Source: Gordonia bronchialis DSM 43247 (GTDB lineage Bacteria; Actinomycetota; Actinomycetes; Mycobacteriales; Mycobacteriaceae). Taken from it: a stretch of 64,000 nt of DNA. The DNA lies in the NCBI RefSeq assembly GCF_000024785.1, contig NC_013441.1:5084001-5148000 (forward strand), in the 5' to 3' direction. Position numbers and translations under genes: made by a program. Under the pieces are notes generated by a model that worked only from the letters and a program-made list of their open reading frames with translations, was not told where the DNA came from and made no database searches. Below, piece by piece: positions 1 through 64,000 of this stretch; position 1 is the stretch's first letter, and every line of letters begins with the position of its first letter.

Positions 1-1
1 G

Positions 2-502
2 GGTCTGGGATGGGACATCCGCACCACCACCGGCACCGACTTCGACCTGGATGCCAGCGCCATCGCGCTCGGCGCGAACAAGAAGGTGCTGTCGGACGCC
101 CACTTCATCTTCTTCAACAACCTGCGGTCGCCGGACGGCTCCATCGAGCACACCGGTGACAACCTGACCGGCGAGGGTGAGGGCGACGACGAGGTCATCA
201 AGGTCGACCTCAACGGGGTCCCGCCGGAGGTCGACTCCATCGTCTTTCCCGTCTCCATCTACGACGCCGACGCCCGCAGCCAGTCCTTCGGTCAGGTGCG
301 CAACGCGTTCATCCGCGTCGTCAATCAGGCCGGTGGCGCCGAGATCGCCCGCTACGACCTGTCCGAGGACGCCTCCACCGAGACCGCGATGGTCTTCGGT
401 GAGCTGTACCGGAACGGCGCCGAGTGGAAGTTCCGCGCCGTCGGCCAGGGTTATGCGTCGGGCCTCGCGGGGATCGCCCGCGACTTCGGCGTGAACGTCT
501 GA
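2..502 (+). CDS. terD: TerD-family protein, 5' end outside the window
   Basis: The reading frame is open from base 2, so the true start lies left of the window. The visible 166 residues form most of a TerD domain, a calcium-binding beta-sandwich of tellurite and chemical-stress systems. Two acidic calcium-site signatures are present: DFDLDASA near the window edge and [13 protein letters not shown] about 30 residues later. The tail ([13 protein letters not shown]...) is the usual TerD ending. An ATG at 86 is internal and would remove the first metal-binding motif, so it is not the start. A hairpin terminator follows at once, so this is the last gene of a rightward unit. Confidence 0.93.
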
Positions 503-527
503 GAAAGTTCACCCCCACGACAGCATC

Positions 528-560
528 CATGCCGCACCCGGCCCGTCCGGGTGCGGCATG
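528..560 (+). terminator. intrinsic-type terminator hairpin after terD
   Basis: A perfect 14-bp stem (CATGCCGCACCCGG with its complement) encloses a 5-base loop, 26 bases after the terD stop. There is no long T run, as is usual in GC-rich actinobacteria. Confidence 0.75.
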
Positions 561-620
561 CTTGTGCGATCGACACTGGTGCCCCTGCGCACCGCTCCTT
601 AGTGAAAGGCCAGCTCCACC

Positions 621-1763
621 TTGGTAGTACGCATATTCGGCATCTCGTTCGTCGTGACGATCGGTGCCATGATCATCGCGTTCCTGTACGGGGGCTGGCA
701 GGCGCTTATCCTGACCGTCATCCTCGGCATCCTCGAGGTCTCGCTTTCCTTCGACAACGCGGTCATCAACGCGACCGTCCTGCGTCGGATGAGCGAGTTC
801 TGGCAGAAGATCTTCCTCACCATCGGCATCCTCATCGCCGTCTTCGGTATGCGTTTGGTGTTCCCGCTGGCGATCGTGTGGATGGCGTCGGGCCTCGGTC
901 CGGTGCAGGCACTCGACCTGGCTCTCAACCCGCCGCCAGATGACGCCGCCTACTTCCCCAACGGTGACCCCAGCTACGAGACGATCATCACCGACGCGCA
1001 CCCGCAGATCGCGGCCTTCGGTGGCATGTTCCTGCTCATGCTGTTCCTCGGCTTCGTGCTCGAGGAGAAGGAGATCACCTGGCTGAGCTGGATCGAGCGT
1101 CCGCTGGAACGCATCGGCAAGCTGGAGATGCTCGAGGTGGTCATCGCGACCGGCCTGCTGATCATCACCGCCGAGTACATCGCCGCACCTGAGGAACGGT
1201 CGACGGTGATGATCGCCGGCGCGCTCGGCATGATCACCTACATCGCGGTCAACGGGCTCGGCGAGTTGTTCAAAGTCGACAACGTCGTCGACGACGAGGA
1301 CGCGGACCCCGCACCAGAGAACGCGAAGCGTTCCGGTGGTCCCAGCGACCTCGCCAAGGCCACCGGCAAGGCCGGTTTCTTCCTGTTCCTCTACCTCGAG
1401 GTGCTCGACGCGTCGTTCTCCTTCGACGGCGTCATCGGCGCCTTCGCCATCACCGCCGACCCGATCATCATCGCGCTCGGCCTCGGCCTCATCGGCGCCA
1501 TGTTCGTCCGGTCGCTGACCGTGTACCTGGTGCGCAAGGGCACGCTCTCGGAGTACGTGTACCTCGAGCACGGCGCCCACTGGGCGATCGGCGCGCTCGC
1601 GTTCATCCTGCTCTACTCGATCGGCACGCACGTCAACGAGGTCATCACCGGTCTTGTGGGTGTGGTGCTCATCGGCGCGGCCTTCGCGTCGAGCATCGTG
1701 CGTCGACGACGTCTCGGTGACGCCGACGACGAGGCTTCGACGGAGGTCGAGGCCAAAGCCTGA
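621..1763 (+). CDS. DUF475/TerC-like integral membrane protein
   Basis: This 380-residue polytopic membrane protein belongs to the DUF475 family, related to TerC, and is typically encoded beside TerD genes. About eight to nine hydrophobic segments are visible. Two related intramembrane motifs, EVSLSFDNAVI near residue 40 and EVLDASFSFDGVIG near residue 260, match the internal duplication of TerC-type proteins, where acidic residues and the FDN/FDG turn are thought to handle metal ions. A TGA at 603-605 closes the frame upstream. TTG at 621 is therefore the only start that keeps the first membrane helix, with a weak AAAGG 12 bases before it. Metal efflux or membrane anchoring of TerD partners is inferred from the family. 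Confidence 0.85.
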   Translation: MVVRIFGISFVVTIGAMIIAFLYGGWQALILTVILGILEVSLSFDNAVINATVLRRMSEFWQKIFLTIGILIAVFGMRLVFPLAIVWMASGLGPVQALDLALNPPPDDAAYFPNGDPSYETIITDAHPQIAAFGGMFLLMLFLGFVLEEKEITWLSWIERPLERIGKLEMLEVVIATGLLIITAEYIAAPEERSTVMIAGALGMITYIAVNGLGELFKVDNVVDDEDADPAPENAKRSGGPSDLAKATGKAGFFLFLYLEVLDASFSFDGVIGAFAITADPIIIALGLGLIGAMFVRSLTVYLVRKGTLSEYVYLEHGAHWAIGALAFILLYSIGTHVNEVITGLVGVVLIGAAFASSIVRRRRLGDADDEASTEVEAKA

Positions 1764-1775
1764 GTTTCACCGCAG

Positions 1776-1823
1776 AAACGACGATGGGTTGCGCTCTTCA
1801 CGGAGTGCAACCCATCGTCGTTT
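1776..1823. terminator. bidirectional terminator between convergent genes
   Basis: A perfect 17-bp stem (AAACGACGATGGGTTGC and its complement at 1807-1823) sits between the converging DUF475 and TerD-like genes. The arms carry AAA/TTT at their outer ends, suiting termination in both directions. Confidence 0.8.
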
Positions 1824-1828
1824 GGGGA

Positions 1829-2563
1829 CTACTTGCGGCCGGCCTTCCAGTTCAGGCCCCAGTTGTAAGCCTGGTCCACCGCGGATTGCGAGCCGCGGAT
1901 ATAGCGGACCTCGCGGTTGATGACGAGGTCACCGCCACGGTTCTCCAGCAACGCGATGGCGCACGAGATGGCGCCCTGATCCGACTCGTCGAGGCGCACC
2001 TCGATCTGCGGACCGCTGGCCGGGAACAGGGTGACGACGCCGTTGGCGGCCGCCCAGTTGGGTGCGCCCTCGTAGATGTAGGCGAAGATCAACACCCGAC
2101 GGATGCGATGGGTCTGGGACAGGTCGATGTACATGTTCTCGCCACCGGTGACCGACCCGGAGCGGTCGTCGCCGTCGAGGTAGATGATCGGCTGTCCGCT
2201 GTAGGGCGCCTGGAACGAATTGCCGAGTGCCTGAACGATTCCCTTGTCGCCGTCGGAGAACTCCCAGAGGCAGGCGAGGTCGAGGTCGACGCCGGTGGAC
2301 CGTTTGAACAGGCCGCCCTTGGACCCGGCGGTCCAGTTGAGATTGACGCGCATCTGTCCGGTGGCCGAGCCCTGCTTGGTCAGCGACACGCTCGGCGCCG
2401 ACTTGGTCAGCGTGACCTTGGACAGCGAGATCGGGGCCTGGGCCGGCGGCTGCTGCTGATACGGCTGCGCCGGGGGCTGTTGCTGATACGGCTGGACGGG
2501 CGGCTGGGGTGGTGCGGGCGGTGCCGGCTGCGCCTTCGGACGTTTGGTGTAGTCGATTCCCAT
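1829..2563 (-). CDS. TerD-fold (TerA-like) protein with proline/glutamine-rich N-terminus
   Basis: The 244-residue protein has a low-complexity N-terminus (residues 8-42) rich in proline and glutamine, with two copies of a QPYQQQPPA unit. A TerA/TerD-like beta domain follows (about 45-244). Recognisable features are VDLDLACLWEF and YLDGDDRSGSVTGGENMYIDL, which supply the acidic metal site, and a closing NWGLNWKAGRK. TerA proteins are diverged TerD paralogues that work with TerD in calcium-dependent stress complexes. The ATG at 2563 starts the tail cleanly. The flexible tail resembles the proline-rich linker of the double-TerD protein at 14.8-16.1 kb and may mediate clustering; that is inference. 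Confidence 0.85.
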   Translation of the reverse strand: MGIDYTKRPKAQPAPPAPPQPPVQPYQQQPPAQPYQQQPPAQAPISLSKVTLTKSAPSVSLTKQGSATGQMRVNLNWTAGSKGGLFKRSTGVDLDLACLWEFSDGDKGIVQALGNSFQAPYSGQPIIYLDGDDRSGSVTGGENMYIDLSQTHRIRRVLIFAYIYEGAPNWAAANGVVTLFPASGPQIEVRLDESDQGAISCAIALLENRGGDLVINREVRYIRGSQSAVDQAYNWGLNWKAGRK

Positions 2564-2672
2564 GGTGTGGTCCTTCGCTGCTCGTGTCGGATTTGTACCG
2601 TTATCGTCTGGCCGCAGCCTATACGGATGCGGGCCGGGTCTGTCGCGGGTCGCTGCTCGGAAGAATCACTCC

Positions 2673-4742
2673 CTATCCGGACGCATCGAGGACGATCCGC
2701 GCCTGCGGTCCGAAAGTCGTTGCGGTGTGCAGAACTCCGCGCTCGTCGCGCCGGCATCCCGCCACCCCGACGTGCCGTATCCCGGCGGGCAGGACGAAAC
2801 CGCCGTCGATCTCGTAGCGGGTGTTGGTCACCTTGGTCGCCCGTGCCTGCGGATCGGCCGGATCCGACGGTGCTCGTTCCGCGCCGACCACCACCATCGC
2901 CTCGGTGACGCCGACCGGCCAGTCGAACCGCAACCGACCGTCGGCGACGCCGCGGACGACGATGTCGGGGATGACGATCTCGGGCGCGGTACCTGGCACC
3001 GGTGACCTCGCATGCGCCGCGTCGGATCTCGCCATCTCCGACGACATCCCCGCGAGTACGGTGACGACGCCGTAGCCGACCGATCCGTCCCGCGGCGCCC
3101 CACCGTCGTCGAGTTCCGTTGCGGCAGTGCGTCCGACGGTTTGTGTTGCCCCGTCCGGCAGCAACCGCAGAACGCGGTAGACGACGCCCGGAGTCTCCGA
3201 CGCCTGCCAGCTGATCCGCCGGGTTCCGTCGCTGAGGGTCTCGACGCGGACGTCACCGGCGGGCGATACGCTCAGCCGCGCGGCGAGTTCGGCGAGCTCG
3301 GGATGGTCGACACAGCCACGTGCGGCGTCGGCAATCGCCGATGGATCGGCGATACCTGCTTTGGCCTCGGCGACAACGGCTTCCGCCGCCGCGACCGCCC
3401 GCCGGGAGGTCTCCAGGACGTCACCCAGCCGGGGTCCGCCCGCATCTACCGTGTCGATGTCGGACGCATCCCGCCTCAGCGCCTCGAAGGCGGACAGTGC
3501 GGCGACGTGGCGGGCGTGGGCCGCGTCGTCGAGCGCGTGACGCCACCGCTGTGCCGCCGCCGTCACCACGGACTCGACTTCCTCTGCCAACGACCGGATC
3601 TGACGGGTGGCGTCGGGATCGTCGCCGGCCAGCTCAGCGGCCCGTCGGCACAGCGCCTGGGCCGTCACCGGACGTCCCCGACGCAGCTCGGCCCGTGCCG
3701 AACGCAACGGTTCCTCCCACTCCCGAAGTCGTGGCGCCGGAACCGGTGCCGCGTCGCGCTGCGGTGGTGTGCCCGCGCCGAAGGAGGCGGCGATCTCGCC
3801 GACCAGCGCACGCGCACCGACCGACCCGAGCCCAAGCGAACGCGCCTCATCCACCAGGAACGCGAAATCGTCTGCCAGCAGGTCATCTTCGACGAGGACC
3901 GCCGCCCGTACGCGCGGCTCGAGATGTGTCCGCACCTTGGTGGTGACGGCGGAGACGTACGCACGGGAGAGGGTCACGTCGTCGAGCAGGATCTCCCGGA
4001 CGTGCACCAGGAGCTCGTCCACCACTGCACGCAGTCGGCCAGCCGGCAGCTCGCGTGATCGCTCCCGCAGTTGCTGTGTGCGCCTGTCGATCTCGGTCAG
4101 ATCGGTGATCTCGTCGAGGGTCAGGTGCAGCAGATTGAGCAGTGTCGGGGTGGCGTCCCCGGTCTGCAGTCGGTCGAATTCGGCCAAGAGCGCCGCGATC
4201 TGGTCGAGGCGCTGCGTGCTGAGTTCGGCAGGCGGTGCAGGAGCGGTCGCGGGCGTGGCGTCGTCGAGAATCCGGTAGCGGCGCAACCGGGTTGCGACCT
4301 CTTCGGGGGAGAGTCCACTCATCGCACCGAGATCGTCGAGACCGGCACGCTTGGACGCCGGGATACCGCCGTGCCGCTGCATGAGACGCTCGATCGCGTT
4401 GTCCAACAACTCGTATCGTCCGGCGTCACGCTGCTCGCGCGTCTCGCTGACGGTGCGGGCCAGGGCGGCCCGGCGGTTCGCGTACCGGAGCAGTTCGCTG
4501 CGCTGGGCGTGCTCGGACACCAACTGGCCCACCAGCACCCGGTACTTGGGGTGATCGCGGCTCTTCTGCCAGAACGCCCACACCGCCTCGATCCGCTCGG
4601 CCACCTCGGCGTCGGTGAGCGCCTGGACCTGATCGAGTGGAATGTCGTAGAGCTCAAACGGATCGGACGTTTCCACACCGCCACGGCGATCCACGGCAGC
4701 CAACACCCGCTTCCGATAGTCGTTGGTGTCCAACGGTTTCAC
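2673..4742 (-). CDS. large Hsp70-associated protein with C-terminal FN3-like domains
   Basis: This 689-residue protein has no assignment I can make with certainty. GTG at 4742 lies 4 bases after the Hsp70-like stop, so the two are almost certainly co-translated; a longer frame to 4820 would run far into that gene. The first 110 residues are helical and contain DPFELYD, a long helix, then DHPKY at 63-67, loosely like a J-domain with HP in place of HPD. The middle (about 110-500) is helical with coiled-coil character. The C-terminus holds two beta-sandwich repeats that look like fibronectin type III domains (WQASETPGVVYRVLR and DWPVGVTEAMVVV). Role as client-delivery partner of the adjacent Hsp70 is inference. 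Confidence 0.7.
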   Translation of the reverse strand: MKPLDTNDYRKRVLAAVDRRGGVETSDPFELYDIPLDQVQALTDAEVAERIEAVWAFWQKSRDHPKYRVLVGQLVSEHAQRSELLRYANRRAALARTVSETREQRDAGRYELLDNAIERLMQRHGGIPASKRAGLDDLGAMSGLSPEEVATRLRRYRILDDATPATAPAPPAELSTQRLDQIAALLAEFDRLQTGDATPTLLNLLHLTLDEITDLTEIDRRTQQLRERSRELPAGRLRAVVDELLVHVREILLDDVTLSRAYVSAVTTKVRTHLEPRVRAAVLVEDDLLADDFAFLVDEARSLGLGSVGARALVGEIAASFGAGTPPQRDAAPVPAPRLREWEEPLRSARAELRRGRPVTAQALCRRAAELAGDDPDATRQIRSLAEEVESVVTAAAQRWRHALDDAAHARHVAALSAFEALRRDASDIDTVDAGGPRLGDVLETSRRAVAAAEAVVAEAKAGIADPSAIADAARGCVDHPELAELAARLSVSPAGDVRVETLSDGTRRISWQASETPGVVYRVLRLLPDGATQTVGRTAATELDDGGAPRDGSVGYGVVTVLAGMSSEMARSDAAHARSPVPGTAPEIVIPDIVVRGVADGRLRFDWPVGVTEAMVVVGAERAPSDPADPQARATKVTNTRYEIDGGFVLPAGIRHVGVAGCRRDERGVLHTATTFGPQARIVLDASG

Positions 4743-4746
4743 GGGC

Positions 4747-6423
4747 TCACCGATCTCGGCGCCGCGATTGCTGCACCTGGTCGAGTTCCCGGCTGACCTC
4801 CGACGCCGACAGCGTCGCACCGGTTTTCGCCGTCAGGGTGAGCGGGATGTCCGCATCGACGTGGTGGGCGGTCACGTGCAGCACGCCGTCGAATCCCATC
4901 TCGAACATCACCCGGACCTCACTGCCCTCGTCGTAGCCGGGCGGGATGTCGGTGATGGCGCCCTCGATGAGGATCTTCGCGTCTTCGGGCCGCGGGGATG
5001 CCTGCTGTCCCAGCTGCTCGAGCACGGTCAGATTGATGCGATCCTGATCGGCACGCACCGTCCCGAAGGATCGTCGAACACGGATCGGCAGCGTCTGGTT
5101 GCGGTGCACCAGCCAGGTCGCCTCCAGCGAACCGGAGTAGCCGCCCACCGCGAGTACCCCGAAGCCGCGCGACACCACGGTGTCCACGGTGATCTCCAAC
5201 ATGCGGCGCACCCCGGCCACGGGCAGCGCGAAGGCATCGGCCACCCGCCGACACGCCTCCTCGACGTCGGCGGCGTCCGCATCCAGCGGCGATGCGCCGT
5301 CCGCCAAGCGGCCACGGGTGCGCAGGTCGGCCCCCACCAGGCGTTCGATCTCGAGTTTGTCGCCGTAGATCGCGGCACCCCGCGCGACGGCGAGGTCGGG
5401 ATCGGCCAGTTCCGGGGTGATTCCCACCGCATCTGCGATCGCGGCGGCGACCATCGGCATCCGCGACGAACCACCGACGAGCAGCACCCGATCGACGCGC
5501 TGCACACCGCGGTCACGGGCAGCCTGCAGGCACGACCTGGTCAGCTCGACCGTGCGCTGCAACAGCCCGCCGGTGAGATCCTCGACCTGAGGGCGGGTCA
5601 GCGTGATCGTCGAGCGTGCGCCTTCGTGGGCGACCACCACCGACGTCGAGTCCGCGTCGGTCAGTTCATGTTTCGCGCGCTCTGCGGCGATCACCAGGGC
5701 CTGTGATCCGGCGGAGTCGTCGAGCGGGTCCTCGGCGTCGGGGTTCTCCGCACAGAACACCCGCGAGAGGTGCAGCGCGATCCGCTCGTCCCAGTCGGCG
5801 CCGCCGAGCTGATGATCGCCGTCGACGGCGAGGACCGAGATCCGACGGTCGGCGAGTTCGATGACCGTCGCGTCGAAGGTGCCGCCACCGAGGTCGTAGA
5901 CCAGCACGGTCTCGTCCGGAGTGCTGCCCGACAGTCCGTCGGTCAGTCGGCTGAACCCGTAGGAGAGAGCGGCGGCGATAGGCTCGGAGAGCACCCCCGC
6001 GACGTCGATCCCGGCGTAGGTGCCGGCCTGGATCGTGGCGCGGCGCTCCTCGTCGCCGAAGTAGGCGGGCACGGTGATCACCGCGCGTTGCACCTGCTCC
6101 CCGGCGAAGGCGGCGTCGGAGATCAGCGACTTCAGGATGAGTGCGGAGATGGCCGGTGCCGACCAGGTCTGCCCGTGCGCCACGAACCGCCAGTCCGGGT
6201 CGCCCATGCGTCTCTTGACCAGTGCGCATACGTTGTCGGGGTCGAGGCGGGCCTGGCGTCGTGCGCCTTCGCCGACGACGTGGTCGGTGGCCGAGGTCAG
6301 CAGCACCACCGATGGTGTGGTGGGCGCGCCGGTGAGTCCGGAGATGACCTCGGGGCGGCCACCGGCGCCGATGGTGGCGATAGCGGAATTGGTCGTGCCG
6401 AGATCGATTCCATAGACGCCCAC
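4747..6423 (-). CDS. Hsp70/DnaK-like ATPase without a helical lid
   Basis: The 558-residue protein carries a full Hsp70 actin-like ATPase: phosphate-1 loop GIDLGTTNSA at the N-terminus, DLGGGTFDATV and the adenosine motif LLVGGSSRMPMV. GTG at 6423 places GIDLGTTN three residues in; upstream codons add no family sequence. After the ATPase there is an unusual alpha-helical insert of about 60 residues. A beta-type substrate domain (IEGAITDIPPG, VLHVTAHHVD) follows, and the protein ends soon after, without the alpha lid and EEVD-like tail of housekeeping DnaK (about 610-640 residues). It is therefore a specialised paralogue. It is coupled to the FN3-tailed gene and divergent from a GrpE-like gene 66 bases away. 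Confidence 0.9.
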   Translation of the reverse strand: MGVYGIDLGTTNSAIATIGAGGRPEVISGLTGAPTTPSVVLLTSATDHVVGEGARRQARLDPDNVCALVKRRMGDPDWRFVAHGQTWSAPAISALILKSLISDAAFAGEQVQRAVITVPAYFGDEERRATIQAGTYAGIDVAGVLSEPIAAALSYGFSRLTDGLSGSTPDETVLVYDLGGGTFDATVIELADRRISVLAVDGDHQLGGADWDERIALHLSRVFCAENPDAEDPLDDSAGSQALVIAAERAKHELTDADSTSVVVAHEGARSTITLTRPQVEDLTGGLLQRTVELTRSCLQAARDRGVQRVDRVLLVGGSSRMPMVAAAIADAVGITPELADPDLAVARGAAIYGDKLEIERLVGADLRTRGRLADGASPLDADAADVEEACRRVADAFALPVAGVRRMLEITVDTVVSRGFGVLAVGGYSGSLEATWLVHRNQTLPIRVRRSFGTVRADQDRINLTVLEQLGQQASPRPEDAKILIEGAITDIPPGYDEGSEVRVMFEMGFDGVLHVTAHHVDADIPLTLTAKTGATLSASEVSRELDQVQQSRRRDR

Positions 6424-6489
6424 GAGAGGCGATGCTAGCAGCGGAATGTGGACGTCGGGGCGTCGCGCACGCGCCGGTAGGCTCGGTGA

Positions 6490-6954
6490 ATGACCGAATC
6501 GGCGGAGCCCGGCGACCACGAGCAACTGCGTCTGCTGAGTGAGCAGATTCAGGACCTGACGCGGGTCGTCGCGCGACAGTCGCAGATCATCGACAAGATC
6601 GCCACCGCCGAGTCGAAGCGGACCGGTCCGAGCACCGACACGCCGCTGCTGGTCGAGTTGTTCGCCCTGTTCACCGACGCCGACACCTGCGCGCGGACAG
6701 CCGATTCCGAGCGTGAGGCGGCCGCCTTCGGGGCGCTGCGCGACGGGCTGGAGCGGCTGATCGTCGGACGCGACGGCCGGGTCGTCATGCCCTGTGCCGG
6801 TGACGACTTCGATGTCACGGTGATGGAGGTGGCCGACGTTCGCGCCGCGTCGGACACCGCGGCGGCGGGCACTGTCGCCGAACTGATCCGGCCGGGGCTG
6901 GTGGTTGCCGGTCGATCGGTCCGCCCGGCGATGGTGGTGGTCTACCGGGGCTGA
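6490..6954 (+). CDS. GrpE-like nucleotide-exchange factor
   Basis: The 154-residue protein starts with an acidic helical segment suited to a coiled coil (about residues 10-45). It ends with VAELIRPGLVVAGRSVRPAMVVV, clearly the beta-domain of GrpE, where a V-rich strand follows the R-P of the exchange face. GrpE opens the nucleotide cleft of Hsp70. Its placement opposite the Hsp70-like gene implies a dedicated pair rather than the housekeeping one. It is shorter than usual GrpE (about 180-200 residues) and the long helix is reduced. It ends 9 bases before the convergent AIM24 gene. Confidence 0.8.
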   Translation: MTESAEPGDHEQLRLLSEQIQDLTRVVARQSQIIDKIATAESKRTGPSTDTPLLVELFALFTDADTCARTADSEREAAAFGALRDGLERLIVGRDGRVVMPCAGDDFDVTVMEVADVRAASDTAAAGTVAELIRPGLVVAGRSVRPAMVVVYRG

Positions 6955-6963
6955 GCGCCCCCG

Positions 6964-7725
6964 TTACTGGTTCTGGCCGAGCTGGGCGGTGATTTCCTGG
7001 TTGATCTGCTGCAAACCGGGTACCGAGATACCCGGCAGTTGACCGCGGATGCTCTGCACGATCGAGGTGTCGTTGCGGACCTTCTCGCTGGACTGCACGA
7101 GAACCGTTCCGGCACCGACGAAGTCGAACTGTCGTTCCTCACCGGAGTTGATCCCGAAGCGGCGGCCGGCGGCCGCGATGAAGCTGTTGACCCACGCCTG
7201 GTCGAAGTGGTGGCTCGGCGACGGACAGTCGGCCCAGCCGACCAGCGCCTCCGGGTCCACCCGGACGGGCGGTTCGACGAACATGACCGGCCCGCTCGAC
7301 GACGCGAGGAATTTGCCGGTCCCGATCAACGTGAGGAATCCCGGCACGATGGACTGGTTGAGCGTCAGATTCGGTTGGAACGCCAGCAGATTCGACGCCC
7401 GGATGGTCAGGTTGCCGTCGTCGAGGTCGTAGGAGTTGATGTCGTAGCCACGGTCGCCGATGACGAGCTTCCCCTGCCCCTCTGCCACCACGAAGTCGCC
7501 GAGATGCAGTGGCGCGGAGAACTGTTGGGCCACCATGTGCAGCATCTGTCCCTGCAGTCCGTGCTGCAGGGAGGTGAAGTTCATCTGGCCGTAGTAGGCG
7601 ATCATGGCGCCCTTGGACAGGAACCAGGGCGCGTTGACGTCGATGACGAAGCTGTAGTTGTTGCCCGGGACGTTGTCGTCGGTCGGCAGTGTCGTCGGGT
7701 TCCAGACCGTGTTGAGTTCGCTCAC
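6964..7725 (-). CDS. AIM24-family protein 1
   Basis: This 253-residue member of the AIM24 family (TRAP-like beta-fold) contains the family pattern AMIAYYGQMNF near residue 45 and a long run of beta strands. AIM24 proteins are widespread in bacteria; their molecular role is unsettled, and the yeast namesake affects mitochondrial inner-membrane organisation. GTG at 7725 overlaps the preceding gene's TGA as GTGA, which fixes the start; the longer frame lies inside that gene. It is the last of three tandem AIM24 genes. The C-terminal tail (about 230-253) is helical and glutamine-rich. Confidence 0.85.
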   Translation of the reverse strand: MSELNTVWNPTTLPTDDNVPGNNYSFVIDVNAPWFLSKGAMIAYYGQMNFTSLQHGLQGQMLHMVAQQFSAPLHLGDFVVAEGQGKLVIGDRGYDINSYDLDDGNLTIRASNLLAFQPNLTLNQSIVPGFLTLIGTGKFLASSSGPVMFVEPPVRVDPEALVGWADCPSPSHHFDQAWVNSFIAAAGRRFGINSGEERQFDFVGAGTVLVQSSEKVRNDTSIVQSIRGQLPGISVPGLQQINQEITAQLGQNQ

Positions 7726-8426
7726 AGCTTCTCCTCCGATGCCTGCACGAAGACGACACCCTGGCCGGTGCACTCCAATTGCATTGCCTCACCGCCGCTT
7801 CGGCCGACATTGCGCCAGCTCATCGCCGACCGCAGTGTGGTGTTCAGTTGTCCGCCGGCCGCGACATAGGCCTGCGGGTCGACGACGACGGGTTTGTCCG
7901 GGGTGACCGGCAGATCGAAGACGCCACCGTGTCCAAGGATCACCGCGGTGCCGGCACCGGAGAGCTGGGTGGTGAACATTCCCTGGCCGGTCATCGCGCC
8001 GGCCGCCGCCGATCGCAGCGATCCGAGCAGTCCGCCACCACCGCCACCACCGCCGCCTTGCGAGGCCACCGATACCACCGATGCCTGCAGTCCGGACGTG
8101 TAGGCGAGCAGCCTAGAGGCCTCTACCCGCAGCACCCCGCCGACGGCACCGAGATCCACGATCTGCACCTCGATGCCCCGAAAGCCGTAGTGCACCACGC
8201 CGTTTCCTTGCGCGACCATCGTCGACTCGTGCTCACCCGCCAGTGCCCGACCGGCCATCGCACCGAATCCACCGCCACCGAATCCCCCACCACCCGCGCC
8301 GGCGATCTGATGCGGCTGGAAGAGAACCTGACCGGTATAGAAGAGCATCGCGCCGCGTCGGGCGATCACCGGGCCGGTCTGGCCGATGTCGACGGAGACG
8401 ACCTTGCTGTTGACCTTGGTGAACAT
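7722..8426 (-). CDS. AIM24-family protein 2
   Basis: A 234-residue AIM24 protein beginning MFTKVNSKVVSVDIGQTG, with the signature RRGAMLFYTGQVLF at about 23-36 and two glycine-rich loops (near 50-60 and 125-135) unlike its neighbours. The ATG at 8426 is preceded by GAGGGA at a good distance, and that ribosome site overlaps the TGA of the AIM24 gene upstream. The much longer open frame to 9338 is an artefact of high GC and covers another gene. Ends with the GTGA overlap to AIM24 protein 1, so all three are one transcript. Confidence 0.85.
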   Translation of the reverse strand: MFTKVNSKVVSVDIGQTGPVIARRGAMLFYTGQVLFQPHQIAGAGGGGFGGGGFGAMAGRALAGEHESTMVAQGNGVVHYGFRGIEVQIVDLGAVGGVLRVEASRLLAYTSGLQASVVSVASQGGGGGGGGGLLGSLRSAAAGAMTGQGMFTTQLSGAGTAVILGHGGVFDLPVTPDKPVVVDPQAYVAAGGQLNTTLRSAMSWRNVGRSGGEAMQLECTGQGVVFVQASEEKL

Positions 8427-8434
8427 CGCTTCCC

Positions 8435-9055
8435 TCACCGTTCGGCAGGCTGGATCGACACGACACCGGTTCCGTCCCAGCGCAACGAGAACGCCTCCCC
8501 GGAGCCCTGTCCCATCACGGTGCGCCACGAGACGTCGGTGACGAAGGACTGGTTCAGCTGTCCGCGCGCGCAGACGAAGGCGTCGGGGTCGACGACCAGC
8601 GGGAACTGCGGCGACACCTCGAGGTGGATGAGCGGCCCGCCGCGGGAGAGCAACGCGATCTGACCGTGTCCGGTGACGGTGGTGGTGAACAGTCCCTGCC
8701 CCGACGACGCGCCGCGCAGTCCGGCGAAGGTGACGTTGGTGGTGAGGTTTCCGTTGAGCACCATCAACTGCTGCGACTCCACCTGCATGGTCTCGCCGGC
8801 GAGTTCGATGATGGTGGTCTCGGCGGCGTCGTGCGCGAAGTAGACGACACCGTTGCCGGCGCATTCCATCAGCGACAGCGCCTCGCCGGTGGCGCGCTGT
8901 TTGAGTCCGGCGACCACCCCGGCGCCGCCGCCGAAGCCCGCCGACTTGAAGGTGACCTGCCCCTCGTAGGCGACCATCGAACCGCTGAGCGCCCGCACCG
9001 ACGTGTTCTGGAGCCTGGCCTCGATCACGCGTTTGGACCGTTGCACCAATTGCAT
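8435..9055 (-). CDS. AIM24-family protein 3, first of the tandem
   Basis: A 206-residue AIM24 protein starting MQLVQRSKRVIEARLQN, with SGSMVAYEGQVTF near residue 25 and the closing VSWRTVMGQGSGEAF. The start at 9055 has an excellent AGGAGG five bases upstream, and overrides the longer frame to 9730. It heads a three-gene leftward operon and faces the rightward metabolite operon across a 136-base divergent promoter region (9056-9191). The three paralogues are clearly different in sequence, so they may form a hetero-oligomer; that is inference. Confidence 0.87.
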   Translation of the reverse strand: MQLVQRSKRVIEARLQNTSVRALSGSMVAYEGQVTFKSAGFGGGAGVVAGLKQRATGEALSLMECAGNGVVYFAHDAAETTIIELAGETMQVESQQLMVLNGNLTTNVTFAGLRGASSGQGLFTTTVTGHGQIALLSRGGPLIHLEVSPQFPLVVDPDAFVCARGQLNQSFVTDVSWRTVMGQGSGEAFSLRWDGTGVVSIQPAER

Positions 9056-9191
9056 TCCGGCCTCCTCGTTGTCCCGACGCACCACCGGCGACTCCGGGGT
9101 GTGCGACACGATGATCGTCGGCCCGCATACCACCCGCATCGTCGGTCGGCGCGTTCGTGTCGGGTTGGAAGTTACTCGATAGCATCGGCTC

Positions 9192-10385
9192 GTGCCCAGA
9201 AACTTTGCCCGCCGCTGGTTCGGAGGAGGTGAGAACACCCAATCCGCCGTCGACTCGTCTCTCGAACAAATGACGTCGGCGTTTCTGGACTCCGATCGCA
9301 TCGTCGGCGAAATCGAGATCGCGGTCGCCGCCGCACACGAACTCGACCCCCGCTCATCGCTGCGCAATGAGTGGACCGCGATCCGCGAACACCACGCGGC
9401 GCTGACCGCCGAATACCTCCGACTCAGCGGTCGCGTCGGCACCCCGGCACCCGCCCGGCCCGCCGAGGTGCGGGCCTGCACCGACGGCCTGACCCGCATC
9501 AACGCGGACATGACCCGTTTCGGGCAGGTCCACGACGCCGAACTCACCCGGGCCCGCGGCGCGCTGCGTGAGGTGGCGACGCTCGACCGCGACGCCCGGG
9601 TCGCGATCACGCGCGCGGTGGGCGCGCTCGAACAGGCCGATCGCCGCATCACCGCCCTTGGCACCGTCCGCTCGGTCACCGATGCGCTCGCCGAAGCCGA
9701 CGCCGCGTTCACCGCTGCCGTCGGACTCACCGAGAAGCGGCGGGCCGGGCGGGCGGTGATCGCCGCCGCCGCGCGGGTGGAGTCCGTGCTCGGCGAGGCC
9801 GCTGGCTACGCCGAGCGGGCCGAACGGGTCATTCGGTCGGTCGAGACCTTCCGCAGCGCCATCATGACCCGCCGCGAACAGGTGGACCCCACGCTGTCGG
9901 CGTTGCGGCGCGAGTTCAGCGTCGCGTGCTCGGCCGATCTGCAGGACAACGGTGCCGTGATCGATCGGGCCGTCGCGCAGGCCGACGACGCGCTGAGCAC
10001 CGCGCGCGGGCACCTCACCGATGCCCCCGACGTGGCCCTCGATGACGCGGAGACCGCCCGGGAGCATCTGTCGGTGGCCGAGGACGCCGTCGACGCCGTC
10101 CTCGACCGACTGCGGCGACTGCGTGACGTGCGCGCCGACCCCGCCGCGGTTGAACGCCGGGTGAGGTTCCGGTTACGCGACGCCCAACAGTTCGCGATCA
10201 ATCACTCTGTGGTTGACGAATGGGGATCGGTGCTCGATGCTCAGGCCGACCGGATCACACGAGCCGGCTCGGCACTGGACCGGATTCACCCGGACTTCTG
10301 GGATTACCTCACCCAGCTGGAGGCTGTCGATCGACGCATCGGGGAGATCGTCGACAGGATGAGAGGACAGGTGGCAGCACGATGA
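9192..10385 (+). CDS. coiled-coil protein at head of the Ter metabolite operon
   Basis: This 397-residue protein is almost wholly alpha-helical, rich in A, E, R and D with heptad-like spacing and very few aromatic residues. I do not recognise a catalytic motif, signal peptide or membrane segment. The N-terminus (MPRNFARRWFGGGENTQS) is basic. GTG at 9192 is used because it is the first start after the intergenic region. Its TGA overlaps the ATG of the CitE-like gene (ATGA), so it is translated with the enzymes. A scaffold role for the operon products is plausible but unsupported by sequence. Confidence 0.75.
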   Translation: MPRNFARRWFGGGENTQSAVDSSLEQMTSAFLDSDRIVGEIEIAVAAAHELDPRSSLRNEWTAIREHHAALTAEYLRLSGRVGTPAPARPAEVRACTDGLTRINADMTRFGQVHDAELTRARGALREVATLDRDARVAITRAVGALEQADRRITALGTVRSVTDALAEADAAFTAAVGLTEKRRAGRAVIAAAARVESVLGEAAGYAERAERVIRSVETFRSAIMTRREQVDPTLSALRREFSVACSADLQDNGAVIDRAVAQADDALSTARGHLTDAPDVALDDAETAREHLSVAEDAVDAVLDRLRRLRDVRADPAAVERRVRFRLRDAQQFAINHSVVDEWGSVLDAQADRITRAGSALDRIHPDFWDYLTQLEAVDRRIGEIVDRMRGQVAAR

Positions 10386-11587
10386 CCACCACCGCGGCGT
10401 CGGATGACGCCGTCGACGTGACGCCCACCGGCGTCCGCCACTTCAGCCACCTACCGACCGCGGTGACCGACGACCTGTTCTGCGTTCATCCCGAATGCAT
10501 CACCCCTGCCAATCCGCGGACGCAACTGGCCCTCGCGCTGGGCGCCACGCTCTATGTGCCCGGCACCCGCCCCGACCTGGCCGACACCATCACCCACCGG
10601 CACGCTGAGGGCGTGACCTCGATGGTCATCGACCTCGAAGACGCCGTCGCCGACCACGAGGAACGTCTCGCCACCGAATCGACGGTCGAGACGCTGCGGA
10701 CGCTCGCCGGGAGGGACGCGGCGTCCATGTTGCTCTTCGTCCGCACCCGGCGCTCTGATCAGATCCGGTCCATTGCAACGGATCTGGGTCCGTCGACGGT
10801 ACTGAACGGTTTCGTGATCCCCAAGTTCGGTGGGGCGTCGGCGCGCGCGGATCTGCGTGCGGTGCACGACGCCGAAAACATTGTCGGCGCAAAGCTCTTC
10901 GCGATGCCGGTGCTGGAATCGCCTGCCCTGGTGCATCGCGAGACGCGCGACGGCGAGCTCGCGCACATCTCGGAGGTCCTCGGCGAGTTCCGTGACCATG
11001 TGCTGGCCGTCCGGGTCGGCGCCACCGACATGTGCGGACTGTTCGGCATTCGCCGCGACCGTGACCTCACGATCTATGACGTCCGAGTGGCCGCCGACGT
11101 GATCGCCAGTGTCGTCAACCATCTCGGCCGCTGCGACGACACCGGGCACATCGTGACCGGACCGGTGTGGGAGTACTTCGCCGACCACGAGCGACTCTTC
11201 CGGCCGACGCTGCGGCAGACCCCGTTTCAGGAGCACGACGCGGTGCTGTTCCGCCAGCAGCTGGTGCGTCGCGACATCGACGGCCTGTTGCGCGAGATCG
11301 CCCTCGACCGCGCCAACGGCATGCACGGCAAGACGGTGATCCATCCCGCACATGTTGCCCCGGTGCACGCCCTGTCCGCGGTCACCCACGAGGAGTATCA
11401 CGATGCCCTCGATATCCTGGCCGACGAGGCCGGTGGGGTCCGCCGCTCGTCGTATCGGAACAAGATGAATGAACTGAAACCGCACCGGAACTGGGCGTTG
11501 CGAGTGATGGACCGGGCCGCCGTGTTCGGCGTCACCAAAGAGGGCGTCGCCTTCGTGGACCTTCTGACCGCGCTGGCACCCTCATGA
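10382..11587 (+). CDS. HpcH/HpaI aldolase - citrate lyase beta (CitE)-like protein
   Basis: A 401-residue TIM-barrel enzyme of the HpcH/HpaI-CitE superfamily. LGATLYVPGTRPD, VIDLEDAV (metal-binding acid), VRTRRS and GMHGKTVIHPAHV near residue 315 are the usual positions for the metal ligands and the CoA/acyl-binding arginine. True CitE cleaves citryl-ACP or citryl-CoA, but members in Ter clusters are separated from any other citrate lyase subunit, as here, so a different C-C bond reaction is expected. It has about 100 extra residues compared with CitE (about 290-300), mostly at the ends. Start ATG overlaps the preceding stop and its own stop overlaps the next start. Confidence 0.85.
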   Translation: MTTTAASDDAVDVTPTGVRHFSHLPTAVTDDLFCVHPECITPANPRTQLALALGATLYVPGTRPDLADTITHRHAEGVTSMVIDLEDAVADHEERLATESTVETLRTLAGRDAASMLLFVRTRRSDQIRSIATDLGPSTVLNGFVIPKFGGASARADLRAVHDAENIVGAKLFAMPVLESPALVHRETRDGELAHISEVLGEFRDHVLAVRVGATDMCGLFGIRRDRDLTIYDVRVAADVIASVVNHLGRCDDTGHIVTGPVWEYFADHERLFRPTLRQTPFQEHDAVLFRQQLVRRDIDGLLREIALDRANGMHGKTVIHPAHVAPVHALSAVTHEEYHDALDILADEAGGVRRSSYRNKMNELKPHRNWALRVMDRAAVFGVTKEGVAFVDLLTALAPS

Positions 11588-12876
11588 CCAGCAGCACCGC
11601 TGCCGCCCGGCGTCGCGAAACATCCTGGGTGACCGACACATTCGGCGCCCAGATCACCGACGTCACCGACGAGCCCGGCTTCCGGCGAGTGAGCGACCTG
11701 GTGATCCTCGGCTTGCGGCGCAACCGCCGCCGGGCACACCTGCTGGTCTCGACGGTGCTTGGCAAACACATTCCGGTGCCACCCAGCGTGATTCGCACCG
11801 TGGCCGATGACCTCGGCGATGCGGTGATCGGCGTCATCGGCGAGGCCGGGAACGCCACGGTGGTCGGCTTCGCCGAAACCGCCACCGGACTCGGTCATGC
11901 GGTGGCTGATCGGATCGCAGCGGCGGTGTATCTGCATTCGACGCGCCGGGCGGCACTCGACGTCGCCGTGCACGGCACCTTCGAGGAGGGGCATTCGCAC
12001 GCCACCACCCATCTGCTGCAACCGAGTTCGCCGGATCTGCTGCGCTCCCCCGGACCCCTGGTCCTGGTCGACGACGAGATCTCGACCGGCAAGACCGCCC
12101 TCGAGGCGATCGACGCACTGCACCGCCTTGCCCCGCGTGAGCACTACGTGATCGCGGCGCTGGTGGACATGCGCGAGTCCGCGCACGAGGCGGCCACCGC
12201 CGAGACCGCGCAGCGGTTGGGCATCCGGATCGACCACGTGAGCCTGGCCCGCGGGCGGGTGACCTTGCCGGACAGCCTGATCGACGAGGTCTGCGCGTTG
12301 GACCCGGCGAAGCTCAATCCCGTTGCCGCCAAGCGCGGCCAGTGCAGCGTCAGCACCGTCGCGTGGCCGGCCGACGTACCCGACGGCGGACGGCACGGTG
12401 TGCTGCGTTCGGAAGCCCGACGATTCGCCGCCGCCGTCGACGAGGTGGCCGCCCGCTCGCGCAGCGTCGTCGACCGGCAACGCCCGCTGGTGGTCATCGG
12501 TCACGAGGAGTTCATGTACCTGCCGTTGTGCATCGCCGAGCGTCTCGAGAACGCCGGACTCGACGTCCGCTATCAGACCACCACCCGCTCACCCGCGCAC
12601 GTCCGCGACGTCGCCGGGTACCCGTTGCGTCGTGGATTCGAGTTCACCGCACCGGAAGTCGATTCCGCCGCTCATCGCTACCTGTACAACGTGAACGGCA
12701 CCGACGAGCTGCCCGCGCAGGTGCTCCTCGTCGCCGATTCCCCTGCCGACACCGACGCATTACGAGCTCCGGGAGGACTCATCGACGTGCTGACCGCCGC
12801 CGGCCACGACCTCACCGTCCTGGTGGTCCCCGCCTCTCGCCAGGCCACGCTGGCCGCGGCACGAGGTGAGCGATGA
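11584..12876 (+). CDS. phosphoribosyltransferase with C-terminal TRSP domain
   Basis: The 430-residue protein has a type I phosphoribosyltransferase domain with the PRPP-binding loop LVLVDDEISTGKTA at about 158-171. A second domain follows (about 290-430), starting VVIGHEEFMYLPL and containing VRYQTTTRSP, the TRSP module for which the architecture is named. PRTases of this kind occur in Ter-linked biosynthetic operons, where they were proposed to help make a nucleoside-like metabolite. No glutaminase or purine-specific residues are visible, so the base acceptor is unknown. Both ends overlap neighbours by ATGA. Confidence 0.87.
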   Translation: MTSSTAAARRRETSWVTDTFGAQITDVTDEPGFRRVSDLVILGLRRNRRRAHLLVSTVLGKHIPVPPSVIRTVADDLGDAVIGVIGEAGNATVVGFAETATGLGHAVADRIAAAVYLHSTRRAALDVAVHGTFEEGHSHATTHLLQPSSPDLLRSPGPLVLVDDEISTGKTALEAIDALHRLAPREHYVIAALVDMRESAHEAATAETAQRLGIRIDHVSLARGRVTLPDSLIDEVCALDPAKLNPVAAKRGQCSVSTVAWPADVPDGGRHGVLRSEARRFAAAVDEVAARSRSVVDRQRPLVVIGHEEFMYLPLCIAERLENAGLDVRYQTTTRSPAHVRDVAGYPLRRGFEFTAPEVDSAAHRYLYNVNGTDELPAQVLLVADSPADTDALRAPGGLIDVLTAAGHDLTVLVVPASRQATLAAARGER

Positions 12877-14000
12877 CCGGCAGTCGCGTCACGGCACGGC
12901 CCTTACGCGGGCCCGAGTTCGGTTCGTACCGCGCCGACGAGGTGACCTGGCTGCTCAAGGATCTGTCGGCCCACGCCCTCGAAGGCGATCTCGCCGAGCG
13001 CGAACGCCGCGTCCAGAACGGCACCGCCCACTACGCCGAGTCGCTGCCCGTCGAGTTCCAGCCGGGTGCGGAATATCAGCAGCTCTTCCACACCACGCTG
13101 CGTCAGACCGCCGGGCGGATCGCCGACGCAGTGGCCGTGGTCGGTGAACTCCTTGTGGCCGAACGCCATCCGCAGCCGGTACTGGTGTCGCTGGCTCGTG
13201 CCGGGACGCCGGTGGGTATCCTGATCCGACGATGGGTCGAGTTCGCGCACGGTATCGCGTTGCCGCACTATGCGGTGTCGATCGTGCGCGATCGTGGCAT
13301 CGACGCCAATGCGCTGCGCTACATCGTCGGCGAGCACGATCCGGAGTCGGTGGTCTTTGTCGACGGCTGGACCGGTAAGGGCGCCATCCAGCGCGAACTC
13401 ACTGCGGCGCTGCGGGAATTCGAGCAGTCCGGCGGCCCCCGTCTGCATGATGGGCTCGCCGTCCTTGCCGACACCGGATACTGCACCGGCACCTTCGGGA
13501 CCCGCGACGACTTCCTCATCGCGTCGGCCTGCCTGAATTCGACGGTCTCCGGTCTGGTGTCACGCACCGTCCTCAACCGGGACTACATCGGTCCCGACGA
13601 CTTCCACGGCGCCAAGTTCTACCGCGAACTCGCACCGCACGACGTGTCCGGGCTGCTGCTCGACACCATCACCGACGAGTTCCCGGCCGTCGCCGAGCGC
13701 CTTCCGGCACTGATGCATGCCATCGCCGGCACCGACCGGACACCCACGTGGGCCGGCTGGCGAGCGGTGGAGCAGATCCAGGCACAGTACGGGTTGTCGT
13801 CGATCAACTTCGTGAAACCCGGTGTGGGAGAGACGACCCGGGTGTTGTTGCGGCGCATTCCGTGGCGGGTCCTGGTCCGGGAGGCAGATCTCGCCGATCA
13901 CGCGCACATCCGGCTCCTCGCCGCCGAGCGCGGTGTCCCGGTCGAGGTGGTCCCCGACCTCACCTACTCCTGCGTGGGCCTCATCAAGGAGACCGAGTGA
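12873..14000 (+). CDS. StiP-type PRTase-PELOTA fusion protein
   Basis: A 375-residue protein annotated in databases as 'cysteine protease StiP family'. The N-terminal two thirds looks like a diverged phosphoribosyltransferase: VSLARAGTPVGILIRR near 105 and SVVFVDGWTGKGAIQREL near 160 resemble the PRPP-loop region. The last 55 residues (VLVREADLADHAHIRLLAAE) form a PELOTA/L7Ae-like RNA-binding fold. A histidine and cysteines (TGYCTGTFG, ACLNS) are present, but I see no convincing protease triad, so the enzyme name should be treated with caution. It is one of two adjacent PRTases, and its TGA overlaps the next GTG. Confidence 0.82.
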   Translation: MTGSRVTARPLRGPEFGSYRADEVTWLLKDLSAHALEGDLAERERRVQNGTAHYAESLPVEFQPGAEYQQLFHTTLRQTAGRIADAVAVVGELLVAERHPQPVLVSLARAGTPVGILIRRWVEFAHGIALPHYAVSIVRDRGIDANALRYIVGEHDPESVVFVDGWTGKGAIQRELTAALREFEQSGGPRLHDGLAVLADTGYCTGTFGTRDDFLIASACLNSTVSGLVSRTVLNRDYIGPDDFHGAKFYRELAPHDVSGLLLDTITDEFPAVAERLPALMHAIAGTDRTPTWAGWRAVEQIQAQYGLSSINFVKPGVGETTRVLLRRIPWRVLVREADLADHAHIRLLAAERGVPVEVVPDLTYSCVGLIKETE

Positions 14001-14860
14001 GTATCCTCGTCGCGACCGACCTCGACCGCACCCTGATCTACTCCCGCTCGGCCATGGGGGAGCACCAGTTCAACACGGTGGCACCGCAATGCGTGGAGAT
14101 CTACGACGGCGCGCCGCTCTCCTACATGTCCGCCCGGGCGATCGGACTCCTGACGCGTCTGGCGTCGACTGCGACGGTGGTGCCGGTGACCACCCGTACT
14201 CATGCGCAGTTCTCCCGGGTGACACTGCCCGGAGCGCCGTTGCGGTACGCGGTCGTCAGCAGCGGTGGACGCATCATCGTCGACGGCGCCGACGACGCCG
14301 GGTGGCGGTCCGGGATCGAGGATGCGGTGCGCGGCCTGGGTGCCGATCTCCAGACGGTGACAACACAATTGCGTGAGCGCACCGACGACGGCTGGGTGCG
14401 GTCGCTGCGCGTCGCCGACGACCTGTTCTGTTACCTGGTCGTCGATCTCGAGCGTCAGCCCGCCGGTTTTCTCGACGAGTGGCGGGGCTGGTGTGAGCCG
14501 CGCGGCTGGGCCGTCTCGCAGCAGGGCCGCAAGATCTACGCCATGCCGCAGTGCGTCACGAAATCGGCGGCCGTCGCCGAGGTGCGACGCCGCCTCTCCG
14601 ACACCAGCGAATTACCCTCCGACGCACCGCTGTTGGCAGCCGGTGACGGATGGCTCGATGCCGATCTCCTGACCTATGCCGATGCGGCCATCCGACCACG
14701 CCATGGTGAACTCGAAGCCCTCGGCTGGCACCGGCCGCACCTCGTCGTAACCGAACAGCAGGGCGCGCTGGCCGGCGAGGAGATACTGCAATGGTTCACC
14801 GATCAGGCGAACCGCTCCGACCCCATCGAAAGGACATCAGCGTATGACCCCGCTCAGTAA
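13997..14860 (+). CDS. HAD-superfamily hydrolase
   Basis: The 287-residue protein opens with the HAD nucleophile motif DLDRTLIYS (Asp nucleophile and acid two residues later). Motif II is VVPVTTRTH, a lysine lies near KSAAV, and motif IV is AAGDGWLDADLL. The cap region between motifs II and III resembles Cof/sucrose-phosphatase-like HADs. It probably removes a phosphate from the product of the two phosphoribosyltransferases; that is inferred from its place in the operon. GTG at 13997 overlaps the StiP stop as GTGA. The C-terminus overlaps the next start by 17 bases. Confidence 0.87.
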   Translation: MSILVATDLDRTLIYSRSAMGEHQFNTVAPQCVEIYDGAPLSYMSARAIGLLTRLASTATVVPVTTRTHAQFSRVTLPGAPLRYAVVSSGGRIIVDGADDAGWRSGIEDAVRGLGADLQTVTTQLRERTDDGWVRSLRVADDLFCYLVVDLERQPAGFLDEWRGWCEPRGWAVSQQGRKIYAMPQCVTKSAAVAEVRRRLSDTSELPSDAPLLAAGDGWLDADLLTYADAAIRPRHGELEALGWHRPHLVVTEQQGALAGEEILQWFTDQANRSDPIERTSAYDPAQ

Positions 14861-16079
14861 GGGCCAGAACGGTCCCCTGACCTCGTCGGAGGCCGTGATC
14901 ACCGTCGAGGTGGGAGCCGCCGCGGACCTGTCGGCCCTGCTCGTGACCGACGCCGGGGTGGTGCGCTCGGATGCCGATTTCATCTTCTACAACCAGCCGA
15001 ACGGGCCGGGTGTCACGCTCAGCACCGTCGGCGGCGGACCGCGCCTCGCCGTCAGCACCGCGGCGATCCCGTCCGACACCGCCGCCGTCCGAGCGGTCAT
15101 CACCCTCGATGACGCGTCGTCGAGCTTCGGCCGGATCGCTCCCCCGATTGCCCGGGTCCTGAATTCTGCTGGGCAGGAAATGTTCACGTTCACGATCGAG
15201 GGGCTCTCGACCGAGTCCGTGGTGGTGGCCGTCGAGATCTACCGGCGCGGCAGCGATTGGAAGGTGCGTGCCATCGGCCAGGGGTACGCGGGTGGTTTCG
15301 CCGACCTCGTCCGCGACCACGGGGTCAGCGTCGACGACGAACCGGCCAGTGCCCCACCACCTCCGCCGCCTCCGGCCGCTCCCGCCTACACCCCACCGCC
15401 CCCACCTCCTCCCGCCTACAACCAACCACCCGCGTACACCCCGCCGCCGGCTCCGACGCCTCCGCCGCCCCCGGCCCCCGAACCCGAGATCAGTCTCACC
15501 AAGGCACGCCCGGTCAATCTGACCAAGGGCCAGAAGGTCACCCTGCGCAAGGAGGGCGGCGTCGCACTCACCGCCATCAGAATGGGCCTCGGCTGGGACC
15601 CGGTGCCCCAGAAAGGTTTCGGACGACGCGGTGGCGCCATCGACCTCGACGCCTCGGTGCTGATGTACTCCCAGGGCCGGTGCGTCGACACCGTCTACTA
15701 CGGTCACCTCACCTCGAAGGACCGGGCGCTGAACCACTCCGGTGACAACCTGACCGGCGAGGGGGCCGGCGACGACGAGGTGATCGCGGTGAACCTGCCG
15801 GCGGTGGCACCGTCGGTCGACAACCTCGTCTTCATCGTGACCTCCTACCGCGGCCAGACTTTCGCCGAGGTCCAGAACGCCTACTGCCGTCTCATCGACG
15901 ACACCACCGGCGCCGAACTCGCGCGATACACGCTCGCCGGCGGGATGCCCTTCACCGGAGTCGCGATGGCCGTTCTCAGCCGCGCCGGCGGTGACTGGAA
16001 GATGCGCGCCATCGGCGACGGCTTCAACGCGAAGACCCCCAAGAAGGCCGAACCCCACGTGCACCGGTACCTGTCCTGA
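14844..16079 (+). CDS. double TerD-domain protein with proline-rich linker
   Basis: 411 residues: a TerD-like domain (about 15-165, ending WKVRAIGQGYAGG), a strongly proline-rich linker of about 55 residues (170-225), then a second, more canonical TerD domain (about 228-400). The second domain has AIDLDASVLMYS and [13 protein letters not shown], the complete calcium signature; the first lacks the repeated Asp cluster and is probably metal-poor. GAAAGGA precedes ATG 14844, and the start lies inside the HAD gene, so it ends the overlapping metabolite operon. One working and one degenerate metal site suggests a calcium-switched scaffold; inference. Confidence 0.9.
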   Translation: MTPLSKGQNGPLTSSEAVITVEVGAAADLSALLVTDAGVVRSDADFIFYNQPNGPGVTLSTVGGGPRLAVSTAAIPSDTAAVRAVITLDDASSSFGRIAPPIARVLNSAGQEMFTFTIEGLSTESVVVAVEIYRRGSDWKVRAIGQGYAGGFADLVRDHGVSVDDEPASAPPPPPPPAAPAYTPPPPPPPAYNQPPAYTPPPAPTPPPPPAPEPEISLTKARPVNLTKGQKVTLRKEGGVALTAIRMGLGWDPVPQKGFGRRGGAIDLDASVLMYSQGRCVDTVYYGHLTSKDRALNHSGDNLTGEGAGDDEVIAVNLPAVAPSVDNLVFIVTSYRGQTFAEVQNAYCRLIDDTTGAELARYTLAGGMPFTGVAMAVLSRAGGDWKMRAIGDGFNAKTPKKAEPHVHRYLS

Positions 16080-16093
16080 CGACGAGCCTCCGG

Positions 16094-16200
16094 CTGGTCG
16101 AGCCACCCTCCACTTCCCCACCTGCTGGTTGAGCCGCACCTCCCCACCCGCTGGTTGAGCCGCCCTCCCCGCCCGCTGGTTGAGCCGCCCTCCCCATGTG
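16094..16200. repeat. degenerate 25-31 bp tandem repeat (CTGGTTGAGCC units)
   Basis: Units begin with CTGGTTGAGCC (the first is CTGGTCGAGCC) at 16094, 16125, 16151, 16176 and then 16201, giving spacings of 31, 26, 25 and 25 bases. Each continues with a C-rich tail. The array lies 14 bases downstream of the Ter operon and merges with the longer direct repeat at 16199. Confidence 0.8.
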
Positions 16201-16294
16201 CTGGTTGAGCCGCGACCGGCGAGCGCAGCGAGACGGCCGCGCGTCGAAACCATCAGTGAGCCAGCAATGTTCGCAACCAGGGTGGACCGTGTCG
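16199..16294. repeat. 96-bp direct repeat, copy A (intergenic GTTGAGCC...GTCGAAACC element)
   Basis: Identical over 96 bases to 16431-16526, with weaker similarity for about 50 bases more. The unit contains CTGGTTGAGCCGCGACCGG at its start and GCGCGTCGAAACC later, partly complementary in outline, as in dispersed intergenic elements of related genera. With copy B and the tandem units it fills 16080-16640, which holds no credible gene. Confidence 0.88.
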
Positions 16295-16430
16295 CGGTGC
16301 GGACATGTTTGTCTTGCGGGTGGTTTCGACGCGCGGCGGCTCGACCTTCGGGCTGGGCGGGTGGGTGTCGGAGTGGTCGTTGCCCTTGTGCTCGTTGAGT
16401 TGGCGAGCGTCGAAACGGTCGCTACCCTTG

Positions 16431-16526
16431 TGCTGGTTGAGCCGCGACCGGCGAGCGCAGCGAGACGGCCGCGCGTCGAAACCATCAGTGAGCCAGCAAT
16501 GTTCGCAACCAGGGTGGACCGTGTCG
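16431..16526. repeat. 96-bp direct repeat, copy B
   Basis: Second exact copy of the element at 16199-16294. Between them lies a shortened relative (around 16390-16430, GTTGAGTTGGCGAGCGTCG). The copy ends about 115 bases before the oxidoreductase start. Recombination between the copies would delete 232 bases. Confidence 0.88.
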
Positions 16527-16640
16527 TGGCGCGGACATGTATGTCTTGCGTGTGGTTTCGACACACGGCGGCTCGTCCCTCGCCGTCGCGGCTCAACCAG
16601 CAGATGGTCGCGGCGGCTCACACGGACTACCGTGGAGGAC

Positions 16641-17549
16641 ATGCGCGCACGACGATCGGTGGCCACGGGGTTCGGCGGCCTCGACGACTTCGAATTCGTC
16701 GACGCCGTTGTTCCCGACCCCGGCCCGGGTGAGGTGACCATCGAGGTGCGGGCGGCGGGAGTCAATCCGGCGGATCTCAAACATGTTCGGCGAGAATCGG
16801 ACCCGGACAAGCTTCCGCTGCCGGTGGGGTACGAGGTATCCGGCGTCATCACGGCCGTGGGTCCCGACACCCGGATCGGATCGGGTGACGTCGCGATCGG
16901 CGACGAGGTCCTCGCGTTTCGCGTCCGGGGCGGGTATGCGACGGCGTTGACCGTGTCCGCCGACACCGTGTTCGCCAAACCGCCGACACTCGGATTCGCC
17001 GAAGCGGCTTGCCTTCTGCTGGCCGGCAGCACCGCGGCCGACATGATGCGTGCGGCCCGCACCGATCGCGACGAGACGATCGTGCTGCACGGCGCGTCGG
17101 GCGCCGTGGGCATCGCGGTCCTTCAGCTCGCGCGCCTGCGCGGCATCCGGGTGATCGGCACGGCCAGTCCAGACAACCTCGAGAAGGTCCGCGCATTCGG
17201 CGGACTCCCGGTCCCCTATGACGCCCCCGACCTGGCGGCCCGTATTCGTGCGGTCGCCGATCCCTTTTCGCCGGCCGCGGCGCTCGACGCCGTAGGCACC
17301 GACGACGCCGTCAGCGCCTCACTGGAACTGGTCGCCGACCGGACCCGCATCGTCACGGTCGCCGCGACCGGACGCGCTGCCTCCGACGGGTTCGTGGCAC
17401 TCGGCGGTGGGCAACCGGAGAGTGCGCAGTTCCGCGATTCGGTGCGGCCCTTGCTTATCCGGCTCGCATCGACCGGGGATCTGCAGGTGCCGATAGCCCG
17501 GACGTTCCCGTTGGCAGAGGCTGTCGAAGCATTGCGCCTAGTGTCCTGA
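16641..17549 (+). pseudogene. NADPH:quinone oxidoreductase-like gene, 3' end split off by IS630
   Basis: The 302-residue remaining product is a zinc-free medium-chain reductase. It has GroES-like features (VRAAGVNPADLKHVR), the NADPH fold VLHGASGAVGIAVLQLA near residue 155, and a family-typical end at LAEAVEALRLVS. At codon 300 the insertion sequence supplies GTG TCC TGA and stops it. ATG 16641 has GGAGG three bases upstream. Reading on after the element at 18675 restores the family's usual GGHAGGKVALLAG ending in frame, so the gene was intact before insertion. The truncated protein lacks only the last strand and might retain some activity. Confidence 0.9.
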
Positions 17550-18672
17550 GTCATTAATTTCCGTTCGGTTGTTAGGCTAGGGAATGGCAACCCGGGGTCC
17601 GCGAGCAGTGGATATTGTTCTGACTGATGACGAGCGCCGTGAGCTCGAAGGGTGGGCGCGTCGGCGAACGACGGCCTCGGGTTTGGCGATGCGATCACGA
17701 ATCGTTCTCGCCGCCGCTGATGGCGGGTCGAATACTGAAGTGGCACAACGACTCGGCCTCAACCGAGGTACCGTGCGGCGATGGCGAGGCCGGTTCGTCG
17801 AGCACCGCTGCGAGGGGTTGCTCGACGAACCCCGGCCCGGGCGACCTCGAACCGTCGGCGACGAGCAGATCAAAGACCTGATCACCGCAACTCTCGAGAC
17901 CACTCCGAAGAATGCGACACACTGGTCGACTCGGTCGATGGCTGAGCATCTCGACATGTCGCAGTCAACTGTTTCGCGTGTGTGGCGGGCGTTCGGATTG
18001 GCTCCACACAAACAGGATTCGTGGAAGCTGTCGAAAGATCCCATGTTCACCGAGAAGGTCCGCGACGTCGTCGGGCTCTACATGAACCCACCCGAACGTG
18101 CCCTGGTGCTCTGCGTTGACGAGAAGACCCAGATCCAAGCGCTCGATCGCACCCAGCCAATCTTTCCCATGCTCCCGGGCACCCCGCAACGGGCCAGCCA
18201 CGACTACGTGCGCAACGGCACCTCCAGCCTGTACGCGGCGTTGGACATCGCGTCGGGCAAAGTCATCGGTTCGCTTCACTCACGGCATCGCGCAACGGAA
18301 TTCATCGGATTCCTCCGCAAGATCGACGCCGAGGTGCCCGACGAGCTCGACGTCCACCTGGTCATGGACAACGCCTCTACCCACAAGACGCCCGCGGTCA
18401 AACGATGGCTGACCTCGCACCCACGATTCGTTGTCCACTTCACCCCGACGAGCTCATCCTGGATGAACCTCGTCGAACGCTGGTTCGCCGAACTGACCAC
18501 CAAGAAGCTCCAACGCTCCACCCACCGCACCGTGAGAGCGCTCAACGCCGACATCAAAGCATGGATCGAGACCTGGAACGACAACCCCCGCCCCTACGTG
18601 TGGGTCAAGACCGCTGACCAGATCCTCGACTCCATCGCCCACTACTGCACACGAATTAATGACTCAGAACAC
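17541..18672 (+). mobile_element. IS630-family insertion sequence, 1132 bp, complete
   Basis: Terminal inverted repeats of 19 bp, GTGTCCTGAGTCATTAATT at the left and its complement with one mismatch at 18654-18672, are flanked by TA at 17539-17540 and 18673-18674, the target duplication of the IS630/Tc1 group. One intact transposase gene fills the element. Clean ends, intact gene and a host reading frame that rejoins exactly all indicate recent insertion. Confidence 0.95.
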
Positions 18673-18675
18673 TAG
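17584..18675 (+). CDS. IS630-family transposase
   Basis: The 363-residue protein has an N-terminal paired helix-turn-helix (EVAQRLGLNRGTVRRWRGRF near residue 53 and a second around 120). A DDE catalytic domain follows: the first Asp is in LCVDEKTQIQ, the second in HLVMDNASTHKT, and the Glu in SWMNLVERWFAEL. It catalyses cut-and-paste movement into TA. The TAG stop is built from the duplicated TA plus the first host base (18673-18675), so the gene has no stop of its own inside the element. Full length, no lesion seen. Confidence 0.95.
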   Translation: MATRGPRAVDIVLTDDERRELEGWARRRTTASGLAMRSRIVLAAADGGSNTEVAQRLGLNRGTVRRWRGRFVEHRCEGLLDEPRPGRPRTVGDEQIKDLITATLETTPKNATHWSTRSMAEHLDMSQSTVSRVWRAFGLAPHKQDSWKLSKDPMFTEKVRDVVGLYMNPPERALVLCVDEKTQIQALDRTQPIFPMLPGTPQRASHDYVRNGTSSLYAALDIASGKVIGSLHSRHRATEFIGFLRKIDAEVPDELDVHLVMDNASTHKTPAVKRWLTSHPRFVVHFTPTSSSWMNLVERWFAELTTKKLQRSTHRTVRALNADIKAWIETWNDNPRPYVWVKTADQILDSIAHYCTRINDSEH

Positions 18676-18866
18676 TGTCCGGCGGACATGCGGGTGGCAA
18701 GGTCGCGTTGCTGGCCGGGCGACTCAACCCTTGTCGCCGCCAGTGCGCACCGTGGTCTCCTCTGCCTCCTGGTGGTCGGAGTACTTCTCCGACGCCAGAC
18801 GCGGAATCAGGCCGCCGGCAAGGACATCGGCGATCTGCCGGGCCGAGAGTCGATGACGCACGGTGA
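18675..18866 (+). pseudogene. 3' remnant of the IS-split oxidoreductase gene
   Basis: In the frame continuing from 17540, bases 18675-18720 encode VSGGHAGGKVALLAGR, the conserved end of quinone-reductase-type enzymes. The frame then stays open to 18866, antisense over the aconitase 3' end. Either the original protein had a 40-residue overlap tail, or its proper stop has been lost; the sequence does not decide. Confidence 0.8.
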
Positions 18867-20748
18867 AGGTCTTGTCCTTGGTGACGTTGTGGACGTTGAT
18901 CTCGTCCTTGGATTCCAGTGTGTCCCGCAGATTTTCGACGTGCAGAACATCATCCTGGTCGATGTCGTCATAGTCCGACTCATCGTCGAACTCGACGGCG
19001 AGTACCCCGAAGTTGGCCAAATTCTGCCAGTGAATCCGCGCGAAGGATTTCGCGATGACGATCCGCAGGCCGAGATGCCGGGGCGCGATCGCGGCATGCT
19101 CACGTGACGAACCCTGACCGTAGTTGTCGCCACCGACGATGACGTGGCCGGTGGATTCGGCCTCGCGGGCACGGTCGGGATAGGTCTCATCGACGCGGGT
19201 GAACGAGAAGTCGGCCAGCTTGGGGATGTTCGACCGGAACGGCAGCGCGCGGGCGCCCGCCGGGGAGATCTCGTCGGTCGAGATGTTGTCGCCGAGTTTG
19301 AGGAGTACGGGCGCCTCGATCTCGTCGGGCAGGTCGTCGAGCTCGGGCAGGCTGGAGATGTTGGGGCCCTTGACCGGTTCCACCTTCTGCGCCTCATCCG
19401 CGGGTGGCGGTTCGACGAGCATCGCCGTGTTGATCGAATGTTGTTGCGGCAGGTCGAGTTCGGGATAGGCCATATCGACGTCAGCGGCCCAGTCGCGCGG
19501 GTCGGTGATGACTCCGGTCAGCGCCGACGCCGTGGCCGTCTCCGGCGAGCACAGCCAGACCGAATCCTCTGTGGTACCCGACCGTCCGGGGAAGTTGCGC
19601 GGCATCGTGCGCAGCGAGTTGCTGCCCGTCGCCGGTGCCTGCCCCATCCCGATGCAACCCATGCAGCCGGCCTGATGGATACGCGCCCCGCCGATCACCA
19701 GGTTGGCCGTGGCACCCATCATGGTGAGGTCGGTGAGGATCTCGCGTGAGGTGGGGTTGATGTCGAAGCTGACCTCGGGCACCGTCTGACGGTCGGCGAC
19801 CATCGCGGCGGCGATCGCGAAGTCGCGCAGTCCCGGGTTGGCGCTGGAGCCGATCACCACCTGCGAGATGGGCTCCCCGGCGACCTCGCGCACCGGCACC
19901 ACATTCCCCGGCGACGACGGTTTGGCGATCAACGGCTCGATCTCGGACAGATCGATGGTCTCCTCGACGTCGTAGCTGGCATCGTCGTCGGCGAGCAGTT
20001 CGATCCAATCGTCCTCGCGTCCCTCTGCGGCGAGGAACTCACGCACCGCGTCGTCGCTGGGGAACACGCTGGTGGTAGCGCCGAGTTCGGCACCCATGTT
20101 GGCGATCACATGCCGGTCCATCGCAGTCAAGCCGGCCAGCCCCGGGCCGTGGTACTCGATGATCCGGTTGACACCGCCCTTCACGTCGTGGCGGCGCAGC
20201 ATCTCCAGGATCACGTCCTTGGCCGAACACCACTGCGGCAGTTCGCCTTCCAGCCGGACACCCCAGATCTCCGGCATCCGGATGTTGAGCGGGTGGCCGG
20301 CGATCGCGAGCGCGACCTCGAGGCCGCCGACCCCGATCGCCAGCATCCCCAACGACCCCGCCGCCGGTGTATGCGAATCCGATCCGACCATCGTCTTACC
20401 CGGAATCCCGAAGCGCTGCATATGTGTGGGGTGTGACACCCCGTTGCCGGGTTTGGAGTACCAGAGTCCGTAGCGCGCGCAGGCCGTCCGCAGATAGTCG
20501 TGATCCTCCGCGTTCTTCTCGTCGGTCTGCAAGAGGTTGTGGTCCACGTACTGGACGCTGACCTCCGTGCGAGCACGGTCGAGTTCGAGACCCTCGAGTT
20601 CCTGCATCACCAGCGTGCCGGTGGCGTCCTGGGTCAGCGTCTGGTCGATGCGCAGGGCGATCTCGGAGCCCGGAGACATCTCACCGGATTCCAGATGAGC
20701 TTCGATGAGCTTGCGCGAGACATTCTGTGCGGTCCGGTTCTTCGACAT
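18724..20748 (-). CDS. acn: aconitate hydratase (putative-aconitase subfamily)
   Basis: A 674-residue aconitase-superfamily enzyme: citrate/isocitrate interconversion in the TCA cycle through a 4Fe-4S cluster. GSDSHTPAAGSLGMLAIGVGG (from 122), GARIHQAGCMGCIGMGQAP with Cys362 and Cys365, and the swivel domain GDNYGQGSSREHAA near 570 are diagnostic. It is shorter than the 900-residue AcnA type and matches the 640-680 residue group. The position of the third cluster cysteine, in the loop usually reading SCTNSS, is GSSANPG here (300-306), with serine instead. Start ATG 20748 has GGAGAC a few bases upstream. It stands alone, convergent to the split oxidoreductase. Confidence 0.88.
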   Translation of the reverse strand: MSKNRTAQNVSRKLIEAHLESGEMSPGSEIALRIDQTLTQDATGTLVMQELEGLELDRARTEVSVQYVDHNLLQTDEKNAEDHDYLRTACARYGLWYSKPGNGVSHPTHMQRFGIPGKTMVGSDSHTPAAGSLGMLAIGVGGLEVALAIAGHPLNIRMPEIWGVRLEGELPQWCSAKDVILEMLRRHDVKGGVNRIIEYHGPGLAGLTAMDRHVIANMGAELGATTSVFPSDDAVREFLAAEGREDDWIELLADDDASYDVEETIDLSEIEPLIAKPSSPGNVVPVREVAGEPISQVVIGSSANPGLRDFAIAAAMVADRQTVPEVSFDINPTSREILTDLTMMGATANLVIGGARIHQAGCMGCIGMGQAPATGSNSLRTMPRNFPGRSGTTEDSVWLCSPETATASALTGVITDPRDWAADVDMAYPELDLPQQHSINTAMLVEPPPADEAQKVEPVKGPNISSLPELDDLPDEIEAPVLLKLGDNISTDEISPAGARALPFRSNIPKLADFSFTRVDETYPDRAREAESTGHVIVGGDNYGQGSSREHAAIAPRHLGLRIVIAKSFARIHWQNLANFGVLAVEFDDESDYDDIDQDDVLHVENLRDTLESKDEINVHNVTKDKTFTVRHRLSARQIADVLAGGLIPRLASEKYSDHQEAEETTVRTGGDKG

Positions 20749-21104
20749 GCGGGTCTCCTCGGAGGTGCCCCCGCGCTGATCCCGTCATCCGCCGCACAGA
20801 CCTGGACCGGGCGTCGCTCTTCCTCGTGCTGCTTCTCGGTCGGTGCGGGCGGGCCGGGGCTGGACCCGTGGCGGATCTCGACGCCGGGCTGTGGTGCGCT
20901 CGATCCGGACCTTCCTCCATGGTCGCAGGGGTTGGTCGCAGGCGCCATCAGTTCGGCCGAACGCGAGCACCCGCTTGCCATCTCGACTCGAGGCAGAACC
21001 CGCCGAACGGACGACAGCGAATGCGCCGGATCCGTCTGACCTGTGCGGCACAATCCCAGCGAAGCGGCACTGCCGGCAGAGCGGTACGGACCAAGGAGGA
21101 TAGG
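20749..21104. other. 356-bp divergent intergenic region
   Basis: Lies between the leftward aconitase and the rightward exonuclease-TerD gene. Apart from the ribosome site AAGGAGG at 21093-21099 for the latter, I see no RNA gene, strong hairpin or clear sigma-70 promoter. Open frames here lack family resemblance. Confidence 0.6.
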
Positions 21105-22877
21105 GTGATCACGGGTGTCGGAAAGTCCGGTTGGGTATTGGTCGACGTCGAGACCACCGGAACCAATGCGCGTCGTGATCGGGTCCTCAGTCTGGCGACG
21201 ATGACTCTCGACTACGACGGACGCGTCGAAGACGAGTACGCGACGCTGCTCAACCCCGGGTGTGACCCCGGTCCGGTGCACATTCACAACCTGACTCGCG
21301 ACCGCCTGCACGGAGCCCCGACTTTCGACGTCACCATGTCGCCGCTGCAGCAGATGCTGGCCGGGCGCACGATGGTCGCCCACAACGCGACGTTCGATCA
21401 CGGGTTCCTGGTGGAAGAGGCACGACGGCTCGGCGCGACGCTCCCGATCGATCACCGCCTGTGCACCGTCACGCTCGCTCGCCGACTCCAACTCGACGTA
21501 CCCAACGTCAAGCTGGGCACGCTCGCGACGTACTGGGGTATTCGGCAGCGCGCCGCCCACGACGCGCGCGACGATGTGCGCACCCTTGCCGAGGTGTTCC
21601 GCCGCAGTCTCGACCTCGCCGAGACACTCGGTCTGCGGCTGCCCGTCGTTGCCTGCGGTGTCAACTCGCGCGCCTTCCCGGACAAGGTCACTCGCGTGCC
21701 CTGCCCGTGGCGGGATCCGGGTCGGTTCGATCCGGCGGTGGGCCTCATCCAGGGCACCAAGGTGGCCATCACCGGTCCGACGACGGTCCCGCGCACCGAA
21801 CTGGCACGGCGGCTGTCGGATGCCGGCCTCGACGTCATGAACAGTGTCAGCGGCAAGACCGGCATCGTCATCGCGAACCCGGGCAGCCCGGATTCACGAA
21901 AGCTGCAGCGCGCGAGGCTCGACGGTACACCGGTGCTCGACGAGGGCACCATGCTCCGCCTCGCCGACCACATACTTCCCGGCACGCTGAAGTCGGCCCC
22001 GGAGACCATCGAGGTGGTCACCGTGATCCACCCACCCTCGTCGCCGCCGACTCGACAGCCCGCCCGACGGTCGGGCCCATGGGCTTCTCGCCGCGTCCTC
22101 ATCCTCGGTGGCAGCCACCTCGAGGCCACCGTGATGCGTTCGCGGATAGTGCAATTGGGTGCGGTACCGGCAATCAATCTCACCGCCGCCGTCACCGACG
22201 TCCTCCTTCTCGACGGCGGTGACGGTGACCCCCGGATGCCGCGGATTCGTGAACGTGCACTCACCATCCTGGAGATGCACCACGTCGACGCCGCGCTCGG
22301 CGTCGACCCCGATCCCGGCACCGCTGGAGTCGACACCGCCGGGCAGGGCTCGGCTGCGGCGATGATGTCGCCGGGCGAGGTGATCGACCTGCCGTCCGAC
22401 GTCGCGCAGTTCACCGTCAACGTGTCCTGGAGCGCGGAAGCCGAACAACCGCCCGAGGTCGACGTCGTCGCCTTCGAGCTCGACACGGCCAACCGGGTGC
22501 TCACCGACGACGAGTTCGTCTTCTACAACCAGCCGGCAAGTCCGGATGGTGCCGTCCGGCTGACCATCGACGGCAGTTGCGAGCAGGGCATCTCCATCGA
22601 TCTCCGGCAGGTCCCGCCGGATGTCGCCCGGATCGCGGTGGGCGCGGCGATCGAATCGCAGACCTTCGGTGACCTGGGCGCGCTCTCGGTCAGCGTCGAC
22701 ACCGAGGAGGCCGGGATCGCCACAGCGGTGCTGGATGCCGCGACGACCGAACGATCCATGATCATCGCCGAGATCTACCGACGCGGAGATGTGTGGCGGC
22801 TCCGGATGATCGGGCAGGGCTACGACGACGACCTGGGCGCGTTCGCCGTGCGCTATGGCGTCGAGGTCGACGACTGA
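21105..22877 (+). CDS. DEDDh exonuclease - two BRCT - TerD fusion protein
   Basis: The 590-residue protein joins four modules. Residues 5-175 form a DNA polymerase III epsilon-like 3'-5' exonuclease: DVETTG, HNATFDHGFL and AHDARDDVRTL supply the D-E-D-H-D set. Residues about 215-290 (GTKVAITGPTTVPRTEL) form a BRCT domain as in NAD-dependent ligases. Residues about 320-395 (RRVLILGGSHLEATVMRSRI) look like a second BRCT. Residues 415-590 form a TerD domain ending WRLRMIGQGYDDDLG. The TerD acidic cluster is reduced. GTG 21105 sits five bases after AAGGAGG; the longer frame is rejected. It links Ter signalling to DNA end processing. Confidence 0.9.
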   Translation: MITGVGKSGWVLVDVETTGTNARRDRVLSLATMTLDYDGRVEDEYATLLNPGCDPGPVHIHNLTRDRLHGAPTFDVTMSPLQQMLAGRTMVAHNATFDHGFLVEEARRLGATLPIDHRLCTVTLARRLQLDVPNVKLGTLATYWGIRQRAAHDARDDVRTLAEVFRRSLDLAETLGLRLPVVACGVNSRAFPDKVTRVPCPWRDPGRFDPAVGLIQGTKVAITGPTTVPRTELARRLSDAGLDVMNSVSGKTGIVIANPGSPDSRKLQRARLDGTPVLDEGTMLRLADHILPGTLKSAPETIEVVTVIHPPSSPPTRQPARRSGPWASRRVLILGGSHLEATVMRSRIVQLGAVPAINLTAAVTDVLLLDGGDGDPRMPRIRERALTILEMHHVDAALGVDPDPGTAGVDTAGQGSAAAMMSPGEVIDLPSDVAQFTVNVSWSAEAEQPPEVDVVAFELDTANRVLTDDEFVFYNQPASPDGAVRLTIDGSCEQGISIDLRQVPPDVARIAVGAAIESQTFGDLGALSVSVDTEEAGIATAVLDAATTERSMIIAEIYRRGDVWRLRMIGQGYDDDLGAFAVRYGVEVDD

Positions 22878-22902
22878 GCACGCCGGACCGACACGGCTGA
22901 AC

Positions 22903-23637
22903 CTACAACCGCCCGTCGAGCACATCCGCGTGCCCATGTCGTCGGCACCAGCTGACGATGTAGCGGGCGTGCAGTCCGCACCACCGGTAGACCGCGGATT
23001 GGGTCATCGGGAGCCGTTCGTCGTGTTCGCCCCGACGCTCGATGATCGGGCCGAGGTAGTGGCTGGTGACCTTGTTGGCGGTGTTCGGCGAGACCTTGGC
23101 CGCGCGCGCCAGCGACGCGTTGTCCGACGCCGCGCCGGATGCGATGGCCCCGGCCAGCCGTCCGGCGGTGTGTCCCCGCTGCCCGACGAACAGCTCGTAG
23201 AGCGGTACGCGGGGCCGGTCGATGTGAGTGTCGGGCAGTCGCTGCCCGAAGGCGACCGCACGGATGGCCGTCATCAGCGGCATCAAGCCGTCGGACTTGG
23301 CCACCACGCCCGAGACCTCCGGCCGCAACCGGGCTTCGTCGAGATGGTCGCGTTCCATACCGTGGCCCTGGGTCGCGAGAATCACCGGTGCCAGGCGGTC
23401 GTGTTTGCGCAGCGCGTCGATGACGTCGAGGCCGTCGAAGCTCCATTCGAGCTCCGGGTCGTTCCAGATCAGGTCGGCGACGACCACGTCGTAGCGGACC
23501 CGCCCGGCGACGGCGCGGGCGAACTCGTCCTCGTCGGCGGCCACGACCACCGCGCCACCCTCGCATGCCGCGCTCAGCGGCGGCGCCACGACGTGCCCCA
23601 GCGGGGACGCGACCAAGATGCGCAGACCTTCCAACAC
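22903..23637 (-). CDS. receiver-like response regulator with C-terminal HTH
   Basis: About 244 residues. The N-terminal half resembles a response-regulator receiver: VVVADLIW carries the phospho-acceptor Asp, VILAT the conserved Thr, and VVAKSDG the Lys. The acidic pair at the end of strand 1 is missing (RILVASPLG), so phosphorylation may not occur. A helix-turn-helix (NASLARAAKVSPNTANKVTSHY) follows near residue 180. GTG 23637 begins right at the receiver; GTG 23661 is an alternative. Divergent from the LuxR-like gene at 23808 and convergent with the TerD fusion, it marks the island's regulatory edge. Confidence 0.75.
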   Translation of the reverse strand: MLEGLRILVASPLGHVVAPPLSAACEGGAVVVAADEDEFARAVAGRVRYDVVVADLIWNDPELEWSFDGLDVIDALRKHDRLAPVILATQGHGMERDHLDEARLRPEVSGVVAKSDGLMPLMTAIRAVAFGQRLPDTHIDRPRVPLYELFVGQRGHTAGRLAGAIASGAASDNASLARAAKVSPNTANKVTSHYLGPIIERRGEHDERLPMTQSAVYRWCGLHARYIVSWCRRHGHADVLDGRL

Positions 23638-23807
23638 GTGCGCAATTTTGCCTGATTGGACGCGCTCGTGCGTAATCGCGCATTCAGATGACCGATTTGG
23701 GTGACCGGCGACCCAATCTCGACCTGTTCTGGTCGCAAGAACCGCTGACTTGCGCGTCCCGGTCCAGCAGGCTCGATGTCGACCCACTTCGACCTCTGGA
23801 GGAACGT

Positions 23808-24428
23808 ATGTCCAACCCCGCCTCCCCCCTCCCCGGACGTCGGCAGCCGATGGTCGCGATCATCGGCCATCGCGACATCTACGACACCGCACTGGCGTCG
23901 CTCACCGAACGCGCAGGTTGCCGCTTCGACCTCGTCGACATCAACCACCCGGACCGCGCGGGCACCGACTCTCCCGACGCCGTGATCGTCCGCTCGGTCG
24001 ACGGGCTCCGCCTGGCCAGGACCCGTGGCGGTTCACGACGCCTGCCTGTTGCCTTGCTGCACGCCGGGTACCGGCACGCAGCGATCGTCGGCGATCCCAC
24101 GATCACCGCTATCCCCGAAAGCGCGCCCGACGCGGCCGGCCGCCTGGGCCGCTTCCTGACCGGTCTCGTCGGTGAGGTCATCACCCGCACGCCCGTGCAC
24201 GTCACCGAGCGGGAGCTCGAGATCCTGCGCACCTACACGCTGGGTGCCACGTTGCGTCAGACCTCCCGACAGCATCAGATTGCGGAAAGCACTGTGCGCG
24301 AACACTATCGACGGGTTGCCCGTCGATATGAGGATGCTGGCCTTCCGGTGGGCAACAAGGCCCAGATGCTCCTGCGGCTGATGGCCGACGGCTGGGTGGC
24401 CTCCACCGGCACCCGTCACACGGCCTGA
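23808..24428 (+). CDS. LuxR-type HTH transcriptional regulator
   Basis: The 206-residue protein ends in a GerE/LuxR helix-turn-helix: TERELEILRTYTLGATLRQT, then the recognition helix AESTVREHYRRV. The N-terminal 120 residues are a degenerate receiver-like fold (MVAIIGHRDIYDTALASL) without the phosphorylation Asp-Asp pair. ATG 23808 has GGAGGA five bases upstream; a start at 23688 is possible but unsupported. It is paired head to head with the regulator at 22903-23637 over 170 bases, and both have eroded receivers, so they may act as a pair, perhaps responding to a ligand rather than phosphorylation. Confidence 0.8.
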   Translation: MSNPASPLPGRRQPMVAIIGHRDIYDTALASLTERAGCRFDLVDINHPDRAGTDSPDAVIVRSVDGLRLARTRGGSRRLPVALLHAGYRHAAIVGDPTITAIPESAPDAAGRLGRFLTGLVGEVITRTPVHVTERELEILRTYTLGATLRQTSRQHQIAESTVREHYRRVARRYEDAGLPVGNKAQMLLRLMADGWVASTGTRHTA

Positions 24429-24574
24429 GCAGCAGTCGGCCGGCGGCCGGACCGCGGACCTTCGGCCCATGACACCGGTGGGCATCACGGCACACACTGG
24501 AGGTATGGCGGCGCGGGTGCGGACGCCGTCCGCTGCCGACGCGATGGCCGCCGATGATGGCAGGAGGCGACGTC

Positions 24575-25192
24575 ATGAGGGCGTTGGGTGCGACGGTAGC
24601 GGTCATGGGAGGGTCGGCGTTGGCCGTTTCTGCTTATCTCCACGTGTTGCGACCGTGGATTCTGCACCGGGGCGCGACCCCCGCGGAGGTGGCTGCCACG
24701 CTGCCCGGGGACGAACTGCTCGACGACGCGGACGGCGTGGCCACCCGGGCGATCACCATTCACGCCGGACCCGAGCACGTCTATCCGTGGCTCGCCCAGA
24801 TGGGTCCGGCCCCGCGCGGCGGCGCGTACACCTACGACTGGATCGACAATCTGCTTGGCCTCGACATGCACAGCGCCGACCACGTCCTGCCCCAGTTCCA
24901 GCAGACCCAGGTCGGTGAGGAGATCGCGCTGGGTCCCAACGTGATGCGCGTCGAGATCGCCGACCCCGGCCATGACTTCGTGACGCGATCGGCCGACGGT
25001 TCCTGGGTGTGGGCTTTTCATCTGGAGCCGGTGGCCGGCTCCACGCGACTGATCAGCCGAAATCGGTTCCGCGTCGACTCACTGCCGGCTCGTCTCGGGA
25101 TGCTCCCACTGGAGCCGGCCTCGCTGGTGATGGAGCAGAAGATGCTGCGGGGAATTCGCGATCGGGCGCAACACCTCGCCCGCTCGGCGTGA
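24575..25192 (+). CDS. SRPBCC-superfamily (polyketide cyclase-like) protein
   Basis: The 205-residue product has an N-terminal hydrophobic helix (ALGATVAVMGGSALAVSAYL) that may anchor it in the membrane. A START/SRPBCC ligand-binding fold follows (ITIHAGPEHVYPWLAQMG to TRLISRNRFRV, about 60-180). Homologues often carry hydrophobic ligands, but no substrate can be assigned. ATG 24575 lies seven bases after AGGAGG, better than ATG 24554. It ends 43 bases before the TetR gene and runs the same way. Confidence 0.75.
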   Translation: MRALGATVAVMGGSALAVSAYLHVLRPWILHRGATPAEVAATLPGDELLDDADGVATRAITIHAGPEHVYPWLAQMGPAPRGGAYTYDWIDNLLGLDMHSADHVLPQFQQTQVGEEIALGPNVMRVEIADPGHDFVTRSADGSWVWAFHLEPVAGSTRLISRNRFRVDSLPARLGMLPLEPASLVMEQKMLRGIRDRAQHLARSA

Positions 25193-25235
25193 GCGCGCTA
25201 CCAACTGGCGGATCGCGGCTTGCGTGTCGTGAATA

Positions 25236-25790
25236 ATGGCCCCCATGCGGTCCCGGGGAAAAATCATCGATGCCACCCTCGACCTGATCCGCACGTCGGG
25301 CTTCGCGGGGATCACCATCGCCGCGGTCGCCGAGGCCGCCGGCGTCTCGCGTCAGACGGTGTACTCGATCTTCGGGACACGCGAGGACCTCGTCTCCCAG
25401 TCCATCGCGCACCTCACGCTGACCGCGACGCACGACATCCTTAGTCGTACCGCGGCCACCGACAACCCGACCGACTTCCTCATCGAACTGGTGATGTCCG
25501 GCCGCCACTTCGCCCGCAACACACCGGTACTGACGGCGATGTTCCAGGCCGACGAGGGCAACCCCCTGTTCGACGCCGGTGTCCTGCAACGCGCCAAACC
25601 CATTGCGCTGGAATTCCTCTCACCACTCGACGGCGTCCTCGACGACCTCGACGACGTGGCCGATCTGATGCTGCATCTGAGCCTGTCGATCGTGCTGTTC
25701 GACGACCGGCCCGACGACGAGTTGCGCCGCTTCCTGCGCCGCTGGATCGAACCCGGCGTGCAACGACTTCGCACCGATACCACCGACTGA
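25236..25790 (+). CDS. TetR-family transcriptional regulator
   Basis: A 184-residue repressor. Residues 8-55 are the TetR DNA-binding head (KIIDATLDLIRTSGFAGITI, then AAGVSRQTVYSIFGTREDL). The helical ligand domain follows. ATG 25236 or ATG 25245 could start it. It lies directly upstream of the cholesterol oxidase gene, whose promoter holds an inverted repeat, so it may control that gene; inference. Confidence 0.88.
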   Translation: MAPMRSRGKIIDATLDLIRTSGFAGITIAAVAEAAGVSRQTVYSIFGTREDLVSQSIAHLTLTATHDILSRTAATDNPTDFLIELVMSGRHFARNTPVLTAMFQADEGNPLFDAGVLQRAKPIALEFLSPLDGVLDDLDDVADLMLHLSLSIVLFDDRPDDELRRFLRRWIEPGVQRLRTDTTD

Positions 25791-25826
25791 GCATCCGCCT
25801 CGCAGTGTGAGGGACCGACGCATTTC

Positions 25827-25856
25827 TTGACACAACCACCACAGAGTGTCTAGTTT
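25827..25856 (+). promoter_or_regulatory. sigma-70-like promoter with inverted repeat, cholesterol oxidase gene
   Basis: TTGACA at 25827-25832 and TAGTTT at 25851-25856 are 18 bases apart. An inverted repeat GACAC-N12-GTGTC (25829-25850) covers the promoter core, a position where a repressor such as the neighbouring TetR would block transcription. Confidence 0.5.
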
Positions 25857-25901
25857 CGGATTTCAGTTCGGGGAGATCCACTTCACACACTGGGGGAATC
25901 G

Positions 25902-27512
25902 GTGTCTGCTGACACGTCCATGTCTCGTCGCTCCTTCCTGGCCGGAGCCGGCACCGTCGTCGCCACGGCCGGTCTTGCTGCCACCGTCGGCACCACCATC
26001 GGGTCCACGACCGCCTCAGCCCGACCACGAGTACGCACCGTCCGCGAATCACACCGCGTGGTGATCGTCGGGTCGGGATTCGGTGGCGGCGTCGCGGCCC
26101 TGCGACTCGCTCAGGCGGGGGTGCGGGTCCTGGTGCTCGAACGCGGGCGGCGCTGGCGGACCGGCCCCAACGCCCACACGTTTCCCGACCCCACCAATCC
26201 GGACAAACGCATCCTGTGGTGCACCTCGGCGTCGCAGATCTTCGGACGTCCAATCTCGGTGGAACCCTATGTGGGACTGCTGGAAACGGTCGTCGGGGAC
26301 AACATGACCAGCGTGTGCGCCGCCGGCGTGGGCGGTGGCTCGCTGGTCTATCAGGGCATGACGCTGCAACCGACTCGCGACGTCTTCGAGGCCAACTTCC
26401 CTGCGGCACTGGATTGGCCGATGATGAACCGCGTGCACTATCCGCGTGTGGCGCGCATGCTGCGGCTCGCCACCGCGCCGGACGCGCTGGTGAACTCCCC
26501 CAACTACCGCGCGTCACGCCACTTCGCCGAGCGGGTGCGGCAGGAGGGGATGCCGCTGTCGAAGATCCCGATGCCCATCGACTGGAACTTCGCGCTCGCC
26601 GAGTTGCAGGGCAAGATGACCCCGTCCTACACCACCGGCGACGGGCAGCTCGGCGTCAACAACGGCGGCAAGTTCAGCGTCGACGTCACCTACATCGCGG
26701 CCGCCGAGGCGACCGGCAACGCCACCGTCCGCACCCACAGCAACGTCACCGAGATCTTCCGTAACCGCAACGGCCAGTGGACTGTTCACGTCGACAAGCT
26801 CGATGACTCCGGCCGCGCGGTCGAAAAGCAGATCCTCACCACGCCCACGTTGATCATGGGCGCCGGCAGCGTGAACACCACCCGCCTGCTGATGCGTGCC
26901 GAGCGGCTCGGCCACATCGGCGACCTACCCGACGACCTCGGCCGCGGCTGGGGAACCAACGCCGACCGCATCTACACCTGGACCGACCCGGACGCCGACT
27001 ACGGACCCAAACAGGGTGGACCGGTGGTCTACGGCAGTAAGAACTGGTCGGACCCGGCGTCGGCGTTCACGGTCATCCAGGCGTCGATGCCGCCGAATCC
27101 GCTGGGCCCCAAAACGACGATGCTGGTCGGCTACGGGGTCAGCCGCATCCGCGGCCACTTCACCTACGACGGCCGCACCGATCAGGCCCGGCTGCGGTGG
27201 CCGGCCACTGGCGACGAGAGCATCCAGAACGGCCACATCGGCCCCGCCGTGCGACGCATCGCGGGACCGCGATCAGTGCTGGTGGACACCAACGGGATGG
27301 TGAACTCCACCTGGCATCCGCTCGGCGGCGCGTGTATGGAAACCGTCTGCGACCTGGACGGCCGGGTCCACGGACAGCGCGGACTCTACGTTCTCGACGG
27401 CGCCCTGATGCCCGGCAACTCCGCGGCATGCAACCCGTCGATGACGATCGCCGCCCTCGCCGAACGCGCGCTGGACAACATCGTCGCGCGGGACGTGGGC
27501 CGGGTCATCTGA
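25902..27512 (+). CDS. secreted cholesterol oxidase, GMC family (class I)
   Basis: A 536-residue flavoenzyme oxidising 3-beta-hydroxysteroids and isomerising the product to 4-en-3-ones. A Tat signal (SRRSFLAGAG, residues 8-17, then a hydrophobic stretch and ASA at 37-39) indicates export. The FAD site is VVIVGSGFGGGVAALRLAQAG. Catalytic signatures of the non-covalent FAD class are present: the histidine in NSTWHPLGGACM and the asparagine in NPSMTIAALAERA near the C-terminus. Length fits the Streptomyces and Rhodococcus enzymes. GTG 25902 precedes the signal. The next gene, an acyl-CoA synthetase, begins 12 bases later. Confidence 0.92.
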   Translation: MSADTSMSRRSFLAGAGTVVATAGLAATVGTTIGSTTASARPRVRTVRESHRVVIVGSGFGGGVAALRLAQAGVRVLVLERGRRWRTGPNAHTFPDPTNPDKRILWCTSASQIFGRPISVEPYVGLLETVVGDNMTSVCAAGVGGGSLVYQGMTLQPTRDVFEANFPAALDWPMMNRVHYPRVARMLRLATAPDALVNSPNYRASRHFAERVRQEGMPLSKIPMPIDWNFALAELQGKMTPSYTTGDGQLGVNNGGKFSVDVTYIAAAEATGNATVRTHSNVTEIFRNRNGQWTVHVDKLDDSGRAVEKQILTTPTLIMGAGSVNTTRLLMRAERLGHIGDLPDDLGRGWGTNADRIYTWTDPDADYGPKQGGPVVYGSKNWSDPASAFTVIQASMPPNPLGPKTTMLVGYGVSRIRGHFTYDGRTDQARLRWPATGDESIQNGHIGPAVRRIAGPRSVLVDTNGMVNSTWHPLGGACMETVCDLDGRVHGQRGLYVLDGALMPGNSAACNPSMTIAALAERALDNIVARDVGRVI

Positions 27513-27524
27513 GCTCGTGGCAGA

Positions 27525-28940
27525 GTGACAGGGGTGCTGCTCCTGCCGACCCTGCTGCCCAACGCACCCGACCTGTCCGACGCCGTGGTGATCGGCGACG
27601 ACCACCTGTCCCGCGAGGATCTCATCGGCGCGGCCACTGCGGTCGCCGAACGTATCCGGGGTGCCCACACCGTCGCCGTGCTGGCGCGGCCGACCGTCGA
27701 CACCGTCCTCGCGGTCGTCGGTGGCCTGATCGCCGGCGTGGCCGTCGTGCCCGTACCGCCCGACTCCGGGCCGCGCGAGCTCGAGCACATCCTGGCCGAT
27801 TCGGGTGCGCAGGCGTGGCTCGGTCCCGCACCGGACGGCGCGTCCGACCAACCAGGGTTGCCGTCGATCCCGGTGCGGCGGTATGCGCGGTCGTGGCATT
27901 CGCATCCGGAGCCACCGGCAGACTCGACCGCCCTGATCTTGTACACCTCGGGCACCACCGGCCTGCCGAAAGGTGTGCCGATCACCCGGCGCGCCATCGC
28001 CGCCGGACTCGACGCCCTCGGCGAGGCATGGCTGTGGTCGTCGGGAGACACACTGGCACATGGTCTTCCGCTGTTCCACGTGCACGGGTTGATCCTCGGC
28101 GTGCTGGGTCCGCTACGCCGCGGCGGCCGCCTGATCCACACCGTCAAGCCGACCCCGGACGGATATGCGGCAGCCGCCGACGCCGGTGCGACGATGTTCT
28201 TCGGTGTCCCGACCGTGTGGCATCGAGTTGCCGCCGATACTGCTGCAGCGCAACGGCTCTCCGGTGCCCGGCTTCTGGTCTCGGGCAGTGCGCCGCTCCC
28301 GGTCCCGGTCTTCGAGCAGATCCGCGCGCACAGCGGTCACGAGATCGTCGAGCGTTACGGGATGACCGAGACGCTGATCACCGTCAGCACCCGCGCCGAC
28401 GGCGAGCGCCGTCCCGGGTGGGTGGGCCTGCCGCTGCTCGGGGTCGAGACCCGGTTGCGCGAGGGAACCGAGGACGTCCCGCATGACGGTGAGAGTGTCG
28501 GCGACCTGCATGTGCGCGGCCCGATGCTCTCGACCGGATATCTCAACCGGCCCGACGCCACCGCGGAGTGCTATCTCGACGACGGCTGGTTCGCCACCGG
28601 CGACGTCGCCGTGATCGGCGCCGACGGGATGCACCGGATCGTCGGACGCCGCTCCACCGATCTCATCAAGTCCGGCGGCTACCGGATCGGTGCCGGCGAG
28701 ATCGAGACCGTGCTGATGGCGCATCCGTCCGTGCGCGAAGTCGCGGTCATCGGCGTTCCCGACGACGACCTCGGCCAGCGCATCGTCGCCTACGTGGTCG
28801 GTGAGCGGGTTGACGACCAGGTCCTCATCGACCTGGTGGCCTCGGAGCTGTCACATCACAAGCGGCCCAGGGAGATCCGCTTTCTCGACGAACTCCCGCG
28901 CAACGCGATGGGCAAGGTGCAGAAGAAGATGCTGGGCTGA
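27525..28940 (+). CDS. AMP-forming acyl-CoA synthetase, malonyl-CoA synthetase-like
   Basis: The 471-residue ANL-superfamily ligase activates a carboxylic acid as the adenylate and transfers it to CoA. Motifs in order: LILYTSGTTGLPKGV (P-loop) near 137, GLPLFHVHG, ERYGMTETL, YLDDGWFATGDV, GRRSTDLIKSGGYRIGAGEIE and the final catalytic lysine in NAMGKVQKKML. The compact size and the HGLPLFHVHGLILG motif resemble MatB-type malonyl-CoA ligases. The substrate is not certain. GTG 27525 follows the cholesterol oxidase stop closely, so both may be cotranscribed. Confidence 0.87.
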   Translation: MTGVLLLPTLLPNAPDLSDAVVIGDDHLSREDLIGAATAVAERIRGAHTVAVLARPTVDTVLAVVGGLIAGVAVVPVPPDSGPRELEHILADSGAQAWLGPAPDGASDQPGLPSIPVRRYARSWHSHPEPPADSTALILYTSGTTGLPKGVPITRRAIAAGLDALGEAWLWSSGDTLAHGLPLFHVHGLILGVLGPLRRGGRLIHTVKPTPDGYAAAADAGATMFFGVPTVWHRVAADTAAAQRLSGARLLVSGSAPLPVPVFEQIRAHSGHEIVERYGMTETLITVSTRADGERRPGWVGLPLLGVETRLREGTEDVPHDGESVGDLHVRGPMLSTGYLNRPDATAECYLDDGWFATGDVAVIGADGMHRIVGRRSTDLIKSGGYRIGAGEIETVLMAHPSVREVAVIGVPDDDLGQRIVAYVVGERVDDQVLIDLVASELSHHKRPREIRFLDELPRNAMGKVQKKMLG

Positions 28941-28947
28941 GTCGCCC

Positions 28948-28980
28948 TTGACAATAACTGAATCTTGCGTCAGCTTCAGG
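28948..28980 (+). promoter_or_regulatory. -35-like TTGACA and CTGAATC inverted repeat upstream of ligase fragment
   Basis: TTGACA at 28948-28953 is followed by an imperfect palindrome, CTGAATC (28958-28964) and GCTTCAG (28973-28979). CTGAATC also occurs, inverted and repeated, in front of the HpaB-type gene at 31150-31163, suggesting one regulator for both. Confidence 0.4.
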
Positions 28981-29014
28981 TGAGGCCTTGTTGTGCTTCG
29001 CGGAGAGGACGCCC

Positions 29015-29205
29015 ATGCCAACACCGGAGACGATCGAGGAGGCCGTACGACGTCATGCACGGGAGCGGGCCGATGTCCCCGCGTTCACCGATCCCGCTCG
29101 CACGCTGACCTGGGCCCAACTCGACGATGCCGCGGACCGATGTGCGGCGTTACTCGCCGGGCACGCAGTGGGCCGAGGCGACCGCGTGGCCTGGTTGGAC
29201 CCAAC
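29015..29205 (+). pseudogene. acyl-CoA synthetase N-terminal fragment
   Basis: From ATG 29015 (AGAGGAC upstream) about 64 codons encode the start of a second AMP-forming ligase: IEEAVRRHARERADVPAFTD, then TLTWAQLDDAADRCAALLAG and GDRVAWLDPT. After that the family resemblance ends abruptly and the DNA becomes, on the other strand, an acyl-CoA dehydrogenase. The remaining roughly 400 codons of the ligase are gone. A frame continues to 29764 but is antisense to the dehydrogenase. Confidence 0.85.
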
Positions 29206-29713
29206 TCGGTCGGTCGCGCATCGCACGGGTGCGGACCCCGGCCAGGTCGGATCCGGCACCGGGTTCGCTGAACAGCTGGCAACCGATCAGGTCACCTCGG
29301 TAGAGGCCGGTCACCACCCGCTCACGCAGTTCGGCAGGCGCGTGGTGCACCAGGGCCGGTGCCACGATGTTGAGACCCACGAAAAGCGCTTCCCGCGAAG
29401 GAAAGTCGAGCTCGTCGAGCACTGTGTCGAGCACGGTGTCGTGGGCCGACGTCAGACCCAGCCCACCCAGGTCCCGCGGTCCGCTCGGCGACGCGATACC
29501 CGCATCGAAGAGCGCGCGTTGCAGCCTGCGCATGTTGGCGACCGTCGCGTCGTGACCGGCACGCAGCTCCTCGACCGCCGCGATCCGGTCGGAGTCGACG
29601 GATTCGGTTGGTGCCGAGACCAACTCGTCCGCGAGCGGTCTGAGCCGCGTCCGCAGCTGGTCGGCGAAACCGGCCAGGTCGCGCGGCACCGCGGTGGCCA
29701 CGCCAGATGTCAT
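29206..29713 (-). pseudogene. acyl-CoA dehydrogenase N-terminal fragment
   Basis: From ATG 29713, about 165 codons match the N-terminal helical and middle domains of acyl-CoA dehydrogenases: RALFDAGIASPSGPRDLGGL, then LIGCQLFSEPGAGSDLAGVR, the flavin/substrate motif. Identity is lost soon after RTRA (29222), where the DNA joins a ligase fragment of opposite orientation. The catalytic C-terminal domain is missing. The start overlaps the stop of the HpaB-type gene as ATGA, so the two were one operon. Confidence 0.88.
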
Positions 29714-31086
29714 GCGAGACCAGCGAGTTCGAGGGCCAGTCGCTTGGCCTTGTCCATGTCGTAGTGCTTACGGGCTACCAGGCGTTGCGCGTAGAGACCG
29801 CCGCCGGACTGGAGCATGGTGACCAGCTGCCAGCCGCCGTAGGCGTCAGCGGTGAAGTCGCGAATCGCGTGGAACAGGCGGGTGCGGTACTCGCCGTCGA
29901 CGCCCTCCTTGGTGCGCATGTACTTCTTGATCAGCGGGCCCACCTCGTCGTTGTCGAGGTCGGCTAACGAGGGAGCGGTGAGGATGGAACCGCCGCCGAT
30001 GTCGTGCAGGTGGCGCACCATCAGGCTGTAATCGGCTGCGGCGTAATGCTTTGCCGCGTTCGTGTACAGCTCACTGGGGAAGTACCAGCCCTCCGGGCTC
30101 TCCTCCGCGTTGGCGATCGCCGCCTCCAGTCCGGACCGAACCATGGTGGCGTAGATGACCATCTCGGCGATCTTCTCCCGGATGTGCACGATCTTCTCCG
30201 TGCCGTTGGCCTCGGCGATCAGTTGCGCGAGGCCGACGAGCTGATCCCCGAATTCGGACATGTGCGCGGTACCGCCGAGCCGCTCCCACAGCCCGAGGGC
30301 GTGGGCGAAGGTCGCCGAGTGACCGGTCTGTCCGTCGAGGACGACGCGCTCGTTGGGCACGAACACGTCGTCGAAGAGGATGAAGCCCTCCGGCATGTTG
30401 TGGTGCGCGCTGACCGGGAAGTCGCCCTCGCGTTCCCGGGGGGCGTAGCTGGTGTTGACGATCCGCACGCCGGGCGCGTTGACCGGCACGGCGCAGGCCA
30501 CCGCGTAGTCCTCTTCGCCGGGCTTCATGTTCTAGGTCGGCATGACGACGAGTTCGTGGCTGATGGCCGCCGACGAGATGTGCAGTTTGGCGCCGCGGAT
30601 GACGATGCCGTCGGGTCGGCGTTCGACGATGCGGGTGTAGACGTCGGGGTCTTCCTGCGCCCCTGGCGGCAGACGGCGATCGCCTTTGGCGTCGGTGATG
30701 GGCTGCACACACCGCAGGTCGTTGCGGCGACAGTACTCGAAGTACTCCTCGATCCGGTGGGCGAGTTCGGGATGATCGGCGCGCATCCGCGCAGCCGCGG
30801 TGAGCAACGCCAGCAGGCCTTGGCTGGTGGTGACCGTGACCATGTCCCAGTGCAGCAGTTCTTGCAGGATCTCCTTGAGATCTGCTGTGCTGCGCGGGAT
30901 CTGGAAGTACTGTCCGCTCGCGTCGTCACCCGGGCGGTAGTGCTTCTCATATCCGTCGCCGACGAGTTCGATCGCCGTCGCGAACTGCGGATGCTTCGCG
31001 AGCTCCTTGACCTCTTCACCTTCGGCGAAGATCCGGCGGCCGTCGTCGAGCGACGCGATATAGGACTCCCTGGTCATCATCGCCAT
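29710..31086 (-). pseudogene. HpaB-type flavin hydroxylase gene with internal amber codon
   Basis: Two parts of one frame, 31086-30535 and 30531-29710, are separated only by TAG at 30532-30534. Together they encode about 458 residues of the 4-hydroxyphenylacetate 3-hydroxylase / 4-hydroxybutyryl-CoA dehydratase family. The upstream part has IRGAKLHISSAAISHELVVM; the downstream part has VACAVPVNAPGVRIVN and FDDVFVPNERVVLDG. ATG 31086 has AAGGAGA eight bases before it. A single substitution would restore the gene. Its partner acyl-CoA dehydrogenase is truncated, consistent with real decay of an aromatic or acid degradation operon. Confidence 0.88.
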
Positions 31087-31149
31087 CTGCGTGTCTCCTT
31101 GGGGAAATCCGAACCGGGCCGGGCTCACGACCCAGCTTTTCTGATGCTA

Positions 31150-31163
31150 GATTCAGATTCAGG
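31150..31163 (-). promoter_or_regulatory. GATTCAG tandem motif upstream of HpaB-type gene
   Basis: Two overlapping GATTCAG copies (31150-31156, 31156-31162) lie about 65 bases before the gene. On the coding strand they read CTGAATC, as at 28958. They may be operator half-sites. Confidence 0.35.
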
Positions 31164-31215
31164 AAACTACAAGGGTACGGCCGATCGACGACCGCGATAG
31201 GGAAGCGCCGAGGAA

Positions 31216-31393
31216 TCAGTGCGCGCCCACCGGGGCGTGCCCGAGGAACTCGAGAATCGCCTGGCGTCGTCGCTGATAGTCCTCTTCGAAGGCCGCCGCC
31301 GGGTCGCGGGGCCGCTCGATGGTGAGCACGTCGGCGACGCGGGCCGGGCGATGCGTGAGAAGCACGACCCGATCGGCCAGCAACAACGCCTCG
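31216..31393 (-). pseudogene. ABC transporter ATPase C-terminal fragment
   Basis: About 58 codons ending at TGA 31216 encode the end of an ATPase of the nitrate/sulfonate/taurine importer group: EALLLADRVVLLTHRPARVA and a C-terminal ILEFLGHAP tail. The Walker A, signature and Walker B regions are absent, cut off at about 31393 where a GyrB-like start is joined. No permease is present nearby. Confidence 0.82.
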
Positions 31394-31557
31394 TTACCCG
31401 GCCATCGCCTCGTCGACTCCGTTGTCGACCACCTCCCACAACATGTGATGCAGCCCACGCGAACTCGTGGAGCCGATGTACATCCCGGGTCGTTTACGGA
31501 CGACGTCGAGTCCTTCGCGGATCGCGATCGACTCCGCGCCGTAGACGGGTTGCGTGG

Positions 31558-31561
<4 letters not shown>
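31394..31561 (-). pseudogene. GyrB/ParE-type N-terminal stub (55 residues)
   Basis: ATG 31561 overlaps the TGA of the formylglycine-generating enzyme gene as ATGA. The 55 codons read as the start of a type II topoisomerase B subunit: [20 protein letters not shown], then [19 protein letters not shown], the first part of the GHKL ATPase fold with its EVVDN metal-site motif. A TAA follows right at the joint with the ABC ATPase fragment. A real subunit needs 650-800 residues, so this is a remnant. Whether the stub is still translated is unknown. Confidence 0.88.
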
Positions 31562-32571
<1,010 letters not shown>

Positions 32572-32590
32572 GCAGTCTCGGGCGCGTTAC

Positions 32591-32630
32591 CCTGCGTGTT
32601 ACGCCACCTGGTTCACGGTGAACACGCAGG
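32591..32630. repeat. nested inverted repeat between divergent FGE and GNAT genes
   Basis: CCTGCGTGTT (32591-32600) pairs with AACACGCAGG (32621-32630), and an inner palindrome GTTCAC-G-GTGAAC occupies 32611-32623. ACGCCACCT recurs at 32601 and about 32665. It lies in the divergent promoter region, so operator or attenuator is possible; no more can be said. Confidence 0.5.
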
Positions 32631-32741
32631 TAGTGGTGCATCGCCCCGCGTTGGCGACGCGGTAACGCCACCTCAGGGGGCCGGTCAAGGCGGACATGCG
32701 GCGCGGTTGCTGTTGCGCCGGACGTCGACGAGAGTGAACTG

Positions 32742-33317
32742 ATGCCCATCGACGTTCGCCCCGCATCGGTGTTTGACGACGTCGCCACCATGGTCGGACC
32801 CAAACGGCCCGACGCCAACGTGTGCTGGTGCCTGAGCTATCGCATCCCGAACAGACTGAACCGTGAACTTGCCCGCGAAGCCCGCGGTGAGTACGTCCGT
32901 GAACTCTGCACGCACGACGTGGCACCGGGTGTGTTGGCCTACGACGGTGACGACGTGGTCGGATGGGCGGCGGTGGCCCCGCGCGCCGCGACCACCTTTG
33001 CCACCAACCGCCGCATCCCGCATGTCGACGACCTTGACGTGTGGTCCATCTGGTGCCTGCGGGTCCGTCCCGGGCACCGCAAACAGGGCATCGCCCACCC
33101 GCTGCTCGCCGGCGCGGTGGACTTCGCGCGCGATCAGGGTGCGCCGGCCGTCGAGGGGTATCCGGTGGACAACAAGGGCGCACGGGTCGATCTGACGATG
33201 GCCTATGTCGGTACGCGCAAACTGTTCGAGGACGCCGGATTCACCAGGGCGGCCGATACGACGTCGGTGCTCGCCGGCTTTCCGCGGGTGCTCATGCGCC
33301 TCGCCCTGACCGATTGA
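32742..33317 (+). CDS. GNAT-family N-acetyltransferase
   Basis: The 191-residue protein has the GNAT core: strand-forming GVLAYDGDDVVGWAAVAPR, then WSIWCLRVRPGHRKQGIAHP, where R-x-x-R/K-Q-G-I-A is the acetyl-CoA pyrophosphate loop (motif A). The C-terminus FEDAGFTRA is typical. The acceptor is unknown. ATG 32742 is the first clear start. It is convergent with the DUF429 gene. Confidence 0.85.
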   Translation: MPIDVRPASVFDDVATMVGPKRPDANVCWCLSYRIPNRLNRELAREARGEYVRELCTHDVAPGVLAYDGDDVVGWAAVAPRAATTFATNRRIPHVDDLDVWSIWCLRVRPGHRKQGIAHPLLAGAVDFARDQGAPAVEGYPVDNKGARVDLTMAYVGTRKLFEDAGFTRAADTTSVLAGFPRVLMRLALTD

Positions 33318-33356
33318 CTGGTGAATCCCGCGCTGCCACCAACCACGCCCACCATC

Positions 33357-33420
33357 CGCTGGTTGAGCCGCCACGCCCGAGCATGCGAGGGCGCTGCTAG
33401 CGATCCGGTCGGCTCAATCG
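33357..33420. repeat. degenerate GTTGAGCC intergenic element
   Basis: CTGGTTGAGCCG at 33359 and CGGCTCAA at 33410-33417 form inverted ends around a C/G-rich core, like the elements at 16.1-16.5 kb. It lies where GNAT and DUF429 genes converge and overlaps the DUF429 3' end, so it may act as a terminator. Confidence 0.6.
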
Positions 33421-34164
33421 ACGGGAGGAAAGTGGCAGCTCGTCGAGGCCGCTGTCCGGAACGTGGATCCACCCTTCTCGCAACGCTATCGGAAGATCCT
33501 CGGGTGCCGGCCGGCGGGTGCGGCCCAACGCGGCGGCGCGGGCGATGAGGGCGGTGATCACGGCGTCGAAGACGTCGTCGTTCTCGATCATGGCCTGGGC
33601 ATGGTCACCGAGTTCCAGCCACGGTGCCGCGGCCCTGAGCTCGGCCACCATGATCTCGCGCACCGGACGGTTCTCGATTCGTTTGTAGCCACGCGGACGA
33701 AGTCCCCAGAAGGTCAGTGCAGCAGCGGGATAAGCCTCCACCGCCCACCCGTCGACGCGATTGTCCACATCCAGATCGGCCAGCAGGCCCGCGCACCGGA
33801 ACGCGACGTGGGCGATCTGATCGGCGGAGACACTGAGCGGCCGACGGCCGTTCGGTAGTCCGGCGACGACGAGGTCGGTGCGCCGATAGACGAGCGGGCG
33901 GCGGTGCGAGACGTCGTCGAGTCGCTTCCCCGACGGGGTCCGGCCCCGGTGGTGGGCGCTGATGAACTCGACGAAGGCGTCTGGCCACCCGAACGGTGCG
34001 TCGATGCCGATCCGCTGCACACCGTCGCTGATCGCGCGGATCGCGGCGTCGTCGGCCGGCATCACGAGATCGGCCAGCTTGGCCCCGCTATTCGACCAAT
34101 CGACCGCCGCGACAGCGGTTTTCGACGGCGACGCGGCGAGGTCGACACCGACCGTCCGCGTCAC
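33397..34164 (-). CDS. DUF429-family protein (RNase H-like fold)
   Basis: A 255-residue DUF429 protein starting VTRTVGVDLAASPSKTAVAA, in which GVDLA is the first RNase H-like acidic strand. RIGIDAPFGWPDAFVEF, HRRPLVYRRTD, EAYPAAAL and ENDDVFDAVITALIARA follow; the last carries further conserved acids. Biochemical function is unknown. GTG 34164 begins the conserved domain 17 bases after the preceding gene's stop. It is probably the second gene of an operon with the TrpB2-like gene. Confidence 0.8.
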   Translation of the reverse strand: MTRTVGVDLAASPSKTAVAAVDWSNSGAKLADLVMPADDAAIRAISDGVQRIGIDAPFGWPDAFVEFISAHHRGRTPSGKRLDDVSHRRPLVYRRTDLVVAGLPNGRRPLSVSADQIAHVAFRCAGLLADLDVDNRVDGWAVEAYPAAALTFWGLRPRGYKRIENRPVREIMVAELRAAAPWLELGDHAQAMIENDDVFDAVITALIARAAALGRTRRPAPEDLPIALREGWIHVPDSGLDELPLSSRRLSRPDR

Positions 34165-34181
34165 CGTCGAAGCCGATAGCG

Positions 34182-35492
34182 TCAGAAGCCACCGTCCAGG
34201 AACTCGGCGTAAGCGGGCAGGTCGAGCTGTCCGTGGCCGGACAGGCCGATCACGACGACCTGCTCGGTGTCGTTGTCGGCGACCTGTGCCGCACACGCCG
34301 CGATCGCGTGAGTGGATTCGGGCGCCGGGACGATGCCCTGGGTCCGGGCGAACTGCACGCCTGCCGAGAACGCATCGTGCTGGCTGATGGCCGTACCCTC
34401 CACGAGACCGAGTGCCACGGTGTGACTGAGCGCGGGTGCCATCCCGTGGTAACGCAAACCACCGGCGTGGATCGGGTCCGGCACGAAATCCATTCCCAGC
34501 GTGTGCATCTTGAGCAGCGGAGTCAGGCCGGCCACATCCCCGTGGTCATACCGGTACTCACCCTGGGTGATCGACGGGCAGGCGGCAGGCTCCGCGGCGA
34601 CGATCCGCGGATTCGATCGGCCGTGGATCTTCTCGCGCAGGAACGGAAATGAGAGGCCCGCCAGATTGGAACCGCCACCGGCACAACCGAAGACGATGTC
34701 GGCTCCGTCGGGTTCTACGGCGGCGAGCTGCTCAACGGCCTCCTGCCCGATGACGCTCTGATGCAGGACAACATGGTTGAGCACACTGCCCAGCGCATAC
34801 CGCGTATCGTCGTTCTGCGCGGCCACCTCGACGGCCTCGCTGACCGCCATCCCCAGGCTGCCCGTCGTGTTCGGGTCCTTGGCAAGCATCGCCCGTCCCG
34901 ACTCGGTGAGATCCGAGGGACTCGGGTGGATGGTGCCGCCGTAGGTGCGGATCAGGTAACCGCGATACGGCTTGGAGTCGTAAGAGGCCCGCACCTGCCA
35001 TACCTCGATGTCTATGCCGAACTGTGCACCGGCGAATGCCAACGCGCTTCCCCATTGTCCCGCACCGGTTTCCGTGGTCAGCTTCCGGACACCGTCGACG
35101 CTGTTGTAATAGGCCTGGGCGACAGCGGAATTGGTCTTGTGACTGCCCACCGGGCTCACGCCCTCGTACTTCACGTAGATGCGGGCCTTGGTGTTGAGCG
35201 CCTGCTCGAACTTACGAGCGCGGAACAACGGGGACGGCCGCCACATCTGATAGATCTCGCGGACCGGCTCCGGGATCTCGATGTAGGCCTCGGTGGACAC
35301 CTCCTGCGCGATCAGTCCGCTCGGGAAGAGCGCGACGAGGTCGTCGGGTCCCACCGGCTCCTTGGTGCCCGGGTGCAGATGCGGGGGGATGGGGGTGTCG
35401 AGTTCGGCGGCCAGGTTGTACCAGTGCGTCGGGACGTCGACGGTGATCAGGTCGGGGTTACTGGCATCCACGTGCATTGTCATGGCGTTCAC
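34182..35492 (-). CDS. TrpB2-type tryptophan synthase beta-like PLP enzyme
   Basis: A 436-residue fold-type II PLP enzyme of the TrpB2 group. The PLP lysine is in GSHKTNSA near residue 117, TETGAGQWGSALA follows, and the phosphate-binding loop is GCAGGGSNLAGL near 270. TrpB2 members condense indole and serine, or act in related beta-replacement reactions, and are 30-40 residues longer than TrpB1, as here. No trpA is adjacent. The start is ATG 35492, or ATG 35480 as an alternative. The upstream region is where IS1380 has inserted. Confidence 0.88.
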   Translation of the reverse strand: MNAMTMHVDASNPDLITVDVPTHWYNLAAELDTPIPPHLHPGTKEPVGPDDLVALFPSGLIAQEVSTEAYIEIPEPVREIYQMWRPSPLFRARKFEQALNTKARIYVKYEGVSPVGSHKTNSAVAQAYYNSVDGVRKLTTETGAGQWGSALAFAGAQFGIDIEVWQVRASYDSKPYRGYLIRTYGGTIHPSPSDLTESGRAMLAKDPNTTGSLGMAVSEAVEVAAQNDDTRYALGSVLNHVVLHQSVIGQEAVEQLAAVEPDGADIVFGCAGGGSNLAGLSFPFLREKIHGRSNPRIVAAEPAACPSITQGEYRYDHGDVAGLTPLLKMHTLGMDFVPDPIHAGGLRYHGMAPALSHTVALGLVEGTAISQHDAFSAGVQFARTQGIVPAPESTHAIAACAAQVADNDTEQVVVIGLSGHGQLDLPAYAEFLDGGF

Positions 35493-35541
35493 TGTAGTGC
35501 GCCGTCGGGTAAGGATCGTTCGGATTTCTCCGTTCGCGATG

Positions 35542-35575
35542 CACCGTGAACGTGTTCGGCCGCACGATTAACGCG
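35542..35575 (+). repeat. 34-nt dispersed intergenic repeat, copy 1
   Basis: Starts CACCGTGAACGTGTTCGG and ends with a TTAACGCG block. It matches the copy on the minus strand at 50450-50483 in 28 of 34 bases. It lies upstream of the TrpB2-like gene, 5 bases before the IS1380 left end. Confidence 0.65.
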
Positions 35576-35580
35576 TTTAG

Positions 35581-37258
35581 CCTCGGGCTTTCACGCTTTT
35601 TCGTGTCGTGAATGAAGAATGGTGCCCTGACCTGGGATGATTGAACTTGCGAAGGTATCAATCGGACCAGATCGAGGAGCACCATTCAGGTGAGTAAGTC
35701 TACGTCGCCCTACCCCATGCTGTCTGCAGATGGCACCGGAACCGGGGTGGTGTCGCACGCCGGCGCCACGGTGGTCCTGCGGGCCGCGGAGAAAACGGGT
35801 CTGACCAGCCGATTGTCCGAAGCGTTGGCGCCGTGGCGTAAACCCCTTGCGACCCATGACCCGGGCAAGATCATCGCTGATCTGGCCGTGGCCGTCGCGA
35901 TCGGTGGCGACTGTTTGGCTGACATCAACCAGTTGCGCGCCGACCCGGCGGTGTTCGGTCAGGTCGCCTCTGACCCCACGGTGTCACGACTGATCTCGAC
36001 GTTGGCTGATGATGCGCCGGCGGCACTGTCGGCGATCACGACTGCCCGCGCTGGCGCGCGGGCAGCGTGCTGGTCGGCAGCCGGTACCGCTGCTCCCGAT
36101 CATGACGTCGACGTCGATGATCCGATGATCCTCGACCTCGACGCCACCTTGGTCACTGCGCATTAAGAGAAAGAGGAGGCGGCACCAACCTACAAGCGGG
36201 GGTTCGGGTTTCACCCGTTGTGCGCGTTTGTCGATCACGGCAGCGAGGGCACCGGCGAACCCCTGGCGATCGAGTTGCGACCGGGTAATGCTGGTGCAAA
36301 CACAGCTGCCGATCACATCGCGGTCACCGCCGCCGCACTCGAGCAGCTACCGCAGGTGCACGGGTATCGGGTCGGTAAGTCGGTGCTGGTGCGTACCGAC
36401 TCAGCCGGCGGCACCCACGAATTCCTCGACTACCTCACCCGCCGGCGCCTGGCCTACTCGGTGGGGTTCGGACTGACCGAGACGACCGCGGCCACTATCG
36501 ACCGCATCAGCCCCGAGGCGTGGACGCCGGCCTACGACGCTGACGGCGTGCAACGCGACGGGGCATGGGTGGCCGAGTTGACCGGGCTGATCGACCTGGC
36601 GGGCTGGCCTGCCGGGATGCGGGTGATCGTCCGCAAGGAGCGCCCGCATCCCGGTGCGCAGTTACGGTTCACCGACCACGATGGGTTGCGGCTCACCGCA
36701 TTTGCCACCAACACCAGCCGTGGTCAACTCGCCACACTCGAGCTACGTCACCGGCGTCGGGCACGCTGCGAAGATCGTATCCGCACGGCCAAAGACTGTG
36801 GCCTGACGAACCTTCCGTTGCACGGATTCGACGCCAACCGCATCTGGTGTGCCATCGTGATGCTCGCCTGCGACTTGATCGCCTGGACCCAGATGCTCGC
36901 GTTCACCGATCACCCCGCCCGCCGGTGGGAACCCAAACGACTGCGCCATCGCCTGTTCGCGATCGCCGCCAAGATCACCCGCCACGCGCGGCGAACCCGG
37001 TTGAAACTCGCTGCCCACGCACCCCACGTCGACCTCCTGCTCGACGGAATAGCCAGACTCGCAGCGCTTCCCGCGCCGGCCTGACCACCAGGCCCGATCC
37101 GATCATCGATCCAGAAAGGATGCTTCACCTCGGGACCGTGAACCCCGACGCCCACCGACGCCTCGGGCAACACGCCACGGTCCACACCCGGAATTCAGTC
37201 CTCAGACCACTCATCCGGGCCACTCAACAAGGGACCGCCACCTCACGAAAGATTGAGG
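35581..37258 (+). mobile_element. IS1380-family insertion sequence, 1678 bp
   Basis: TTAG at 35577-35580 is repeated at 37259-37262 as a 4-bp target duplication. The imperfect ends, CCTCGGGCTTTCACG at the left and the complement of CCTCAATCTTTCGTG at the right, share 10 of 15 bases. Length fits IS1380 elements. It lies between the response regulator and TrpB2-like genes, hitting no coding sequence. Its transposase has a nonsense codon, so it is probably immobile by itself. Confidence 0.88.
35690..37084 (+). pseudogene. IS1380-family transposase with premature stop
   Basis: GTG 35690 begins a frame of about 464 codons broken only by TAA at 36164-36166. The same frame resumes at once with EKEEAAPTYKRGFGFHPL. 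DDE residues can be placed in ILDLDATLV, VRTDSAGGTHEFLD and RARCEDRIRTAKDCG. A single TCA-to-TAA change would explain the stop. The second part could start at GTG 36218 but lacks the first catalytic Asp, so no active enzyme is expected. Confidence 0.9.
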
Positions 37259-37284
37259 TTAGGCGCACGGTCAGCGGGGTGGGG

Positions 37285-37986
37285 TCACGGGGCCAGGCGG
37301 TACTCCTGCCGCGGACGGCCGGTGGTGCCGTACCGCAGCGTCATCGAGAGTTTCCCGGCAGCAACGAGATTGGCGAGATGGCGACGGGCCGTCGGGGCGG
37401 CGACACCGATTGCGGCAGAGACGTCGTCGGCGAACAGCGGCCCGTCGGCGGCGGCGAAGAGCTCCAGGATGCGCTTCTCGGTCGGCGACCCCGGGTCGTC
37501 CCGATCGGCCGGCCGGGTACCGAAGCGCAGCGCCGAGAGCGCCCCGTCGACGGCCCGCTGGTCGACGTGTTCGGCATCGAGGACGCGCCGGTACTGGGCG
37601 TAGCCGGCGAGCCGGCGGGCGAGTTCGGCGTCGTCGAACGGTTTGATCAGGTAGGCGAGCGCACCCGAGCGCATCGCGGTGCGCACCGCCGCGGCGTCGG
37701 TCTCGGCGCCGACGACAAAGCAGTCGCAGGGGAGGTCACCGACGAGGTCGATGCCCGAACCGTCGGGAAGGTAGACGTCGAGCAGGGCGAGGTCGACGTG
37801 CGGGTGATCGGCAAGGGCGGCCCGGGCGCCGGCGATCGATCCGGCCGTGGCCGCCACCCGGAACCCGCGCATCGCCTCGACGATGGCCGCGTGCAGAGCG
37901 GCCACGCGGGAGTCGTCGTCGACGATCAGGACGGCGAGGTCGCCGCTGCTCGGGCGGTCCGATGTCGCCGGGCGGTCGGATGTCAT
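37285..37986 (-). CDS. CitB/DctR-type response regulator
   Basis: A 233-residue response regulator. The receiver has LIVDDDSRVAAL, the phospho-acceptor in LALLDVYLPDGSG and the lysine in YLIKPFDD. The C-terminus holds a winged-helix HTH (VSAAIGVAAPTARRHLANLV) as in CitB/DcuR proteins controlling C4-dicarboxylate or citrate uptake. ATG 37986 overlaps the kinase's expected TGA as ATGA. It is likely to control the CitMHS gene encoded two genes upstream. The IS1380 element begins 27 bases downstream. Confidence 0.9.
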   Translation of the reverse strand: MTSDRPATSDRPSSGDLAVLIVDDDSRVAALHAAIVEAMRGFRVAATAGSIAGARAALADHPHVDLALLDVYLPDGSGIDLVGDLPCDCFVVGAETDAAAVRTAMRSGALAYLIKPFDDAELARRLAGYAQYRRVLDAEHVDQRAVDGALSALRFGTRPADRDDPGSPTEKRILELFAAADGPLFADDVSAAIGVAAPTARRHLANLVAAGKLSMTLRYGTTGRPRQEYRLAP

Positions 37987-39628
37987 GGCGTCTCCGGAAT
38001 GTCGAGAACACACGGTAGGTGCGCGACAAAGACCGCGCCCCGAGCGGGTTGGCGGGCCGGCTCTGGCCGCCGGTGTCGGCGATCCACACGTCGCCGCCGA
38101 TGCGCCGGGCGATCTGGCGGGTCAGCGCCAGCCCCATGCCGCGGCCACCGGGCACAGCGCCGGCTGCCTTGGTGGTGACGCCCTCGGCGAAGACGGCGTC
38201 GGGATCGGTGACGGAGATCCCCGGTCCGGAGTCGGCGACCGAGATGATCACGGCGGTGCCGTCGGCGATCGCCTCCACCTCCACCACGCCGGGCTCATCG
38301 CTGTCGACCGGGCGGTCCGCGGCGGCGTCGATCGCGTTGTCGATCAGATTGCCCAACACCGTGGTCACCACCACGGGTTCGGTGAGCACGCCCTCGACCC
38401 AGGTCTGCTCACCGAGCCGCAGGACCACCCGTCGTTCGCGCGCCTGACTGGTCTTGGCGTCGATGAACGCGTGCAGGTGGGGTTCGGCGACGTTCTCGAG
38501 ACCGTCGAGGTGGGCGCCGGTTCCGCTGCCGGTGATCTCGTCGAGGTAGGCGAGAGCTTCGTCGGCATGGCCGTGCCGCAACAGCCCGGCCAGAACGTGC
38601 ATACGGTTGGCCGTCTCGTGCCGCTGTGCGCGCAACGCCGAACTCATCGACCGGATGGAATCCACCTCCCGGCTCAGGTTCTCCACGTCGGTGCGGTCGA
38701 TCACCGACAGCACCATGCCGAGGTCGCGGCCGTCGATCTTGACACGCCGCGAGCTGACCAGCACGATGCGGTCACCCACCGTCGCCGCGACCTCGTCGGG
38801 GGTCGGCTCGTCGAGGACCGCTCGCACCCGCGGGGTCAGTCCGAGCCGGTCGACCGGGGTGCCGAGGGCGGCGTCGATGTCGAGCAGTCCGCGCGCTTTG
38901 TCGTTGATCACCCGCACGATGCCGGCGTTGTCGACGGCGAGCACGCCGTCGGCCATGGAGTGCAGGACGGCGTCTCGTTCACGGACCAGCGCGGTGAGTT
39001 CGTCGGGTTCCAAACCAAGGGTGAGTCGACGCCAACGGCGGGCCAGCAGGATCGATCCCAGGGCGCCGATGCCCAGCGCGACCGCGGCGATGAGTCCGGT
39101 GGCGATCATGTCGTGGCGGGTGTCGGCGGCGAGCTGCTCTGTGGAGACGCCCACGCTGACCAGGCCCACCACCTCCCCGTCTGGCCCGAAGACGGGCACC
39201 TTGGCGCGGACGGACTCGCCGAGGGTTCCGCGGTCGGTGGCGATGTCGACCTCGCCCCTCAAGGCGCGGGTCGGATCGGTCGAGAGGGGTTTGCCCAGTT
39301 CGGCGTCCTCGGGATGAGCCAGTCGGATGCCCTGGCGGTTGGCGATGACGACGAACAGCGCGCCCGTGCGCTCCCGCACGGCGTTGGCCTGTGTCTGCAC
39401 CGGTCCGGCGGCCAGCGCGGCCGGGTCGAGGTTGGTGCCCGTGGTGGCTGCGACGCCGGTCCGCACCTCGGTGTCGCTGGCCACGGACTGGGCGATCGCC
39501 AAGGCCCGCTGGGCGTACTCGTCGCGGATGCGGTCGTCGGCGCCGACAACGACCCAGCCGAAGCCGACCGCCAGACTCACCGCGATGACGACGAGCTGCA
39601 GCAGGAGCACCTGCGTCCGCAAACGCAT
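37983..39628 (-). CDS. CitA/DcuS-type sensor histidine kinase, frameshifted near its end
   Basis: About 548 residues. It has a membrane helix (6-26), an extracytoplasmic PAS-like sensor (30-170) with RTGALFVVIANRQGIRLAHP, a second helix (173-196) and a cytoplasmic PAS (215-310). The CitA-type H-box is RHETANRMHVLAG (His337). The ATPase boxes are NLIDNAIDAA, VADSGPGI and GGRGMGLAL. As given, the frame goes wrong after ADTGGQSRPANPLG: a single missing G in a run (38038-38041) diverts it to 37736 across the regulator. Restoring one base gives GAVFVAHLP...PETP and a TGA overlapping the regulator's ATG. That geometry strongly favours a 1-base error or very recent mutation. Confidence 0.85.
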
Positions 39629-39696
39629 CTCGTGAGCCTACCCAGCGCGACGACCCGGTTCGCCGGAACCGGGTCGTCGCGATCGAGGGCGGGTGG

Positions 39697-41202
39697 TCAG
39701 AACGGGATGGCCCCGACCAGGACTCCGACGATGAGCATCGCCAGCGACACCACCACCGCCCGCCACAGCACCTTCTTGTGGTGATCGGCGAGGGTCACAC
39801 CGGCGAGTGCCACCAGCAGCAGGATCGCCGGCACCAGTGGGCTCTGCATGTGCACCGTCTGGCCGGTGATCGAGGCGCGGGCCATCTCGGTGGGATCGAT
39901 GCCATAGCGCGTCGCCGTCTCCGACATCACCGGCAGCACACCGTAGTAGAAGGCGTCGTTGCTCATCAGGAAGGTCAGCGGGATGGAGAGCACGCCGATC
40001 ACGATGGCCATGTGCGGGCCCATCCAGGAGGGAATACCGTCGGCCATCCAGTGGGCGATCGCGTCGACCATGCCCGTCCCGTTGAACACTCCGGTCAGGA
40101 CCGCGGCGGCGAGCACCATTGCGACCACCGACACGATGCTGGAGCTGTGCCGGGTGATGGCCTCCTGCTGATCCTTGACGTGCGGGAAGTTCACCGCCAG
40201 CGCGATACCGGCGAAGATCATGAACAGCACCGGGATGGCGACGATGTCGGCGCCCAGGATCGCCAGCAGAGCGACGGTGAGTCCGGCGTTGACCCAGAAC
40301 AGCTTGGGCCGCAACGTCTTCCGGTTGGGATCGAGGACGCCGGTGAAACTGGTCTCGCCGTCGGCGTTGTACTCCTGCACGTGCAGGTCTCCGGTGGCGG
40401 GGGCGTCGTCGTCGCCGAGGTCGGCGCTGCCGCTGCGGCGGCGACCCGTGCTGGTGTCGGTGCCGGACCCACCCGCACCCACGAGCACCTCTTCGTGGGC
40501 CGGCGCCAGGATCGATTCGCGGATCTCGATCTTTCCGATGCGACGACGCTCGAGGACTCCGAGGTGGTAGGCGAAGAGCAGTACCACCAGCATCGCAGCG
40601 CCGAGAGCGGGCAGCATCGGGACGAAGACGTCGTTGGCGTCGACGCCCAGTGCGCTCGCGGCGCGGGCGGTGGGGCCTCCCCACGGCAGGATGTTCATCG
40701 TGCCGTTGGCCAGGCCGGCGACCACGGTGAGGACCACCGGACTGACGCCGAGCTTCAGGTACAGCGGCAGCAGGGCCGCGGTGGTGATGATGAACGTGGT
40801 CGATCCGTCGCCGTCGAGGGACACGACTCCCGCCAGCACGGCGGTGCCGACGACGAGCTTGGCCGGATCATGACCGACCATGCGGATCACCGCCCGGACG
40901 ACGGGGTCGAAGAGTCCGACGTCGATCATGATCCCGAAGAAGATGATCGCGAAGAACAGCATGGCCGCGGTGGGGGCGAGATCACCGATGCCGTCCTTGA
41001 TCATGTCGCTGATACTCAGGCCCGCGCCGGCGAAGAGGCCGAAGGCCACCGGGACGAGGATCAGTGCGACGACGGGAGTGGCCCGCTTGGTGATGATCAG
41101 CACCATGAAGGTGGCGACCATACCGAGTCCGAGTGCTACCAACATTGCGTTGCTCGATTCTGGCTGGGGAACATCTGCGACGGCGCGTGAGGCCGTTGAC
41201 AT
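39697..41202 (-). CDS. CitMHS-family citrate transporter
   Basis: The 501-residue CitMHS transporter imports metal-citrate with protons. About 12 hydrophobic segments are visible. The conserved loops GDGSTTFIITTAALLPLYLK near 130, GLANGTMNILPWGGPTARA near 160, and the second-half SNDAFYYGVLPVMSE near 405 are family markers. A hydrophilic, charged loop (about 230-290) separates the halves. ATG 41202 is taken as the start; ATG 41145 begins directly at the first helix. It is the first gene of a transporter-kinase-regulator set. Confidence 0.92.
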   Translation of the reverse strand: MSTASRAVADVPQPESSNAMLVALGLGMVATFMVLIITKRATPVVALILVPVAFGLFAGAGLSISDMIKDGIGDLAPTAAMLFFAIIFFGIMIDVGLFDPVVRAVIRMVGHDPAKLVVGTAVLAGVVSLDGDGSTTFIITTAALLPLYLKLGVSPVVLTVVAGLANGTMNILPWGGPTARAASALGVDANDVFVPMLPALGAAMLVVLLFAYHLGVLERRRIGKIEIRESILAPAHEEVLVGAGGSGTDTSTGRRRSGSADLGDDDAPATGDLHVQEYNADGETSFTGVLDPNRKTLRPKLFWVNAGLTVALLAILGADIVAIPVLFMIFAGIALAVNFPHVKDQQEAITRHSSSIVSVVAMVLAAAVLTGVFNGTGMVDAIAHWMADGIPSWMGPHMAIVIGVLSIPLTFLMSNDAFYYGVLPVMSETATRYGIDPTEMARASITGQTVHMQSPLVPAILLLVALAGVTLADHHKKVLWRAVVVSLAMLIVGVLVGAIPF

Positions 41203-41299
41203 TGGAGTCTCGGCGTAAGCCAGGTCACAGTCACGCTTGCGTTCAATAGACGCGTTTCGCGCTTTTCGCTCACCGGTCTCGGCGAATGCACCTCGGTCG

Positions 41300-41377
41300 A
41301 TGACTGAGGACGGGCCCCTGACGGCCCTCCTCGGGAATAGTCCCGAGGTGCCCCGCCACGGGCCCGTCCTCAGTCAT
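41300..41377 (-). terminator. large nested terminator downstream of dinB
   Basis: An 18-bp perfect outer stem (ATGACTGAGGACGGGCCC at 41300-41317 and 41360-41377) encloses an inner 8-bp hairpin, CCTCGGGA-AATAG-type loop-TCCCGAGG (41329-41348). It begins 19 bases after the dinB stop and separates it from the citrate genes. Confidence 0.8.
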
Positions 41378-41395
41378 CGTTCGTCGGCACTCGCG

Positions 41396-42604
41396 TCAGT
41401 CCGGCAGCATCGGGGCGTCGTCGCCGTGGTGTCGGTTGATCAGGACGGCGCGAGTCACCGAGTCACGGCCGAATCGGTCACGCAACGAGTCCATCGTCGT
41501 GTCGAGTGCCGCACCGTGGTCTCGTTCGAAGGGCAGTGTCAGCTGGATGCAGTCGTGGTCGTCGAGGTTGGTCAGCGACAGTCCCACGAGCGTGCAGCCG
41601 CGGTCGCGGATGACGGGCATCGCGTCGGCGAGCAGGCCGCGGGCGGCGATCATGATGGCGTCGGTGCGGTCGGTGGCCTCGATGAGGGTGCGCGAGCGGG
41701 TGGCGCGCGCGAAGTCGTCGAAGCGGAGTCGGAGAACCACCGTGCGACAGACTCTTTCGGCGGTACGCAATCGTTTGCCGAGTCGTTCGACGATCGCGAC
41801 GACGGTGGCCTCGAGGTCGGCCTCGGACTTGGGACGACGACCGAGAGCGCGTTGCGATCCGATCGATGAACGTCGACGGCCGGTCTCGACTCGACGCGGA
41901 TCCTGCGCGAGGGACAGCGCGAACAGGTGTCGGCCGGCCGCGGGCCCGACGATCGAACGCAGGGCGCGCTCACCGAGTTCGGCCATCTGGCCGATGGTGC
42001 TGACCCCCGCGTCGTGCAGTTTGGCCTCGGTGACCGGTCCGACACCCCATAGCCGCCGGACCGGCAGCGGGTGCAGGAAGGCAAGCTCCGTCCCGGGTTC
42101 GACGATCAGCAGCCCGTCGGGTTTGCCGACCGCGCTCGCGACCTTGGCGAGGAACTTCGAGCGCGCGCCGCCGACCGAGATCGGTAACCCCACCTCCTCG
42201 CGGACCCGGCGGCGCAGTGCCGCGCCGATGTTCTCGGGTGTCCCGCTGATCCGACGGAGGCCGCCGACGTCGAGGAACGCCTCGTCGACGGAGATGCCCT
42301 CCACCACGGGTGTGGTGTCCCGAAAGATCTCGAAGACGGCCTTGCTCGCGTCCATGTACGCCTCGAAGCGCGGCCGCACCACGATGGCCCGTGGGCACAG
42401 GGCACGCGCCTCATGGCCGGGCATGGGCGTGCGGACTCCGAAGGCCTTGGCCTCGTAACTCGCGGCCAGCACGACTCCCCCACCGACGATCACCGGTTTG
42501 CCGCGGAGCTCCGGGTTGTCGCGCTGCTCGACCGAGGCATAGAAGGAGTCGAGATCGGCATGCAGGATCGACGCGTCATCACGGGTCCGGCGCTCGATTC
42601 GCAT
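41396..42604 (-). CDS. dinB: DNA polymerase IV (DinB, Y-family)
   Basis: A 402-residue Y-family translesion polymerase. The catalytic acids lie in ILHADLDSFYASVEQ (residues 14-28) and SVDEAFLDVGG near 117. A helix-hairpin-helix, RRLWGVGPVTEAKLHDAGV, follows, then a little-finger domain to the end. The C-terminus does not show a clear QLxLF-type clamp motif; IQLTLPFERD near 370 is the nearest candidate. ATG 42604 starts the family sequence, and an SOS-type box is two bases upstream. Confidence 0.92.
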   Translation of the reverse strand: MRIERRTRDDASILHADLDSFYASVEQRDNPELRGKPVIVGGGVVLAASYEAKAFGVRTPMPGHEARALCPRAIVVRPRFEAYMDASKAVFEIFRDTTPVVEGISVDEAFLDVGGLRRISGTPENIGAALRRRVREEVGLPISVGGARSKFLAKVASAVGKPDGLLIVEPGTELAFLHPLPVRRLWGVGPVTEAKLHDAGVSTIGQMAELGERALRSIVGPAAGRHLFALSLAQDPRRVETGRRRSSIGSQRALGRRPKSEADLEATVVAIVERLGKRLRTAERVCRTVVLRLRFDDFARATRSRTLIEATDRTDAIMIAARGLLADAMPVIRDRGCTLVGLSLTNLDDHDCIQLTLPFERDHGAALDTTMDSLRDRFGRDSVTRAVLINRHHGDDAPMLPD

Positions 42605-42605
42605 A

Positions 42606-42617
42606 GAACGTATGTTC
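42606..42617 (-). promoter_or_regulatory. LexA (SOS) box before dinB
   Basis: GAAC-GTAT-GTTC is a perfect inverted repeat in the GAAC-N4-GTTC form of the actinobacterial LexA box. It ends two bases before the dinB start codon, so LexA would block a transcript starting nearby. Confidence 0.65.
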
Positions 42618-42647
42618 CCACGCCGGTCTGACACCTGGCCAGGACGG

Positions 42648-43274
42648 CTACCTGATGCGGCGGGCTCGCAGCACCACGTCGTGCGTGTGGTGTCCACCGC
42701 CGGCTGCGCGGCCCCGCTCCCGGGTTTCGTCGGTCACGATCTCCCAGTTCTCGTCGAGCATCTCGGTGAAGTCGCTCGGCTGCACGTACTCGTCCGGGTC
42801 GAAGCCGTGTGCGCGGACACCGTCGGGCGCGTGGGCGACGACGAGCAGCGTGCCGCCCACACCGACCGCCTTGACGAGTTTTCGGGCGACGCCGGCGTCG
42901 GTCTTGGTGATCGGAAAATAGTGCAGGGCAACAAGTCCGAAATCCGTTCCGGGAATGTCGTCGGACCGCAGGTCCGCCCGAATCCAGGTGATCTCGGGCC
43001 GCGGGTCGATCTCGCGGGCACGGTCGATGGCGACCTGCGAGATGTCGATTGCGGTGACCTGCCATCCCCGGTCGGCCAGCCAGCGCGCATCGGCGCCTTC
43101 ACCGGAGCCGACGTCGAGTGCGGTTCCCGTTGGTAGGTCCACGGTTTCGGCGACGAGCGCCGGGTTGACGTCGGCGGTCCAGAGCCGGTCGGCTTCGGAG
43201 TAGCGCGCATCCCACCCGGCTGCGCTGTGCGGATCGGACGGGGCGGGGCCGGTGGCCGTGTGATCAGAACTCAT
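42648..43274 (-). CDS. class I SAM-dependent methyltransferase
   Basis: 208 residues of the Rossmann methyltransferase fold. LPTGTALDVGSGEGADARWL (motif I) binds SAM, WQVTAIDISQVAIDRA gives the ribose-binding Asp, and VALHYFPI is motif IV. It resembles thiopurine/tellurite (TehB-like) methyltransferases in size and order, but the acceptor is unknown. ATG 43274 lies inside the end of the small gene upstream, overlapping by 11 bases, so the two are linked. It is separated by 43 bases from dinB. Confidence 0.83.
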   Translation of the reverse strand: MSSDHTATGPAPSDPHSAAGWDARYSEADRLWTADVNPALVAETVDLPTGTALDVGSGEGADARWLADRGWQVTAIDISQVAIDRAREIDPRPEITWIRADLRSDDIPGTDFGLVALHYFPITKTDAGVARKLVKAVGVGGTLLVVAHAPDGVRAHGFDPDEYVQPSDFTEMLDENWEIVTDETRERGRAAGGGHHTHDVVLRARRIR

Positions 43275-43497
43275 GGGTTCGACTCTGCCCGGGGACGAGC
43301 GAGTTTTCGAGTCCGGTTGCCGGGTTGGCAAGAACTCGCCCGGCCGAGCGTGCCGTCGCCGCGTCGCAGATCTCGACGGCAACCCGGCCGCATTCGCAAC
43401 GCAGGTAGATCACCATCCCGGTCGAGATCAGATGCCGGGAGACCGTGGTCCAGTGGTGCTCGTGAATGTTTATACCCCGAGCGTGATGTAATGCCAT
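43264..43497 (-). CDS. small conserved-looking protein with Cys pair
   Basis: About 77 residues. The core HEHHWTTVSRHLISTGMVIY then LRCECGRVAVEI resembles small actinobacterial proteins with an aromatic-TVSRH start and a CxC pair, perhaps a zinc or redox site. The start could be ATG 43497 or 43509; 43497 gives one base between it and the divergent CGNR start. Function unknown. It overlaps the methyltransferase start. Confidence 0.6.
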   Translation of the reverse strand: MALHHARGINIHEHHWTTVSRHLISTGMVIYLRCECGRVAVEICDAATARSAGRVLANPATGLENSLVPGQSRTHEF

Positions 43498-43498
43498 T

Positions 43499-44017
43499 GT
43501 GCATTTCAACCATTACGGGCGGGATGCGGTCGAGCTTGCCGTCGCGCTCGTCAACGACCGGCCGGCGGGCCCCGCCGACCTCGCCACACGATGCGTCGAG
43601 GCCGGATTCGTGCTCGTCGGCGCCCCGACCGACGACGACCACCGACGGCTTGGCCGATTCCTCGACCTCTGGTACCTCGTCGCCGCCACCGCCGACGAGA
43701 ACGGTCGTGCCGCGCAAATGAATTCGATACTCGACCGGTATGCTTGCCCACCGCGGATGACCAATCATCTCGGAACCGGTTGGCATCTGCACTTTCGCGA
43801 CGACGACGTCCCGGTGTGGCGGCAGGTCGCCACGCTGCTCGGCGTCGGTACGGCCATGCATCTCACCGGTCGCGGGATCGATCGGCTCGGCGTGTGCGTC
43901 GCCGACACGTGCCCGCGCGTATATGCCGACACCTCTCGAAACGGCCGCCAACGGTACTGCTCACCCGCGTGCGCCAACCGGGCCGCGGTGCGACGCCACC
44001 GAGCGCGCCAGAGCTGA
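43499..44017 (+). CDS. CGNR zinc-finger (ABATE-domain) protein
   Basis: The 172-residue protein has an N-terminal ABATE-type helical domain and a C-terminal CGNR zinc finger. In LGVCVADTCPRVYADTSR, then QRYCSPACANRAAVRRHRAR, four cysteines form a C-x4-C...C-x3-C site, and CANR is the signature. Such proteins are thought to be transcription regulators of stress or metabolism. GTG 43499 is the start. Its promoter must lie within the divergent small gene. Confidence 0.85.
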   Translation: MHFNHYGRDAVELAVALVNDRPAGPADLATRCVEAGFVLVGAPTDDDHRRLGRFLDLWYLVAATADENGRAAQMNSILDRYACPPRMTNHLGTGWHLHFRDDDVPVWRQVATLLGVGTAMHLTGRGIDRLGVCVADTCPRVYADTSRNGRQRYCSPACANRAAVRRHRARQS

Positions 44018-44031
44018 GCTGCCCCGCGGGC

Positions 44032-45183
44032 TCAGCCGATCACATCGGCGATCCGGTCGATCGCCTCGGTGAGCATCTCGGGTGAGCAGCCGAAATTCAA
44101 CCGCGCGAAGCCATTTCCCGCCGCGCCGAAGTCGGGACCGCGATGCAGGGCAACCCGTCCGCGGTCCAAGATGGGTCCGGCCGGGTTGTCGCCGAGGCCC
44201 GTGGCACGGAAATCGAGCCACGCCAGATACGACGCCGACGGCCGGTGGACGAGAACACCCGGGAGTCGTTCGGCCACCAGGCGATCGAGCAGATCGCGGT
44301 TGGCGACGATGCGGGCCAGCGTGTCGTCGAGCCAGTCGTCGCCGTCGGTGAAGGCTGCCTCGGTGGCCGCGCGCCCCAGGATGCTGGTGCGGTAGCGCAC
44401 CTCCTCGGGCTGCCGGGCGATCAGGGCGCGCATCGGCTCGGACGCGACCACCGACATGGCGCATTTGGCGCCGGCGATGTTGAACGCCTTGCTCGCCGAT
44501 TGCGCGGCGATCCCGACCTGTCGCGCGGTGTCGGAGACGTCGAGGAACGGGGTGAACCCGACGCCGGGATAGACCAGCGGGGCGTGGATCTCGTCGCTGA
44601 TGACGGTCGCACCGTGGGCGGCGGCAAGCTCGGCGAGCGCGGCAAGCTCGGCGTCCGCGTGCACGAGGCCGAGCGGATTGTGCGGGTGACACAGCAGGAT
44701 CGCGGTGGCGCCCGCCCCCAATGCGGCTTCGATTCCGGCCAGGTCGAGTCGCCAACCGGCGTCGTCGTGGGTCAGCGGCACCTCGACGACGCGCCCGCCT
44801 GCCTCGGGGACGATCTCGAAGAACGGCGGATAGATCGGCGGCATGACGATCACACCGTCGCCGGGCGCGATGGCCACGCGCAGGGCCTCGACGAGCACAA
44901 CGCTGACATCGGTGGTCAGCGAGACATCGTCGGGCGCGACCTGCCAGCCCCATCGCCGCTGGGCGAATCCGGCGAAAGCTGCTGCCGCACTTCCGGAATC
45001 ACCGGCATAGCCCAGGTCGGATTCCTGTACGCGGGCGATGATGGCATCGGCGACGACGGGCGCGAGCGGAAAGTCCATCTCGGCGATGAACATCGGCAGC
45101 ACGTCGTCGGGGTAGGCGGTCCACTTGACCGACGTCCGTTGACGCAGGGTCTCGAGGTCGGGGATGGCGGGACGGAGGCTCAC
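44032..45183 (-). CDS. PatB/MalY-type cystathionine beta-lyase (C-S lyase)
   Basis: A 383-residue fold-type I PLP enzyme. CHPHNPLGLVH carries the N-P motif, VISDEIHAPLVYPG the PLP-ring Asp, and AQSASKAFNIAGAKCA the PLP lysine. LNFGCSPEML near the end holds the substrate-binding position. The pattern DFPLAPVVADAI near the start, with Asp-Glu-Ile-His, is typical of MalY/PatB C-S lyases releasing homocysteine or thiols, pyruvate and ammonia. GTG 45183 has AAGGA five bases upstream, better than the longer frame from 45231. Confidence 0.87.
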   Translation of the reverse strand: MSLRPAIPDLETLRQRTSVKWTAYPDDVLPMFIAEMDFPLAPVVADAIIARVQESDLGYAGDSGSAAAAFAGFAQRRWGWQVAPDDVSLTTDVSVVLVEALRVAIAPGDGVIVMPPIYPPFFEIVPEAGGRVVEVPLTHDDAGWRLDLAGIEAALGAGATAILLCHPHNPLGLVHADAELAALAELAAAHGATVISDEIHAPLVYPGVGFTPFLDVSDTARQVGIAAQSASKAFNIAGAKCAMSVVASEPMRALIARQPEEVRYRTSILGRAATEAAFTDGDDWLDDTLARIVANRDLLDRLVAERLPGVLVHRPSASYLAWLDFRATGLGDNPAGPILDRGRVALHRGPDFGAAGNGFARLNFGCSPEMLTEAIDRIADVIG

Positions 45184-45230
45184 GGTGTCCTTGCTACCCG
45201 ATCTGCGACGACGGTGCGGTCGATCCGACA

Positions 45231-45264
45231 CACGATGAACGTGTTCGGGTGCCCGGTCAACGGG
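45231..45264 (+). repeat. 34-nt dispersed intergenic repeat, copy 2
   Basis: Begins CACGATGAACGTGTTCGG and ends GGTCAACGGG. It matches the minus-strand copy at 50450-50483 in 31 of 34 bases. It is in the divergent gap between the C-S lyase and the monooxygenase-like gene. Confidence 0.72.
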
Positions 45265-45317
45265 GTCACCGGAATTCGGACATCGACGCGGAGGCGATCC
45301 GTGGGCAGACTGTCGTC

Positions 45318-46118
45318 ATGAGTTCACGCGAATTCCCGCTGCGCATCGGTGTCCAACTTCAGCCCCAGCACGCCTCCGAGTACTCGACCATCCGGGACGC
45401 GGTGCGCCGCGCCGAGGATCTCGGCGTCGATGTCGCCTTCAACTGGGATCACTTCTTCCCGCTGTACGGCGATCCCGACGGCGCCCACTTCGAATGCTGG
45501 ACGATGCTCGGCGCGTGGGCCGAACAGACCACGCGGGTGGAGATCGGCGCGCTGGTGACCTGCAACTCCTACCGCAATCCCGAGTTGCTGGCCGACATGG
45601 CGCGCACCGTCGACCACATCAGCGACGGCCGGCTGATCCTCGGCATCGGATCGGGCTGGTTCCAGAAGGACTACGACGAGTACGGCTACGAATTCGGCAC
45701 CGCCGGTGGCCGGCTCGACGACCTCGGCGCGGCGCTGCCGCGGATCGCCGATCGGTTCGGCAAGCTCAACCCCAAACCCACCCGCGACATCCCGGTCCTG
45801 ATCGGCGGCGGCGGTGAGAAGAAGACGCTGCGCCACGTCGCCCAACACGCCGACATCTGGCACTACTTCGTCGACGAGGAAAGCTACAAGCGCAAGGTCG
45901 GCATCCTCGAGGAGCATTGCGCAGCGGTGGGTCGCGACCCGTCGGTCATCGAACACTCCGCTGCGGTCGATTCGCGCGACGGCGGCGTCGAGGAAGCGCT
46001 GCAGAAAGCGGATGCGCTCCGCGAGGCCGGTGTCACCCTGATCACCGTGGGCGCATCCGGGCCCGACTACGACCTCTCGGTTCTCGACGCGCTGTGCCGT
46101 TGGCGGGACGCCGGCTGA
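45318..46118 (+). CDS. LLM-class F420-dependent oxidoreductase
   Basis: The 266-residue luciferase-like TIM barrel belongs to the F420-dependent group common in mycolic-acid actinobacteria. DVAFNWDHFFPLYGDPDG near 37, GALVTCNSYRNPELLADMA, DGRLILGIGSGWFQKDY near 105 and PVLIGGGGEKKTLR near 165 mark the flavin/deazaflavin pocket. The substrate is unknown. ATG 45318 lacks a strong ribosome site, but the conserved barrel begins ten residues later. It ends 27 bases before the TPM gene, which runs the same way. Confidence 0.86.
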   Translation: MSSREFPLRIGVQLQPQHASEYSTIRDAVRRAEDLGVDVAFNWDHFFPLYGDPDGAHFECWTMLGAWAEQTTRVEIGALVTCNSYRNPELLADMARTVDHISDGRLILGIGSGWFQKDYDEYGYEFGTAGGRLDDLGAALPRIADRFGKLNPKPTRDIPVLIGGGGEKKTLRHVAQHADIWHYFVDEESYKRKVGILEEHCAAVGRDPSVIEHSAAVDSRDGGVEEALQKADALREAGVTLITVGASGPDYDLSVLDALCRWRDAG

Positions 46119-46145
46119 TCGGGTCCACCCGTTAGATTTGAGGCC

Positions 46146-48221
46146 ATGCATGTCGTTCGGACGTCACCCCGGCACGCGGCCCTGACCGGCCGGATTCTGC
46201 TCGTCGAACTCCTCGGCGCGATGGCCTTGCTGTTCTCGACCCTGCTGTTCTCGACCCTGCTGTTCTCGACCCTCCTGGGCGCCGGACCGTCGTCGGCCGA
46301 AGCACCGGTCAACATGGCGACCCACGTGGTGGATTCGGCCGACGCACTCACCCCCGCCCAGGAGGCCGAGGTCACCGAACGCATCGATCGGCTCTACCGC
46401 GATCAGGGCATTCAGTTGTGGGTGGTCTACGTCCGGGACTTCAACGGACTCGACCCGGCGCAGTGGGGTAACCGCACCGCCACGAGCAGCGGCCTCGGCA
46501 GCAAGGATGTTCTGCTGTCGGTGGCCACCGACTACCAGTCCTACGACCTGTTCCCGATCGACCCCGATGCGGTGGGGCTCGATCAGTCCGACCTCGACAC
46601 CATCGCCAACGACCTCGTCCTGCCCGCCCTCAAGAGCCGGGACTGGGCGGGTGCGGCAATCGCCGCCGCCGACGGCATCGACGCGGTCAAGAAACCCTCC
46701 TACACCGGCATCATCATCGCCGGCGCGGTCGGTGGCGCCGCCGTCATCGGCGGGGGCGGTGCGCTGGTCTACCGCCGTCGGCGCAAGCGCCGGCAGATCG
46801 AGGATGATCTGTCGCATCTGCGGGAGAACGAGCTGACCGTCGACCAGCTCGCCGCACAGCCCCTCGACGTCCTGCACCCGTGGTCCCGAGAGGTGCTGAC
46901 CGACACCGACAACGCGATCCAGACCAGTGCCGAGGAACTCCGGCTCGCGGTGAGCGAGTTCGGCGAAGCCCAGTGCGCCCCGTTCACGCAGGCGCTGGAC
47001 AAGGCCCGCCGCGGACTGGCCGACTCGTTCGCACTGCGGCAACGCCTCGACGACAACGTGCCGGAGACCGCCGACGAACAACGCTCGATGCTCGTGCAGA
47101 TCATCACCACCTGCACCGACGTCGACAACGACCTCGACGCACAGGTGACCGCCTTCGACGAGATGCGCAACCTGCTGATCAACGCCGACACCCGATTCGA
47201 CGAGATCACCCGGCAGCTCGTCGCACTGCGGGCCCGACTGGAGCCGGCGGCGTCGAAGCTGGACGCGCTGATCGCCAAACACGGCCGGCAGACCCTGGCG
47301 TCGGTCCTGCACAACGTCGACCTGGCCGGCGACCAGATCGCCTTCGCCGAGGCGAGCGCTGATCAGGGCCGCGCCGCGATCACCGCGCCTGCCGGCCAAC
47401 AGGGACCCGCGGTCGCCGACATCCGCTCGGCCGAGGGCTCCATCGAGCAGGCGAGCCGGCTACTCGACGCCATCGACCACGCCGACGACAACATCGCCGC
47501 CGCGCATTCGCGGATGCCCGCGCTCATCGCCGAGGTGGAGGGCGAGCTGACCGAGGCGGCGGGCCTGTCCACCGACGGCGGGCCCGGCCTGGCGACCGCG
47601 GTGGCAGCCGCCCAACAGGCGGTGGCGGCCGCCCGCGACAACTTCGACACCGATCCGCTCGGCGTGTTCACCGCGCTGGTGGACGCCGACGCCGAGCTCG
47701 ACGACGCGCTCGACGCGGCCCGTGCGGCCTCCGCCGAACGCACTCGCCGCACCGAGATGGTCACGGCCGCCATCGAATCCGCACAGGCAAAGGTCTCCGC
47801 GGCCGACGATTTCATCTCGACACGGCGCGGCGCCGTGCAGGCCACCGCACGCACCCGGCTGGCCGAGGCCCAACGGCTGCTCGCGAGCGCCCAGACGTCG
47901 GCCACCGGTGACCCCCTCGCGGCCGCCGATGCCGCACGACGGGCGGGCGCGCTGGCCGATCAGGCACTGATGGCCGCGCAGGGCGATGTGGTCGGCTGGC
48001 AGCAGACCCAGCAGCCCCGCTCCGACGGCGCGTCGGCAGCCGGCGCGGTCCTCGGCGGCATCCTCGTCGACAGCTTCCTGCGCGGCACGATGGCCGGCCG
48101 CGGTCACGGTGGTGGTTTCGGGGGTGGGTTCGGCGGCGGTTTCGGCAGCGGTGGCCGCAGTCCCGGTTCCTTCGGCGGGTCGGGCAGTTCCGGACGAATC
48201 GGGGTCGGCGGCCGGTTCTGA
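46146..48221 (+). CDS. TPM-domain membrane protein with coiled-coil and Gly-rich tail
   Basis: 691 residues. A signal peptide (about 1-52) contains a threefold LLFST repeat in its core. A TPM (Psb32-like) domain follows, about 58-185 (VVDSADALTPAQEAEVTERI), thought to face outside. A membrane helix is at about 195-218 (TGIIIAGAVGGAAVIGGGGA) with a basic stop. A long alpha-helical region (225-625) with coiled-coil character is cytoplasmic, and a glycine/serine tail (GGGFGGGFGGG) ends the protein. Members are widespread in actinobacteria and of unknown job, perhaps repair of membrane complexes. ATG 46146 is chosen as it precedes the signal. Confidence 0.85.
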   Translation: MHVVRTSPRHAALTGRILLVELLGAMALLFSTLLFSTLLFSTLLGAGPSSAEAPVNMATHVVDSADALTPAQEAEVTERIDRLYRDQGIQLWVVYVRDFNGLDPAQWGNRTATSSGLGSKDVLLSVATDYQSYDLFPIDPDAVGLDQSDLDTIANDLVLPALKSRDWAGAAIAAADGIDAVKKPSYTGIIIAGAVGGAAVIGGGGALVYRRRRKRRQIEDDLSHLRENELTVDQLAAQPLDVLHPWSREVLTDTDNAIQTSAEELRLAVSEFGEAQCAPFTQALDKARRGLADSFALRQRLDDNVPETADEQRSMLVQIITTCTDVDNDLDAQVTAFDEMRNLLINADTRFDEITRQLVALRARLEPAASKLDALIAKHGRQTLASVLHNVDLAGDQIAFAEASADQGRAAITAPAGQQGPAVADIRSAEGSIEQASRLLDAIDHADDNIAAAHSRMPALIAEVEGELTEAAGLSTDGGPGLATAVAAAQQAVAAARDNFDTDPLGVFTALVDADAELDDALDAARAASAERTRRTEMVTAAIESAQAKVSAADDFISTRRGAVQATARTRLAEAQRLLASAQTSATGDPLAAADAARRAGALADQALMAAQGDVVGWQQTQQPRSDGASAAGAVLGGILVDSFLRGTMAGRGHGGGFGGGFGGGFGSGGRSPGSFGGSGSSGRIGVGGRF
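46230..46274 (+). repeat. three 15-bp tandem repeats in the signal peptide of the TPM gene
   Basis: CTGTTCTCGACCCTG occurs at 46230 and 46245, and with its last base changed at 46260. Each unit adds five residues, LFSTL, to the hydrophobic core. Copy number could vary by slippage while keeping the frame. Confidence 0.92.
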
Positions 48222-48252
48222 CCGGCTTCCCCGCGGAATCCGTTCGTCCGCC

Positions 48253-48265
48253 GTTCACGTTCACC
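48253..48265 (+). promoter_or_regulatory. possible PHO-box half sites upstream of phoX
   Basis: GTTCAC and GTTCACC stand in tandem, with TCACC following. PhoP of actinobacteria binds GTTCACC-type direct repeats, but usually with an 11-bp period, which is not seen; hence low confidence. The site is 103 bases before the phoX start. Confidence 0.35.
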
Positions 48266-48367
48266 TCACCGTCGATTTCCTGAGACTCCCTAAGGTCCTC
48301 GGAGTGCTCTCCCCACAGCCCGTGGAGAGCGGTCTGATCCCGGACGCAGCCCTTCGGAGGAGTCGAC

Positions 48368-50440
48368 GTGCGTATTCCCCTGCAGTTGTTCACCCTCGGT
48401 GCCACCACGGCGGGCGGATCGTCCCGCGCGCGTGTCACCTGCCGGTACAAGTGCGGTGACGCATGTTTCCACGAGCCCGGAAACACCAGCGACAACCCCT
48501 ACTTCCGGGACGTGTTGCGCGCCGGGATCTCTCGTCGAACCGTGCTGCGGGGCACCGCCGGGGCCGCGGTGGCACTCGGCGCCACGTCGGTCCTCGCGGC
48601 CTGCGGCGACGACGCCCCGTCGGGCGCCCCGTCCACCGGCGAATCCCCTGGTGGTATGAAGTTCACTGCGGTGCAACCGAATACCGAGGACGCGGTGGTG
48701 GTCCCGGACGGCTATCGACAGCAGGTGGTGATCCGCTGGGGCGACCCGGTGGTACCCGGTGCACCCGAGTTCGACTTCGCCAACCAGACCCCGGAGGCAC
48801 AGGAACGGCAGTTCGGCTTCAACAACGACTTCGCCGGACTGATCCCGGTGGACGGGGTGAGCAACCACTTCTACCTGGTGTGCAACCTCGAGTATCCGAC
48901 CGAGGTGTTCATGTTCGCCGGGTACAAGGAGGGTGAACCCACCGAAACCCAGGCCCGGGTCGCGATGGCCGCGGTCGGCATCGCGGTGGTCGAGGTGGCT
49001 GCCCAGGCCGGCAGCGGCGCGCTCAAACCGGTTGTCGGCGAACGGAACCGACGCATCACCGCGTCGACGCCGTTCCGGCTGACCGGGCCCGCCGCCGGCA
49101 GCCCGTACGTCCGGACCTCCGCCGACCCGGCCGGCACCACCGTCGCGGGGACCTTCGCGAACTGCTCGGGCGGTGTCACCCCGTGGGGCACCATGCTGTC
49201 GGGCGAGGAGAACTTCCACAACTACTTCTCCAACGCGAGCAAGGTCACCGACCCCGCCGCCACCGAACACCTCGAGCGCTACTCCTTCGAAGATGACGCC
49301 GACGAACACCACTGGGGCCGGTTCGAGAAGCGCTTCGACCTGGCGTCGGAACCCAATGAGGCCAACAGGTTCGGGTACATCGTCGAGGTCGATCCACACG
49401 ATCCGGCCTCGACTCCGATCAAGCATTCCGCTCTCGGGCGATTCAAGCATGAGTCGGCGAACATCCACGTCGTCGGTGACGGGCCGGCCGCCGGGACCGT
49501 CGTCGCCTACACCGGTGACGACGAGAAGTTCGAGTACATCTACAAATTCGTCTCCAGCCGCAAGGTCAAGACCGGGTTGTCACGTGCCGCCCGGGCACAC
49601 AACATGGGCATCCTCGACGAGGGCACGCTGTACGTGGCCACCTTCACCGGCGACACCCCGCAAGCGATCGACGGTTCCGGAACCCTGCCTCCGGCAGGGA
49701 AGTTCGCGGGTAAGGGGATCTGGAAGCCGCTGCTGACCACCAACGCCGACGGTTCGGCCCGATCGCACGTCGAGGGCATGGACCCCGCGCAGGTCGCGGT
49801 GTTCACCCGCGCCGCGGCAGACAAGGTCGGAGCCACCAAGATGGACCGGCCCGAGGACATCGAACCGCATCCGGTGACCGGAAAGGTGTACTGCGCGTTG
49901 ACCAACAACGATAAGCGCGGCACCGACGGCAAGGCCGCGGCCGACGAGGCCAACCCGCGCAACGAGAACAAGAACGGTCAGATCATCGAGATCTCCGACA
50001 ATCACGTCGGCACCGACTTCACCTGGGAACTTCTGCTGGTGTGCGGCGACCCGGCAGCCGCCGACACCTACTACGGCGGCTTCGACAAGACCCGGGTCAG
50101 TCCCATCTCCTGCCCCGACAACGTCGCCTTTGACCCCCATGGCAATCTGTGGATCTCCACCGACGGCAACGCCCTCGACAGCAACGACGGCCTGTTCGCG
50201 GTGGCCCTCGACGGTGAACGTCGCGGTGAGACAAAGCAATTCCTCACCGTACCCAAGGGAGCCGAGACCTGCGGCCCGATCATCGGGGCCGACCGTGTGA
50301 TCGTCTGCGTCCAGCATCCGGGCGAGGAGGATGACCACTCCGCGGACAACCCGGCGTCGCACTGGCCCGACGGCGGCACCTCCCAACCGCGGCCGTCCGT
50401 GGTCGCCGTGTGGCAGGACAACGGACAGATCGGGGTCTGA
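48368..50440 (+). CDS. phoX: PhoX-family alkaline phosphatase, Tat lipoprotein
   Basis: The 690-residue DUF839/PhoX protein is a calcium-iron-dependent phosphomonoesterase acting outside the membrane. ISRRTVLRGTAGAAVALGA (54-72) is a Tat signal, and SVLAACG gives a lipobox with Cys79, so it is probably a lipoprotein. TPWGTMLSGEENFHNYF near 275, HESANIHVVGDG near 365, RPEDIEPHPVTGKVY near 495 and SCPDNVAFDPHGNLWIST near 580 are the metal-ligand and catalytic regions of PhoX. GTG 48368 has GGAGG seven bases upstream. Phosphate starvation control is likely from family knowledge; the sequence gives only a weak PHO-box. Confidence 0.9.
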   Translation: MRIPLQLFTLGATTAGGSSRARVTCRYKCGDACFHEPGNTSDNPYFRDVLRAGISRRTVLRGTAGAAVALGATSVLAACGDDAPSGAPSTGESPGGMKFTAVQPNTEDAVVVPDGYRQQVVIRWGDPVVPGAPEFDFANQTPEAQERQFGFNNDFAGLIPVDGVSNHFYLVCNLEYPTEVFMFAGYKEGEPTETQARVAMAAVGIAVVEVAAQAGSGALKPVVGERNRRITASTPFRLTGPAAGSPYVRTSADPAGTTVAGTFANCSGGVTPWGTMLSGEENFHNYFSNASKVTDPAATEHLERYSFEDDADEHHWGRFEKRFDLASEPNEANRFGYIVEVDPHDPASTPIKHSALGRFKHESANIHVVGDGPAAGTVVAYTGDDEKFEYIYKFVSSRKVKTGLSRAARAHNMGILDEGTLYVATFTGDTPQAIDGSGTLPPAGKFAGKGIWKPLLTTNADGSARSHVEGMDPAQVAVFTRAAADKVGATKMDRPEDIEPHPVTGKVYCALTNNDKRGTDGKAAADEANPRNENKNGQIIEISDNHVGTDFTWELLLVCGDPAAADTYYGGFDKTRVSPISCPDNVAFDPHGNLWISTDGNALDSNDGLFAVALDGERRGETKQFLTVPKGAETCGPIIGADRVIVCVQHPGEEDDHSADNPASHWPDGGTSQPRPSVVAVWQDNGQIGV

Positions 50441-50449
50441 CCCGGCCCC

Positions 50450-50483
50450 CGCGTTGACCGCGCGCCCGAACACGTTCATCGTG
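50450..50483 (-). repeat. 34-nt dispersed intergenic repeat, copy 3
   Basis: On the minus strand it reads CACGATGAACGTGTTCGG followed by GCGCGCGGTCAACGCG. It sits between the convergent phoX and PLDc_N genes, right after the phoX stop. A further hairpin, CACGTTCATCGT with ACGATGAACCGTG (50471-50501), overlaps it and could terminate transcription. Confidence 0.72.
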
Positions 50484-50520
50484 CGCGGACGATGAACCGT
50501 GCCGGCGAGTGAGCGCTGAC

Positions 50521-50748
50521 CTACCCCGACGGTTTACGTCCCTTCACGAAGTAGGCGATCGGTCCGACGAAGTTCACGAAGCTCAGCGCCACCCACTTGC
50601 GCTTTCCACCGTTGATCTCCGACGCGGGTCGACGAGCGATGTCGATCAGGGCAGCGGCTTGCAGACCGATCTGCACCACCGTGGCCGCTCGGATTGCTGT
50701 CCGAGAGCGAGGTGGGAGATCCCGGAACCGCTTCTTGGTGCGTGCCAT
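50521..50748 (-). CDS. PLDc_N-domain small membrane protein
   Basis: A 75-residue protein. The helix TVVQIGLQAAALIDIARRP and the second helix KWVALSFVNFVGPIAYFVKG flank INGGKRKWVA, the pattern of the phospholipase D-nuclease N-terminal domain, here alone. Such proteins are predicted two-helix membrane anchors. ATG 50748 is the only start. Confidence 0.82.
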   Translation of the reverse strand: MARTKKRFRDLPPRSRTAIRAATVVQIGLQAAALIDIARRPASEINGGKRKWVALSFVNFVGPIAYFVKGRKPSG

Positions 50749-50847
50749 GCCGTCGAGGCTAGTCCTGCGAACGCACGATCAACGCGATCCGACGCACGGT
50801 CGACGGGCTGTCTGGTATCTCACAGGCCGTCGGCTTTTACTTCGTGT

Positions 50848-50862
50848 GCCTAAGTATTAGGC
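50848..50862 (+). promoter_or_regulatory. MarR-type operator, perfect inverted repeat
   Basis: GCCTAA-GTA-TTAGGC lies 8 bases before the MarR-family start codon (50871). Size, symmetry and position suit self-repression by the encoded MarR dimer of its own operon with the MFS pump. Confidence 0.65.
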
Positions 50863-50870
50863 TTACGCAT

Positions 50871-51344
50871 GTGTCTGATTCCGATGTCTCCGCAATCGCG
50901 GTCGCTCTGCGACCAACGCTGACTCGTCTCTACCTGGCACTTCGCCGCCACACACCGATCCGTGAGTACACCGCCGCCCAGGCGTCGGCGCTCACCGTCC
51001 TCCTCGACCACGGTCCGATGCGGATGGGTGAACTCGCCGAACGCGAGTCCATCCGGATGCCCACGGCGACCGCCCTCATCGACGGTCTGACCCGCAACGG
51101 TCTCGTCGAACGTCGACCCGATCCCGACGACCGGCGTGCCGTCCTGGTCGCGCTGACCGAGCACGGGGCCGACGTCCTCGATCGGGTGCGTGGCCAACGC
51201 GACAGCATCCTGACCGCGGCGCTCGCCCGGCTCGGTGCGGACGATCGGGCGGCCATCGCCGCCGCCGCACCCGCCCTGCAGAAGCTGCGCGAGGAACTCG
51301 ACATCCAGCCCACCTCCGACCGCTCCGGCGCGTCGGCCGACTGA
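50871..51344 (+). CDS. MarR-family transcriptional regulator
   Basis: 157 residues. The winged helix has MRMGELAERESIRMPTATALIDGL as helix-turn-helix, then ERRPDPDDRRAVLVALTE, the wing with the D-x-R-x4-V signature. GTG 50871 is the start because the operator is immediately before it; GTG 50844 would put the operator inside the gene. It is followed after 17 bases by an MFS transporter, the standard layout for a self-controlled drug efflux pair. Confidence 0.9.
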   Translation: MSDSDVSAIAVALRPTLTRLYLALRRHTPIREYTAAQASALTVLLDHGPMRMGELAERESIRMPTATALIDGLTRNGLVERRPDPDDRRAVLVALTEHGADVLDRVRGQRDSILTAALARLGADDRAAIAAAAPALQKLREELDIQPTSDRSGASAD

Positions 51345-51361
51345 ACACAAAAGGAACGTTC

Positions 51362-52648
51362 ATGACCGTCACCGAGAACAGGAAGGCGACCGCACCGGCT
51401 ACGCCCGACGACGCCGAACGCCATTCGCTGATCGAGGCCTTCCGCGGCCAGCCGCGGACCGTGTGGGTCACCGCCTTTGCCGCCGTGATCGCCTTCATGG
51501 GCATCGGACTGGTGGACCCGATCCTCAACAGCATCGCCGAGGCGCTCAACGCGCCGCCGGAGAAGCTCACCCTGCTGTTCGGCGTGTACGTCGGCGTGCA
51601 GTGTGTCGCGATGCTGCTGACCGGTTGGGCAGCATACCGGTTCGGCCCCAAACGCACCCTCACGGTCGGCCTCGCGTTCATCGTGGTGGCCGCGGGCATC
51701 TCGGCCTTCGCCAACGGCATCGACCAACTCATCGCCTACCGGGTGCTGTGGGGGCTCGGCAACGCGCTGTTCATCGCGACCGCTCTCGCCTTCATCGTCA
51801 GCGCCGCCAAGGGCAGCCAGCACGGCGCGATCATGCTCTACGAGGCGGCCCTCGGTGTGGGTCTCGCCGTCGGCCCGCTGCTGGGAGCCGTTCTGGGGGA
51901 ATGGACGTGGCGCGCTCCGTTCGGCGGAACCGCCATCCTCATGCTGATCGGTGCCATCCTGTGCGCCGTCATGCTGCCCACCGACGGGCCGCGCTCCGAA
52001 CGCATCCCCGTCCGCATCGTCGACCCGCTCAAGGCGCTGCGTAACCGCACCCTGCTGATCACCTCCATCGGTTCGGCCTTCTATACCGGCGCACTGTTCA
52101 CCGTGATCGCCTGGGCGCCGATCGCCATGGGTCTGCGGCCGATCTACGCCGGACTGATCTTCTTCGGCTGGGGTCTGCTGACCGCTCTCGCCGGTGTCTT
52201 CATCGCCCCGGCGCTGGCCGAGCGGATCGGGCAGAAGGGTGGCGTCATCGCCGCGATCTCCGCCTACGCGGTGGTCATGGCCCTGGCCGGCATCGGAACC
52301 CTGAACGGCGCGGTGTGGCTGATCGGTCTCGCGGTCATCCTGTCCGGCCTGCCTTCCGGTGTGCTCAACACCCTGTTCACCGGAGTTGCCATGTCCGCCA
52401 ACGGCCCCGAGGTTCCGCGTTCGGTATCGAGCGCCGGCTACAGCTTCCTGCGGTGGATGGGTGCCGCCGTCGCCGCGGTGCTCGTCGCCCATCTCGCCGA
52501 GTGGTTCGGCTCGCACGCCGCGCCCTGGTGGTTCGCCGCGGCCTACTGCGTGGTCGCCGTCGTGGCCGTATCCTTCGTCGGCGGACGTAAGGCGCAAAGC
52601 CACCACGTCGACGCGGATGCCGCACTCATTGGTGCCGAAGAGTACTGA
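51362..52648 (+). CDS. MFS efflux transporter
   Basis: The 428-residue major facilitator has 12 predicted helices. WAAYRFGPKRTLTVGL is the loop 2-3 signature (motif A), RVLWGLGNALFIATALAF is motif B, and YEAALGVGLAVGPLLGAVLG is the antiporter motif C, which marks drug:H+ antiporters. The 30-residue N-terminus and 20-residue C-terminus are cytoplasmic. AAAGGAA precedes ATG 51362. Expression is likely controlled by the MarR protein. Substrate unknown. Confidence 0.9.
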   Translation: MTVTENRKATAPATPDDAERHSLIEAFRGQPRTVWVTAFAAVIAFMGIGLVDPILNSIAEALNAPPEKLTLLFGVYVGVQCVAMLLTGWAAYRFGPKRTLTVGLAFIVVAAGISAFANGIDQLIAYRVLWGLGNALFIATALAFIVSAAKGSQHGAIMLYEAALGVGLAVGPLLGAVLGEWTWRAPFGGTAILMLIGAILCAVMLPTDGPRSERIPVRIVDPLKALRNRTLLITSIGSAFYTGALFTVIAWAPIAMGLRPIYAGLIFFGWGLLTALAGVFIAPALAERIGQKGGVIAAISAYAVVMALAGIGTLNGAVWLIGLAVILSGLPSGVLNTLFTGVAMSANGPEVPRSVSSAGYSFLRWMGAAVAAVLVAHLAEWFGSHAAPWWFAAAYCVVAVVAVSFVGGRKAQSHHVDADAALIGAEEY

Positions 52649-52670
52649 GCCACAGCCCCTTTCCAAAACC

Positions 52671-52703
52671 CCGCCCGCCCGTGGCGATCCCACGGGCGGG
52701 CGG
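52671..52703 (+). terminator. terminator after MarR-MFS operon
   Basis: A perfect 14-bp stem, CCGCCCGCCCGTGG with its complement at 52690-52703, has a 5-base loop and lies 22 bases after the MFS stop. The convergent decayed MFS ends 26 bases to its right. Confidence 0.8.
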
Positions 52704-52729
52704 TTCCATGTCCGGACCGGCGTACCCCG

Positions 52730-54191
52730 TCACACCGCGGGCTCCGACGCGACATCGCGGGGCACGGTGATCCGCTCCTTCGAGAGCAGCACGACGGCGC
52801 ATGCGAGCGCCAGACCGAAGACGGCGGTCGCCACCCAGAAGCCGACCGTGATCGCGTCGCCCCATGCTGCGGGATCGGTGTGCGTGTCACCTGATGTTCG
52901 ACGCCCAGCACGATCGAGCCGATCACCGCGACACCCAGGGTCCCGCCCAGTTGGCGGATGGTCTGCACGAGGCCGGACGCCTGGCTGCGTTCGGCAGCAC
53001 TCACGCGGGAGAGCGCGTCGGTGTTGGTGGGCGAGAACACCAGTCCGAGACCGAATCCGGTGATGATCATGCCCGGCACCTGCAGCACGTAGTCGAGATG
53101 CGGGAGTGCGACGCTCCAGCAGGCCATTCCGATGGTCGCGATGGCGAGCCCCGTGATCACCGGCGGGCGGTTGCCCCGGCGGTCGTACCAGCGGCCGCCG
53201 AGTTGCGCGGCGACGGTGATCGGCAGGATCAGCGGAAGGACGGCGGCACCCGCCTTCATCGGACTCATGTGCAGCAGATCCTGCAGGTACAGCGTGGCGA
53301 ACAGGATCGTGGCGAGCAACGAGAACCGCACGAGGCCGAGGGTGACGAGATTCGCGGTGAACGCCCGGCGAGCCAACAATCGCACGGCGACAAGCGGTGT
53401 GGCCGAACGCCATTGGGTGAGGACGAAAACTCCCAGAATGAGCACGCCGACGATCAGCGACGCGAGTGTGGCCGGTGCGGTCCAGTGCCAAGTGCTGCCC
53501 TGCTGGATGGCGAGCACGGTCAAGAGCAGTCCGGTGACGAGCATGGCGGCCCCGCGCAGGCTCACCCGCGCCGCGCGATCGCGACTGTTGTCGGGCTTGG
53601 CGATGGCGACGAGGACGAGGGCGAGCAGGCCGACCGGAACGTTCAACCAGAACACCGCGCGCCAACTGATCCACTCGGTGAGTGCCCCGCCGATGAGCGG
53701 TCCGACCGCCAGGAAGATCTGGGAGACACCGGCATACACGGCCATGGCCCGACCGCGTTCGGTGATCGGGAAGGCCTCCATCACGATCTTCGCGGAGACG
53801 GGCATCATCAGCGCCGCACCCACACCCTGGGCCGCACGGGCTGACAGAATCCAGGTCTCGCCGCCACCGCCGGGGGCGAGGCCACAGAACACCGACGCCG
53901 CGAAGAACGTGACGACACCCAGACAGAAGCAGGTCACCGGACCCAGCCGGTCACCGAGTTTGCCACCCAGGGCGACGCACGCGGCCATCGCCAGTACGTA
54001 GGCGTTCACCACCCACTGCTGCCCCGACGACGACAACCCGAGGTCGTGGGTCATCGACGGCAATGCCACCGTGACGACCGTCTGGTCGAGCATGATCATC
54101 GACAGTGCGCGGTCATCGCGAAGAGGGTGAGCCACCGATTGGCGGCGAGGCCGGGTGCGGCGGACACCGCTCGGATCGTCGTGGTGTTCAT
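52730..54191 (-). pseudogene. DHA2-type MFS transporter with two frameshifts
   Basis: ATG 54191 overlaps the hydrolase stop as ATGA and begins MNTTTIRAVSAAPGLAANRW. Around 54105-54113 the frame shifts by one base into the main body, LSMIMLDQTVVTVALPSM through VAVIGSIVLGVEHQ, a typical 14-helix drug-resistance transporter. Near 52888-52893 it shifts again to reach the family ending, GDAITVGFWVATAVFGLALA, and stops at 52730. Each event looks like loss of one base. The gene as written makes no full protein. Two independent shifts argue for decay, although sequencing error is possible. Confidence 0.85.
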
Positions 54192-54550
54192 CGCCGTTCC
54201 CCGATCGCGGTGGGAGCGGATGCCGGATGCGAAGCGGCTGCGGTACGGTCCGCGAGCACACCGTCGAGCCAGTCATAGACGACGTCGTCCCAGACCCGCT
54301 GGCCGAGACCACCGCAATGCCCGGAGACACCCGTGCTCTTCGCGGGCGCATAGAGCTGCTTGCGCTCGACGGTGAGGGCATCGAACAAGGTCTTTCCCTG
54401 CCCGCCCACCGGGTCCCCGTGGGATTCGACGATGAAGGTGGGACACGAGATGTCGCCGGCCCGGTCGAGCATGGTGAACGATCCCAGTTCGGTGAGGTAC
54501 TCGGCGATGGTGTGCACGCCGTGACAGGCCATGCGGGAAGCGAAGAAGTC
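54188..54550 (-). pseudogene. alpha/beta-hydrolase C-terminal fragment
   Basis: About 120 codons from DFFASRMACHGVHTIAEYL to the TGA at 54188 correspond to the end of a dienelactone/dipeptidyl-type alpha/beta hydrolase. DISCPTFIVESHGDP carries the acid of the catalytic triad, and GVSGHCGG the catalytic histidine. The nucleophile half is absent. Upstream, from about 54550, the DNA is a truncated regulator gene in another frame. Confidence 0.78.
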
Positions 54551-55786
54551 CGGCGACCTCGGCGAGGGAGAAGGTCGCGGTGCGCGCGGCGGCGAGCTCC
54601 ACACCGAGGGGTAGCCCGCCCATCGCGCGACAGATACGGTCGAGGTCGGCCCGATCGTCGGGTCCGGCGTCGAACTGTCCGCTGGCACTTCGTATTCGGT
54701 CGACGAGCAGACGATGCGCAGGTGGCAACGCGCCGTTGGTCGAATCGACCGGCAGCGGGTGGACGGTCAGTTCGTGTTCGCCGTCGACACCGCTCGGTGC
54801 GCCGACGGCGAGCACCGTCACCGCGGCGCACTGCCGTAGCAGGATGTCGATGTCGTTGTCACCCGGCCGACCTCGTCGGCCACCCGAGCCCGATCGGCTG
54901 TCGAGAACGAGGAGCACCGACATCGTCGACAGATACGCGCACACCTGATCCATGGCCGTGGCTCCGGCGTCGGCGGACGGCGCGATCCGCATCGTCTCCA
55001 GAATCGTTGTGCCCAGCTCGGTGTCGTCGCGGCGAGCGATGAACCAGATCCCGTCGTCGAAGAAATCCGCTGCCCGCCTGGCGGACTCGATGGCCAGGCG
55101 GGTTTTGCCGACTCCCGGGATGCCGGTGATGGCAACCGCCCGCTCGGTCTCGAGCAGGCGAATCACCTCGGCCAGTTCGGTGTCGCGCCCGACGAACGAG
55201 GTGTGCTGGGTTGGGAGCCGGACACGACGCACCGCCCGGGTGTGGTCGTCGAGCACATGTCGTTGGGCGGCACGGACTTCGGATCCCGGCTCCACTCCGA
55301 GCTCGGTCGCCAGCAGCTCTCGGATGTCGCGGTAGGCGGTGAGTGCCTCGGACCGCTGACCCCCGGCCGACAGTGCGGAGATCTTGATCGACCACGCGTG
55401 TTCGTCGAGCGGATCGCGGGTGATCAGAGCCTGTGCCTCGTCGAGTGCGCGGTCGAGGTCGCCGCCGCAGTGTCGAAGTCGAGGGAGTCGATCACGACGT
55501 CGGCGAGGTCGAGGCGGTATCCGGCTCGGTCGGTGATGATGGCCGATGCCTCGCCCTGCGGTGACAGAGCCTTGCGCAACCGCCAGATTTGCGACTCCAG
55601 CGCGCGCTGGGTCCGTTCCGGCGCATCCGGCCCCCAGACTTCGGTGATGAACACCGCGGCCGGAACCGGGCGCCCGGCGTGTGCACACAGCAGAGCGAGG
55701 ATGGTGCGCGGCTTCGCGCCGCCGGGATCACACGGCTGCGCTCCTCGTTCGACGACGAGTTCACCGAGGTCGTGGATCACCAGCAT
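54551..55786 (-). pseudogene. AfsR/SARP-type BTAD-NB-ARC regulator, frameshifted and truncated
   Basis: ATG 55786 starts a winged-helix DNA-binding domain (CDPGGAKPRTILALLCAHAG, then ALESQIWRLRKALSP). At 55461-55470 (GCC GCC repeat) one base is missing and the frame moves. In the second frame a BTAD domain (GGQRSEALTAYRDIRELLAT) and an NB-ARC ATPase (AITGIPGVGKTRLAIESARR, then MGGLPLGVELAAARTA) follow. The sequence ends at FSLAEVAGLL near 54550, where the hydrolase tail is joined. The C-terminal sensor half is gone. Confidence 0.82.
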
Positions 55787-55894
55787 CGGCGTGCCTCTCG
55801 CGTCTGTGGGCGCGGCATATGGCGATCGTATGCGTCACCGTTACCTCGAACACCCGCTATGGCAGGACCAACGGCTGCACCGCGGACGAGAGGC

Positions 55895-56551
55895 TCAGAC
55901 AGCCGAATCCGGGAACGCGATCACCGACAGGAAACGGCACGGCAGCTCGACGAGTTCGACGGGACCGTGCGCCCCTTCGCCGTCGAGTTGCAGGGCATCG
56001 CCGGGATGCATCCGGTAGACCGAGCGGCTGTGCGCGTAATCCATTGCGCCGGAGAGCATGTAGATGAACTCAGTACCCGGGTGCTGAAAGAGCGGCTGGG
56101 TGACCGACTTCTCCGTGAGGGTCACCAGCAGGCACTCGAGCCGCTTGTGTTCGCCGCGCAGTGAACCGAGCAACTCGTACTCATGCCCTTCGCGCGACCC
56201 CTCCCGGATGATCTGTGAGCCCTCGCCGTTCTTGACGAACACCGCGGACCGTTCGATGTCGGCGCCCCGGAACAGCGAGGTGGGTGACACGTCGAAGGCC
56301 GTGGCCAGCCGCGCGAGAGTGCTGAGGCTGCACGAGGTCTGCGCGTTCTCGATCTTGGAGAGCATCGCCTTCGAGATACCGACCCGGGCGGCCATGTCGC
56401 CCACCGACAGTCCCTCCTGCAGGCGCAACCGCCGCACGTTGCGCGCGATGGCCGCCTCGAGCTCGAGTTCCTCGACCGGCTGATCGACGGTGCGCTCTCG
56501 CGCGGTGCCGGATTGATTCCGGATCAAGGGCTCGTCCGCTGGCTCGTCCAC
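55895..56551 (-). CDS. XRE-family regulator with C-terminal cupin
   Basis: 218 residues: an N-terminal XRE helix-turn-helix (LRLQEGLSVGDMAARVGISK, then MLSKIENAQ) and a C-terminal cupin domain (about 125-215) with PGTEFIYMLSGAMDYAH and MHPGDALQLDGEGAHGPVEL, the small-ligand pocket. Proteins of this type control amine and polyamine catabolism. GTG 56551 is preferred, but GTG 56581 is also possible. As the last gene of the leftward glnT-glx run, 51 bases after the FAD oxidoreductase, it is the likely regulator of that operon. Confidence 0.85.
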   Translation of the reverse strand: MDEPADEPLIRNQSGTARERTVDQPVEELELEAAIARNVRRLRLQEGLSVGDMAARVGISKAMLSKIENAQTSCSLSTLARLATAFDVSPTSLFRGADIERSAVFVKNGEGSQIIREGSREGHEYELLGSLRGEHKRLECLLVTLTEKSVTQPLFQHPGTEFIYMLSGAMDYAHSRSVYRMHPGDALQLDGEGAHGPVELVELPCRFLSVIAFPDSAV

Positions 56552-56602
56552 GCCGCCAGGATAGGCAGCCGCGGCGTTCACTGTCAGGAGACACACGGGT
56601 GC

Positions 56603-57802
56603 TTACCGCATCTCACCCGCGCCGACGTACGGGTATCTGGTCTTCAGCAGATCGCCCTCGGCAAACCGGGTGTAGCGGAAGTCCGACTCGGGGATACGCG
56701 GGTCGGCGCTGCGACCGTCGACCACCAGGTCGGCCACCAATCTGCCGACGGCGGGCGAGATCTTGAACCCGTGCCCGCTGAATCCGGCCGCGATGATCAG
56801 GCCGTCGAACGGACCGCGTGAGATGATCGGATTCCAGTCGGGGGTGACGTCGTAGCAGCCGGCGTAGCTCGAGGTGATCACGGGTTCCGGAAAGCCGGGG
56901 AACCGGGTGCCGACCTTGTCGACGGTCAATTCGACGAATGCCTCGTCGGCTCGGTTGAGATAGCCGTCCGGGTCGGCGATCTCCAGTTCCTTCAGGTCGC
57001 TGTTGCCGAAGAGGATCTCACCGCGTACGTCGGGGCGCACGTACTGCAGCGACACCAGGTCCGAGAACACCGGCACCGCACCGAGTTCCACGCCCGGATG
57101 GATCATCACGATCTGTTCGCGGTGGACCTCGATGGGCACGTCGACGCCGTGCCGGGCCAGGAACGGTTTGGACCACGCCCCGGTGGCCACCACCACCGTG
57201 TCGGCCGAGATCGTCGAACCGTCGGCCAGTCGCACGCCGGTGACGGTGTCGCCGTTGCGGATCAGGCCGGCGACCGTGGTGCCCTGCCGGATCGTCACCC
57301 CGGCGGCCCGTGCCGACGCGGCGAAGGCCTGTGCGGTCTGATAGGCGTCACCGTAGCCGCCGCGTTCCTCCCAGCCGAAGGCGGCGAACGGCTCGAGATC
57401 GGCTGTCGGCCAGAGCTTTGCGACGTCGGACTTGTCGATCTGTTCGGTCTGTACACCGACGGCCCGCTGCGCGGCCATACTCCTGTGGAGGTTCTCGACG
57501 TTGGGTTCGCCGACGCCGACGACGTAGCCGGTCTGCCGGAAGCCGATGTCGGTGCCGAAGATCTCCTCGGCCTTCTCGAACACCTCGAGACCGACCGCAG
57601 CCATCGCGGCCAGCGAACTCACCCCGTAGTGGCAGCGCACGATGCCCGACGACTTGCCGGTCATGCCGCCGCCGACGGTATCCCGCTCGCACACCACGAC
57701 ATCGGTGATCCCGCGCTGGCTCAACGCCCAGGCGGCGGCCACCCCCTCCAGTCCGCCGCCGACGATCACCACCGACGCTGTTCGGTCTCCGGTGGGGCTC
57801 AT
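56603..57802 (-). CDS. FAD-dependent oxidoreductase, sarcosine oxidase/DAO family
   Basis: A 399-residue DAO-family flavoprotein. VVIVGGGLEGVAAAWALSQR is the dinucleotide fold, GMTGKSSGIVRCHYGV the flavin loop, TVVVATGAWSKPFL the FAD-contacting strand, and IIAAGFSGHGFKISPAVGRL the C-terminal flavin signature. It resembles the beta subunit of sarcosine oxidase and glycine/D-amino-acid oxidases, so an N-methyl or secondary amine is a likely substrate. ATG 57802 overlaps the glxD stop (ATGA); the frame to 57823 is discarded. It is the last enzyme of the amine/glutamate operon. Confidence 0.88.
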   Translation of the reverse strand: MSPTGDRTASVVIVGGGLEGVAAAWALSQRGITDVVVCERDTVGGGMTGKSSGIVRCHYGVSSLAAMAAVGLEVFEKAEEIFGTDIGFRQTGYVVGVGEPNVENLHRSMAAQRAVGVQTEQIDKSDVAKLWPTADLEPFAAFGWEERGGYGDAYQTAQAFAASARAAGVTIRQGTTVAGLIRNGDTVTGVRLADGSTISADTVVVATGAWSKPFLARHGVDVPIEVHREQIVMIHPGVELGAVPVFSDLVSLQYVRPDVRGEILFGNSDLKELEIADPDGYLNRADEAFVELTVDKVGTRFPGFPEPVITSSYAGCYDVTPDWNPIISRGPFDGLIIAAGFSGHGFKISPAVGRLVADLVVDGRSADPRIPESDFRYTRFAEGDLLKTRYPYVGAGEMR

Positions 57803-59142
57803 AGCCCGGTCCCCGGAATCCATGAGGTACCGGCCAGCGGCACCCGCGCCATCGCGGCCGCCTCGATCGAGATCGCCACCAGGTCTTCGGGTTCCAGGTG
57901 CTGCAGATGCGCCTTGCCGCAGGCTCGCGCAATGGTCTGCGCTTCCATCGTCGTCACGCGCAGATAGTTCGCGAGGCGCTTACCGCCGGCGATCGGATCG
58001 AACCGAGCCGAGAGTTCCGGGTCCTGGGTGCTGATGCCGGCCGGGTCGCGTCCGTCCTGGAAGTCGTCGTAGTAGCCGGCCGCCGAGCCGAGTGCCTCGT
58101 ACTCGGCGGCATAGCGGGGGTCGTTGTCACCCAGGGCAATCAGGGCGGCGGTACCGATGGCGACGGCGTCTGCGCCCAGGGCCATGGCCTTGGCGACGTC
58201 GGCTCCGTTGCGGATGCCACCGGACACGATGAGCTGTACCCCGTCCTTGCCCGCCCGGTGCACGCCCAGCTCCGCAAGTGCCTGCACCGCTTGCGGAATG
58301 GCCGCCAGGGTGGGGATGCCGACGTGCTCGATGAACACCTCCTGGGTGGCGGCCGTGCCACCCTGCATGCCGTCGACGACCACCACGTCGGCGCCGGAGT
58401 GCACGGCCAGCTTCACGTCGTAGTAGGTGCGGGTGGCCCCGACCTTCACGTAGATCGGCTTCTCCCAGTCGGTGATCTCGCGCAGTTCATTGATCTTGAT
58501 GGCGAGGTCGTCGGGTCCGGTCCAGTCCGGGTGCCGGCAGGCGCTGCGCTGATCGATGCCCTCGGGCAGGGTGCGCATCGACGCGACACGTTCGGAGATC
58601 TTCTGCCCCAGCAGCATCCCGCCACCACCGGGTTTGGCGCCCTGCCCGAGCACCACCTCGATGGCGTCGGCCTTGCGCAGGTCGTCTGGGTTCATCCCGT
58701 AGCGCGACGGAAGATATTGGTACACGAGGTGTTTGGACTGTCCGCGTTCCTCGGGTGTCATGCCGCCGTCACCGGTGGTGGTGGAGGTCCCCACCTCCGA
58801 CGCCCCGCGACCCAGCGCCTCCTTGGCGCCGGCGGACAACGCGCCGAAGCTCATCCCGGCGATGGTGACCGGCGTGTCGAGATGCAACGGGTACTTGGCA
58901 TTGCGGGTTCCCAGCTGGACATCGGTGTCACAGCGCTCACGGTATCCCTCCAGCGGGTAGCGCGACATCGAGGCACCGAGGAAGAGCAGGTCGTCGAAGT
59001 GCGGGAGCTTGCGCTTGGCACCCCAGCCGCGGATGTCGTACACCCCGGTGTCGGCGGCCTTCTGGATGGCGGCGATGGTGGTGCGATCGAAGGTCGCGGA
59101 CTCACGGAGTCCGCGCTGCTCGATGCTCAGGTTGTCGGTCAT
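57799..59142 (-). CDS. glxD: FMN-binding glutamate synthase-like subunit (GlxD/MgsC-type)
   Basis: A 447-residue protein matching the FMN/Fe-S central domain of glutamate synthase, found as a free subunit in GlxD and N-methylglutamate synthase. TPVTIAGMSFGALSAGAKEA starts the barrel, TGDGGMTPEER follows, KVGATRTYYDVKLAVHSGAD holds the phosphate site, and GGIRNGADVAKAMALGADAV the FMN phosphate site. The cluster cysteines usually near the barrel end may correspond to CGKAHLQH. With GlxB (glutaminase) and GlxC it should form a three-part enzyme. ATG 59142 starts it; the stop overlaps the FAD oxidoreductase start. Confidence 0.9.
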   Translation of the reverse strand: MTDNLSIEQRGLRESATFDRTTIAAIQKAADTGVYDIRGWGAKRKLPHFDDLLFLGASMSRYPLEGYRERCDTDVQLGTRNAKYPLHLDTPVTIAGMSFGALSAGAKEALGRGASEVGTSTTTGDGGMTPEERGQSKHLVYQYLPSRYGMNPDDLRKADAIEVVLGQGAKPGGGGMLLGQKISERVASMRTLPEGIDQRSACRHPDWTGPDDLAIKINELREITDWEKPIYVKVGATRTYYDVKLAVHSGADVVVVDGMQGGTAATQEVFIEHVGIPTLAAIPQAVQALAELGVHRAGKDGVQLIVSGGIRNGADVAKAMALGADAVAIGTAALIALGDNDPRYAAEYEALGSAAGYYDDFQDGRDPAGISTQDPELSARFDPIAGGKRLANYLRVTTMEAQTIARACGKAHLQHLEPEDLVAISIEAAAMARVPLAGTSWIPGTGL

Positions 59143-59194
59143 GGTGTTCTCCGTGGTTCTCGGTGCTGTCGGCGCGAAACGCGGTGGTGCCGGT

Positions 59195-59878
59195 TCAGTA
59201 GGCGGATGTGTTGTCGCTGTGGAAGTGATAGAGCTGCCGCGCCGATCCGTAGCGTGTGTAGTCCGCGGGGTCGTCGTCCTTGTAGCCGGCGGCCTTCAGG
59301 AGCCCGGCGAGTTCGTCGAGATGCTCTGCGCGCATGGGTTTCACGATGCAGTCGGCGCCGAGCGAGGCGACGTCGCCGCGCACGTACAGGCGCGTCTCGT
59401 AGATCGAGTCACCCAGTCCGGCACCGGCGTCGCCGCGGATCACCATGCGCCCGGCCTGTGCCATGAACGCGCTGTTGTGGCCGACGCTGCCGCCGACGAC
59501 GATGTCGACACCCTTCATCGAGATGCCGCAGCGGGCGGCGGCGTCACCTTCGATGACGAGCAGTCCGCCGTGAGCGGTGGCACCGGCCGATTGCGAGGCG
59601 TTGCCCTTGACCACCACGGTGCCACTCATCATGTTCTCCGCGACGCCCGTCCCGGCGTTGCCGTCGATGGTGATCTCGGCCTGCTGGTTCATGCCGGCGG
59701 CGTAGTAGCCGACATGGCCGTTGACGGTGATCTTGACCGGCGCGTTGACGCCGGCCGCGACACTATGCGCACCGGCTGGGTTGTCGACGACTACCTCGCC
59801 CGAGATATCCCCGTGCAGAGCGGAATTGACCTCACGCAGTGTCGTGGTGGCGAGATCGAAGTGGTGGGCGGAGTTCAT
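59195..59878 (-). CDS. glxC: GXGXG-motif glutamate synthase-like subunit (GlxC-type)
   Basis: A 227-residue right-handed beta-helix protein, equivalent to the C-terminal domain of glutamate synthase. Regular turns such as GHVGYYAAGMNQQAEITIDG, GNAGTGVAENMMSG and GDAGAGLGDSIYETRL show the GxGxG repeat. It braces the tunnel between glutaminase and synthase parts. ATG 59878 is chosen for its GGAGG eight bases upstream; ATG 59938 would overlap GlxB by 13 bases. Confidence 0.9.
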   Translation of the reverse strand: MNSAHHFDLATTTLREVNSALHGDISGEVVVDNPAGAHSVAAGVNAPVKITVNGHVGYYAAGMNQQAEITIDGNAGTGVAENMMSGTVVVKGNASQSAGATAHGGLLVIEGDAAARCGISMKGVDIVVGGSVGHNSAFMAQAGRMVIRGDAGAGLGDSIYETRLYVRGDVASLGADCIVKPMRAEHLDELAGLLKAAGYKDDDPADYTRYGSARQLYHFHSDNTSAY

Positions 59879-59925
59879 GGTCTGTGCCTCCGGGACAGTC
59901 GGGGTGCGGGTCGGCTGGGGTGCGG

Positions 59926-60822
59926 TTACCGTGTCCATGCGTAGACCACCTCCGGCTCGGGTTCCCAGATCCTGGCCTTCTCGACGCCCGGAAGCTGTGC
60001 GAGGGCGCGATATTCGCTGGCCATGGCGACCCAGTCGTCGGTCTCGGCAATGACCGCGGGTTTGCAGGCGATGGCGTCGCGCACCACCGCGAAGGAGTCG
60101 TGGTTGGACACCAGCAGTGTGTAGAAGCCGTCGAAGGTGGCACACACCTCCTTGAGCGCGGTCTCGATGTCCTTGCCGGCAGCGAGTTGATGCGCGACGA
60201 ACCGCGCACCCACCTCCGTGTCATTCTCACTGTCGAATTCGATTCCGGCAGCGCGGAGTTCACGTCGAATGGTGGCGTGGTTGGAGAAGGATCCGTTGTG
60301 CACGAGGCACTGCTCTGGTCCCACCGCGAACGGATGGGCACCCGACGGGGTGACCGCCGATTCGGTGGCCATCCGCGTGTGTCCGACGCCCTGCCAGCCC
60401 GAAGCTGCTGCCAGGCCCCATGATTCGGTGAGGTCGCGGGGCGCTCCAACGCCTTTGAGGACGGTCAGGTCGGCACCGAAGCCGGCCACCAACGCATCTG
60501 GGTAGGCCCCGCGGGCCGCGGCGAGAAGCTCCTCGGAGTCCACCGGCGCCGACAGGACCAGGGTTTCGTCGACGGCGCGTGCGGCAACCGTGACGCCGAG
60601 TGCCGTACCGAGAGTGGCCACCACGTCGGCCGGTGTGGCAGCCACCTCGAGCAGGCTGACACACCCGTGTCCGGGCGGCGCCCAGTCGGCGTTGCCGTAG
60701 ATCGCGATGCCCGCCGAGTCGGCGCCGCGATCCTGCATCTCGCCGAGCATCTGCGCCAGCAGCTCGCCGAGTCGAGGATGAAGATCGGGGTTGCGCAGAT
60801 GCAACCCGACGATTCCGCACAT
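59926..60822 (-). CDS. glxB: class II glutamine amidotransferase subunit (GlxB-type)
   Basis: 298 residues. Met-Cys2-Gly starts the Ntn-hydrolase fold; Cys2 is the nucleophile after Met removal. MQDRGADSAGIAIYG, GHTRMATESAV and HPFAVGPEQCLVHNGSFSNH are the glutamine-site and oxyanion motifs. It releases ammonia from glutamine (or methylamine from its gamma-methylamide) for the GlxC/GlxD synthase. It is located 34 bases after glnT. Confidence 0.92.
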   Translation of the reverse strand: MCGIVGLHLRNPDLHPRLGELLAQMLGEMQDRGADSAGIAIYGNADWAPPGHGCVSLLEVAATPADVVATLGTALGVTVAARAVDETLVLSAPVDSEELLAAARGAYPDALVAGFGADLTVLKGVGAPRDLTESWGLAAASGWQGVGHTRMATESAVTPSGAHPFAVGPEQCLVHNGSFSNHATIRRELRAAGIEFDSENDTEVGARFVAHQLAAGKDIETALKEVCATFDGFYTLLVSNHDSFAVVRDAIACKPAVIAETDDWVAMASEYRALAQLPGVEKARIWEPEPEVVYAWTR

Positions 60823-60856
60823 GTTGGTGTCCTTTTCTGTTCTGGTGCAGGGGTTG

Positions 60857-62227
60857 TCAGAAGGCCGTCAGGTAGGAGTCGACTTCCCAGGCCGACACCG
60901 AGGCGTGCCAGTTGAAGAATTCCTCGCGTTTGAGGCCGGTGAAGTACGACGAGACGGTGGGGGCGTCGGCGGGCCAGTCCTCGGGCGTCGCGGCGTCGAG
61001 GGTGCCGGTGATCACGGCGTCGGATTCGAGCGCCTCGACGGCGTGCAGCAATGTCAGGGGAAGGTCGGCGACGTGGCCGGGGCAGGTGCCGAGTGCCCCG
61101 GGGTCGAGACTGCGTTTGATGCCGTCGAGTCCGGCACCGAGCGCCGCGGCGATCGCCAGGTACGGGTTGGCCGAGCCGTCACCCCCGCGGAGTTCGACCC
61201 GCTGGTCGTCGGGGATACGCACGTAGTGGGTGCGGTCGTTGCCGCCGTACGTGGCCTTGCGCGGCGCCCACGAGGCACCAGAGCGCGTGGCGGTCGCCCC
61301 GGTTCGCTTGTAGGAGTTGACCGTCGGGGCCATCACGGCCTGCAACGCCGGTGCGTGTTCGAGGACGCCGCCGACAAATCCGTAGGCCTCGGGCGAAAGC
61401 CCGAGCCCGCGTGAATCCTCACAGCCGAGGCCCGGGAACACCGGTTTGCCCGCCGAGGTGAGGGAGAGGTGGAAGTGCAGTCCCGACCCGGTCCGCTCGG
61501 CGAAAGGCTTGGGCATGAAGGTGGCGATCATGCCGCGCTCGGCGGCGAGTGCGGAAAGCAGATAGCGCAGCGTGATGACGCGGTCGGCGGTGGTGAGGGC
61601 GTCGGCGTAGGCGAAGTTCTGCTCGAACTGGCCGTTGCCGTCCTCGTGGTCGTTGGCGTAGTTGCTCCACCCGAGCTGGTTCATCGCGGTGGACACCGCG
61701 GTCAGGTGGTCGTACATGCGGGTAAGACCGCGTACGTCGTAGCAGGGCTGATCGGAGTCGTCGGCCGCGTCGGCGGTCACCAGCGAACCGTCGGGGGCCC
61801 GCTTGAGGAGAAAGTACTCGACCTCCGCGCCCACCCACGGTTCGAAGCCGGCGTCGCCGGCCTGTGCGATCAGCGACTTGAGGATGTTGCGCGGCGCGAA
61901 CGGCCACGGCTTCCCCTCGACGTGCGGGTCGCAATGGACCAGTGCGAGACCCTCTTTGATGAACGGGATGGGCAGGAATGACGACGGATCGGGTACCGCG
62001 ATGAGATCGGGGTCCTTGGGTTCCTGTCCGATGGCCCCGACCGCATATCCGGCGAAACCCACACCGTCGGTGGCGAGTTCGTCGACGGCCTCGACGGGAA
62101 CCAGCTTGGCACACGGTTTTCCCCGAAGGTCGACGAACATCGCCAGGATGAACTTCGTGTCGTGGGTTGCGCAGAGTTCGGCGAGTGAGGGCTCTGACGC
62201 GGTCTCGGGGGTGGATGTGTCGGTCAT
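60857..62227 (-). CDS. glnT: type III glutamine synthetase / gamma-glutamylmethylamide synthetase-like
   Basis: A 456-residue ligase of the GlnT/GMAS group. GAEVEYFLLKR carries the metal-binding Glu pair, YANDHEDGNGQFEQNF is the second metal site, GLHFHLSLT the next histidine, and NSYKRTG and RVELRGGDGSANPYLAIAA the ATP and glutamate sites. The adenylylation tyrosine region of GlnA is not present. It joins glutamate with ammonia or methylamine. As the head of glnT-glxB-glxC-glxD it supplies their amide substrate. ATG 62227 starts it. An operator-like palindrome lies 56 bases upstream. Confidence 0.9.
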   Translation of the reverse strand: MTDTSTPETASEPSLAELCATHDTKFILAMFVDLRGKPCAKLVPVEAVDELATDGVGFAGYAVGAIGQEPKDPDLIAVPDPSSFLPIPFIKEGLALVHCDPHVEGKPWPFAPRNILKSLIAQAGDAGFEPWVGAEVEYFLLKRAPDGSLVTADAADDSDQPCYDVRGLTRMYDHLTAVSTAMNQLGWSNYANDHEDGNGQFEQNFAYADALTTADRVITLRYLLSALAAERGMIATFMPKPFAERTGSGLHFHLSLTSAGKPVFPGLGCEDSRGLGLSPEAYGFVGGVLEHAPALQAVMAPTVNSYKRTGATATRSGASWAPRKATYGGNDRTHYVRIPDDQRVELRGGDGSANPYLAIAAALGAGLDGIKRSLDPGALGTCPGHVADLPLTLLHAVEALESDAVITGTLDAATPEDWPADAPTVSSYFTGLKREEFFNWHASVSAWEVDSYLTAF

Positions 62228-62263
62228 GGTGATCTCCGTGGGGTGGTGTCGAGAACCAGTATG

Positions 62264-62299
62264 TCTACTCGGGGTGTCTTTTGTCTACCTCAAGTAGAC
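62264..62299 (-). promoter_or_regulatory. GTCTAC operator sites upstream of glnT
   Basis: A perfect inverted repeat, GTCTAC-CTCAA-GTAGAC (62283-62299), is accompanied by a further GTCTAC half-site at 62264-62269. The spacing suits a dimeric regulator such as the XRE-cupin protein at the operon's end. Confidence 0.6.
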
Positions 62300-62456
62300 G
62301 CGCTGGTTGTTTCGATCGTGTTTCGCGGTGGTGAGGTCTCGGTATCGTCGGGCCGCGCCGGGCGGGCCGCCGTTCTTCCCCCACCTGTTGGTTCGTCCGC
62401 CGGCTGCAGACGACGGAAGAACTGAATGTAGGAGGACGAGTTTCCTCCTACGACAA

Positions 62457-62494
62457 CGGCGCCCCCAACCACCCCGAAGGTGGTGGGGGCGCCG
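62457..62494 (-). terminator. terminator after amt
   Basis: CGGCGCCCCC with ACCACC pairs with GGTGGT and GGGGGCGCCG around a short loop, broken only by one unpaired base. It lies 20 bases after the amt stop and separates amt from the glnT operon. Confidence 0.8.
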
Positions 62495-62513
62495 AAGCCA
62501 CCCGTCGGCTGAG

Positions 62514-63884
62514 TCAGGAGTGCCCGGCCGGAACTGAGTGGTCGCCAGCCTCTTTCGCCATCCCGCGCTCCACACTGTCGGCCGCCTGCCGGGGCGGGGT
62601 GGCCGACAGTCCCGGCGCGTGCCCGACGCCTGCGGTCGGGATCTCGTACGCGCTCTCGGCGTGGATGGTGGAATCCAGACCGGTGGTCTCCACCTCCTCG
62701 TCGACCCGCAGCCCGATCGTCTTGTCGAGCGCCTTGGCGATCAGGTAGGTCATCAAGAAGGAGAAGGTGCAGGTGACCGCGATGCCGCCGAGCTCGCGCC
62801 ACAAGATGTCGATGTCCCCGCCGAACAGGATGCCCTTGACTCCCGCGGGGGCCGACTCAGCCGCGAACAACACGATGCAGAGTGTGCCGACGATGCCGCC
62901 GAGACCGTGGACGGCGAAGGCATCGAGGGTGTCGTCGACCTTGAGGCGCGACTTAAAGCTCAGGACGAAGGCGACGACACCGGCGGCGAGCAGACCGACC
63001 GCCAGCGCGCCGATCGGGTTCATCGTGTTGGCCGACGGCGTGATGCCGACCAGGCCGGCGACGGCACCGGTGATCAGGCCGAGCGATGTGGCGTGCCCCT
63101 CGCGCCACTTCTCGATGATGAGGAATCCGATCATGCCCGCGCAGCCGGCGAGCAGGGTGTTGAGGATGACGACCTGGGTCAGGAAGCTCGCGCCGAGTGC
63201 ACAGCTGCCGTTGAAGCCGAACCACCCGAACCACAGGATGCCGCCGCCGAGCAGAGCCATCGGCACGTTGTTGGGGCGTTCCATCCGCTTGCGGCGCGCG
63301 CCGAGGACCAGCGCGAGGGCAAGAGCGGCCACACCGGAGTTCATGTGCACCGCGGTGCCGCCGGCGTAGTCGTGAATCTTCAGGTCGTTCAACAGGAATC
63401 CGCCCTGAGCGTCGTCGGTGTCGGCGCTGAAGACCCAGTGGGCGACCGGCAGGTACACCACGATCAGCCAGATCGGGGCGAACACCATCCAGGCCGAGAA
63501 TTTCATGCGTCCGGCCGCGCCGCTGGCCGCGATGGCGATGGTGATGGCGGCGAACAGGATGAACCAGGCCAGGTAGTACAGCGTCTGCGTGGTGCCCGAC
63601 CCGTCGTCCGACATCCACTGGGTCATCCCGAGGTAGTCGGCCGGATTACCGATGAGCCCCCACCCACCGACCGACGGTCCGGATTGCAGGCCGTAACCGA
63701 ACAGCACGTAGATGATGGCGGTGATGCCGAGGGTCGACATGACCATCGTCATCATGTTCAGGATGTTGCGCGCACCGACCATTCCCCCGTAGTAGAGGGC
63801 GAGGCCGGGGAACATGAGCAGTACAAAGACGAATGCCGCAAGCATCCACGCCAAATCGGCGTTGGCGGCGATGACCGGTTCCAT
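62514..63884 (-). CDS. amt: ammonium transporter Amt
   Basis: A 456-residue Amt/Rh channel. ALYYGGMVGARNILNMM starts the fold, DYAGGTAVHMNSGVAALALA holds the first pore histidine, GGGILWFGWFGFNGSCALGA the signature, and AFAVHGLGGIVGTL the second pore histidine. Eleven helices are visible. The hydrophilic C-terminus is longer than usual (about 60 residues past KALDKTIGLRVDEEVETTG, the PII-contacting region). A PII gene often follows amt but none is seen here. ATG 63884 starts it. Confidence 0.95.
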   Translation of the reverse strand: MEPVIAANADLAWMLAAFVFVLLMFPGLALYYGGMVGARNILNMMTMVMSTLGITAIIYVLFGYGLQSGPSVGGWGLIGNPADYLGMTQWMSDDGSGTTQTLYYLAWFILFAAITIAIAASGAAGRMKFSAWMVFAPIWLIVVYLPVAHWVFSADTDDAQGGFLLNDLKIHDYAGGTAVHMNSGVAALALALVLGARRKRMERPNNVPMALLGGGILWFGWFGFNGSCALGASFLTQVVILNTLLAGCAGMIGFLIIEKWREGHATSLGLITGAVAGLVGITPSANTMNPIGALAVGLLAAGVVAFVLSFKSRLKVDDTLDAFAVHGLGGIVGTLCIVLFAAESAPAGVKGILFGGDIDILWRELGGIAVTCTFSFLMTYLIAKALDKTIGLRVDEEVETTGLDSTIHAESAYEIPTAGVGHAPGLSATPPRQAADSVERGMAKEAGDHSVPAGHS

Positions 63885-63945
63885 ATGGTGTTCCTCGGGT
63901 TGGCGACGGGGTGTCGGGATGGTGGGTATTACCGGGATGCGGGCG

Positions 63946-64000
63946 TCATTGCCCGCGGAGATATGCGACGACGTTGTCGCGATAGTCGAGAAAGCCCTTG
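63946..64000 (-). CDS. C-terminal end of an unidentified protein (partial)
   Basis: The last 17 codons, KGFLDYRDNVVAYLRGQ, end in TGA at 63946-63948. The composition is protein-like, but no family can be assigned from this length. It lies 61 bases before amt on the same strand. Confidence 0.5.
   Translation of the reverse strand, partial: KGFLDYRDNVVAYLRGQ

Follow-up and report, generated by a model that had tools for sequence, protein, structure and literature searches.

The ter genes have, to our knowledge, stood without a mechanism for decades. The Ter theme reportedly defined by Anantharaman, Iyer and Aravind in 2012 combines a TerC-like protein, PRTases and a lyase, and the product of such loci is proposed in the literature to be a nucleoside-like compound. 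The association of AIM24 with TerD is already known from print, as the consulted part of PMC5822837, citing Anantharaman 2012, places AIM24 frequently beside TerD. A further described arrangement, a GAP1-N2 theme that includes actinobacteria, holds an Hsp70, a GrpE and an FNIII protein with a DnaJ or TPR part, as outlined in the consulted sections of Kaur et al. 2020 (PMC7159879).

We compared with these systems a locus of Gordonia bronchialis DSM 43247, located within positions 1 to 24,428 of the window, a stretch of 64,000 nucleotides (NC_013441.1, positions 5,084,001 to 5,148,000). As in the Ter systems of Anantharaman 2012, at least as far as these are presented in the part of PMC5822837 that we consulted, TerD is accompanied here by adjoining AIM24 genes, but the locus adds a dedicated pair of an Hsp70 and a J-like/FN3 protein, together with a GrpE-like protein. 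The chaperone genes resemble in turn the GAP1-N2 theme, whereas no GTPase is seen here and Ter genes are found instead. Among the literature matches listed, whose scope did not extend to the 2012 Ter paper, none ties this Hsp70 set to Ter genes, and the main text of PMC7159879 contains neither the word 'AIM24' nor the string 'tellur'. The finding joins two literatures that share Hsp70 and FNIII parts, one on the Ter stress response and the other on the GAP1-N2 conflict systems. We give roughly even chances to the reading that a Ter stress locus stands here beside a dedicated chaperone module, whose Hsp70/FN3 pair would be insulated from DnaK/DnaJ and would act on TerD/AIM24 assemblies.

Gene calls, based over positions 1-16,079 on Pfam and on GC content by codon position, located every family that the original prediction had named, namely TerD, DUF475, the Hsp70, the GrpE-like and FN3-tailed proteins, three AIM24 paralogues, the lyase, the PRTases and the HAD-like protein, as well as the exonuclease-TerD fusion further on. 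The upstream flank is core chromosome, with a penicillin-binding protein, PadR and Ino1 in the Pfam scan. The island opens on the plus strand with TerD1, the best TerD of the genome (1..502, with its start codon upstream of the window; PF02342 7.3e-86 on L001:13786-14502), and the DUF475/TerC-like membrane protein (621..1763; PF04332 6.5e-132, PF03741 3.3e-15). The metabolite operon, also on the plus strand, begins with a protein that looks helical by eye and has no Pfam or NCBIfam match (9192..10385), a relative of which occupies the same place in Gordonia sp. ABSL49_1 (72%). It continues with a CitE-like C-C bond lyase (10382..11587; PF15617 1.3e-116), a phosphoribosyltransferase with PRTase_2 and TRSP domains (11584..12876; PF15609 3.2e-68, PF12500 2.5e-36), the PRTase-like StiP with a PELOTA RNA-binding domain (12873..14000; PF11202 7.6e-106, PF15608 1.9e-35), a HAD-like phosphatase (13997..14860) and a TerD-TerD tandem protein (14844..16079; PF02342 1.2e-71, in two stretches). 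The HAD-like assignment is by motif, a DLDRT near the N-terminus noted by eye, and the Pfam scan of this protein returned no match. The locus thereby holds both a TerD-family protein with a TerC-like membrane protein and two PRTase-like enzymes with a CitE-like lyase in one operon, as in a Ter metabolite system. The gene directions suggest several transcription units on both strands: TerD/DUF475 (plus), Hsp70-FN3-TerDdiv (minus; TerDdiv being a divergent TerD), the GrpE-like gene (plus), the three AIM24 genes (minus) and the metabolite operon from the 9192..10385 protein and the lyase through to TerD-TerD (plus). Inverted repeats lie at 528-560 and at 1776-1823, the latter a 21-nt, 95% repeat between the convergent DUF475 and TerDdiv genes.

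The chaperone genes have relatives in 75 named loci, which were fetched by alignment of the FN3 protein, a marker of the chaperone set and not of Ter. In ATPase motifs, SBD-beta, GrpE family match and predicted J-like topology, the set resembles DnaK/DnaJ/GrpE. The dedicated Hsp70 (4747..6417, minus strand; PF00012 1.3e-90) retains the core residues of the phosphate 1, phosphate 2 and adenosine motifs, which are invariant in 72 sequences, and its SBD-beta is matched at 2.8e-8. In contrast to DnaK, the protein stops where the helical lid would begin, and it carries a conserved insert of ~50 residues at the interdomain linker. The GrpE-like nucleotide exchange factor (6490..6954, plus strand, divergent from the Hsp70 gene) passes the PF01025 cut-off (29 bits against 25.8), though it falls short of the NCBIfam equivalog cut-offs.

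The FN3-tailed co-chaperone-like protein (2673..4742, minus strand) is predicted to consist of an N-terminal J-like fold, a helical middle and two beta-rich FN3-like regions. Its nearest named homologues come from Gordonia. The FN3 label rests on homologues, through Pfam PF25835 and the Fn3 in their source names, and Pfam finds no FN3 domain in the copy of the window; the two beta-rich stretches (496-563 and 595-684) come from a full-length model that was used for secondary structure only (pLDDT 87.6, pTM 0.37). When the model of the N-terminal part (pLDDT 89.8) was submitted to a structure search, 23 of the best 24 matches were J-domain, Hsp40 or HscB chains, the first entry not so titled standing at rank 12 and the next at rank 25. 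By sequence, no J domain was found in this protein with PDB and Pfam profile searches or with hhalign. Furthermore, HPK replaces the HPD motif in all 70 readable loci of the 75, and the 20 residues that precede HPx carry on average a charge of -1.5 in 37 sequences, versus +2.3 in 19 close DnaJ proteins.

The partner site on the Hsp70 is altered as well. In DnaK, according to the consulted part of PMC13012618, Arg167 contacts the HPD motif through a D35-R167 contact, for which a suppression between R167A and D35N is described. At the Arg167 position, the dedicated Hsp70 carries glycine in 42 and aspartate in 30 of 72 sequences, with glycine in Gordonia, Nocardia and Tsukamurella and aspartate in all other sampled lineages. 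The two partner sites have changed in step, with HPK for HPD on the J-like side and Asp or Gly for Arg167 on the Hsp70 side, and with charge changes around both. We put forward these HPK and Arg167 changes as an apparently new feature of the pair. If true, the paired change would represent a natural rewired Hsp70/J interface, which the laboratory combination of R167A with D35N, as presented in the consulted part of PMC13012618, merely approaches. Tentatively, and with doubt somewhat outweighing confidence, we suggest that the lid-less Hsp70 and its partner may form a naturally orthogonal Hsp70/J pair, insulated from the DnaK network and dedicated to assembling or resetting TerD/AIM24 complexes.

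Among the fetched loci, the Hsp70 gene is present in 75 of 75 and the GrpE-like gene in 58; the other 17 gave no significant match to the GrpE-like protein, even by profile. The GrpE-less loci of at least 20 kb (n = 11) all belong to Frankiaceae, Virgisporangium, Geodermatophilaceae or a MAG. Since the GrpE-like protein is missing in 17 of 75 loci, a constant trio of Hsp70, GrpE and FN3 proteins was rejected, which leaves the Hsp70/FN3 pair as the constant unit. We scored linkage to Ter as the presence of at least two of five Ter genes in full-length loci (at least 20 kb; 58 of the 75). By this measure 16 of 58 loci are linked, in several lineages and with differing gene orders: Pseudonocardia 10/10, Geodermatophilaceae 4/4, the MAG 1/1 and Gordonia 1/8, with none in Nocardia (0/24), Nocardioides (0/3), Frankiaceae (0/4), Tsukamurella (0/2) or Virgisporangium (0/2). 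The pair adjoins Ter genes in two Gordonia besides Pseudonocardia, Geodermatophilaceae and the MAG. In Pseudonocardia, DUF475 directly follows the FN3 gene (locus L033), and in four loci of Geodermatophilaceae three AIM24 genes follow after the TerDdiv gene. The recurrence of the linkage in differing orders argues for function. The original prediction had taken rare neighbouring of Hsp70-like and AIM24 genes with Ter genes in other genomes as the mark of a chance grouping; the neighbourhood comparison shows instead recurrent linkage of both.

TerDdiv (1829..2563, minus strand) matches PF02342 at 0.004 with 17.1 bits, under the Pfam cut-off of 25.3, and bears an N-terminal GIDYTKRP peptide and a P/Q-rich linker. 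Its relatives occur in 24 of the 75 loci, and in 13 of these the Hsp70 or FN3 gene is at most 1.5 kb away; TerDdiv then lies on the FN3 side in Gordonia (8/9 loci, seven of these with no other Ter gene found) and on the Hsp70 side in Geodermatophilaceae (5/5). The N-terminal peptide can be read as DY(T/S)KR in 17 of the 24 TerDdiv loci; the bearers are Gordonia, Pseudonocardia, Geodermatophilaceae and the MAG. Our guess is that TerDdiv may be the client of the Hsp70.

These neighbourhoods bear on an alternative by which the pair would serve general proteostasis under broad stress as a second Hsp70 system, lifestyle having selected for it alongside Ter although the two make no physical contact. 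None of the 24 full-length Nocardia loci, which reach ~10 kb on each side, was found to hold a Ter gene, and the Nocardia pair sits among genes that resemble infB, rbfA and truB by eye, as a general role would have it. Against this, TerDdiv adjoins the pair in both Gordonia and Geodermatophilaceae, on different sides, and no HAIR- or CIRCE-like heat-shock operator was seen at the locus with the patterns used (HAIR, one match, far off, versus 0.87 expected; CIRCE, none). We regard a purely general role as distinctly improbable.

To follow the pair beyond its own loci, we used three overlapping GTDB genome sets, of the order (121 genomes; FN3 E up to 1e-5), the family (201; 1e-20) and the genus (59; 1e-20). 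StiP is present in all FN3-carrying genomes of each set, namely 7/7 in the order (StiP base 38/121), 13/13 in the family (100/201) and 17/17 in the genus (34/59), and in all 32 distinct genomes when the sets are pooled, with Fisher values of 2.0e-4, 7.5e-5 and 8.4e-6, respectively. The pair, so far in StiP genomes only (32/32 checked), offers a handle on the Ter mechanism. Since relatedness inflates the Fisher results and those of the permutation described below, an rpoB tree of 57 Gordonia was built for a tree-aware test. On this tree, parsimony gives seven changes for FN3 and eight for StiP, a Pagel-type test of dependence gives p 0.014, and of 995 simulated histories in which about as many genomes carry FN3, 38 show no FN3 without StiP. 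Dependence of FN3 on StiP within the genus Gordonia is moderately supported.

The distances between the two genes differ among the sets. The original prediction of one machine is not supported in a compact form, as the FN3 gene lies less than 20 kb from StiP in just two of 17 Gordonia genomes; in eight it shares a contig with StiP at a long distance, and in seven the two are on different contigs. In the order set, the distance is below 20 kb in five of seven, with ~650 kb in G040 and short contigs in G082; of the ten family-set genomes from other genera, none shows a distance below 20 kb, the genes being far apart in four and on other contigs in six. AIM24 (PF01987) lies less than 20 kb from StiP in at least 11 of the 38 order-set genomes with StiP, versus 0.64 expected if its copies were spread evenly in 5-Mb genomes. 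The window itself holds three AIM24 paralogues on the minus strand (6964..7725, PF01987 3.6e-11; 7722..8426, 1.1e-27; 8435..9055, 3.4e-29), all over the cut-off when scanned as longer ORFs, and a TerD-AIM24 fusion protein is encoded elsewhere in the same genome (L091:8609-9958).

The same data speak to chance or hitch-hiking, by which accessory genes of larger genomes would have been joined through transposon-driven rearrangement. Such an origin would suit the low linkage in Gordonia (2/17), the larger average size of the FN3 genomes (5.38 versus 4.84 and 4.58 Mb), and the transposase with displaced dehydrogenase and aconitase genes at 16.3-20.7 kb of the window. However, linkage recurs with other gene orders in Pseudonocardia, Geodermatophilaceae and the MAG, a permutation within genome-size bins reached the observed co-occurrence in 0 of 100,000 trials, and the tree-aware test points the same way. 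Because of the AIM24 excess, the 16 of 58 linked loci and the 32/32 co-occurrence with StiP, the link of chaperone and AIM24 genes to Ter is unlikely to be chance, and we consider this explanation very improbable.

The chaperone genes could also be a stripped-down conflict (anti-phage) system of the GAP1-N2 type that clusters with Ter merely as a fellow accessory defence module. According to the consulted sections of PMC7159879, Hsp70 and GrpE with FNIII fused to DnaJ or TPR occur in ~14% of GAP1-N2 neighbourhoods, mostly in actinobacteria and firmicutes, and TerD is named once there among the nucleotide-binding domains of conflict systems. In addition, an exonuclease-TerD protein of the window matches the PADLOC candidate PDC-S48 at 6.1e-59, while the Hsp70, FN3 and GrpE-like proteins have no PADLOC match. 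The Pfam scan of the island and its upstream flank showed no GTPase, and none appears in the 25 commonest families that 77 flanking ORFs from relatives yielded (65 rarer families lay outside this scope); a GAP1-N2 assignment of the chaperone genes was rejected because no GTPase was seen. The Pfam-scanned island and upstream-flank genes likewise gave no match to a GAP1-N2 protein, although Pfam may hold no GAP1-N2 model and the 9192..10385 protein stands among them without a family. Finally, clustering of defence modules leaves the 32/32 co-occurrence with StiP unexplained where the loci are unlinked. We therefore judge a conflict system of this type unlikely.

Returning to the reading of a Ter locus with a dedicated chaperone module, a sequence of events can be proposed. 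Under stress, the Ter enzymes would make the nucleoside-like compound, and TerD would sense this compound or a metal. The constant pair of a lid-less Hsp70 and a J-like/FN3 protein would operate apart from the housekeeping DnaK/DnaJ, through an ATP-driven binding cycle of the Hsp70 such as its family membership predicts, and the GrpE-like protein, where present, would reset this cycle. The FN3 tail, and TerDdiv with its N-terminal peptide, may bring TerD/AIM24 assemblies at DUF475 to the Hsp70, with AIM24 as a putative scaffold partner of TerD, and the chaperone would then build or dismantle the TerD assembly. The exonuclease-TerD fusion would probably be a separate output, with its TerD as the sensor, for which encoding nearby would not be needed.

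The original prediction had joined the whole of 1-24428 in one stress machine, in which a signal metabolite, calcium scaffolds, chaperone action and DNA processing would work together. The tie of the chaperone and AIM24 genes to Ter stands, since it recurs elsewhere, while the passenger segment and the exonuclease-TerD gene fall outside, and a single machine over the full span was rejected. The fusion of a DEDDh exonuclease, a BRCT-like region and TerD (21108..22877, plus strand; RNase_T + TerD, the BRCT match of 17.4 bits being under its cut-off of 21.3) occurs in 11 of 59 Gordonia genomes, and StiP is present in 11 of 11 (Fisher 0.001, a value that ignores relatedness). The gene is near StiP in one of the 11, the genome of the window; of the other ten, four have it on the contig of StiP but at a long distance and six on other contigs, where distance is undecidable, and its position in the window looks incidental. 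Between the Ter/chaperone genes and this gene lies passenger DNA that is not Ter (16644..20748, ~16.3-20.7 kb), composed of a dehydrogenase, a DDE_3 transposase, which we take to be of the IS630 type, and an aconitase. The dehydrogenase and aconitase genes of Gordonia sp. ABSL49_1 sit at the opposite end of the island, adjoining Ino1.

We analyzed the dedicated Hsp70 of the Ter island (window:4747-6417, - strand), and residue 64, immediately N-terminal to the conserved KRRMG motif, was a cysteine that is invariant across the 72 Hsp70s of the same type. This cysteine is a possible redox or metal sensor. The chaperone genes are adjoined by an S9 prolyl oligopeptidase in the Gordonia loci L014, L018, L028 and L029. 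PF00326 was matched by five of the 77 scanned ORFs from the relatives' flanks, directly including that of L014, while the enzymes of L018, L028 and L029 were inferred from 89, 75 and 70% identity; four of the five matches are assigned to a locus in this way. In some Pseudonocardia loci (L061, L056 and L083), the Hsp70 side carries a TerD-like stretch, at ~7.2-7.6 kb.

The exonuclease-TerD fusion protein (window:21108-22877, + strand) matched the PADLOC candidate PDC-S48 (6.1e-59), with the exonuclease part as the best stretch. The first gene past it encodes an MSMEG_1198-type regulator (window:22903-23787, - strand), which scored above the NCBIfam cut-off.

When two Gordonia were compared (window:16644-20748 versus L087:15030-20011 of Gordonia sp. 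ABSL49_1), the dehydrogenase and aconitase pair was located at opposite island ends; in the window, a transposase lies between the two genes.

Elsewhere in the G. bronchialis genome, at ~3.93 Mb, a 449-aa protein (L091:8609-9958, + strand) joins TerD and AIM24, with a proline-rich linker. A further large TerD protein of this genome is encoded near a kinase-RCC1 protein (L090:2707-4764 and 6096-8618, both - strand).
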